This document shows, piece after piece, positions 1-40,863 of a stretch of 40,863 nt of DNA (position 1 is its first letter; every line of letters starts with the position of its first letter). The translations under genes were made by a program, and so were the position numbers. Source of the DNA: Bacteroidales bacterium (GTDB lineage: Bacteria; Bacteroidota; Bacteroidia; Bacteroidales; Marinilabiliaceae); contig DUOK01000296.1 in the NCBI GenBank assembly GCA_012838865.1, forward strand, positions 1 through 40,863, given 5' to 3'. The notes under the pieces are model-generated. The model searched no databases, had not been told where the DNA came from, and worked only from the letters and a program-made list of their open reading frames with translations.

Positions 1-1059
1 CACCATGATGTTGATGGCGGCCACGATGCCGAACTCGACCAGCAAACGACTGCTGGTAAAGACAAAGGTGACAAAACCGCTGGCGGTGGTGAGGTTGGTC
101 AGAAAGGTGGCGTTGCCGATTTTCCGAATCATGCGTTGCAGCGACTTGATGCGGTTCCCGTGCAGGCGGAATTCCTGATGATATTTGTTGAGCATGAACA
201 CCGAATTGGGAATGCCGATGACGATGAGCAACGGGGGAATCATGCCGGTGAGGATGGTGATTTTGTAACCGAGCAGGGCCTGACTGCCCAGGGCCCAGAT
301 AACGGCGATGCCGACGACCAGCATGGCAAACAGAACAACTTTAAAGGAGCGGAAGAAGAGGAAGATGACCAGGGCGGTAACGCCCAGGGTCAGGAAAATG
401 AACATGTTAAGTTCGCGCTTGACCATTTCGGCGGTTTCTACACGGATAAAGGGGAGGCCGGAATAATGCAGCCGGGTGCCGTTGACGGTGTCGAAGCGGG
501 CACCGGCCGCTTTGATGCCTTCTATAAGCGCTACACGCTCGGGACTTTGAAGGATCTCCGGCACCAAAAACACGGCCATGAGGTAGGTGTGGGTCTCGGG
601 ATTGTAGAGTAAGTGTTCGTACAAGGGCAGCTCGCTCAGGCGTTGGGTAAACTGAGCGATGCTTTCGGCCTTCCCTTCTGTCCACAGCGACTGAACTTCA
701 AACTTCCGCTCATCGGCATTGCGCACCAGGTCGTAGGCATCCAAAACTGAAAAAACGCCGCTTACCCCCTCCAGCGCGACCAGCTCGTCTTTCAATTGCA
801 ACCATTGCTGCAGGTGTGCCGTATTAAAGAAGTTCGAATCCTGAACCGCCAGCACCACCATTTCGTTGTTGTTCCCAAATTCCTGGACAAAATATTCATT
901 ATCCAAAAATACGGGATCATCTTCGGGCAGGAGGGGCGCATATTGATAGGACATCTCGATGCGCTGCGACTGGAACGCCATAAACAGCGTCAAAATACCC
1001 AGAATGACCAGTATGCTGATTCTGTTTCTGAGAATGATTCCGGCTACCCTTACCCACAT
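1..1059 (-). CDS. RND/MMPL-superfamily exporter, 5' part only (runs off the window start)
   Basis: Reverse-strand open frame from ATG at 1059: MWVRVAGIILRNRISILVILGILTLFMAFQSQRIEMSYQYAPLLPEDDPVFLDNEYF...; near the edge it reads IGNATFLTNLTTASGFVTFVFTSSRLLVEFGIVAAINIMV, typical of RND/MMPL transmembrane segments. Not in the ORF track because it is truncated. Confidence 0.85.
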   Translation of the reverse strand, partial: MWVRVAGIILRNRISILVILGILTLFMAFQSQRIEMSYQYAPLLPEDDPVFLDNEYFVQEFGNNNEMVVLAVQDSNFFNTAHLQQWLQLKDELVALEGVSGVFSVLDAYDLVRNADERKFEVQSLWTEGKAESIAQFTQRLSELPLYEHLLYNPETHTYLMAVFLVPEILQSPERVALIEGIKAAGARFDTVNGTRLHYSGLPFIRVETAEMVKRELNMFIFLTLGVTALVIFLFFRSFKVVLFAMLVVGIAVIWALGSQALLGYKITILTGMIPPLLIVIGIPNSVFMLNKYHQEFRLHGNRIKSLQRMIRKIGNATFLTNLTTASGFVTFVFTSSRLLVEFGIVAAINIMV

Positions 1060-1444
1060 AATTTGGCCCAATAAACGGTTCGTAGTAAAAAATGCTGCGA
1101 ATTTACTGAAAAAATAACAAACCCGGCGACGCTCCAGGGGGAAGGCCCTCTTTTGAGGAGCAGCACCAAAAACCAGACAAAAATACGCTTTGACTCCACC
1201 AACAACCCAAAGAAAGGGATAAAGCGGTACCAAAATTGCAGGTCTGGCAGAAAATCCTCACTTTTGCGGATTCGCTCAAAAGCAAGTCTCGTTTTCTCAA
1301 AAAAAGGTAAACAGGACTGTTTAAGAGTCGCAATACTTGAGCAATAAGGGCTTAAACTTTTAAAAAAAAATATAAAAGAGTAACCAAAAAACAAAGTATT
1401 CGTAACATTCACTCAAGCATAAAATTGATTAAAGGACGGACGAT

Positions 1445-1960
1445 ATGAAGAAAATTTATGTTTTACTCTTGCTGCTGTTACTGCCCATGGCCTCCATGGT
1501 GGCTCAAGAAGCGAAATTTAAGGCGGTTTTTACCCTAAATTTTATACGCTATATTGGTTGGCCGGACCAGTCGCTGCAGGGCGATTTTGTGATCGGCGTG
1601 GTACGCAACAGGGAGGTGGCCGACTGGCTCAGAGACCAGTCTGCCGGCAAAAAATTCGGTTTTCAGGACATTGTGGTCAGGGAGTACCGCAGTATTGAAG
1701 AGATAGAGGCTTGCCAGGTTATCTTTGTGTCTTCGGCAATAAACATTCGAAACAGCTCCGAAGTGCTGATCGAGAAGGCCAGACAAACCAACAGCCTTAT
1801 TGTTTCTGAAGCAGAAGGAGCTACGGCACATGGTGCGGCCATCAACTTTGTGATTCGCGACGGGGTGCTGAAATTTGAGTTGCACAAAGGCAATGCCGCC
1901 TGGATGGGACTGCAGTTCAGCTCCCGCTTGGAGGGCATGGCCGCAGCCATCAATTTGTAG
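1445..1960 (+). CDS. YfiR-like (DUF4154) periplasmic protein
   Basis: Signal peptide then KFKAVFTLNFIRYIGWP...FVIGVVRNREVADWL...CQVIFVSSA...INFVIRDGVLKFELH, matching YfiR-family pattern. Confidence 0.85.
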   Translation: MKKIYVLLLLLLLPMASMVAQEAKFKAVFTLNFIRYIGWPDQSLQGDFVIGVVRNREVADWLRDQSAGKKFGFQDIVVREYRSIEEIEACQVIFVSSAINIRNSSEVLIEKARQTNSLIVSEAEGATAHGAAINFVIRDGVLKFELHKGNAAWMGLQFSSRLEGMAAAINL

Positions 1961-1990
1961 CAGGTTCTCCGCTGAGGCATAGAACCTAAG

Positions 1991-2041
1991 GCTCCCTTTC
2001 CCTGCTGAAACATTTCAGAAAGGGAGCAGGGTGTCGTTTTT
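1991..2041 (+). terminator. Hairpin plus T-tract between the yfiR-like gene and the MCP gene
   Basis: GCTCCCTTT (1991-1999) pairs with AAAGGGAGC (2019-2027); inner CTGAAA/TTTCAG stem (2005-2010/2013-2018) with CA loop; TTTTT at 2037-2041. Confidence 0.55.
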
Positions 2042-2077
2042 AAATAGTTACTTATATTTATTAGAAATCTGCAAGGC

Positions 2078-3799
2078 ATGAAGATGAAACTGAATTTGGG
2101 CCAGAACTTTTTAATCCGCCATAAACTGTTGTACGGATTTGGCCTGATCCTGGTGGTCGTGTTGCTGAACGCCATTCTCTCGGTAACTACGCTGGTACGC
2201 AGCACCCGCTTGAACAATCTGGTGACAGAGACTTATAGCCCCACCGTACAGGCGCTGGGCGATTTGGATAACATGATTACCCAAAGTAAGATGTTGATCC
2301 GCAACTGGGTGTTTGTTGACAAGCAGCCGGGCACGCCCGATAAAGTGCGCCTGGCCGATTTGCATGCGAAGGACTGGCCGGAGCTTCAGGAAAGGCTGTT
2401 GCCCCTGACCGAAAACTGGGAAAAGGAAGAAGATGTAGCCTTGCTCCAGGAAGTTACCCACCAGATGGATTCCCTTTTTGGGATGCACCGCTACGTGATG
2501 GAAAGTCTCAATTCCTTTGATGCCTACGAAGATGTGATGGTGTTTTTTGAGGCCGAAGATATGGTTATGGAGGGCCGCGGCATCATGTCCCTTTCGGATG
2601 AAATTGCAGGGAAAGTTGGTGCACTGGCCAGCCAATCGGGACAGCTCAACAATGATGCCTTGGCCGATATGGAGAGTGCTTTTACCACCTTGGGCTGGGT
2701 TGTTGTATTGATGGGAATTATCCTAATCGTGGCTTCGTTGGCCATCGCCTGGCTGCTGTATTCTGCCATTGTTGTACCGCTGACCAAGGGAGTAAGCTTT
2801 GCTCAGGCCATTGGCAAGGGCGACCTGACCGCCGAAGTGGACATCCGTCAAAACGACGAGATTGGTATTTTGGCGACCGAGCTCAGCAACATGGCCGCCA
2901 ATCTAAAAAGAACTGTTCTCGCCATTAAAGATAACGCCAACAACCTGGTTTATTCGAGCGATACGCTTAAAACCAGCTCCATGCAACTTTCCCGCGGTTC
3001 GGCCGATCAGGCTGCTTCTGCCGAGGAAGTATCCACTTCTATTGAAGAAATGGTGGCCAACATTGACCAGAATACCGACAATGCCATACAGACCGAGAAA
3101 ATTACGGTAGAAACGGCCAAGGACGTTAATATTGCCAATGAGCTGAGTTCAGAGGCCGCCCAGGCGATGCAGGCCATTTCGGAGAAAATTTCGATGATCA
3201 GCGACATTGCCTTCCAAACCAACATTCTGGCGCTGAATGCGGCTGTTGAGGCGGCCCGTGCCGGCGAGCATGGCCGGGGCTTTTCGGTAGTTGCCGCGGA
3301 GGTACGCAAACTGGCCGAACGCAGTAAGGTGGCTGCCGATGAAATTGTAACCCTGGTGAGCCGTGGACTTAAAGTCTCACATGAGGCCGGAGAAAAGGCT
3401 CGCCTGTTGGTGCCCGACATTGAAAAGACCACCTTGTTGATTAAGGAAATTGCAGCTGCCAGTATGGAACAGAAGACCGGAGCCGATCAGATTAACCTGG
3501 CCATGCAACAACTCAATATGATTACTCAGGAAAATGCTTCCAGCTCCGATGAACTGACTCAAAGTTCAGAACAACTGTCGGTATTGGCGCAGAATCTTCA
3601 GGAAGCCGTGGGCTATTTCAACATTGGAATTGAAGAACAAAAACAAAAGAACCAGGCAAAGGAAACCGCCACAGCGGACAGTCCCAAACCCAAGCAGTCC
3701 GGAGCGACTGCTTGGGGATCTTCGGCCAAAAAGGATTTGAAACAGGACCTTTCGAATCTGAGCAAGGAATTTGACCTGGACAATTATGAGAAGTTCTAA
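2078..3799 (+). CDS. Methyl-accepting chemotaxis protein (two TMs, periplasmic helical domain, HAMP, MA domain)
   Basis: HAMP-like [24 protein letters not shown] and hairpin tip [38 protein letters not shown]. Confidence 0.97.
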
Positions 3800-3823
3800 A
3801 ATGCTGCCTTTAAAATTCAGCTT

Positions 3824-4147
3824 ATGACAGAAAATTTCAGCATAGCGTTTAAAGAAGACAATGGCGAAACCGCCATTGTCTTTGGTGGTCAATTAACCAT
3901 CCCTTTCATTCAAAAGCTGACTCAGGAAGTGAAGGAAAAGTTGGGCCTGCCCAAGGCTTTACATCTTGTGGTGAAGGAAGTGGAAAACATCGACCTGACC
4001 TTCATTCAATTGCTCTATGCCCTTAAAAATACCGGGAAAAAATTGGGTTATCCGGTTGATTTGCAAATGGAGCTGCCCGACGACCTGAGCAGCTTAATGG
4101 TCAATGCCGGTTTTGGTCAACTCCTGAACCAAGAGAAGAAAAACTAA
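3824..4147 (+). CDS. STAS-domain protein
   Basis: ~107 aa, AIVFGGQLTIPFIQKLTQEV...NIDLTFIQLLYALKNTGKKLG resembles anti-sigma-antagonist/STAS fold; position next to cheY. Confidence 0.7.
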   Translation: MTENFSIAFKEDNGETAIVFGGQLTIPFIQKLTQEVKEKLGLPKALHLVVKEVENIDLTFIQLLYALKNTGKKLGYPVDLQMELPDDLSSLMVNAGFGQLLNQEKKN

Positions 4148-4180
4148 ACAGAAGCAAACAATAACAATAACACATTTATT

Positions 4181-4546
4181 ATGGCAAAAACGGTTCTAAT
4201 CGTAGACGATTCAGAAAGTATCCGGGAAGTAGTCAATTTCACCCTGCAGAACGAGGGTTACGATGTTTTAGTGGGAATCGATGGTGAGGACGCACTGAAG
4301 TTTCTGGACGGACGACATATCGACATCATCATTACCGACCTTCATATGCCGAACCTCGACGGCCTGGGCTTGATTCGCAAAGTTCGCGAAATGGAGAACT
4401 ACAAACACATTCCCATATTGTTCCTGACCACCGAATCACAGGCGGCCAAAAAAATGGAAGCCAAAGAGGCCGGAGCCACGGGTTGGATCATCAAACCTTT
4501 TGTCCCCGCCAAACTGCTTTCCGCCATTTCAAGGGTTATTCGATAA
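4181..4546 (+). CDS. cheY: CheY-like response regulator
   Basis: VLIVDDSESIREVV...DIIITDLHMPNLDGL...LFLTTES...IIKPF. Confidence 0.95.
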   Translation: MAKTVLIVDDSESIREVVNFTLQNEGYDVLVGIDGEDALKFLDGRHIDIIITDLHMPNLDGLGLIRKVREMENYKHIPILFLTTESQAAKKMEAKEAGATGWIIKPFVPAKLLSAISRVIR

Positions 4547-4562
4547 GCAGCAAAGCAGTATT

Positions 4563-4883
4563 ATGCTTACGGAAATAAAGAATCAGTTCTACCAGGATAC
4601 GCTGGAAACCCTGATTTCAATTCAGGAGGTCTTGCCGGAAACACCTCTGGAAGGGGAAACGGCGCGCAATATGGTAGAAAGAATTTTTACTGTTTCCCAT
4701 CAAGTCAGTGGAACAGGACCCATGCTGGGTTTCGACAACAGTTCGCTCCTTTCGAAAAAACTGGAACGTACTTTCTACGAAATCCGTTCGGGTAAACGTA
4801 CGCTTACAGCACAGCTACTGACACAAACACAGCGTACCATTCAAAACCTTTTGGAGGTGCTGCAAAAGGAGCAGGGAGAATGA
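4563..4883 (+). CDS. Small stand-alone Hpt-like protein
   Basis: RIFTVSHQVSGTGPMLGFDNSSLLSKKLE aligns by eye with the CheA P1 segment RIFRAMHSLKGGGAMFGFNHLSEFTHHLE encoded next door. Start assigned to ATG 4563 inside the 4500 ORF. Confidence 0.7.
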   Translation: MLTEIKNQFYQDTLETLISIQEVLPETPLEGETARNMVERIFTVSHQVSGTGPMLGFDNSSLLSKKLERTFYEIRSGKRTLTAQLLTQTQRTIQNLLEVLQKEQGE

Positions 4884-4913
4884 TTAATTAAATGGCCTAA
4901 GGCAGGAGCGAAT

Positions 4914-6947
4914 ATGATAGATAAGTTTAGGGCAAAATTTGTTGAAGAGTCGACCGACAATGTCCACGATCTGGAGGAAGCCCTTTTTCTTCTGGAAAAA
5001 GACATGGACAACAAGGAGCTGATTGAACGCATTTTCAGGGCTATGCACTCTCTGAAAGGGGGCGGAGCCATGTTTGGATTCAACCATTTGAGTGAATTCA
5101 CGCACCACCTCGAAACCATCTTCGACTGGGTTAGAACCAACAAACTCAAAGTCACTACCGACCTGATTACGCTGACCTTTTCGGCCATTGATCAAATTAA
5201 ATTTCTGCTTAAAACAGGTGATTTAAGCGCTGCGGATGACCTGAAGGCGCAACAGGCTTTTATTCAGCGCCTGCAAGCCTTTCTGTCGGAAGGAGGAAGC
5301 ACGGGAACAAGCGCAGCTTCAGCTGCACAGACCGAAGCAGATCCTGAGGAATCCGATGAAAAGACCTATTTGATCAGTTTTATTCCCCAAAAAGAACTCC
5401 TGCAAAACGGCACCAATCCGCTGTATTTGCTGGACGATATTCATGCACTGGGTCAGGCTTTAACTTTAGCCTTTACGCACAAAGTCCCCTCTCTGGACCT
5501 CATCGATGCAGAGGCCAACTACTGTCTCTGGCAGATTCTGGTGAGCACCTCCGAATCGATCAACGAGATCAAGGATGTTTTTATCTTTGTAGAGGACGAG
5601 TGTGAACTGCATATCGACCAGGTGGCCGGTCACAATATTTTACAGGACAAGGATGTACTTGAAAAAGCGGAGAAGGCGGTAAAAAACAGCACCCTCTTAA
5701 CGGTGGAGGATTTCAAGCAGGAAAGCCAGGCCGCTGCCGCAAGTGTTGCACCCCAGACCGAAGAGCGAAAAAAGGCAGCCATCAAGGAGCATAAAATATC
5801 AAGTATCCGTGTTTCATCCCATAAAATTGATGAACTGGTAACCCTGGTCAGTGAGCTGGTAACCCTCCAGGCCCAATTGAGTCTGTATGCCGAAAACACT
5901 CAGGATGCCACCATGCTCTCGATGAGCGAGAATGTTCAGAAGCTGTCGCGACAACTGCGCGAAAATGCCTTCGACATCAGCCTTATTCCGCTCCAAAGCG
6001 AACTCATGCGCTTTCAGCGTTTGGTCAGAGACCTGTCTAAAGACCAGGGCAAGGACATAGACTTTATAATTGAAGGGGGCGACCTGGAACTGGATAAGAA
6101 CATCATTGAAAACCTGACCGATCCCTTGCTGCACATATTGCGCAACTCCATAGACCACGGCATTGAGGTTCCGGAAGACCGTATTAAGGCAGGAAAAGCG
6201 CCCAAAGGCAACATCCTCTTTAAAGCCTTTTATTCGGGCGCCAACGTAATTATAGAAATATCCGATGACGGCAAAGGCATTGATGCAGAGGTTATCCGAC
6301 AGAAAGCCATTGCTAAAGGATTGATTGAAAGCGACGCGGCGCTCACAGACAAGGAGGTGCTGGATTTGATTTTTGTAAGCGGATTCAGCACCCGCGAAGT
6401 GGTGTCCGGCGTATCGGGCAGAGGGGTTGGCATGGATGTGGTCAAACGCAAACTGGCCAACATCCGCGGAGAAGTCAGCATCGAATCGGAAAAAGGAAAG
6501 GGAACCCTCATCAGCATTACCCTGCCGATGACCCTCTCCATCATCGACGGTTTATTGGTGGGCGTAGGTGAAAGCCAGTACGTCATTCCCATATCGGCCA
6601 TCGATAAACTATATGCCCTGCAACCGGAACAATTAAAACAATCTTTCAACCAGGTGGTGGTCATTGATAATGAACAACATCCTTACATCGACCTCAGAAA
6701 GGTGTTTAAAGCGTCGGAGGAAGCAGAAAGGGAACAATTGCAAATGATAATGGTAAAAGCGGAAGACCGACTTTCCGGATTGCTGGTTGACGCGGTAATA
6801 GGCGAGTACCAAACGGTGGTAAAACCGCTCGGACGTTATCTGAAAAAACAGGAAATTTTATCCGGCGCCTCCATTATGGGCGACGGAACCATCGCCCTGG
6901 TAATAGACACCACGCGTTTGCTCCAAAAACAAAAAAACAGGAAATAA
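4914..6947 (+). CDS. cheA: Chemotaxis histidine kinase CheA
   Basis: P1 MHSLKGGGAMFGF, P3 dimerization VSSHKIDELVTLVSELVTLQAQL, P4 HILRNSIDHGIE...SGVSGRGVGMDVVK, C-terminal CheW-like P5. Confidence 0.97.
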   Translation: MIDKFRAKFVEESTDNVHDLEEALFLLEKDMDNKELIERIFRAMHSLKGGGAMFGFNHLSEFTHHLETIFDWVRTNKLKVTTDLITLTFSAIDQIKFLLKTGDLSAADDLKAQQAFIQRLQAFLSEGGSTGTSAASAAQTEADPEESDEKTYLISFIPQKELLQNGTNPLYLLDDIHALGQALTLAFTHKVPSLDLIDAEANYCLWQILVSTSESINEIKDVFIFVEDECELHIDQVAGHNILQDKDVLEKAEKAVKNSTLLTVEDFKQESQAAAASVAPQTEERKKAAIKEHKISSIRVSSHKIDELVTLVSELVTLQAQLSLYAENTQDATMLSMSENVQKLSRQLRENAFDISLIPLQSELMRFQRLVRDLSKDQGKDIDFIIEGGDLELDKNIIENLTDPLLHILRNSIDHGIEVPEDRIKAGKAPKGNILFKAFYSGANVIIEISDDGKGIDAEVIRQKAIAKGLIESDAALTDKEVLDLIFVSGFSTREVVSGVSGRGVGMDVVKRKLANIRGEVSIESEKGKGTLISITLPMTLSIIDGLLVGVGESQYVIPISAIDKLYALQPEQLKQSFNQVVVIDNEQHPYIDLRKVFKASEEAEREQLQMIMVKAEDRLSGLLVDAVIGEYQTVVKPLGRYLKKQEILSGASIMGDGTIALVIDTTRLLQKQKNRK

Positions 6948-6959
6948 CCAACACTGCAT

Positions 6960-7409
6960 ATGGAAACACAAAACATAACCCTCTTATCTTTTAAGATTCA
7001 GGACGACCTCTTTGCAGTGGATGCCCTACAGGTAGATCATATTCTGGAGTTGCCGCCCAACATTACCGCGGTTCCCAACACGCCCCACTATATGAAAGGC
7101 ATCATCAACCTGCATGGGAACATTATTCCGGTGGCCGACATGCGTTTGATTATGGACAAGGAAGTCCAGGACAAGCGGTCAGACGCTTCCATTATTGTGC
7201 TCAACCCCTCCAACATACAAGATGCCCGCATAGGTATACTTGTAGATGTAGTGGAGGAAGTAATTGAAACGAAAAAGGAGGCGCTAAAGGAAACCATCAC
7301 CGAAGGAAAAAAGGGGCTCATCGAACATTTTGAAGGAACCCTGGTCTTTAATGAGGACTTTGTGCACGTTATCAACATCGCCCATTTGTGCGAAATCATT
7401 GAAAAATAA
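6960..7409 (+). CDS. cheW: Chemotaxis coupling protein CheW
   Basis: FKIQDDLFAVDALQVDHILELP...YMKGIINLHGNIIPVADMR. Confidence 0.93.
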   Translation: METQNITLLSFKIQDDLFAVDALQVDHILELPPNITAVPNTPHYMKGIINLHGNIIPVADMRLIMDKEVQDKRSDASIIVLNPSNIQDARIGILVDVVEEVIETKKEALKETITEGKKGLIEHFEGTLVFNEDFVHVINIAHLCEIIEK

Positions 7410-7419
7410 TACACCAAAA

Positions 7420-7908
7420 ATGGCTGAAGCAAAACATACTTATTTGAGCTTTAAAATTGGGGCGGAGACCTTTGCAGTAAATGTTACCAAGGTTATGGAG
7501 ATCAGAGAATATCAGGCGCCCAAAGCCCTCCCGCAAACCCTGCCTTATGTAAGCGGCGTGGTGGAGTACCAAAACGAAGTACTTCCCCTGATCGATACCG
7601 GGATCAAATTTGGTATGGCACCTGTTGTGCTGAGCGCAGCCACCTGCATTGTGGTGCTGCAGCTCGAAAACACCGACCTAGGTAAAATTTATCGGGTCGC
7701 GGTTTTGGTCGACAATGTGGCCGATGTTATGGAGGCCGAGTTGGAGGATATGAAAACCATCGGCGACGATTACCGGCCCGATTACATTTCAACCACGCTC
7801 AGCTACAAGGACGAATTTGTGTATATTCTTAACGCCGATGCGGTGTTTAACCAAAAAGAAGTCGTTGCCATTCAGGAGTACTTGCAAAAAAATCAGGAAA
7901 ATAACTAA
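7420..7908 (+). CDS. Second CheW-like coupling protein
   Basis: FKIGAETFAVNVTKVMEIREYQ...YVSGVVEYQNEVLPLIDTGIKFG; start at ATG 7420. Confidence 0.92.
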   Translation: MAEAKHTYLSFKIGAETFAVNVTKVMEIREYQAPKALPQTLPYVSGVVEYQNEVLPLIDTGIKFGMAPVVLSAATCIVVLQLENTDLGKIYRVAVLVDNVADVMEAELEDMKTIGDDYRPDYISTTLSYKDEFVYILNADAVFNQKEVVAIQEYLQKNQENN

Positions 7909-7915
7909 AGCATAA

Positions 7916-8791
7916 ATGACCACAACGAACAGACACGACAACCCGGAAGGGGCACTTGCCTGCTTTAAGGCAGAGCTGACTGAGAAGGATTTTGAGGTCT
8001 TCAGTAAATTCATTTACTCGGAGTACGGCATCAAAATGCCTCCCATTAAGCGCATCATGCTGCAGGGTCGTCTGCTCAAGCGCATACGTGAACTGAATAT
8101 GAAATCCTACTCCGAGTATAAAGAGTATTTTTTTAGTCAGGCCGGTCAGGAAAAGGAATTGCTCCATTTCTTAAATGTGGTCACCACCAATAAAACCGAC
8201 TTCTTTAGGGAACCGGTGCATTTTATTTTCTTAAAAGAAAATATTTTACCTGCCTTTCAGGAGCAGGATACCAAGCAGCTGTTTAAGGTATGGAGTGCAG
8301 GCTGCTCCAGTGGGGAGGAGCCTTACACCATCGCCATTACCCTGAACGAATTTCAGCGCCTTAACCCCCTGTTTAAATTTCAAATTACGGGCACCGACAT
8401 CTCCACGCAAATGCTCGAGAAGGCAGCCAAAGGGGTTTATCCCATGACCAAGGTAGCTACGATCCCGCTCGAGCTCAAAAAGCGCTATTTGCTGAAGAGC
8501 AAAGATTCAGCTAACCCAACCGTTAGGGTGCATCCCCTCTTGCAAAAAAATCTGGTACTGAACTACCTCAATTTAATGGAGAGCAGTTATGGGGTGAAAG
8601 AGACCTACGACGTAATTTTTTGCCGCAATGTGCTGATTTATTTCGATCGACCCACCCAGGAACGGGTCATCAATAAATTGTGTCAGAACCTGAAAAAGGG
8701 GGGGCACTTTTTCATCGGACATTCAGAGTCGCTTTCGGGCATGGATGTTCCACTCAAACACATTAAACCAACCATTTTCGAAAAAATATAA
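7916..8791 (+). CDS. cheR: Protein-glutamate methyltransferase CheR (copy 1)
   Basis: WSAGCSSGEEPYTIAI, GTDISTQML, FCRNVLIYFDR. Confidence 0.96.
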   Translation: MTTTNRHDNPEGALACFKAELTEKDFEVFSKFIYSEYGIKMPPIKRIMLQGRLLKRIRELNMKSYSEYKEYFFSQAGQEKELLHFLNVVTTNKTDFFREPVHFIFLKENILPAFQEQDTKQLFKVWSAGCSSGEEPYTIAITLNEFQRLNPLFKFQITGTDISTQMLEKAAKGVYPMTKVATIPLELKKRYLLKSKDSANPTVRVHPLLQKNLVLNYLNLMESSYGVKETYDVIFCRNVLIYFDRPTQERVINKLCQNLKKGGHFFIGHSESLSGMDVPLKHIKPTIFEKI

Positions 8792-8821
8792 ACAACAAGT
8801 CATCCATAATTTAGCAACATT

Positions 8822-9721
8822 ATGACGAATCTTTCGGACAGACAATTACTAAAAGAGCTCAAAGACCGGCTCCAGGAGCGTTCCAAATACGAACAGGAGA
8901 TCAAACTGCTTTCTCAGGAACTGCAGGAAGTGACCAAACGCTTTAAGGAATCGGAGGCACTCAAGAGCCACTTTATTTCCAACATTTCCAACGAAATTGT
9001 CAACCCTTTTACTTCCATCCTGGGCTTGTCCAAGTCCATTTTGTCGGTAGAGAAAAACGACTGGAAAAAAGTGGTCAGTATGGTGGCCTTGATCCACAGC
9101 GAAGCTTTCAACCTCGACTTTCAGCTGAAGAACATCTTTGTAGCTGCAAAAATTGAGGCGGGTGAAGTGGTACCCAACATTGCCAAGGTAAACATTCGCA
9201 ATGTGATCCAAACCATCATCGACTCCTTCAGTCTGGTAGCCCGCAAAATGGCTATTGAAATAGAATTCAATTTTAACATTGAATACGGCTTTGGTAAAAA
9301 CTTCTATTTCAAAACAGACAGTGAAAAGATGAAGCTGATTTTGAGCAATATGCTTAACAACGCGCTCAAATACAGCTACAAAGACAGCAAGGTCATCATT
9401 AATGTTACAGCAGATGAGGATTTCCTGACCATCGATGTTCAGGACTTTGGCACCGGAATATCCGAGAAAAATCAAAAAATCATCTTCGAACGCTTTAAGC
9501 GCCTCGATTCGGGCATCAACTCCATCAATCGCGGACATGGTTTGGGTTTATCCATTACCAAGGCCTTGTTGGATGTTATGGGCGGATCCATCGAAATCAA
9601 CAGCAAAAAAGGAGAGGGTTCAACCTTTACCGTAAAGGTTCCCGAGGCGAAAAATGTGGTGGATGGATTTAGTGGAGAAGGCAACGACATCTTCTTCGAC
9701 GATGATGATGAGATTTTTTAA
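8822..9721 (+). CDS. Histidine-kinase-like protein with HATPase domain; H-box His replaced by Asn
   Basis: N-terminal coiled coil, H-box-like FISNISNEIVNPFTSILGL, N-box LSNMLNNALKYS, G-boxes VQDFGTGIS and RGHGLGLSITKALLDVMGG. Confidence 0.9.
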   Translation: MTNLSDRQLLKELKDRLQERSKYEQEIKLLSQELQEVTKRFKESEALKSHFISNISNEIVNPFTSILGLSKSILSVEKNDWKKVVSMVALIHSEAFNLDFQLKNIFVAAKIEAGEVVPNIAKVNIRNVIQTIIDSFSLVARKMAIEIEFNFNIEYGFGKNFYFKTDSEKMKLILSNMLNNALKYSYKDSKVIINVTADEDFLTIDVQDFGTGISEKNQKIIFERFKRLDSGINSINRGHGLGLSITKALLDVMGGSIEINSKKGEGSTFTVKVPEAKNVVDGFSGEGNDIFFDDDDEIF

Positions 9722-9731
9722 GGAAGATTAA

Positions 9732-10202
9732 ATGAATCAATACTTACAACATTTTTTGTATCCTTCCACCTTGTTTGCCAGCAAGGAGCCTTATATGGTG
9801 AAGACCATCCTGGGTTCGTGCGTGGCGATCTGCCTGTGGGATCCCGTTGCTAAGATTGGGGGCATTAATCACTACATGCTGCCCAACTGGAACGGGAACG
9901 ACCTGGCGTCGCCCAAGTATGGCAACATTGCCATTGAAAAGCTCATCGAACGCATGGTTCAACTGGGCTCACGCCGGGAAAACCTACAGGCCAAGATTTT
10001 TGGTGGCGGAGACCTGATTGCAGCCGACCGAAGTGCTATGCTCATCGGAGAAAGGAACATCAGGGTAGCCCGCATCATGCTGGAAGAAAAAAACATCCCT
10101 GTGGTGGCATCCAGCACAGGAGGGCGAAAAGGAAGGAAAATTCTGTTTTTTACCGACAGTGGAGAAGTCCGACATAAATTCATCGATAAAAGGACCTATT
10201 AA
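9732..10202 (+). CDS. cheD: Chemoreceptor deamidase CheD
   Basis: [14 protein letters not shown]...GGINHYMLP...AKIFGGGDL. Confidence 0.93.
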
Positions 10203-10231
10203 GGCATCTTAAGCTTACTGAGGACAGCAAT

Positions 10232-11314
10232 ATGGAGAAAAAAATTCAGGTTTTAGTTGTGGACGACTCCGCCGTGGTGCGGCAAAGTCTGACTTCCATT
10301 CTGGAGTCTGATCCCCAGATAGAGGTGATGGGCACGGCTGCCGATCCCCTCATTGCTGTCAAAAAAATAATGAAGCAGATTCCGGATGTGATTACCCTCG
10401 ACATCGAAATGCCGCGTATGGACGGGCTTACTTTCCTGCGCAAAATCATGTCGCAGCATCCCATTCCGGTGGTGGTCATTTCTTCGCTGACGCAAGAAGG
10501 GACAGAAGTGGCTATGAAAGCTCTGGAATACGGGGCCTCTGAAATTATTGGCAAGCCGGCCATGAACGCGGCTCAGTTTTTTAACGAGTCGAAGATCATG
10601 CTCTGCGATGCGGTAAAAGCAGCCTCACAGGCCAAACTCTCGCGGCTTAAACTAAGTTCGCCGCCCACCGCCATGGTGGTGAAGCCCAAACACAATGCCG
10701 ACATTATGTTGGAGCGCGGCTCTCTGAAGTCGCGCATTGTCAATACGGAAAAGATCATTGTATTGGGCGCCTCCACCGGAGGCACCGAAGCCATCCGCCT
10801 GCTGCTGAAAAGCTTGCCGGCCCGTATGCCGGGTATTGCCATTGTTCAGCACATGCCGGCCGGTTTCACCAAGTCATTTGCCAACGGCCTTAATGCCAAT
10901 TCGGAGCTTGAAGTTAAGGAAGCCGAGGACGGCGACCGCCTTTACCAGGGCAGAGTTTTGATTGCTCCCGGCGGTTTTCATATGCTGCTAAAACGAAATG
11001 GAAAAGAGTATTCGGTAGAAATCAGGAAGGGACCGCTGGTTAACCGGCACCGCCCCTCGGTAGACGTGCTTTTTCGTTCTGCTGCCCGTTATGCCGCCCA
11101 AAATGCCACCGGCATTTTGCTTACCGGAATGGGTGCCGACGGCGCCAAGGGGCTGCTCGAATTAAAAGAAGCCGGAGCCGACACCCTGGCGCAGGACCAG
11201 GCCTCTTCCGTCGTATACGGGATGCCCAGAGAGGCGGCCAAATTAGGGGCAGCCAATCACATTTTAGGGATAAGTGAAATGGCGCCCTTCCTCATCCGAC
11301 AGTTTTTTGAATAG
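10232..11314 (+). CDS. cheB: Protein-glutamate methylesterase CheB (receiver + esterase)
   Basis: Receiver [14 protein letters not shown]...[10 protein letters not shown] and esterase [27 protein letters not shown]. Confidence 0.97.
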
Positions 11315-11344
11315 GCTTTACGACTAAGAAAAGAAAACCCCATT

Positions 11345-13228
11345 ATGCAGATGAAAAAAATAAACATTAAAGCTCTGATATCCAAAGCAACCCTTCAGGG
11401 GGCAAGCTTCGGTTTTGTATTGGCGGTGTTGATCATACTCATCAGTCTGGATGCTCCCCTCTTTGCCCAGAATCCGGTCAACCTCAGGGGACTGTTTATG
11501 GTCTTTCCTGCCCTTTGGGCAGTGGTTCTTTTGCCCGTCTTCTTTGGGGTCGTCAGCTTCTATTTGTCGAAGCGCTTTGCCGGCCTTGTGGCCAAACAAG
11601 GCAGAAAACTTAAAAAAGAGGCCCAACGTACCAAAATGGTGCTGTCCTTTATCGAAAACCTGCGGCAGGATAAACTGGATGTGCCCATCGATGAGCAAAA
11701 AAAGAAAGATGCCCTCACCCGTGCCCTGCTTAAGTTGCGTGAGTACATGATCCAAAGCAAGCAGGAACAGCAGCAACGTCGCATTGAAGAAGAACAACGC
11801 AACTGGGTTACCCACGGCATGGCCCAGTTTGGCGAAATTCTGCGCAAATCGAACGACAATCTGGAAGAACTCTCCTACGAAATCATTCGCTACCTGGTGG
11901 ATTATATGAAAATAAACCAGGGCGGCGTATTTTTGCTGAACCACGATAAGGGCGGAAGCCCCTTCTTTGAAATGACCGCAAGCGTAGCCTTCGACCGCAG
12001 AAAATTTGCCGACAAAACCATCAACTGGGGCGAAGGACTCATTGGCCGTTGCGGACTGGAAAAAGAAACCATATTAATTACCGACGTACCCAACGATTAC
12101 ATACACATTACCTCGGGGCTGGGAGGCGCCAATCCGGGAACCATTTTGCTGGTTCCGCTCAAGAGCAACGACGAGCTGTTTGGAGTCATCGAACTGGCCT
12201 CTTTCCAGATTTTACAGACCTACGAAATCGAATTGGTAGAGAAGTCGGCCGAAAGTATTGCCTCCACCATCGCCATGGTGAAAAACAACATTCAGACCAA
12301 CAAGCTGTTGCGGGAGACTCAGATTCAGGCTGAAAAAATGGCCCAACAGGAGGAAGAGCTTCGCCAAAACCTCGAAGAAATGCGGGCGACTCAGGAAGAA
12401 AGCGACCGCCGTGAAATTGAGCGCAAGGGTATTTTGGATGCCATAGACCATGCAGCCATTTCCTGTGAATTTGACAACAGCGGGAATTTGTTGTCGGTCA
12501 ATGAAAACTTTCTCAAGACCTTTAAATACAAACCTGAAGAGGTAGAGGGACAAAACCTGAAAATTTTCTTCTTCAAGGACGATGTGAGTGAACTGGACCG
12601 TATTCTGGCCGACCTGCAAAACGGACAGAACTTTAGGGGAAGGGTGCGCCGGAGAACCAAAACCGGCAGTGAGATTTACTTGTTATCGACCTACAGTCCC
12701 GTTATGGACCATCACGGCAACATCCTTAAAATCATCAGTCTCGAAAACGACGTTACCGACCAGGTGAAAATGGAGGAAGCCCTGAAACACTCCAAAGAAG
12801 AACTGGGTCTGATGCTCGAGGAGGCCCGCAATGAAGTTAAAGAACAATTTGCCGAAATTGAGTCGGTGAAAATACGCAATGAAAAAATGCTCGAAGGAGC
12901 ACTCGATGCCATTATCACGACCAACAACGGCGGTCTCATCGAGTTTTTTAATGCGGCTGCTGAAAAGCTGTGGGGTTACGACAGACAGGAAGTCCTGGGT
13001 CAGCCATCCACCATGCTGTTTTCAAAGGAAACGACCAAGACCGATGAATTTGTCACCGCCTTTGTTTCGGTAGGGGGACAAAAAATAGTGGGAGAAAGAC
13101 GGGAAGTCCCCATTCGCAACAAGTATGGCGAAGACATCCCGGTGTTGATGTTGTTGTCTGAAGCCAAGGTAGGCGAAGAATATTCACACACTGCCTTTAT
13201 TCAGAATGTTGAAGTTGAATTGTTTTAA
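11345..13228 (+). CDS. Membrane-anchored GAF-PAS-PAS sensor protein without a recognisable output domain
   Basis: TM hairpin, coiled coil, GAF (GEGLIGRCGLEKETILITDVP...ITSGLG...ILLVPL), coiled coil QAEKMAQQEEELRQNLEEMRATQEE, two PAS-like domains (LDAIDHAAISCEFDNSGNLLSVNENFLKTFKY; LDAIITTNNGGLIEFFNAAAEKLWGY). Confidence 0.85.
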   Translation: MQMKKINIKALISKATLQGASFGFVLAVLIILISLDAPLFAQNPVNLRGLFMVFPALWAVVLLPVFFGVVSFYLSKRFAGLVAKQGRKLKKEAQRTKMVLSFIENLRQDKLDVPIDEQKKKDALTRALLKLREYMIQSKQEQQQRRIEEEQRNWVTHGMAQFGEILRKSNDNLEELSYEIIRYLVDYMKINQGGVFLLNHDKGGSPFFEMTASVAFDRRKFADKTINWGEGLIGRCGLEKETILITDVPNDYIHITSGLGGANPGTILLVPLKSNDELFGVIELASFQILQTYEIELVEKSAESIASTIAMVKNNIQTNKLLRETQIQAEKMAQQEEELRQNLEEMRATQEESDRREIERKGILDAIDHAAISCEFDNSGNLLSVNENFLKTFKYKPEEVEGQNLKIFFFKDDVSELDRILADLQNGQNFRGRVRRRTKTGSEIYLLSTYSPVMDHHGNILKIISLENDVTDQVKMEEALKHSKEELGLMLEEARNEVKEQFAEIESVKIRNEKMLEGALDAIITTNNGGLIEFFNAAAEKLWGYDRQEVLGQPSTMLFSKETTKTDEFVTAFVSVGGQKIVGERREVPIRNKYGEDIPVLMLLSEAKVGEEYSHTAFIQNVEVELF

Positions 13229-13243
13229 ACCCGCAGACCTTAG

Positions 13244-14092
13244 ATGCAGAATAGTGAGAAAGATTACAATTATAAAGAGTATCTGCTGATTCTTAAGGAA
13301 TGTTCTCCCTACGATTTCAGTGAGTATTCGGACAACTCGATTGATCGACGCATAAAGAAAATCATGCGCGACCAGGGCTTGAATATGGAAGAACTCGTCC
13401 TGAAAACCCGTACGGAACCTGATTTTGTTGAACAGGTGGTGGAAGCCATAACGGTAAATACAACCGAGCTGTTTCGCGACCCCGACGTATGGAACCACAT
13501 CCTGAAAAAAGTGCTTCCGGCCTTAAAGCATCAGAAGAAGATCAACATATGGCACGCAGGTTGCTCAACGGGTCAGGAAGTCTATTCTCTTTTGATTCTG
13601 CTGGACCATTTACAAATACTCGACAGGGCAGAAATATATGCCACCGACATCAGCAAAAAAGCCCTGGAACAAGCCAAAAAGGGTCAGTATTTTTACAATT
13701 TCAATGCAGAAAAATACCGCGAAAATTTCAAAGCAAGTTTTGAGGGCGAAACGGTGCCGGATTTCGACAGCTATTTTTCTGCGGACGCCGACAAGGATCT
13801 TCTGAAAATCCGGACGGATTTTTCGGAGAAAGTACAATTTATAAAACACGACCTGGTAAAGGGCGACCTGCCCTTTTACAACAAATTTGACCTTATCTTT
13901 TGCCGCAATGTGCTGATTTATTTTCAGGGCAGTCTGCAAAGCAAAATTGTTGAGCGCTTTCATGAAAACCTATTTCCAGGCGGGACCATGATTCTGGGAT
14001 CCCATGAGAGTCTGGGCGGATTTTTCAAAACCAAGTTTTCAAAAAACGGTCCGGTTTACCACCGCACCAATTCCTTTCACTTTAAATATTAA
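13244..14092 (+). CDS. CheR-type methyltransferase (copy 2)
   Basis: TTELFRDPDVW, WHAGCSTGQEVYSLLIL, YATDISKKAL, FCRNVLIYF. Confidence 0.94.
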   Translation: MQNSEKDYNYKEYLLILKECSPYDFSEYSDNSIDRRIKKIMRDQGLNMEELVLKTRTEPDFVEQVVEAITVNTTELFRDPDVWNHILKKVLPALKHQKKINIWHAGCSTGQEVYSLLILLDHLQILDRAEIYATDISKKALEQAKKGQYFYNFNAEKYRENFKASFEGETVPDFDSYFSADADKDLLKIRTDFSEKVQFIKHDLVKGDLPFYNKFDLIFCRNVLIYFQGSLQSKIVERFHENLFPGGTMILGSHESLGGFFKTKFSKNGPVYHRTNSFHFKY

Positions 14093-14102
14093 ACGTAACA
14101 TC

Positions 14103-14945
14103 GTGCTGCTCGGAATAAACGATATAAAGGAAATCACCCACGCCATGCTGGCATATCCCGGCATGGACTATACGGAGTATTCCCTTTCGTTTATGAAACG
14201 AAGACTGACAGGACTTGCTACCCGGCAACGCATCCGCCGCAAGGAGCAGTTTTTGGCGCGTCTGCAGGACGAGGAGTTTAGAGAACTGCTGCGTACCGAA
14301 CTCTGTGTAGACAATACCGAAATGTTTCGGGATCCGGCCCTGTGGCGCCTCTTGCGCGACAAGTTTTTACCCGCGCTGCCGCAGGATGCTGCCTGCCTGT
14401 GGCTGCCGCACGAAACCAGTGGCGAGGACAGCTATTCCCTGGCCCTGATTTTACATGAGGCAGAATTGCCCTGCTCGTTTCAAATTCTTGCTCAAAGTCC
14501 CAGTCAACAGCGCTGTAACAATATTGAAGCAGGTCTTATTAACCAGCAGCACCATGAGCAAAACCTAAGCAATTACAAGCGCCTGGAGGACCGGGATGCC
14601 TATGAGCGCTACATCGTGGAGGAAGCGGGGAAAAGCCATATTGCCCCAAACCTGCGACAAAACATCAACTGCCTGCAAGGCCACTTTTTAAGCCGGCAAC
14701 CCAAGCGCAGGGACATTGGACTGATCCTGTTCCGTAATGTAGGCTTGTACTTCAATCCCAAACTGAACCACCACGCCCTGCGCCTGCTCATCGACGCGCT
14801 GATGCCGGGGGGCTACCTGGTACTTGGACTCAAAGACCATATGCCTGCTGATTTGGAAAAAGAATTGTTGGTATGCGATTCGGCCGAACGCATTTACCAG
14901 AAACCCATACTTAAAGAACCCAGCTATGGAATGCACAGATTTTAA
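14103..14945 (+). CDS. Degenerate CheR-like protein (copy 3)
   Basis: NTEMFRDPALWRLLRDKFLPALP and LFRNVGLYF keep CheR layout; the SAM-motif region reads LWLPHETSGEDSYSLALIL. GTG start at 14103 preferred over the ORF-track start at 14004 (inside copy 2). Confidence 0.8.
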   Translation: MLLGINDIKEITHAMLAYPGMDYTEYSLSFMKRRLTGLATRQRIRRKEQFLARLQDEEFRELLRTELCVDNTEMFRDPALWRLLRDKFLPALPQDAACLWLPHETSGEDSYSLALILHEAELPCSFQILAQSPSQQRCNNIEAGLINQQHHEQNLSNYKRLEDRDAYERYIVEEAGKSHIAPNLRQNINCLQGHFLSRQPKRRDIGLILFRNVGLYFNPKLNHHALRLLIDALMPGGYLVLGLKDHMPADLEKELLVCDSAERIYQKPILKEPSYGMHRF

Positions 14946-15498
14946 ACTCATAGTCGTTGGGGGATCGGCCGGCAGTTTTTCTGTAGTATCCCACCTACTG
15001 GCAGGTTTACGGCCCGATTTTAAACTGCCTATAGTGCTTTCGCTGCACCGGCTTAAGCATGTGCGATCGGGACTGGTAGAAGGCTTGAGTCTGAAGTCAA
15101 AACTTAGGGTAATTGAACCCAACGACAAAGAAAAATTACAACAAAACACCGTATATCTGGCACCGGCCAATTACCATCTGTTTGTGGAACTGGACGGTAC
15201 GGTGGCGCTGTCGACCGAGGAAAGCCACAACCACAGCAGGCCTTCCATCGACCATACCCTGGGCTCGGCAGCCTATGCCTACCGCGATAAGCTGCTGGGC
15301 ATTTTGCTGACCGGAGCCAACCGCGACGGCGCAGCAGGAATGAAGGAGATCGCCGACAACAAAGGTTTTACCATTGTGCAGGACCCCCTCAGCTGCGACA
15401 TAGACACCATGCCTAAGGAGGCCCTAAAATTGTTCCGTCCCGACCGACTGATGAATCCTGAAGATATACTTCACTTTTTAAATGCGCTGCCCGGATGA
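14926..15498 (+). CDS. Receiver-less CheB-type methylesterase
   Basis: VVGGSAGSFSVV, LHRLKHVRSGL, TGANRDGAAGM (candidate Ser/His/Asp triad retained); start ATG 14926 overlaps the previous gene by 20 bp. Confidence 0.88.
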   Translation: MECTDFKLIVVGGSAGSFSVVSHLLAGLRPDFKLPIVLSLHRLKHVRSGLVEGLSLKSKLRVIEPNDKEKLQQNTVYLAPANYHLFVELDGTVALSTEESHNHSRPSIDHTLGSAAYAYRDKLLGILLTGANRDGAAGMKEIADNKGFTIVQDPLSCDIDTMPKEALKLFRPDRLMNPEDILHFLNALPG

Positions 15499-16277
15499 AA
15501 AATAAACTAAGTCCTAAAAACGGTTTGCAAAAACGTCTGCTGCAGGTCTTTTTCCTGGCAGCACTGGCTTTTGGCCTGGTTATCGGAAAGCTCCTGCTAT
15601 TGCCGGCAAGCACCCCTGCCGGGCTATACATCCTTGAATTTTTGGCCCTGCTCCTCTTCCTGGCCATCGTCTATTTGGCCGATATGAATTACCGTATGGC
15701 CGATAAACAATTAACCAAAAGCAAGGAGCAATACCAATCGGAGCGCAAGGATTGGAACTCGGAAAAGGAGCTCCTTAAAGAACGAATTGCCGCCTACGAG
15801 GCTTTGCAAAACGATGCGCAGCGTTTTGCCTCCTATCGTGAAAAAATACTTAAGGAACTCTTTGAGGGGAGCCGCAGTAAAACCGATCGCCATCATTTTT
15901 TGTTTTTGCTGGCCGAGACCTTTAAAGCCGGAGCAGCAGTTCTTTACCGGGAAAGCGAACCCGAGGGAACATTTATCGTAGAAGAGAGTTATGCCCTTCC
16001 TGAAGATTTTGAAGTGGCCCCCTTTTCAAAAGGAGAAGGTCTCAACGGACAGGCTGTTGCCGACGCCCAGGTGAAGGTGGTGAGCGGACTCGACGAGGAA
16101 ATGCTTCCGATAAGCTCGGGCCTGGGCCAGACAAATGGTCGATGGCTATACCTGCTGCCCGTTTGTAAAGACGGGCACTGTACCCACCTGATTGAGATGG
16201 TTTGTTTTCAGGAAGTGGAAGTGGAAAAAATGTGGAATGAAATTGCCAGTCGTCTGGTAAGTCAAGCAATTTTATAG
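15495..16277 (+). CDS. Small TM-hairpin/coiled-coil/GAF-like protein
   Basis: Two N-terminal hydrophobic segments, coiled coil, then GEGLNGQAV...LPISSGLGQ resembling neighbouring GAF domains; ATGA overlap with the upstream gene. Confidence 0.7.
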   Translation: MKNKLSPKNGLQKRLLQVFFLAALAFGLVIGKLLLLPASTPAGLYILEFLALLLFLAIVYLADMNYRMADKQLTKSKEQYQSERKDWNSEKELLKERIAAYEALQNDAQRFASYREKILKELFEGSRSKTDRHHFLFLLAETFKAGAAVLYRESEPEGTFIVEESYALPEDFEVAPFSKGEGLNGQAVADAQVKVVSGLDEEMLPISSGLGQTNGRWLYLLPVCKDGHCTHLIEMVCFQEVEVEKMWNEIASRLVSQAIL

Positions 16278-16280
16278 AAC

Positions 16281-18905
16281 ATGATGAAAGGAAACCAAAA
16301 TACAAACGCTTACCTCCTTTGGCTGAAGAAGTACTTTTCGCCAAAGGTGTTGCATCCACGCGACAAAATGTTTTTGTTGCTTGGGGTAATTTTGCTCCTG
16401 CTGCTGTCCTGGTCGGGTTTCCTGTCATTACTGGACCGCCCGCTGTCCTTTCTGAACATCGTTTACCTCCACGGCTATTTTCCGGTGTGGCTGGTAAATG
16501 CGCTCATTGTCGCAGCGCCCCTTTCCCTGCTTTTCTTCATCAACCGTCTTAAGGAGAAGACCGCTGAGGCCACCCGCCAATCCTTAAACAGTCGCCAACG
16601 CATTGAACGGAACATTGCCCTGGCCAATGCATTGAAAAGTAACAACTGGGACAATATTGAGGCCCAGGGGGACCCGCTGTCCGCAACCCTGCTTGACCTG
16701 GGACAAAATATCCGGGAAAGCAGGCGCAAGGAGGACGAACAAAACTGGATCACCAGCGGGAAAGAAAAAATATCGGACATCCTGCGCAACAGCCACCATC
16801 TCGACGAGCTCGCCCTGCAGACCATCCGTGCAGTCATCGACTATACCGAAGGCATTCAGGGGGCCTTTTATATTCTCGAGGGCAAAGTGCTGAAACGACA
16901 CGCCATGTACGCTTACGGGCGCCGGCGCTTCGAATACCACGAAGTTCCGGTAGGTAAAGGATTATTGGGGGCTGTGGCCTATGAAAAGGAACTTATTTAC
17001 CGAACAGAAATACCGGAAGAGTACTACAGCATTACATCCGGTTTGCTGGGCGAGCAAAAGCCACGCAGTATTTTGTTGGTGCCCCTGATGCAGGAGGAGG
17101 ACTTGCAAGGGGTATTTGAAATTGCCTTTGTAAAGAAAGCTCTACCCGGTTATGTGTTGCAATTTGCCAATGAAATCAGTTCGATTATTGGTCAGACCAT
17201 CTACAATTTGCGCATTACCACCCGTACCGAGCAGCTGCTGGTTGAATCGCAGCAAATGACGGCGACCCTGCGTCAGAACGAGGACCAGCTGCGGAAGAAT
17301 GCTGAGGAAATGATTGCTGCCCAGGAAGAACTGGAGCGCTCCAACAAATTGCTGGAAACCCAGATTCAGGAGGTGGCTCACGCCCGTAAGCGCCTGGAGG
17401 CTTTGCTGACCAACGCCTCGGAGTTCATATCCATTTACAACGAAAACCAGGAACTGCTCTTCGAGAGTCCCTCGGTGAAACGCATCCTGGGCTACAACGA
17501 TGAGGACAAAATTTCGGGTATGGACCCGGATATTTTAACGCCCAGAGGCTTACGTACCATCAACAATCTGTTTCAATACCTCCTGGAAACACCCGGCGGC
17601 GAACAGAGTGCCCAATACACCTACCTGCGCAAAAACGGCGAAAAGCTCTTTTTGGAGACCAAGGGGAAAAACCTTCTGCACGATCCGGCCATAAAGGGCA
17701 TTATTTTTAATACCCAGGACATTACCGAACGTAAGCGCGCCGAAAAGGAAGAGCGCATGAAGAGCCGGATGCAGAGTCTCTCGGAGAACTCTCCCGATAT
17801 GATCATTCGCATCAACCTGCTGGGTAAACTGGTGTATGTCAACCCGGCGGTAGCCCGCTTTGTTGAAGTGGCTCCTCAGGAGCTGGTGAAGAAAAGAATC
17901 AACGAACTGGAAATAGACGCCCGCTTCATCGAATTTGCCGAAGAGGCCCTCAGCAACATACGACAAAACCAGGAGCAGACCATCACTGAAGTAACCATGA
18001 ACGCCCAGGAAGGAGAGCGCATCATGGAAATTAAGTCCATCCCCGAATTGGGAGAGGAGGGTGAATTGGAAACCATCCTCTTTGTGGCCCACGATATGAC
18101 CGAGTTCAAGAAAATTGAGCAGGACATCAAGGAAAAAAACAAAAAGATTTCGGACAGCATCAACTACGCCCAGCGCATACAGACCTCCATTTTGCCACAA
18201 ACCCGGCACATTCAGGAGTACTTTCCGCGCTCGTTCATCTTTTACCGGCCCAAGGATGTGGTCAGTGGCGACTTCCCCTGGTTCTTCCAAAAAGAAGGCA
18301 TATCTTACATTGCCGCAGTAGATTGTACCGGTCACGGGGTTCCGGGCGCACTGATCAGTTTCATTGGCTACTTTTTGCTGAACAATATTGTGAATGCGCA
18401 AACCGACTACACGGCGGCCCAAATCCTGGACGAATTGCATCAACAGGTACGTACCACCCTCAAACAGGACCAGGAAGGCGCCCTGGGTAGGGACGGTATG
18501 GACCTGGCCCTATTGATTGTGGACAAGGAAAAGCAAACCCTGCAGTTTTCAGGGGCCCACCGGCCGCTCTTCCTGGTACGCAAGGGGGAACTCAACGAGT
18601 ACAACGGCAGCCGCAAGGCCATTGGGGGTATCCCTTTGCGTAAAAAAATAGAAAAAGACTTTGAGAACCACATCATTGACTATGAGCCGGGCGACCAGCT
18701 TTTCATTTTCAGCGACGGTCTGCCCGACCAGATTGGGGGACCCGATCGCAAGAAGTTTCAACCCCGGCGGATTCGTGAAATCCTGGCCGCGGAACCGGGT
18801 ACCAGTATGGCCCACTTCTCACGCGCCTTCTCGCAGGAATTTTACGATTGGATGGGCGACGAGAAACAAGTTGACGATGTTTTATTGATAGGAATTGAAT
18901 TGTAG
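16281..18905 (+). CDS. SpoIIE-family PP2C phosphatase with N-terminal TM hairpin, GAF and PAS domains (SiaA-like role)
   Basis: GAF (GKGLLGAVAYEKELIYRTEIPEEYYSITSGL), PAS domains, C-terminal INYAQRIQTSILP...PKDVVSGDFPWF...AAVDCTGHGVPGAL...DGMDLALLIVD...IFSDGLPDQ. Confidence 0.93.
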   Translation: MMKGNQNTNAYLLWLKKYFSPKVLHPRDKMFLLLGVILLLLLSWSGFLSLLDRPLSFLNIVYLHGYFPVWLVNALIVAAPLSLLFFINRLKEKTAEATRQSLNSRQRIERNIALANALKSNNWDNIEAQGDPLSATLLDLGQNIRESRRKEDEQNWITSGKEKISDILRNSHHLDELALQTIRAVIDYTEGIQGAFYILEGKVLKRHAMYAYGRRRFEYHEVPVGKGLLGAVAYEKELIYRTEIPEEYYSITSGLLGEQKPRSILLVPLMQEEDLQGVFEIAFVKKALPGYVLQFANEISSIIGQTIYNLRITTRTEQLLVESQQMTATLRQNEDQLRKNAEEMIAAQEELERSNKLLETQIQEVAHARKRLEALLTNASEFISIYNENQELLFESPSVKRILGYNDEDKISGMDPDILTPRGLRTINNLFQYLLETPGGEQSAQYTYLRKNGEKLFLETKGKNLLHDPAIKGIIFNTQDITERKRAEKEERMKSRMQSLSENSPDMIIRINLLGKLVYVNPAVARFVEVAPQELVKKRINELEIDARFIEFAEEALSNIRQNQEQTITEVTMNAQEGERIMEIKSIPELGEEGELETILFVAHDMTEFKKIEQDIKEKNKKISDSINYAQRIQTSILPQTRHIQEYFPRSFIFYRPKDVVSGDFPWFFQKEGISYIAAVDCTGHGVPGALISFIGYFLLNNIVNAQTDYTAAQILDELHQQVRTTLKQDQEGALGRDGMDLALLIVDKEKQTLQFSGAHRPLFLVRKGELNEYNGSRKAIGGIPLRKKIEKDFENHIIDYEPGDQLFIFSDGLPDQIGGPDRKKFQPRRIREILAAEPGTSMAHFSRAFSQEFYDWMGDEKQVDDVLLIGIEL

Positions 18906-18946
18906 TTATATTTACATAGTTTTTAGAACCTTTGAAATTACATAAA

Positions 18947-19513
18947 ATGGAACAGGAAAAACAAGGTTTTCTGGATTTTGCCTACCAGTTGTACAAAACC
19001 ATGAAAACCAACGAAATCAGTCTGGTTTACGAAGGCGAGGTAACCCAGGAAATCACCAAGACCTTTACCTCACTGACCGAGAAAAGTCTTTCTAAAAACG
19101 CTGAATCCAATACGGTTCAGAAGAAAGTTTTTAACGTAATGGTAGAATGCCTGCAAAACATCAGCAAGCACGCCGACTCTTTGAGTGATGAAGAGGAAGA
19201 GCGCCGCGGCATTGTGATGGTGAGCAAGGGCGACGACAGCTACAACATCATTACCGGAAACATCATTAAAAACGAGCGCGTACCAGGTCTTAAAGAGAGC
19301 CTCGAACTCATCAACAGCCTCGATAAGCAGGGTTTGTCGAATCTGTTTAAACAGCAAATTAAGGAATCCACCATTTCGGAAAAAGGTGGAGCCGGTTTGG
19401 GCTTGATCGATATTGCCAAGAAGACCGGCAGCAAGTTAAGTTATCAGTTTAAGGAGCTGAACGATCAGGTGTCTTTCTTTATTCTGACCTCCACCATTAA
19501 AAGAAACGCATAA
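18947..19513 (+). CDS. SiaB-family protein kinase (HATPase-like)
   Basis: N-box NVMVECLQNISKHA and G-box GGAGLGLIDIAKKTGS; lies directly between a SpoIIE phosphatase and a SiaC-like gene. Confidence 0.88.
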   Translation: MEQEKQGFLDFAYQLYKTMKTNEISLVYEGEVTQEITKTFTSLTEKSLSKNAESNTVQKKVFNVMVECLQNISKHADSLSDEEEERRGIVMVSKGDDSYNIITGNIIKNERVPGLKESLELINSLDKQGLSNLFKQQIKESTISEKGGAGLGLIDIAKKTGSKLSYQFKELNDQVSFFILTSTIKRNA

Positions 19514-19525
19514 ATAACACATACA

Positions 19526-19906
19526 ATGGAAGTAATTAACATCAAGGGCACAGACGATACCCCAAATGTAATTCTGGACAAGGCGAGCGGGCAATTTGAG
19601 TTATCAGGCAGGTCCCTTCCTGAAGATGTCAACCAGTTTTACGAGCAGATCCTCGACTGGATCGATGAATACGCCAAAGATCCCCTGGATCGAACCGAAT
19701 TCAATTTCAAGTTGGAATACTTCAACACAGCCTCCTCCAAAATCATCCTCGACATCCTGCTCAAATTTGAGGAGATTGTTGAAAACGGCAAGGAAGTCAT
19801 CATCAAATGGCACTACCATGAGGATGAGGAAGACATGTTGGAGGCAGGAGAGGAGTACGCCGACATTGTGGAGATTCCCTTTGATTACATCGTTTATACC
19901 GACTAG
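19526..19906 (+). CDS. SiaC-family (DUF1987) regulatory protein
   Basis: FELSGRSLPEDVNQFYEQILDWIDEYA...FNFKLEYFNTASSKIILDIL...WHYHEDEEDMLEAGEEYADIVEIPF. Confidence 0.9.
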   Translation: MEVINIKGTDDTPNVILDKASGQFELSGRSLPEDVNQFYEQILDWIDEYAKDPLDRTEFNFKLEYFNTASSKIILDILLKFEEIVENGKEVIIKWHYHEDEEDMLEAGEEYADIVEIPFDYIVYTD

Positions 19907-19941
19907 ATAATTGTCCTGCAGGAGCAGTTATTGATTTTTTT
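19907..19941 (+). terminator. Hairpin plus T7 between the siaC-like gene and the ABC transporter gene
   Basis: ATAATTGTCCTGCAGGAGCAGTTAT folds (one bulge, TGCA loop, G-T wobble) and is followed by TTTTTTT at 19935-19941. Confidence 0.55.
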
Positions 19942-19946
19942 ATAAG

Positions 19947-22900
19947 ATGAGTGAAGAAATTCTAAAAGCGCTGATGCAACTGTTTGGTCTGCTGACCAAA
20001 CAGGACGGTGGCGTGGGGTCCAATGAAACGGAATACGTCCGCGTTTTTCTCAAACAACAGCTCAATACAGAGGCTGTAGAGGAATACTTTGCCTTGTTTC
20101 TAAAGCATTCCGGAGACGAAAACAAGGACGAAGGAGAGGAGACCGGTAAGGTGCGCCTTACCTCCATGAAGGATTCTGTACGAATTTTGGGCATCTGTAA
20201 AAAAATCAATAAGCAGCTCAACCGCGAACAAAAAGTCGTGGTACTGGTGCGCCTCTACGAGCTGATCAGTATGGACATGAAGCTGACCGAACAGCGCATG
20301 GCCATCATCAACACCGTAGCCCAGGTCTTTAAATTGCCCAAGGAGGAGATTTCGGCCATCGAAAACTTTGTGCTGCACAATGAAGCCGAAAAGCTGAACC
20401 AGCCCGATTTTATGTTGGTGAACAATGAAGAAGGCGGGGCAACAGAAAATAAGCACATCCAGACCACCGGTCTGGATGGCAACATCATCATATTGCGGGT
20501 AAAGAGTGCCGATTTGTACTTCATGCGCTACACCGGTGATCAGGATTTGTTCCTCAATGGAATGACCATCAGCAACCGGCGCATCTACCTCTTTCCCAAG
20601 GGCAGCTTCATCCGTATTCCCAAGGGCAAACCCATCTACTATACCGATGTGGTGGGCCACTTCCTGACCGATGCCGATTCGCCGCGCATCAGTTACGAAG
20701 TGAAAGATGTTCTCTTCCGCTTTAAAACCGGAACGGTGGGACTGCGCAACATCAATCTGGCCGAAGAACAGGGCCGGCTGATAGGCATTATGGGGGCCTC
20801 CGGAGCAGGAAAAACCACCCTGCTCAACGTCCTCTCCGGTATTGAAAGTCCCACCGAAGGAGAAGTCCTCATCAACGGCTACAACCTGCATACGCAAAAA
20901 GAGGAAATTGAAGGCGTAATAGGCCTCATTCCCCAGGACGACCTGCTGATAGAGGAGCTCACCGTTTTCGAAAACCTCTACTACAACGCCAAACTCTGCT
21001 TCAAGGATAAGAGTGAGGAGGAACTCACCGCCATGGTGCACGACACCCTCCAAAACCTTGGCTTATTTGAGCGCAAGGACCTTAAGGTAGGTTCGCCCCT
21101 GAATAAAATGATCAGCGGGGGCCAGCGCAAGCGCCTCAATATTGCACTCGAATTGATTCGTGAACCCGCCATCCTTTTTGTGGATGAGCCCACCTCCGGA
21201 CTTTCGTCGCGCGACTCCGAAAACGTGATGAACCTTTTGCGCGAACTGGCGCTGAAGGGCAAGCTCATCTTTGTGGTGATTCACCAACCCTCGTCGGACA
21301 TTTACAAGATGTTCGACAAAATGTTTATTCTGGATACGGGTGGCTATCCCGTTTACTACGGCAACCCCGGAGAGTCGCTCATTTATTTCAAGCAACTCGA
21401 CGCCCAAATCAACAGCGACCAGGGAGAGTGTCCCACCTGCGGCAACCTTAATCCCGAGTTGATTTTCAACATCATCGATGCCAGTGTCATCGATGAATAC
21501 GGCAATTACACCAATAAGCGCAAGGTCAGTCCCACCGAATGGCACGAGTACTACCAAAAAGAAGTGGTGCTGCCCCAGGTTAAAAGAGTGGAAACCAAAC
21601 CACCCAAGAGCCTGAACATCCCTTCATGGTTCAACCAGTTTAAAATCTATACCCTGCGCGATTTCTTTGCCAAAATAAGCAATACCCAGTACATTGCCCT
21701 CAACCTCCTGGAAGCCCCCTTACTGGGTTTCATTTTGGCCTATTTGATTCGCTACATTGCCGACCCCACCTCCAACGTCTACATCTTCCGCGAAAACGAA
21801 AACTTTCCGCCCTATATTTTTATGGGTATCGTGGTGGCCCTGTTTTTCGGACTCATCATCAGTGCCGAAGAAATATTTAAGGATGCCAAAATACTCAAAC
21901 GGGAGTCCTTCCTGAATCTGAGTCGCTCGAGTTACCTGGCCTCGAAAATATTACTGCTCTTTACCATTTCGGCCCTTCAGATGTTCCTTTTTGTGTGGGT
22001 TGGAAACGGCGTGTTGGGCATACAAAATATGAACTTTGAATTCTGGATGGCCCTGTTTTCCATTTCGGCCTTTGCCAATATTTTGGGACTCATTTTATCG
22101 GCCTCCTTCAACTCCATTGTGACCATTTACATCCTCATTCCCCTGGTAATGATTCCGCAAATGGTACTGGGCGGAGCCATGTTTACCTTCGACAAGCTGA
22201 ACAAGGATTTTACCAGTGTGGACAAGGTACCGGCCATCGCTGAATTTATGCCTTCACGTTACATCTACGAGGGCTTGATTGTACACCAGTACAAGCACAA
22301 CAACTACAAAAAGAACTTTTTTGCCATCGAACAGCAGGAGAGTATGGCGGACTTCAAACAGGTGCATTATCTGCCTGAACTGCGTGAGCTTTTAAATAAG
22401 TGCGTGGTACACGTGCTCGATGACGGCGATCGCGGGGAGAAAGACTTTGTTAAGGACCTCGAACTGCTGCAAAACGAGTTATCTAAGGAGGTCCGCAGAG
22501 TTCCGACCATTGCCTTTGAACAGTTGGAGGCGGTTAATCCCGAAGCCTTCGACAGCAAAACCGGCGACAGGATAGAAGCCTACCTGAATCAACTGAGCAA
22601 CCATTACCGGGACCTGTTTAATACAGCCAATGCACAAAAAGACCAATTCATTACCCATAACCTGAATACCGATCCCGAACGCTTTAACCGCATCAAGGAC
22701 GACCACTACAACGAAAGTGTATCCTCCATTGTACGTAGGGAATTCGAGAAAAACAAAATGCTGCGTCAGGGCAATGCCCTGGTTCAAATGGCCGACCCCA
22801 TCTACCAGCTGCCGGAGCCCGAAAACCTGTGGTCCTTCCGTACCCACTTTTTTGCTCCGGCCAAGCACTTTGGCGGTCGCTACTTCGAAACACTCTGGTT

Positions 22901-23018
22901 CAACATCACTATGGTATGGTTATTGACTATAGTGCTCTACGGGGTGCTGTATTTCGACCTGCTGAAGAAGTCGATGAATTACCTGGGAGGAATAAAATGG
23001 CGTAAAAAGAAACTTTAA
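19947..23018 (+). CDS. ABC transporter, ATP-binding + permease fusion (ABCG-like) with TerB-like helical N-terminal region
   Basis: Walker A GASGAGKTTLLN, signature ISGGQRKRLNIALEL, Walker B ILFVDEPTSGL, several TM segments after ~aa 570; N-term INKQLNREQKVVVLVRLYELISMDMKLTEQRMAIINTVAQVFKL. Confidence 0.92.
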   Translation: MSEEILKALMQLFGLLTKQDGGVGSNETEYVRVFLKQQLNTEAVEEYFALFLKHSGDENKDEGEETGKVRLTSMKDSVRILGICKKINKQLNREQKVVVLVRLYELISMDMKLTEQRMAIINTVAQVFKLPKEEISAIENFVLHNEAEKLNQPDFMLVNNEEGGATENKHIQTTGLDGNIIILRVKSADLYFMRYTGDQDLFLNGMTISNRRIYLFPKGSFIRIPKGKPIYYTDVVGHFLTDADSPRISYEVKDVLFRFKTGTVGLRNINLAEEQGRLIGIMGASGAGKTTLLNVLSGIESPTEGEVLINGYNLHTQKEEIEGVIGLIPQDDLLIEELTVFENLYYNAKLCFKDKSEEELTAMVHDTLQNLGLFERKDLKVGSPLNKMISGGQRKRLNIALELIREPAILFVDEPTSGLSSRDSENVMNLLRELALKGKLIFVVIHQPSSDIYKMFDKMFILDTGGYPVYYGNPGESLIYFKQLDAQINSDQGECPTCGNLNPELIFNIIDASVIDEYGNYTNKRKVSPTEWHEYYQKEVVLPQVKRVETKPPKSLNIPSWFNQFKIYTLRDFFAKISNTQYIALNLLEAPLLGFILAYLIRYIADPTSNVYIFRENENFPPYIFMGIVVALFFGLIISAEEIFKDAKILKRESFLNLSRSSYLASKILLLFTISALQMFLFVWVGNGVLGIQNMNFEFWMALFSISAFANILGLILSASFNSIVTIYILIPLVMIPQMVLGGAMFTFDKLNKDFTSVDKVPAIAEFMPSRYIYEGLIVHQYKHNNYKKNFFAIEQQESMADFKQVHYLPELRELLNKCVVHVLDDGDRGEKDFVKDLELLQNELSKEVRRVPTIAFEQLEAVNPEAFDSKTGDRIEAYLNQLSNHYRDLFNTANAQKDQFITHNLNTDPERFNRIKDDHYNESVSSIVRREFEKNKMLRQGNALVQMADPIYQLPEPENLWSFRTHFFAPAKHFGGRYFETLWFNITMVWLLTIVLYGVLYFDLLKKSMNYLGGIKWRKKKL

Positions 23019-23087
23019 ACCCTTAAGAACAGTATAAACCAAACAGTTTAACAAGCAATAACAACCGAAAACATAAAATCAAGGACC

Positions 23088-24008
23088 ATGTACAAAAATT
23101 TACTTTTCACTCTGCTGATAATGGCCGGCATGCAATTTCTTTCATCCTGTGCAGGATGTTCCGATTCGGGCAAAAAATCGCAAGGTGATGCCCTTACGCT
23201 GCCCGACTCTCTCATTTCAGATGCCCCTTTGCGCTTATCCGAAGAAATCATGAACGAAGTCATTGGCAACATTTCTTCTCCGGTTGAAATGGCCGGCTTG
23301 TTTAAAAACTCCGGTGTAGATTTTACCCAGCGCATCCTCAATAACCCCGATAATGTTTCCAGGTACGAAACCTCTTACCAAAGAGCCCTCAACCTGGGTG
23401 TTTACAGTGCCGATTTGGGTTACATCAATACTTTTGATAAAAACAACATTGTTGTTTCGTACCTGCTCGCCGTTAAAAATCTGGCCGACGGCATTCGCGT
23501 AGGTCAATTCTTCGATTTTAATGCCCTGCGCCGCATGGCTTCCAGCTCCACCAACCTGGATTCGTTGATGGAAATGTCCCAAACCAGTTTCAACAAAATG
23601 GACTCCTATCTGCGCGAACAAAACCGCAGCAATGTAAGTAGTCTCATCGTTACCGGTGCCTGGGTAGAAGGTATGTACATTGCATCCAACATCGTACGTG
23701 AATCGGGCGATAAAGAACTTTCAGACCGTATTGCCGAACAAAAAAATGTAGTCAACATTCTGGAAATCATCCTCAGTAACTACGCTTCAGATGCCGGCTT
23801 TGCCGAGCTGGTACAGTCGGTCGAAGACCTGAAAGCCGCCTATGCACCCGTGCGCATTACCACCGAACTGGGCGAACCCCAAAGAATTGAAAAGGATGGT
23901 TCCCTGATATTCATTCAGGCCGAAGTAAGTACCGTTCACTATAGCCCTGAGGATTTGGAGAACATTATGGCTACCATCGAAAACATACGTGCAAAAATTG
24001 TCAACTGA
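23088..24008 (+). CDS. Predicted lipoprotein of unknown function
   Basis: Signal peptide with lipobox LSSC; otherwise helical, family not recognised. Confidence 0.8.
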   Translation: MYKNLLFTLLIMAGMQFLSSCAGCSDSGKKSQGDALTLPDSLISDAPLRLSEEIMNEVIGNISSPVEMAGLFKNSGVDFTQRILNNPDNVSRYETSYQRALNLGVYSADLGYINTFDKNNIVVSYLLAVKNLADGIRVGQFFDFNALRRMASSSTNLDSLMEMSQTSFNKMDSYLREQNRSNVSSLIVTGAWVEGMYIASNIVRESGDKELSDRIAEQKNVVNILEIILSNYASDAGFAELVQSVEDLKAAYAPVRITTELGEPQRIEKDGSLIFIQAEVSTVHYSPEDLENIMATIENIRAKIVN

Positions 24009-24021
24009 AAATAATTAAGCA

Positions 24022-24477
24022 ATGAAAAAGTTTGTATTCAGTCTTATAATTCTCCTTTCCACGCTTTCGGCGACCACGCATGCCCAGTGCAACGAGTCGG
24101 TGAAAAAAGCGGTTTTGGAACTGATGGGAGATGCCCAATACATCAAGGATTTCTCAGTTACACTGGAAAAAGCACCCAATGAGGCCAAGACCGGGATGGT
24201 CCGCTTCAATGTACTTTTGAATAACCGCAACCATTACAAATTTAATGTGGCCAACGGTGCCGCCAATCCCGACGGCATCATCATGCAGTTGTACGATAAG
24301 GATGAGCTCCTCAGCAGCAATTTTGACGGCGGTAAAAAATACGCCGGTTTCGAATTTGTTTGTCGTGCTACCAAGGTTTACCAATTGGTATTTTCCTTTG
24401 CAGGCGGTCAGGAAGGTTGTGCTGAGGCAGTACTCTCACTGGTTAAACAATATTCAGAAGGAGAAATGAATTTTTAA
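24022..24477 (+). CDS. Predicted secreted protein of unknown function
   Basis: Signal peptide MKKFVFSLIILLSTLSATTHAQ; conventional spacing to the preceding gene. Confidence 0.75.
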   Translation: MKKFVFSLIILLSTLSATTHAQCNESVKKAVLELMGDAQYIKDFSVTLEKAPNEAKTGMVRFNVLLNNRNHYKFNVANGAANPDGIIMQLYDKDELLSSNFDGGKKYAGFEFVCRATKVYQLVFSFAGGQEGCAEAVLSLVKQYSEGEMNF

Positions 24478-24488
24478 ACGGAAAAACA

Positions 24489-24528
24489 GCTTTCCTGCGG
24501 CTAAGCGGGGAAAGCGACAAAAGTTTTT
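24489..24528 (+). terminator. Hairpin terminator candidate 1 at the island end
   Basis: GCTTTCC (24489-24495) / GGAAAGC (24509-24515), followed shortly by a TTTTT run. Confidence 0.55.
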
Positions 24529-24533
24529 CGTGT

Positions 24534-24581
24534 TAAAATAAAGGGGGTGGGCCAAACATTTGGCCCACCCCCTTTATTTTA
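24534..24581. terminator. Strong, symmetrical (bidirectional) intrinsic terminator
   Basis: Perfect 23-bp inverted repeat TAAAATAAAGGGGGTGGGCCAAA - CA - TTTGGCCCACCCCCTTTATTTTA with A/T tracts at both ends. Confidence 0.92.
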
Positions 24582-24718
24582 GTTTTTAAGTGCAACGCAA
24601 CAAAGGCATGCACAGCATGCTGAAGCACGCTAAAAATACCCTTAAAAGCTGTTTTGAGGCTTGTTTTGAATATTGCTTACGAAAGGTTGACTATATACAA
24701 TGGATTTTGAAGTTAATA

Positions 24719-25591
24719 TTAAGCCTCCTGGTTGCTGCGGGCATCTACATGAATGGTCACCACCACATCCAGTTTTTGTTCCACCAGAGTTTCATATCGG
24801 CTGGCAATATCGTGGGCTTTCTCCAAACTCAATTCACCGGGCAGACGAATATGAAAGGTCAGTTCGGTATGATTGCCGTAACGATGCAGTCTGAAATGAT
24901 GCGGCTGCAAAGCCAAATCCGGCTCCACCTGTCCACTCCACATCCTTATACTTTTCTCCATATCCTTTTCCATCCCCTCACCCAACAAGGAGCTGATGGT
25001 ATCTTTTAAAATGCCCCAGGTGGTATAGAAAATAAGGAAAGAGACCAGCATACCCAAAACGCTGTCCATCCACCAGATATTTCGTCCCAAAAAGATGGCT
25101 AAAAGGATAACCAGACTGCTCAAGGCATCGGACCGATGATGCCAACCATCGGCTTTAAGGGAATTCAACTTAAGTTTTTTGCCGGTTGTAATGGAATAAC
25201 GGGCCATAATTTCTTTTACAACAACAGATACCAGGGTTACCCAAATGGCCACCGGTCCATAAGAAAAGGCCACCCGATTACGCAAATGCACCACCGATTC
25301 GGCCAAAAAATTAAAGCCCACAACGGCCAGCAAAACGCCCACCACAAGCGAAGCTATCAATTCGGCCCTGCCGTGTCCGTAAGGATGTTCAAGATCGGCC
25401 GGTTGCTGGGCGTACTTTAATCCAACTAAAACTGCCAATGAACTGATTGAATCGGATAAAGTATGCCAGGCGTCGGCAATGAGGGCGACAGAATTCGACA
25501 CGACACCTGCCCAATATTTTAAAGCAAATAAAAGGATATTCAGCACTATCGACAGCCAACTCAGTACAATGGGTTGCTTATATTGATTCAT
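24719..25591 (-). CDS. Cation diffusion facilitator (CDF) family transporter
   Basis: LIADAWHTLSDSISSLAVLVGLKYAQQPADLEHPYGHGRAE and SLKADGWHHRSDALSSLVIL, typical CDF metal-site helices. Confidence 0.94.
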   Translation of the reverse strand: MNQYKQPIVLSWLSIVLNILLFALKYWAGVVSNSVALIADAWHTLSDSISSLAVLVGLKYAQQPADLEHPYGHGRAELIASLVVGVLLAVVGFNFLAESVVHLRNRVAFSYGPVAIWVTLVSVVVKEIMARYSITTGKKLKLNSLKADGWHHRSDALSSLVILLAIFLGRNIWWMDSVLGMLVSFLIFYTTWGILKDTISSLLGEGMEKDMEKSIRMWSGQVEPDLALQPHHFRLHRYGNHTELTFHIRLPGELSLEKAHDIASRYETLVEQKLDVVVTIHVDARSNQEA

Positions 25592-25616
25592 TGTGCGCAG
25601 CTTTTAACATAAATTT

Positions 25617-25985
25617 TTAGGGATGAAATACAGGCAAACCCTGTTCTACCCAATTCTTATACCCGTCCTTAAGTTCAAAAACCGTTTTATACCCTCGTTT
25701 TCGCAAAATTTTTCGCACCGCCCGGGTGCGATCACCCTGACCACAATATATAAAAACGGCTTTCCTCTTGTCGTAATTATCCAACAGGCCTTCCAAAACA
25801 ACTGCTTCACCTGCCCAAACCGCGCGTTCGATATGGCCCTCTGCGTACATTGAAAAGGGTCGTACATCGAGTAAAAGTACGGAAGTTTCCGAATGCAGCC
25901 GCTGAAAAAACACTTCGGGTTCGAGGTATTCGACGTTTCCCAGACGCAAGCACGACAAAATAAACAAAAAACGAAGTCCCCACAT
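25617..25985 (-). CDS. Rhodanese-like domain protein with N-terminal hydrophobic segment
   Basis: VLLLDVRPFSMYAEGHIERAV and active loop IYCGQGDRTRAV. Confidence 0.9.
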   Translation of the reverse strand: MWGLRFLFILSCLRLGNVEYLEPEVFFQRLHSETSVLLLDVRPFSMYAEGHIERAVWAGEAVVLEGLLDNYDKRKAVFIYCGQGDRTRAVRKILRKRGYKTVFELKDGYKNWVEQGLPVFHP

Positions 25986-25988
25986 AAA

Positions 25989-27107
25989 CTATTCTGAAAC
26001 AAACAGATCTTCAATAATACCGTCGACCACAAACCAGGCGTCGGGAGGACAAAACAAGCGTTCGTTTTCAAGAATCAATGCGCCTCCTGAAACCCACTTA
26101 TTACTTTGCTGAACCAAAGTTGCATAAAAATTTGGAAAACGCTGTTGTATATCCTTTAAATCCAAACCTTCAGCGGTTCGTAAACCCAACATTAACGTTT
26201 CGTTATAGGCATCCAGGTTTTTCAACTCCTCTTCCTCCCGAATTCTGGTCCAATCGCCTTGTAAATACAAATTCAAATCCGGCTTATTCCAACAACGCTT
26301 ATTCCCAAAATAGGAATGCGCCCCTGGTCCAAAACCCAAATAAGGAACGCCTTTCCAATAGGAAGAATTGTGGCGGGAGCGAAAACCAGGTCGACAAAAA
26401 TTTGACAACTCATAATGCTCAAATCCTTTTTTGTTGGTATAGGCCCGGAGTAAATGATATTGTTCCAAACTGTCCTCCTCACTCACTTCCTGATAGATGC
26501 CCTTTTTAAGCAGTCGATGAAAGGGAGTGCCCTCTTCAAAAGTCAGATGATAAGCCGATAAATGCTGAACGGGCAATTCGGCAAAGACATCCAGATTTTG
26601 TTGAAAATGCTCCGTTGAACTCCAAGGCAAGCCATAAATGAGGTCCATGCCAATGTTTCTAAAACCGCTTTGCCATGCCAATTCAACAGCCTGCCGGGCT
26701 TGTTGGGCATTATGCCGGCGCCCCATTTCCTGTAAATCACGCTGATGAAAACTTTGAATACCAATACTTATCCTATTGAAACCAAGCTCAAGTAAAGCAT
26801 CCAAATATGCCCCGGTCAAATCGTCCGGATTGGCCTCTATGGTAATTTCAGCATCCCTATTCAAATGATAATTCCTTTTGATAACAGCAAACAATTCAGC
26901 AAAATCAGTTCCCTTAACCAAAGAAGGGGTCCCTCCACCAAAATAGATGGAAGACAGCTGTTGCGGAAAATCATTCTTATAATGGGCTACTTCTGAATAC
27001 AGCGTTTTTATAAAAGCATCCATAAAATCAAGACGGGTTGTCTTGTAAAAATCGCAATAACCACAACGGGTAAAACAAAAGGGAATATGAAAATACAAAC
27101 CAGCCAT
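25989..27107 (-). CDS. hemW: HemW-like radical SAM protein
   Basis: GLYFHIPFCFTRCGYCDFYKTT (CxxxCxxC), SIYFGGGTPSL, ISIGIQSFHQRDLQEMGRRHN. Confidence 0.93.
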   Translation of the reverse strand: MAGLYFHIPFCFTRCGYCDFYKTTRLDFMDAFIKTLYSEVAHYKNDFPQQLSSIYFGGGTPSLVKGTDFAELFAVIKRNYHLNRDAEITIEANPDDLTGAYLDALLELGFNRISIGIQSFHQRDLQEMGRRHNAQQARQAVELAWQSGFRNIGMDLIYGLPWSSTEHFQQNLDVFAELPVQHLSAYHLTFEEGTPFHRLLKKGIYQEVSEEDSLEQYHLLRAYTNKKGFEHYELSNFCRPGFRSRHNSSYWKGVPYLGFGPGAHSYFGNKRCWNKPDLNLYLQGDWTRIREEEELKNLDAYNETLMLGLRTAEGLDLKDIQQRFPNFYATLVQQSNKWVSGGALILENERLFCPPDAWFVVDGIIEDLFVSE

Positions 27108-27118
27108 AAAAGTAGATA

Positions 27119-27134
27119 TGTTTCACGTGAAACA
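27119..27134. promoter_or_regulatory. parS: parS-like site (ParB-binding centromere site)
   Basis: TGTTTCACGTGAAACA, an exact 16-bp match to the widely conserved parS consensus TGTTNCACGTGAAACA and a perfect palindrome. Confidence 0.85.
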
Positions 27135-27153
27135 CTTGAAAACAAAGGATTAT

Positions 27154-27183
27154 AACAGTTTACAAACAGTTTTTCAACAGTTT
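27154..27183. repeat. Three direct AACAGTTT repeats at 11-bp period
   Basis: AACAGTTT at 27154-27161, 27165-27172, 27176-27183. Confidence 0.8.
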
Positions 27184-27330
27184 ATTCTAGCTTACTAACA
27201 ACAAAAACGCCACTCTGTTTATAAACAAGAAAAAAATAAGTAATTGAGCATCGTAACAAACCATTTATGGGTAATTCAACTTAAACCAAACAACAAAAAT
27301 GTGTAGCTTTAACACCTAAAAAAAATTAAA

Positions 27331-27735
27331 ATGGGCCCAAAAATATTTCAATACAAGTTCAGCATTCTTACCGCCAGCTTCATCATATTCTTAAGTATGG
27401 CGGAGTCTCCAGACTTGCCTTCTTCCCCTTTTTTAAACCTGCCACATCTCGATAAGCTCGTTCATTTAGTAATGTACACGGGTTTATCGATGATTCTGTT
27501 TTTGGAAAAAAACTGGAAAAACGAAAAGAGAAAAGAGAAAATATGGTATACCAACAACATCATTCCTATTCTTATTGCTGTTGTCCTGGGGGGATGCATC
27601 GAAATTTTGCAACCCATACTTTCTGACCGCGGGAGGGATTTTTGGGATTTTGTAGCCAACACTACCGGAGTAGTGTTGGGTTTTTATCTACACAGAAGTA
27701 TTTTACCCGTATTAAAGGGCCAAAAAATCTTTTGA
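27331..27735 (+). CDS. VanZ-like family protein
   Basis: LDKLVHLVMYTGLSMILF...GCIEILQPILSDRGRDFWDFVANTTGVVLGF. Confidence 0.88.
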   Translation: MGPKIFQYKFSILTASFIIFLSMAESPDLPSSPFLNLPHLDKLVHLVMYTGLSMILFLEKNWKNEKRKEKIWYTNNIIPILIAVVLGGCIEILQPILSDRGRDFWDFVANTTGVVLGFYLHRSILPVLKGQKIF

Positions 27736-28158
27736 ATTGTTCTCGTAGTTTTCAATAATACTTCCAAAAGTTTCTTCCTTAAAAAAAGCAAGAAGATCTT
27801 TGCGAATAGCAGAAAAGTTGTCGTGAACCGGACATTTTTTTTGCGCATCATCATGACTTTTGCAGGGCCGCGTACCTATTAAACAATGCTCAAACAAATT
27901 GGGCCCGTCGATAATGGCCACTACATCATACAAACTAACCTTAGAAGGGTCATCTTTAAAACGAAATCCCCCTAAGGGACCTTTTACACTAAGCAAAATA
28001 TCTTTCCGTACAAACACCTGTAATATTTTACTCAAAAATTGCATGGGCACATCCAGCTCAGCGGCTATGGTTTTAACATTAACGTATTTACCCGGTGAAG
28101 CGTTAATACCAATATAGATGATAGACCGCAATGCGTATTTACAGGTGTTGGAAAGCAT
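27712..28158 (-). CDS. Rrf2-family transcriptional regulator with three Cys (possible Fe-S cluster)
   Basis: MLSNTCKYALRSIIYIG...VKTIAAELDVPMQFLSKILQ...VKGPLGGF...HCLIGTRPCKSHDDAQKKCPVH. Confidence 0.93.
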   Translation of the reverse strand: MLSNTCKYALRSIIYIGINASPGKYVNVKTIAAELDVPMQFLSKILQVFVRKDILLSVKGPLGGFRFKDDPSKVSLYDVVAIIDGPNLFEHCLIGTRPCKSHDDAQKKCPVHDNFSAIRKDLLAFFKEETFGSIIENYENNSKDFLAL

Positions 28159-28186
28159 AATTTCTATTTTTTTTTGATGCCAAAAA

Positions 28187-28627
28187 CTATTTACAACTGA
28201 TTTTTCTTATTCGGCCTTCGTGTCTGCCACCATCAAAAGGCGTACTTAAAAATAAGTCAACAATTTTAATGGCTTCCTCCTCGCTCACAAAACGTCCGGG
28301 TAAACTACAAACATTGGCATCGTTATGGGCACGTGCCAAACGTGCAATTTCAGCATTCCAACACAAGGCGGCACGAATTCCCTGATGTTTATTCACGGTC
28401 ATGTTTATGCCATTTCCACTGCCACAAATGGTTACTCCCAATGCACAATCTCCACTTTCAACAGCTGCTGCCAGCGGGTGTGCATAATCGGCATAGTCTA
28501 CGCTGTTTTCAGAATCGGTGCCAAAGTCAATTATCGTTAAGCCCTTGTTCTCAAGTACTTTTTTTAAAACCACCTTAAGGGGAAAACCTGCATGGTCACA
28601 GGCAATGGCAATTCGTTGCTTATTCAT
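28187..28627 (-). CDS. rpiB: Ribose-5-phosphate isomerase B
   Basis: IAIACDHAGFPLKVVL...DYADYAHPLA...GVTICGSGNGINMTVNKHQGIRAALCW. Confidence 0.95.
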   Translation of the reverse strand: MNKQRIAIACDHAGFPLKVVLKKVLENKGLTIIDFGTDSENSVDYADYAHPLAAAVESGDCALGVTICGSGNGINMTVNKHQGIRAALCWNAEIARLARAHNDANVCSLPGRFVSEEEAIKIVDLFLSTPFDGGRHEGRIRKISCK

Positions 28628-28894
28628 TGTTTGGAATTAATGGTAAATTTTCGGATACAAATATACTGAATTGCAAAGTAGTTGAAAACTTCAACTAAAA
28701 TAATAAAGCATGAAAACTCCGTTAATAAGTTGTCAATATAAAGATATAACTATTAAAAACTAAGCCTTGCTTTTCTGGTTTATAATCTTAAACCAGGCCT
28801 ATTAAAACCAATTCCAAAATATACAACAGTGCTTTCCGAAGTTCTTATGAACCGTTTTAAGCAGGATTATTAAAAGCAAGCACAAACTTTTTCT

Positions 28895-28902
28895 TAACTT
28901 TG
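28895..28902 (+). promoter_or_regulatory. Candidate Bacteroidetes -7 promoter element upstream of nadA
   Basis: TAACTTTG matches the TAnnTTTG consensus; no clear -33 element found. Confidence 0.4.
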
Positions 28903-29103
28903 AAAGTTATTAACAGCATCTTAATACAGGATGCTAAGTACTAATTTTCAGTTGAATATCAAAAAAAGGGCTGTTGATAGGCTATGCATAAATTTGGGCA
29001 TAGGAAGTTAACAACAGTTTGAGAGACTTTTTTTAAACAATATCAACAGGGTATTATCATTATCTTATTTTTCTATTAAAATAAAACTATAAATAATAAT
29101 AGT

Positions 29104-30051
29104 ATGTTGAAAGAAGCGGAACTAAAAGAGGCGATAACGCAATTGAAGATAGAAAAGAATGCTGTTATTATGGCACATTACTATCAGGAAGATGTTATTC
29201 AGGATATTGCGGATGTGGTGGGCGATAGTTTGGCCCTGGCACAACAAGCCGCACAAACCAAGGCCGATATTATTTTGTTGTCGGGTGTGTATTTTATGGG
29301 AGAGACGGCTAAAATTCTGTCGCCTGAGAAGAAAGTGCTGGTTCCTGATGTTAAAGCTGGTTGTTCGTTGGCCGACAGTTGTCCTGCTGAAGATTTTGCT
29401 GCTTTTAAGGCAAAACATCCCGGTCATACAGTAGTTACCTACGTCAATACTACGGCAGCTGTTAAGGCTTTATCCGATATTGTGGTTACCAGTACCAACG
29501 CTGTAGGCGTTATCAACAGCATTCCATCCGATCAGCCCATTCTTTTTGGGCCGGATAGGAATTTGGGTGCCTATTTGCAAAGTTTGACCGGTCGAAAAAT
29601 GGTCTTATGGGATGGTGCCTGTCATGTGCACGAACAGTTCTCCATTGAAAAGATTGTTGCACTTAAAAAAGAAAATCCCGGGGCCCTATTGATTGCGCAT
29701 CCCGAGTGTAAGCAACCCTTATTGGTCATGGCCGATTTTATTGGCAGTACTGCTGCCTTATTAAAATATACGCAAAAAGAGAAACATGCGCAGTTTATCG
29801 TGGCAACAGAAGCAGGAATTTTGCATCAAATGAGAAAAGCCTCTCCTTCTAAAACGTTTATTCCTGCACCACCTTCGGATTCTAGCTGCGCCTGTAATGA
29901 TTGTGAGTTTATGAAATTAAATACCCTCGAAAAAATTTACCTTGCCCTGAAAAATGAACGGCCGGAAGTGCTTATTGATGAAACAGTGCGGCGGCAAGCC
30001 GTCGTTCCAATTGAACGTATGCTGGATATCTCTTCACAACTTAATTTGTAG
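29104..30051 (+). CDS. nadA: Quinolinate synthase A
   Basis: IMAHYYQEDVIQDIADVVGDSLALAQQA...KVLVPDVKAGCSLADSCP...VTYVNTTAAVKA. Confidence 0.97.
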   Translation: MLKEAELKEAITQLKIEKNAVIMAHYYQEDVIQDIADVVGDSLALAQQAAQTKADIILLSGVYFMGETAKILSPEKKVLVPDVKAGCSLADSCPAEDFAAFKAKHPGHTVVTYVNTTAAVKALSDIVVTSTNAVGVINSIPSDQPILFGPDRNLGAYLQSLTGRKMVLWDGACHVHEQFSIEKIVALKKENPGALLIAHPECKQPLLVMADFIGSTAALLKYTQKEKHAQFIVATEAGILHQMRKASPSKTFIPAPPSDSSCACNDCEFMKLNTLEKIYLALKNERPEVLIDETVRRQAVVPIERMLDISSQLNL

Positions 30052-30115
30052 TTTCAGTCTGCTGTATATTTGTTATAAATTCCTTACTTTTAGTTTTTTA
30101 TTCAAGCTTTAGAGG

Positions 30116-30502
30116 ATGGACGGTTTGCATTTATTATTGGTAGAAGACAATGTGCTTAACCAGAAACTTATTTTTCTAAGTTTAACCAAATATGGTTTTG
30201 TTATTGATGTTGCCAATAATGGAGCGGAAGCTGTTCAAAAACTAAGGGAAAAGCACTATGATTTGGTGCTGATGGATTTAATGATGCCTGTTATGGATGG
30301 TTTTGAGGCTACCGTTGCCATCCGGTCTTATGAAAAGGAACAAAACGCCTTACCCACGCCCATCATCGGTTTAACAGCAAACACCTTTGATGCCGATCGT
30401 GAAAAGTGTTTGGCTGTTGGTATGGATGAATATATGGCAAAGCCCTTTGATTTGTCGGTCTTTAAAGCAGTATTAGAGAAACTGGGTATTAGTAAATCCT
30501 AA
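30116..30502 (+). CDS. Stand-alone receiver (response regulator) protein
   Basis: LLLVEDNVLNQKLI...DLVLMDLMMPVMDGFEA...IIGLTANTFDADREKCLAVGMDEYMAKPF. Confidence 0.93.
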   Translation: MDGLHLLLVEDNVLNQKLIFLSLTKYGFVIDVANNGAEAVQKLREKHYDLVLMDLMMPVMDGFEATVAIRSYEKEQNALPTPIIGLTANTFDADREKCLAVGMDEYMAKPFDLSVFKAVLEKLGISKS

Positions 30503-30520
30503 AAAGGAGTCGGTTTTAGC

Positions 30521-31546
30521 ATGGATATGGATAGTAGAGCTTTTCAGGAAGAGGCTTCCCGGGAAAATGATGTGGATTTGCAACTTAGACCGCTGTCTTT
30601 TTCTGATTTTAATGGTCAGGATAATATTGTAGACAATCTCAAAGTTTTTGTAAAGGCCGCTCTTATGCGTGGAGAGGCCCTTGACCATGTGTTGTTGCAT
30701 GGTCCTCCGGGTTTGGGCAAAACAACACTTTCGAACATCATTGCCAATGAGTTAAGGGTAGGTTTTAAACTCAGTAGTGGTCCGGTTTTGGATAAACCGG
30801 GTGATTTGGCGGGAATTTTAACCAGTTTGGAAGAAAACGATGTATTGTTTATTGATGAAATACATCGACTTAGTCCCATTGTTGAGGAATATTTATATTC
30901 CGCAATGGAAGATTTTAGAATCGATATTGTTATTGATAAGGGGCCTGGCGCCAAGTCTATTCAAATAGACTTACATCCTTTTACCCTTATTGGCGCTACT
31001 ACGCGAAGTGGAATGTTAACCAGTCCCCTCCGTGCACGATTTGGAATTAATAGTCATTTAGAATACTACGACACCGAAATTTTGAGCGGTATTGTTAGTC
31101 GCTCTGCCGGTATTTTAAATGTTGCCATTTCTAAGGACGCTGCTTTTGAAATTGCCAGGCGCAGCAGAGGCACTCCGCGTATTGCCAATGCTTTGTTGCG
31201 CAGAGTACGTGATTTTGCCATGGTTAAAGGCAATGGTCGTATCGACGTGGATATTACACGCTTTTCGCTTAAAGCCCTGCATATTGATGAATACGGTTTG
31301 GATGAAATGGACCGTAAAATATTACTGACTTTGATGCAGAAGTTTGATGGTGGACCTGTTGGATTAACCACTATTGCTACTGCTGTAGGAGAGGATGCCG
31401 GTACCATTGAAGAAGTTTTTGAACCCTTTTTAATTAAAGAAGGTTTTATGAAACGTACCCCGCGTGGTCGGGTTGTTACCAGATTGGCTTATGCACACTT
31501 TGGTATTTCTCCGGGTCAGTTGCAGTCTTCACTCTTTGATGTATGA
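30521..31546 (+). CDS. ruvB: Holliday junction helicase RuvB
   Basis: [76 protein letters not shown]. Confidence 0.98.
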
Positions 31547-33003
31547 GTTTAAGTATTAAACGTTTGGCTGGAGAAACACTGGTTTATGGTGCCAGTACTA
31601 TGGTGGGGCGATTGCTTAACTGGTTGCTGATGCCTTTTTATATTCGGGTTATCCTACCTGAAGAATATGGCGTCATCGTTAATATTTATGGGCTTATTTC
31701 CGTGCTTTTGGTTTTGTTTACCTATGGTCTGGAGACGGGTTTTTTTCGTTTTGCGCGGGATGGAGAAGAGGCATCTGTTTATTCCTCATCACTTAAAATG
31801 TTGGCTTACAGCAGTTCTTTGTTGTTCTTATTAAGTTTGTTGTTTTCCAGGAGTTTTAGTTTGTTTTTCTACGAAGGGAACCATCAAAGTGCCATTATTT
31901 TAACGGGGATCATTGTTGCTTCCGATTCCTTTCTAGCGCTGCCCTTTGCACGTTTGCGTCTTCAAAGCGCCTCCTTACGTTTTGGACTTATTAAATTGAG
32001 CGGTATTGGTCTAAATATTTCCCTGAATTTGTTCTTTTTGTTGTTCCTGCCCTATCTCTTCTCAAAAGGTTTATTGCTCTCTTTATTTGATTTTTATAAT
32101 CAGATCAGCGGGGTTTTTTGGATACTTTTAAGTAATGCTTTGAGCAGTGTTTTTCAGCTCTTGTTTTTTTTAAAAGACCTGGTTTTTCTAAGGGGTCCTG
32201 TACAATGGCCACTTATCAAGAATATGCTTCGCTATTCCTGGCCTGTTTTATTGGTTGGGCTAAGTGGAATGCTTACTCAAAATGTCGATAAAATCTGGAT
32301 GCCCAAATTAATTAAAGACAATGGTTTTAGAGAATTGGCTGTTTATGGTGCTAATTTTAAGATTGGGGTATTGATGAGCTTATTTACCCAATCTTTTCGA
32401 TTTGCCTTTGAACCCTATTTTTTTAAAAATAGGGAGAAGGGTAAGAATGCTTACGCCCTGGTGATGGAATACTTCGTGTTTTTTGGCCTGCTTATTTTTA
32501 TGGGTGTTATTCTGTTTCAGGATGTGGTCAATGTTCTCTTAACGCCTGAGTATTTGCGCGGAAATATTGTTATTCCCTTGATTCTTATGGCCTTATTTTT
32601 TTATGGCATTTATTTTAATCTTTCCCTTTGGTATAAGCTCAGTGACAAAACCATTTATGGTGCCTATTTTGGTGTATTTGGGATGGTGATCACCATCGCC
32701 CTTAATTTTATACTGGTCCCCCGGATTGGTTTTATGGGGGCCGCCATAGCCTTAACTGCCGGGTATGGCACCATGATGCTTATTTCTTATTATTTTGGGC
32801 AAAAGTTTTATCCCATTGCCTATCCGATAGGTCGTATTTTTTTACATTTTTTAGTGGCCGGAGTACTGGTTTTGGCCGGTTCTTTGCTTTCTATTAAGTT
32901 GTTTTATTTGGAGCTTGTATTTAAAAGTTTCCTTATTATTAGCTTTTTGTTTTATATCTGGTATATTCATTTTAAATATTTGTCGCCCAATGCTCACGAT
33001 TAA
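31543..33003 (+). CDS. Polysaccharide/oligosaccharide flippase (MOP superfamily)
   Basis: Multi-TM protein beginning [37 protein letters not shown] overlap with ruvB. Confidence 0.88.
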
Positions 33004-33424
33004 AGTCATAAATACCAGCAACAATCCCTTACCCGATTTCGCTACTGTGGACAGTGCCGGTGTGGATTTGCGCGCTCATCTCCAAGAAAGTATTCAAATT
33101 TTACCTGGTGATCGGCAACTTATCCCAACAGGTCTTTTTATCGAAATTCCTGAAGGATTTGAAGTTCAGATTCGTCCAAGAAGCGGTTTGGCCATTAAAC
33201 ACGGGGTCACTGTTTTGAATTCGCCCGGTACCATCGATGCGGATTATAGGGGTGAGCTCAAAGTCATTCTCATCAATTTAGGTAAGGAACCTTTTGTTAT
33301 TGAAGCGGGTGACCGAATTTGTCAAATGGTACTCAACAAATACGAACGTTTTAACTGGTCGCACGTACAAGTATTGTCTTCTACTGAAAGAGGTAGTGGG
33401 GGCTTTGGTCATACGGGTTTATAA
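32990..33424 (+). CDS. dut: dUTP diphosphatase
   Basis: [55 protein letters not shown]; start ATG 32990 overlaps the upstream gene. Confidence 0.97.
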
Positions 33425-33432
33425 ATTTTACT

Positions 33433-35235
33433 ATGCTATTATCTTTGCGTTCTCTCACGCTGTCTGTGAGCTTTGGTTTATATTTTTTCTTGCTTATCGG
33501 CTGTCGTTCAGTTTCTGGTTTGGCCGATTTTGAAACGGTTTTGTTTGCTGAAGGTCGTCCTTCTACAACTGAAGCTGTTGGTAGCGTTGCTCCGCGTCAG
33601 TTTGATTTTTATTTTTTGGAAGGCAACCGCCTTAAAATGCTGGGAGATAATGGCGCAGCTGCCCTCAGTTATATGGAGGCACTAAAACTGGATAGTACCT
33701 GTGCGGTATGTTATTTTGAAGTGGGAAACTTATTGATCCGTAACGGTGAATTTGTCGATGCAGAGAAGTTTATCTTTGAAGCAGTCAGGTTTTCTCCCGA
33801 CAATCCACACTATCTTTCTTTATTAAGCAGACTTTATTTTCATCAGGAGAAAAATGAACTGGCGCTGCAGTCGGTTCGTTATTTGAACCGACTGCATCCC
33901 GGTCAACCTGATTACCTGTTTCAACAAGCCGAGATTGAATCAGAAATGAACCGCTATGATGATGTCTTACACACTTTCTCTACCTTAGAAAAGATTATTG
34001 GTATTCAAGAGTTCCTGAGTCTTGAAAAGCATATGGTTTTGCGTCAAAATGGCGATAATAAAGCCGCCAGGAAGGAACTGGAACGTCTTATTGAGCATTA
34101 CCCTTCTGAAAGTAATTATCTGCTTTATTTGGCCGATTTTTATCTTGAAATGGGAAAATCCGACCAAGCTTATAGTTTGTATCAGGAAGTGGCTCGGGAT
34201 TATCCCTCCAATGGTCAGGTGCACTTTAGTTTGGCGAATTATTATTTTTCTTTGGGGCAAGCGGATAATTTTAAAAGCTCCATTTTCAAAGCCTTTTCTC
34301 ATCCCAATACGCCTTTTGAGCTTAAAATGCAACGTGTTTTGCCTTTTTTGATGGGTATTGAGGAGGAAGATCCTGCGCTTACTGTGGAGGATTTACGCAG
34401 CGTAATCAGTGGTTTACGGGAAATGCATCCCTTTGATTATCAAGCGCATATTTTGGCAGCTAATTTTTATAAGCACATTAACGATAATGCCGCTGCGCGT
34501 GAAGCCCTGCAAACCGCTTTATATATTGATGAAAATAATCAGGAGGTTTGGCAGGATTATTTGATTTTACTTTTTGAAGAAGAAACTCAAAATCAGTTTT
34601 TATCAGAAAGTCTGAGGGCAAGTAGCTTGTTTCCTGATAATGGCTTATTTCATTATTTCGCAGGTTACGGTTTTCTTTTTCAGGAAAAAAGAAAGGAGGC
34701 CCTCGTTTCCTTTGAAACTGCGCTTCCTTTTTTATCCGATAATGCCTCTTTACAAGCCCAAGTTTACGGATTGATGGGTGATTTGTATTTTCAGGAGCAA
34801 CAAGCCCAAAAAGCTTTTAGGGCTTACGAGGAAAGTTTAAAGCTGGAGCAAGAGAATGTGGTCGTTTTAAACAATTATGCCTACTATCTCAGTGAGTTGG
34901 ACCTGCATTTAGATAAGGCCGAACGTATGATAAGTCGGGTCATTGAGTTGGAAGGCAGTAATCCTACCTATCTGGATACTTACGCCTGGGTTTTGTTTAA
35001 GCGTGGACAGTATTTGGATGCACTCTATTTTATTGAGCAAGCAGTGGCCAATATGGAAGAAGAAAGCGCCGTTTTGTATGAACATTATGGAGATATTCTT
35101 TTTAAAGTCGGGAATATTGAAAAGGCTTTGGAAAAGTGGAATAAAGCCTTGGAGTTGGGGTCCGATGTTTCTTCTGTTTTAGAGGATAAGATTGCCGAGC
35201 AAAAATACCTTCCTGAAATTATGGATTATGAATAG
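33433..35235 (+). CDS. Tetratricopeptide-repeat (TPR) protein, probable lipoprotein
   Basis: Signal peptide with Cys (LIGCRS) followed by multiple TPR units. Confidence 0.88.
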   Translation: MLLSLRSLTLSVSFGLYFFLLIGCRSVSGLADFETVLFAEGRPSTTEAVGSVAPRQFDFYFLEGNRLKMLGDNGAAALSYMEALKLDSTCAVCYFEVGNLLIRNGEFVDAEKFIFEAVRFSPDNPHYLSLLSRLYFHQEKNELALQSVRYLNRLHPGQPDYLFQQAEIESEMNRYDDVLHTFSTLEKIIGIQEFLSLEKHMVLRQNGDNKAARKELERLIEHYPSESNYLLYLADFYLEMGKSDQAYSLYQEVARDYPSNGQVHFSLANYYFSLGQADNFKSSIFKAFSHPNTPFELKMQRVLPFLMGIEEEDPALTVEDLRSVISGLREMHPFDYQAHILAANFYKHINDNAAAREALQTALYIDENNQEVWQDYLILLFEEETQNQFLSESLRASSLFPDNGLFHYFAGYGFLFQEKRKEALVSFETALPFLSDNASLQAQVYGLMGDLYFQEQQAQKAFRAYEESLKLEQENVVVLNNYAYYLSELDLHLDKAERMISRVIELEGSNPTYLDTYAWVLFKRGQYLDALYFIEQAVANMEEESAVLYEHYGDILFKVGNIEKALEKWNKALELGSDVSSVLEDKIAEQKYLPEIMDYE

Positions 35236-36031
35236 GTGGCTAAAGTTCGTTTTGTTTGCGCTTTTGAATGGATTCCTGTTCAATGCCTGTAAGAGTTTGG
35301 ATACTTTTTTCCCCGGTGCTGTTAAGGAAGAAATGAATGAAAGGGAACTGCTTAAAGCTATTGATTCTCACTCCTTTGATTATGAAAACTTGTTTTTTCG
35401 CAGGGCTTTCATTGAATTTGAACAGAATGGTAAGACTCAGGCCGTGCGGGCCAATATTTTTATGCGCAGGGATTCCGCCATCATTGTTTCTGTTATACCT
35501 GTTATGGGCATAGAAATGTATCGTATTCAGTTGACAAAGGACGAATGGATTGTCTTAGATCGACTTAATCGTACAATTATGCGTAGTGATTATGCCAGCT
35601 TGTCCAAACGTTTTTTGTTTGAATTTAATTTTCTACAGTTTCAACAGATACTCAGTAATTCGGTGTTTGTTTATCCTGAGGGAAGCGGTTCTTTAAAACG
35701 ATTTGAAATGCAACAAGATTCCGTTTCTTATCTCCTTTCGTCGGGACCTAATTCCGATGGGAGTCTTCAGGATTTGCGTATTATGCCGGAAGCCTATAGG
35801 CTTTTATCGTCGCAGGTACGGTTTCCCGATAGGGATATTGTTATGGATTTGATGTATTCGGAATTTCGTTTGGTGGATAATGGTCTTTTGTTTCCTACGC
35901 AAATTCTCTTGAAGGGACAAAGACTTCAGGAAATAATGGGACTCAGTATCCAATTATCTTCTGTTGAGGTAGATGGTGCTCAAAGTTTAACCTTCTCAAT
36001 ACCCGGTGGATATGCTGAAATTCGTTTTTAA
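35228..36031 (+). CDS. DUF4292-like predicted lipoprotein
   Basis: Lipobox FNACKS; gene order TPR - this - EnvC/M23; start ATG 35228 overlaps the TPR stop. Confidence 0.75.
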   Translation: MNRWLKFVLFALLNGFLFNACKSLDTFFPGAVKEEMNERELLKAIDSHSFDYENLFFRRAFIEFEQNGKTQAVRANIFMRRDSAIIVSVIPVMGIEMYRIQLTKDEWIVLDRLNRTIMRSDYASLSKRFLFEFNFLQFQQILSNSVFVYPEGSGSLKRFEMQQDSVSYLLSSGPNSDGSLQDLRIMPEAYRLLSSQVRFPDRDIVMDLMYSEFRLVDNGLLFPTQILLKGQRLQEIMGLSIQLSSVEVDGAQSLTFSIPGGYAEIRF

Positions 36032-37166
36032 ATATGGCTTTTTTTTCTTTTTATTTTTTTCCCTGACCCTCTCTGGTTCTGGTCAGGCGGTTGAAGATCT
36101 TCAATCTGAAAGGGAAGCTTTACTGAACGAGATTGAACGTTCTCGTAAAAGTCTGGAAAAGACGCGGTCTTCCAGAGAACGGTCTTTACGTGAGATGCAG
36201 CTCCTGCAAAAAGAAATAGCTCTACGGGAGCATGCGCTGCTTACTTTGCAGCGTGAGATTGACGATTTGGATGCGAATATTGATCACCTACAGCAGCAAA
36301 TCAATCTGATAGAAAAGGAAATCAGTCAATTGAAGGTTGAATATGCCCGCCTTATGCAGGATACTTACCTTAGAAAAAATGCACAAGACGAACTCGTATA
36401 TTTTTTAAGTGCATCCGATTTTAGTTCCTCCTACCGGCGGTTCCGCCTTTTGAAAGAATACAGTAATTATCGGCGTAAACAAGGGCTTCTTTTGGTTCAA
36501 AGTCAAGATAAGCTGAAGGGCTTGCATAGAGATATCGGGCAGCAAAAAGCACAAAAAGAGTTGGCTTTGCATCAAATACAGTCAAATTTACAATCTCTAT
36601 CTTCGTCAAGGAATGAGCATCAACAATTGCTTAGTACGCTTCAAAATGAGGAGAAATGGCTAAGATCCTCAATTGCTGAACTGGAAGGCAAAGCCAAAAA
36701 TTTGGAAAATAGAATTCTGGAATACATCAGAAGTTCTCAAGCCGGCTTAACGGGTACCGATTTTGAAGACTTTAAAGGAAAATTGCTTTGGCCCGTTAGT
36801 AAAGGTTTGGTTATTAATGCATTTGGAGAACACCCTCATCCTGTTTTAAAGAGCGTCACCATTAAGAATAATGGAATAGACATACAAAGTCTTGCCGATG
36901 ACAAAGCCCTGGCAGTACATCCCGGGGAAGTAAGTAGAGTAGTGGGTATACCGGGTTATAATACCGCCATTTTGGTGCGACACGGTAAATTTTTAACTGT
37001 GTATGCCAATCTTCAGGAAGTCGTCGTTAAACAAGGACAGCAGGTCATGTCCGGTCAGGTACTGGGCCGCATATTTCTAGACGACAGCACCAATTCACAA
37101 GTCCTTCATTTTGAACTTTGGCAGGAGAATCAGAAATTAGATCCCGCTGCATGGCTGAAGCCATAA
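36012..37166 (+). CDS. EnvC-like murein hydrolase activator (coiled coil + LytM/M23 domain)
   Basis: Long coiled coil then KLLWPVSKGLVINAFGEHPHPVLKSVTIKNNGIDI...VVKQGQQVMSGQVLGRI...LHFELWQ. Start chosen at ATG 36012 (track begins at GTG 36006). Confidence 0.9.
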   Translation: MLKFVFKYGFFFFLFFSLTLSGSGQAVEDLQSEREALLNEIERSRKSLEKTRSSRERSLREMQLLQKEIALREHALLTLQREIDDLDANIDHLQQQINLIEKEISQLKVEYARLMQDTYLRKNAQDELVYFLSASDFSSSYRRFRLLKEYSNYRRKQGLLLVQSQDKLKGLHRDIGQQKAQKELALHQIQSNLQSLSSSRNEHQQLLSTLQNEEKWLRSSIAELEGKAKNLENRILEYIRSSQAGLTGTDFEDFKGKLLWPVSKGLVINAFGEHPHPVLKSVTIKNNGIDIQSLADDKALAVHPGEVSRVVGIPGYNTAILVRHGKFLTVYANLQEVVVKQGQQVMSGQVLGRIFLDDSTNSQVLHFELWQENQKLDPAAWLKP

Positions 37167-37262
37167 AGAAGTCTTTTTTAGAAACTTCTTTTTATTTTTT
37201 AAGTATAAAGAGGTAATCATTTTCGAACACGCCTATTTAATGAGTAAGTAAATAATACTTAG

Positions 37263-37655
37263 ATGAGTAAGATTACCATTCATTCTGACATTTCAAATAT
37301 AAGCCTCGTCGAAAAATTAATCGATGAACTTTCTCAGCAGTATTCCTTTCATTCTGATGTTTATGGTAAATTGTTGTTGGCTGTAGTTGAGGGTGTTAAC
37401 AATGCCATTGTACATGGCAATAAAATGGTATCAGAGAAAAAGGTGACGATATCCTACGAGGTGGCGAGCAATCGTATTTCTTTTACGATTCGTGATGAAG
37501 GGCAAGGCTTTGATCATACCTTACTTCCTGATCCTACAACTCCCGAGAATATTGAACGTACGCATGGTCGGGGCGTTTTTTTAATGAAACATTTGACTGA
37601 TGAATTGGCTTTTAGCGATAAGGGAAATGAAGTTAAACTCACTTTTAAGTTCTAG
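37263..37655 (+). CDS. RsbW/SpoIIAB-like ATP-binding protein
   Basis: AVVEGVNNAIVHGNK (N-box), IRDEGQGFD, THGRGVFLMKHLTDEL. Confidence 0.9.
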   Translation: MSKITIHSDISNISLVEKLIDELSQQYSFHSDVYGKLLLAVVEGVNNAIVHGNKMVSEKKVTISYEVASNRISFTIRDEGQGFDHTLLPDPTTPENIERTHGRGVFLMKHLTDELAFSDKGNEVKLTFKF

Positions 37656-37674
37656 CAGGCCCTAAAGCGCACTT

Positions 37675-38103
37675 ATGGAACACAGCATCGAATTTTTTAC
37701 ACAAGATGTGGGTATGCCTGCCTTAAACTTTGATTTGGTACGTGGCACTTTAAATTCACTCGTTGAACATCACGGATTCGGTTGTGGTCCTCTTAGTGTA
37801 GTTTTTTGCGATAACAGTTACCTGCTTAAGGTTAATCAGCAGTTTTTGGACCACGACTATTACACCGACATTATAACCTTTAATTACTCCTCTAAACGCA
37901 TTATTTCCGGAGATCTTTTTATCAGTACCGAAATGGTGAAGGAGAATGCTGAGCGTTTTGGAAATTTATTTTCTTCTGAGTTAAGCCGGGTTATTATTCA
38001 TGGGGTCTTGCATTTATTGGGCTACGACGATCACAGTGAGTCGGATATAAAAGAGATGCGAAAGCAGGAAGATCTTTGGTTGGCTTATATCGACACTTAT
38101 TAG
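37675..38103 (+). CDS. ybeY: Endoribonuclease YbeY
   Basis: DYYTDIITFNY...GDLFISTEMVKENA...RVIIHGVLHLLGYDDH. Confidence 0.96.
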   Translation: MEHSIEFFTQDVGMPALNFDLVRGTLNSLVEHHGFGCGPLSVVFCDNSYLLKVNQQFLDHDYYTDIITFNYSSKRIISGDLFISTEMVKENAERFGNLFSSELSRVIIHGVLHLLGYDDHSESDIKEMRKQEDLWLAYIDTY

Positions 38104-38295
38104 GCTCAATATGCTTTGTATCAGTGTTTTACTGTCTTCGTGTGCGACTTTTAATGGTCCTTGTTTTTGAAGTCCTCATAGCCTGTCGTTTATACTTTCT
38201 TTTAACGCTTTCTTAAAGACTTAATTATGTTAACAACTTTGTCGTTGAGCAAAATTGTGTTTTATTTGTTGTAGAGACAGAAATAATTTTTTATA

Positions 38296-40173
38296 ATGGA
38301 TTTTAATTTTGATGTCGTTGTAGTTGGGGGAGGACATGCTGGTTGTGAAGCCGCTGCCGCTGCTGCTGGTTTGGGAGCTAAAACCCTTCTTGTGACTATG
38401 GATATGAATAAGATGGCTCAAATGAGCTGTAATCCTGCCGTTGGAGGAATAGCAAAAGGACAAATTGTTAGGGAGATTGACGCGCTGGGAGGATTTATGG
38501 GTTTGGTTACCGATGCTTCCTCTATTCAGTTTCGTATGCTTAACCGGAGTAAGGGGCCGGCTATGTGGAGCCCAAGGTCTCAATGTGACCGGATGGTTTT
38601 TTCTCAAAAATGGAGAGAAACATTAGAAAGCCTTCCCCATCTTTCTTTTTGGCAAGATGCTGTTGTAGATTTGGATTTTAAAGACGGCAGCGTTACAGGT
38701 TTGCTTACCAAGATGGGTGTTCGCATTTCGGCCAAATCCGTTATATTGACCACAGGGACTTTCATGAATGGTCTAATGCATGTTGGAGCACTTCAAATGG
38801 AAGGGGGGCGAATGGCAGATTCAGCCTCCTATGGTCTTTCTGAGAAAATGTTGGCGGCCGGTTTTAGGGTCGGAAGGATGAAAACCGGGACCCCCGTTCG
38901 GGTCGATGCACGCAGCATCGATTTTTCAAAACTCAGTGAACAACCAGGGGAGGACGGTTTTCATAAGTTCAGTTACTTACCTGTTAATAACAGAATATTA
39001 AAGCAACGGAGTTGTTATCTCACCTATACCAATCCTGAGGTACATGGGATCATCAACAGTAAATTATATGAGAGCCCTATGTTTAATGGCACCATTCAAA
39101 GTTTAGGTCCCCGCTATTGTCCCAGTATTGAAACCAAGATAGTCACTTTTGCCGACAAGGAAATGCATCAACTCTATTTGGAGCCAGAGGGAGAGCATAC
39201 TGTTGAGTACTATCTCAATGGTTTCAGCTCCTCTTTACCGATGGATACGCAATTTTCAGCCTTAGCTAAAGTGCCAGGATTGGAGAATGCCAGATATTTC
39301 CGGCCCGGTTATGCCATTGAGTATGATTTTTTCGATCCCACGCAGTTGCAACCAACTTTGGAAACCAAGTTGGTTAAAGGTCTTTATTTTGCCGGGCAGA
39401 TTAATGGAACAACTGGCTATGAAGAAGCTGCTGCGCAGGGCCTCATGGCCGGCATTAATGCTGTTCTGGCACAAAAGGGAAAAGAGCCCTTTGTTTTAAA
39501 GCGAGATGAAGCTTACATAGGGGTTTTGATTGATGATTTGATTACCAAAGGGGTCGACGAGCCCTATCGGATGTTTACGAGTCGGGCTGAGTATCGGATT
39601 TTGCTTCGTCAAGACGATGCCGATGTACGCTTAACGCCCAAGGGTTATGCCCTCGGTTTAGCCGGTCAGAAGCGCTATGATCTGCTTCAGGAAAAAATTG
39701 CTTTAAGGGACGGGCTTATAGATTTTATGAGCACTTATACTGTTCGGAGTAAGGATGTCGATGCTTATTTGCTGGACGTTGGTACCTCAACTTTGAATCA
39801 GGGTATAAAATTGATTGACCTTATTTCACGCCCTCAAGTCAGCCTTAAAGATTTGCTGGAAGTGCTTCCAGGGCTGGCTGAGTTTTGTTCCTCTTTCCCC
39901 GAAGATAGGAAAGAAGAGATTATTGAGGCTGCAGAAATTAATATTAAGTATAAGGGTTATATTCAAAGAGAACGTCTTATTGCAGATAAGTTGAATCGAT
40001 TGGAGCACTTAAAGATTAAAGGCAAATTTGATTATGAGAAATTACTAACGATCAGCACCGAAGGTCGTCAAAAGCTTAAGCGCATCGACCCTGAAACCAT
40101 TGGACAAGCCTCCCGCATTAGTGGAGTTAGTCCCAGTGACCTTAATGTTTTGCTTGTTTTGTTGGGCAGGTAA
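38296..40173 (+). CDS. mnmG: tRNA uridine-5-carboxymethylaminomethyl modification enzyme MnmG (GidA)
   Basis: [28 protein letters not shown]...[22 protein letters not shown]...[10 protein letters not shown]...[10 protein letters not shown]. Confidence 0.98.
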
Positions 40174-40196
40174 ACAGGTTCCACGTGGAACCTGTT
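40173..40196. promoter_or_regulatory. parS: Second parS-like palindrome, overlapping the mnmG stop codon
   Basis: AACAGGTTCCACGTGGAACCTGTT, perfect 24-bp palindrome with core GTTCCACGTGGAAC. Confidence 0.7.
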
Positions 40197-40423
40197 GCGA
40201 CCTACTTTGTAGGTTCTGTTTTTTTGTCAGGCTTAGGACGGGTTTTGCTCTGTTTATCTGGGGCACCGGGAAGGGGATTCCTGGTGTACACGTTCTACAA
40301 AGTTGCTTGATGCACAGTCCTGTTTTTCTATTGTGTTGGCATTTTTGACATTTACGGTCTTTTAGTTTCCGGGGTAAGGCAGTCTAATCTAAACGTAAGG
40401 GCTGCTTCTTTATGGCTTAAGGT

Positions 40424-40567
40424 GCCTGAAGCTATTTATAAACTATTTATTGCGATTCCCAACTTACTGCTGAATACAGACCTTCTCAATAATATAGCCT
40501 GCATTATTTATAAACTATCCATTACGATGTCCAACTAACTGTTTAATACAGATGTCCTCAATATAAT
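40424..40567. repeat. Two-copy imperfect direct repeat (~62-70 bp, period ~72 bp)
   Basis: ATTTATAAACTATTTATTGCGATTCCCAACTTACTGCTGAATACAGACCTTCTCAATA (from 40434) versus ATTTATAAACTATCCATTACGATGTCCAACTAACTGTTTAATACAGATGTCCTCAATA (from 40506). Confidence 0.85.
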
Positions 40568-40595
40568 GTATTTGAAAACAGCTTATTGTTCCCTG

Positions 40596-40630
40596 TGCCC
40601 ATTTTTATTGCGCTTGCCCATTTTTATTGC
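40596..40630. repeat. Short direct repeat TGCCCATTTTTATTGC x2 (19-bp period)
   Basis: Exact copies at 40596-40611 and 40615-40630. Confidence 0.85.
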
Positions 40631-40721
40631 TATTTGAGCAGCTCATAACGACAACTTATGAATTATGCAGGTTTGGTAGGTTTTTAGTTTGTTTGTTATT
40701 TTATTACTTATACATCATGTT

Positions 40722-40863
40722 ATGAAGAGTATTCGCGGTAATATTGTTGATATTCACAAGCGGCGTATTTTTAAAGGAGAGGTTCAGTTTGCAGACGGAC
40801 GAATCACCGCTGTTGTTCCAAAATGGGTAGAAGAAGACCTTTACATTGCACCTGGCTTTGTAG
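40722..40863 (+). CDS. Adenine deaminase-like amidohydrolase, N-terminus only (runs off the window end)
   Basis: MKSIRGNIVDIHKRRIFKGEVQFADGRITAVVPKWVEEDLYIAPGFV: pattern of adenine deaminase/amidohydrolase N-termini. Confidence 0.75.
   Translation, partial: MKSIRGNIVDIHKRRIFKGEVQFADGRITAVVPKWVEEDLYIAPGFV

Follow-up and report, generated by a model that had tools for sequence, protein, structure and literature searches.

A chemosensory gene cluster joined to a SiaABC switch and an ABCG-type transporter in Marinilabiliaceae

Gene content and organization of the locus

The window, that is, the whole analyzed stretch of 40,863 nucleotides of contig DUOK01000296.1 (Marinilabiliaceae), carries at positions 1445–24477 a run of 23 genes on one strand. 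The run encompasses a full chemosensory set, an extra CheR/CheR/CheB set, SiaA, SiaB and SiaC, an ABCG-type transporter and two exported proteins. The single co-directional island of the initial annotation stands, with 23 genes rather than about 22, and Pfam scans recovered all the parts named there (che genes, STAS, Hpt-like, SpoIIE phosphatase, SiaB- and SiaC-like proteins and ABCG-like transporter); the YfiR protein, the kinase between CheR and CheD and the GAF/PAS membrane proteins were not listed in it, nor was it seen that the run combines two operons that are separate elsewhere. Most of the intergenic gaps are between -23 and 41 bp, the wider ones being those between the YfiR-like protein and the MCP (117 bp) and between the transporter and the lipoprotein (69 bp). 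The predicted tandem terminators are present as well, in the form of a strong terminator and a second, weaker hairpin directly ahead of it. The genes form two blocks arranged head to tail, module A, from YfiR to the GAF-PAS protein, and module B, from CheR2 to the exported 151-aa protein:

1445–1960, +, YfiR/HmsC-like exported protein (DUF4154; Pfam E 2.1e-27), opens module A; precedes the MCP in family loci
2078–3799, +, MCP with HAMP and MCPsignal domains and a C-terminal NYEKF tether pentapeptide (Pfam)
3824–4147, +, STAS-domain protein (STAS_2, E 8e-4, under the Pfam cut-off)
4181–4546, +, CheY (Pfam)
4563–4883, +, stand-alone Hpt protein, kin to CheA P1 (Pfam Hpt; His kept in 9 of 9)
4914–6947, +, CheA: P1 Hpt, dimerization, HATPase and CheW domains (Pfam)
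6960–7409, +, CheW 1 (Pfam)
7420–7908, +, CheW 2 (Pfam)
7916–8791, +, CheR1 (Pfam; canonical SAM motif kept)
8822–9721, +, pseudo-histidine kinase (Pfam HATPase_c)
9732–10202, +, CheD (Pfam)
10232–11314, +, CheB1 with receiver domain (Pfam; S-H-D triad kept)
11345–13228, +, membrane GAF-PAS-PAS protein without a kinase domain (Pfam), closes module A
13244–14092, +, CheR2 (Pfam), opens module B
14145–14945, +, CheR3, divergent, with a degenerate SAM motif (Gly-Cys lost; Pfam CheR E 7e-18)
14926–15498, +, CheB2, receiver-less methylesterase domain (Pfam; S-H-D kept)
15495–16277, +, GAF2, 260-aa membrane-anchored protein, poorly conserved (no Pfam match)
16281–18905, +, SiaA, membrane GAF-PAS-PAS-PP2C phosphatase (Pfam SpoIIE)
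18947–19513, +, SiaB kinase (Pfam DUF6272)
19526–19906, +, SiaC, with Thr at the T68 position (PF09345, E 1.7e-41)
19947–23018, +, transporter: TerB, small beta domain, ABC, ABCG-type membrane domain (ABC2_membrane) with a helical periplasmic insert (Pfam)
23088–24008, +, LP306, exported 306-aa lipoprotein (lipobox Cys21 invariant in 56 sequences)
24022–24477, +, EX151, exported 151-aa protein, final gene (signal peptide by eye)
24534–24581, +, strong terminator (20-bp stem and T run), closes the 23-gene run

Module A: a chemosensory pathway with a histidine-less kinase

Module A encodes every element of a chemosensory pathway, namely the MCP, CheA with its P1 His, CheW, CheY with its phospho-acceptor Asp, CheR and CheB with its triad, and a search of the genome with this CheA yielded a single match, CheA itself. 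Every one of the 23 family MCPs has the tether pentapeptide, as NYEKF or a close variant (NYEKY, NYESF or SYESF). CheY is better conserved than any other protein of the cluster, with a median identity of 92% within the family. In many stand-alone module A loci, the GAF-PAS-PAS protein comes after CheB1.

The gene between CheR1 and CheD has retained the N, G1 and G2 ATP-binding boxes and the ExxN motif but lacks the phospho-acceptor His of a histidine kinase, the H-box His being replaced by Asn in all 23 family members and in the 9 alignable members of other families. No further matches at E<1e-50, a strict cut-off, were detected in a draw of 297 genomes from the phylum that included few Bacteroidales. 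With ATP binding and the ExxN phosphatase motif preserved and the His lost, this protein probably dephosphorylates CheY, and such a conserved His-less histidine kinase beside CheR, CheD and CheB presents a testable case. The possibility that the pseudo-kinase has the STAS protein for a second partner-switch substrate was considered; this is not favored, given that the Thr in the phosphosite position, present in 24 of 24 family members, varies in other families.

Module B: the Sia switch and the transporter

The sequences identify SiaA, SiaB and SiaC as genuine relatives of the Pseudomonas proteins, with the catalytic or phospho-acceptor residues retained, in agreement with the Sia-type switch proposed in the initial annotation. 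The best PDB match of SiaA is Pseudomonas SiaA (6k4e; phmmer E 3.6e-29), and the metal-binding Asp residues are conserved wherever the ORF is complete; SiaB matches chain A of 6kko (phmmer E 1.7e-15) with the catalytic Glu aligned, and the N-box Glu/Asn is invariant; SiaC matches chain C of 6kko (E 2.8e-19) and was also aligned to 6kkp, with the T68-equivalent Thr present in 14 of 14 family members and in 74 of 76 others. Among the remaining proteins of this module, CheR2 has kept the SAM motif in 23 of 23 family members and nearly all others, and many other loci contain a GAF or GAF/PAS relative in the position of GAF2.

The transporter combines, in a single chain, an N-terminal ABC domain followed by an ABC2/ABCG membrane domain, and its predicted model (pLDDT 84) yields Foldseek matches to ABCG5, G8, G1 and G2, with TM-scores of about 0.7–0.8 by target length. 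An FHA domain was considered between TerB and ABC, where the model has small strands (residues 155–223), but there is no FHA match in Pfam and the region stays unassigned. For the lipoprotein, the model (pLDDT 80) has no PDB match with E <0.001. The last gene, EX151, is present in 35 of the 48 named loci with enough flank.

SiaC adjoins the TerB-ABC gene in 34 of 37 orthologues in Bacteroidales and in 37 of the 48 named loci. Because this adjacency spans Bacteroidales and Cytophagales, the transporter is the likely target of SiaC, although no SiaC-binding motif was identified in it. In a sample of 119 genomes, one per family, 47 encode both SiaC and TerB-ABC, four encode each without the other and 64 encode neither; as TerB-ABC occurs without SiaC in four genomes of this sample and several further loci, SiaC is not essential to it.

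Two operons joined in one family

Comparison of gene orders indicates that the run is made of two operons, separate in other Bacteroidales, whose joining dates back to the ancestor of Marinilabiliaceae. Of 21 genera in this family, 17 have modules A and B fused; the span from CheA to the transporter is 13.0–14.4 kb on the same strand in 39 genomes, and the gene order is identical in the loci read, with 0–29 bp at the junction of the modules. This order extends over >20 kb and is retained down to 50–60% protein identity. Chance adjacency in one genome, the outcome that would have undone the initial interpretation, is excluded by the same order and near-constant spacing in 17 genera. In the other Bacteroidales families examined, the modules are separate, mostly on different contigs, and an ancient, Bacteroidota-wide unit is accordingly rejected. 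The linkage is lineage-specific and is not a local accident.

In two Marinilabiliaceae genera (g124 and g134), the fusion has since split between SiaA and SiaB, such that SiaA stays with the che genes whereas SiaB, SiaC and the transporter have gone together; a single transcript is therefore not obligatory. A distant genome (L241) shows a similar fusion, apparently independent of that in Marinilabiliaceae. Among the relatives of genome G054, a family of two genomes, no additional fusions were found. In the same one-per-family sample, module B is present in 20 of the 22 genomes with module A compared with 18 of the 97 without it (Fisher p 2e-10, or 0.007 when only SiaC-bearing genomes are counted, neither value being corrected for phylogeny). 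Conversely, in eight sampled families, module B is present with no match to CheA, CheW or MCP, so that it can work without an array.

Relationship to known systems

Links between chemosensory arrays and partner switches have been described before, and the locus is accordingly a variant rather than a new kind; the version with SiaABC and an exporter is new. The closest counterpart of the switch is SiaABCD of Pseudomonas aeruginosa (PMC7647112, PMC8457831), which shares the SiaA PP2C phosphatase, the SiaB kinase, T68 of SiaC and the key residues, and provides the best PDB matches. It differs in that the operon here has no SiaD diguanylate cyclase, an ABCG-type exporter occupies its place, CheR/CheB genes lie upstream and SiaA bears GAF-PAS input domains. 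The chemosensory part resembles the ancestral F7 cluster of gammaproteobacteria and Che1 of S. oneidensis with CrsR/CrsA (PMC7184735, PMC9855816) in the STAS gene ahead of cheY-cheA, the two cheW genes, the cheR-cheD-cheB order and the linked partner-switch phosphatase. Compared by gene order only, the cluster matches the description of F7 in PMC7184735 except for the inserted Hpt and pseudo-kinase genes. In Che1, however, the switch regulates RpoS. The present locus has SiaABC and an exporter instead, and its cheR and cheD genes flank a pseudo-histidine kinase gene.

Two other systems show more partial likeness. The Hmp system of Nostoc with HmpU/V/W (PMC8256260) is a motility and polysaccharide locus with a partner switch. 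The switch protein there is of the STAS type, whereas here it belongs to the SiaC family. We know of no ABC exporter linked to Hmp. Rv1747/PknF of Mycobacterium tuberculosis (PMC5549992, PMC3908365) shares an exporter with an N-terminal regulatory region and a kinase from the same operon, but with FHA domains and an STPK in place of the TerB-like region, which has no FHA match in Pfam, and SiaABC.

Proposed mechanism and alternative explanations

The fusion suggests that environmental sensing controls a cell-surface export process. The best explanation of the whole, which we hold tentatively at a little below an even chance, is an array-fed SiaABC switch that sets ABCG-type export in Marinilabiliaceae. 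The array of module A comprises a single MCP, which carries a tether peptide for CheR/CheD, together with CheA, two CheW, CheY, CheR1, CheD and CheB1. Module B, by analogy with P. aeruginosa, would act as a Thr-phosphorylation switch in which SiaB phosphorylates SiaC at the T68-equivalent Thr and SiaA removes the phosphate. Unphosphorylated SiaC would most likely bind the cytoplasmic TerB/beta N-terminal part of the half-transporter and set its activity, the persistent adjacency suggesting that the transporter replaces the cyclase SiaD as the SiaC target. A c-di-GMP output, as with SiaD, is disfavored because Pfam scans of the 23 genes detected no GGDEF domain; nor did they detect a sigma factor or anti-sigma target. 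The substrate is perhaps lipidic, and the lipoprotein and the exported protein may aid its export. The weakest step is that from the array to the switch, which would be most likely at SiaA, through CheY~P, Hpt transfer or adaptation-type methylation of the SiaA membrane complex. Control of export through SiaABC, as initially envisaged, gains from the linkage, the Sia identities and the proximity of SiaC to TerB-ABC, and loses from the dispersal of the modules in other families and the array-less occurrences of module B; the control of SiaC by the array that it entails is putative. That the output would be biofilm formation, gliding or EPS is guesswork: SprA is encoded in the genome, but no part of the locus is connected with it.

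A serious competitor, to which we assign a distinctly lower probability, is that the modules are only co-expressed: one promoter would have come to drive an array and a surface-export module because both belong to a surface lifestyle, CheA/CheY and SiaABC would not interact biochemically, and the array might act on gliding or another target. The separate functioning of the modules in other families, the existence of module B without any chemosensory genes and the presence of SprA (type IX/gliding system) all fit this possibility, which nevertheless leaves unexplained why g124 and g134 kept SiaA with the che genes after the departure of SiaB, SiaC and the transporter, why L241 apparently independently joined the same two modules and why module B is nearly obligate where module A occurs. 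It is unlikely that the array acts together with CheR2, CheR3 and CheB2, these supplying extra adaptation through modification of the MCP or of GAF-PAS proteins, with SiaABC and the transporter downstream by adjacency only: the catalytic residues of CheR2 and CheB2 are kept and the three genes sit between the array genes and SiaA, but in other families and Cytophagales, including MCP-less families, CheR2 and CheB2 accompany SiaABC rather than the array. Slightly less likely still is that the adjacency reflects a neutral rearrangement that became fixed a single time in the family and is devoid of functional meaning. The 17 genera seemingly reflect one ancestral event rather than 17 independent ones, and two genera lost the fusion, yet the long conserved order and short junction gaps have endured extensive protein divergence, and the L241 fusion also argues against neutrality.

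The array-fed switch can be cast in a stronger form, in which the array directly controls an ABC exporter via a Ser/Thr phospho-switch: SiaC would regulate TerB-ABCG exporters generally across Bacteroidota, and SiaC phosphorylation in Marinilabiliaceae would be set by the array through SiaA, with the His-less kinase serving the array as a dedicated phosphatase. We consider this version possible and rather doubtful.

Implications

To our knowledge, few outputs are known for non-motor chemosensory arrays, and no function of SiaC in Bacteroidota was found in the literature searched. The locus leads us to predict that SiaC has a general target in Bacteroidota, and it raises the question of the role of CheR and CheB homologues in genomes without chemoreceptors. 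Conserved across a cultured family, it points to one specific candidate output, namely ABCG export under the control of SiaC; if this is true, the output of a chemosensory system would be an exporter instead of a motor, pilus, cyclase or sigma factor, and would represent a new output class.

Gene content of the run

The initial annotation claimed a co-directional island at 1445-24477, and Pfam scans bear this out, with 23 genes, all on the + strand, separated by -23 to 41 bp except for two wider gaps, 117 bp behind the first gene and 69 bp behind the transporter gene. Module A comprises the chemosensory genes from YfiR (1445) to a membrane GAF-PAS-PAS gene (ending at 13228), and module B extends from CheR2 (13244) through CheR3, CheB2, a GAF protein, SiaA, SiaB, SiaC and a TerB-ABC-ABCG transporter (19947..23018) to LP306, a 306-aa lipoprotein, and EX151, a 151-aa exported protein. 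The run is followed by:

24534-24581, strong terminator

Beyond it, cation efflux, rhodanese and HemN-like genes (Pfam) point in the opposite direction. The window is one entire contig of a draft genome of 3.08 Mb in 331 contigs. Downstream of the island (24500-40863), G+C drops from about 0.49 to 0.39-0.43; this part includes a single-domain response regulator gene (30116-30502) flanked by nadA and ruvB, and a 130-aa HATPase_c_2 (anti-sigma-type kinase) gene (37263-37655) flanked by an M23 peptidase gene and ybeY.

Conserved linkage and origin from two operons

The proposed linkage of che with sia/TerB-ABC genes held in a neighbourhood survey of 71 Marinilabiliaceae genomes from 21 genera, all searched for CheA and transporter orthologues: in 39 genomes, representing 17 of the 21 genera, the two lie 13.0-14.4 kb apart on the same strand. 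The gap at the GAF-PAS/CheR2 junction is 0-29 bp in this family. From YfiR or MCP to SiaA, the 20 fully read loci share one gene order, with a few small genes gained or absent, for example Hpt, which in some family loci is too diverged to recognise and in others resembles a P1 domain of CheA type. In two genera (g124 and g134), the run is split between SiaA and SiaB, such that SiaA still stands with all che genes, CheR2, CheR3, CheB2 and the GAF protein, and SiaB-SiaC-transporter-LP306-EX151 forms an intact unit at another place. The transporter part is inverted in two g137 genomes; the other unlinked cases are mostly contig breaks, and genera g129 and g138 are not assessable.

In other Bacteroidales families, CheA loci read STAS-CheY-CheA-CheW-CheR1-kinase-CheD-CheB1-GAF/PAS, mostly without Sia genes, and transporter loci read CheR2-(CheR3)-CheB2-GAF/PAS-SiaA-SiaB-SiaC-transporter-LP306-EX151, with the array absent. 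As read from the sequences, the Marinilabiliaceae run is made from two operons, modules A and B. In an SZUA-422 genome (L241), kinase-CheD-(one gene)-CheB1 directly precedes CheR2-CheB2-GAF/PAS-SiaA-SiaB-SiaB-SiaC-transporter; because a quick transporter tree places this genome far outside Marinilabiliaceae, the junction probably reflects a second fusion event. In other families, module A includes a ~600-aa protein preceding STAS (L141:5450-7255, L155:12715-14505), in the place held by the MCP in Marinilabiliaceae; one copy has a weak MCPsignal match at its C-terminus.

Co-occurrence was assessed in 119 genomes, one per family save one pair. Module B is present in 20 of the 22 genomes with module A versus 18 of the 97 without it (Fisher p 2e-10; these p values ignore kinship), and the contrast is weaker among SiaC-bearing genomes alone (20/21 versus 18/30, p 0.007). 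Presence or absence of SiaC and the TerB-ABC family is concordant in 111/119 genomes. SiaC lies within 4 kb of 34 of the 37 close transporter orthologues, and likewise in 37 of the 48 named loci with enough flank. No CheA was detected in eight module B families, where searches for MCP and CheW domains also found none (G014, G018, G026, G043, G047, G053, G066 and G093), and the loci read in these genomes carry module B including CheR/CheB genes. Since those domains were not found, CheR2 and CheB2 cannot serve chemoreceptors of known type in these families.

Chemosensory proteins

All 23 family MCPs read end in NYEKF or a near variant, which is a CheR/CheD tether type. The Ser-His-Asp triad is intact in CheB1, which has a receiver domain, and in the receiver-less CheB2. 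CheR3 (14145-14945) has a degenerate SAM motif, with Gly-Cys gone; module B carries this CheR paralogue in Bacteroidales but lacks it in Cytophagales (Flexithrix, Nafulsella, Cesiribacter, Marivirga and Catalimonadaceae among the examples). In the kinase between CheR1 and CheD (8822-9721), the H-box His is replaced by Asn in 23/23 family members and in 9/9 alignable proteins from other families; the kinase retains the Glu that comes next and the Asn three residues further (ExxN), as well as its ATP-binding boxes. Histidine kinases of such make-up can be response-regulator phosphatases. This His-less type is conserved across Bacteroidales module A loci.

Sia proteins and the exporter unit

SiaC and SiaB, and SiaA over its phosphatase domain, have matches among solved Pseudomonas structures (6kko, 6kkp and 6k4e). 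In the alignment, T68 of SiaC, the Glu/Asn of SiaB and the PP2C Asp residues of SiaA are kept with almost no exceptions; within the family, the SiaA count is reduced in part because some loci stop short within that gene. Elsewhere in the source genome, a second SiaB and SiaC stand in convergent orientation to a TerB-ABC paralogue (G000:C182:18767-22307, L177); the same layout recurs in another genome (G029, L178) and beside further SiaC genes.

The transporter model (pLDDT 84), for which Foldseek matched ABCG1, G2 and G5/G8, has an ABC domain and an ABCG membrane domain and, in addition:

residues 1-150, helical TerB-like N-terminal part
residues 155-223, small beta part
residues about 785-980, helical insert

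LP306 is conserved and exported, with an invariant lipobox Cys; a PDB search with its fold gave no match. Transporter, LP306 and EX151 look like an effector unit, given that the trio also occurs at loci without Sia genes.

Proposed mechanism

Linkage of arrays to partner switches as such is already known: genes for a serine phosphatase and an anti-sigma antagonist are part of stage-1 F7 chemosensory clusters (PMC7184735), Che1 of S. oneidensis is linked to CrsR/CrsA and RpoS (PMC9855816), and Nostoc has the array-linked HmpU/V/W switch (PMC8256260). In P. aeruginosa, SiaC is an activator of a cyclase (PMC8457831); the same authors propose that DUF1987 proteins in general modulate neighbouring proteins. 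In the open-licence literature, we found no description of SiaC with an exporter or of the A-B fusion.

From the directly observed gene content, conserved linkage, residues and co-occurrence, we infer four steps, ordered here by falling confidence. SiaA and SiaB would set the phosphorylation state of SiaC, which may in turn regulate the exporter, and the pseudo-kinase is predicted to dephosphorylate CheY. With the least confidence, the array might act on the switch via SiaA, a step suggested by the fusion, by the array keeping SiaA beside it in the genera with a split run, and by the co-occurrence of the modules.
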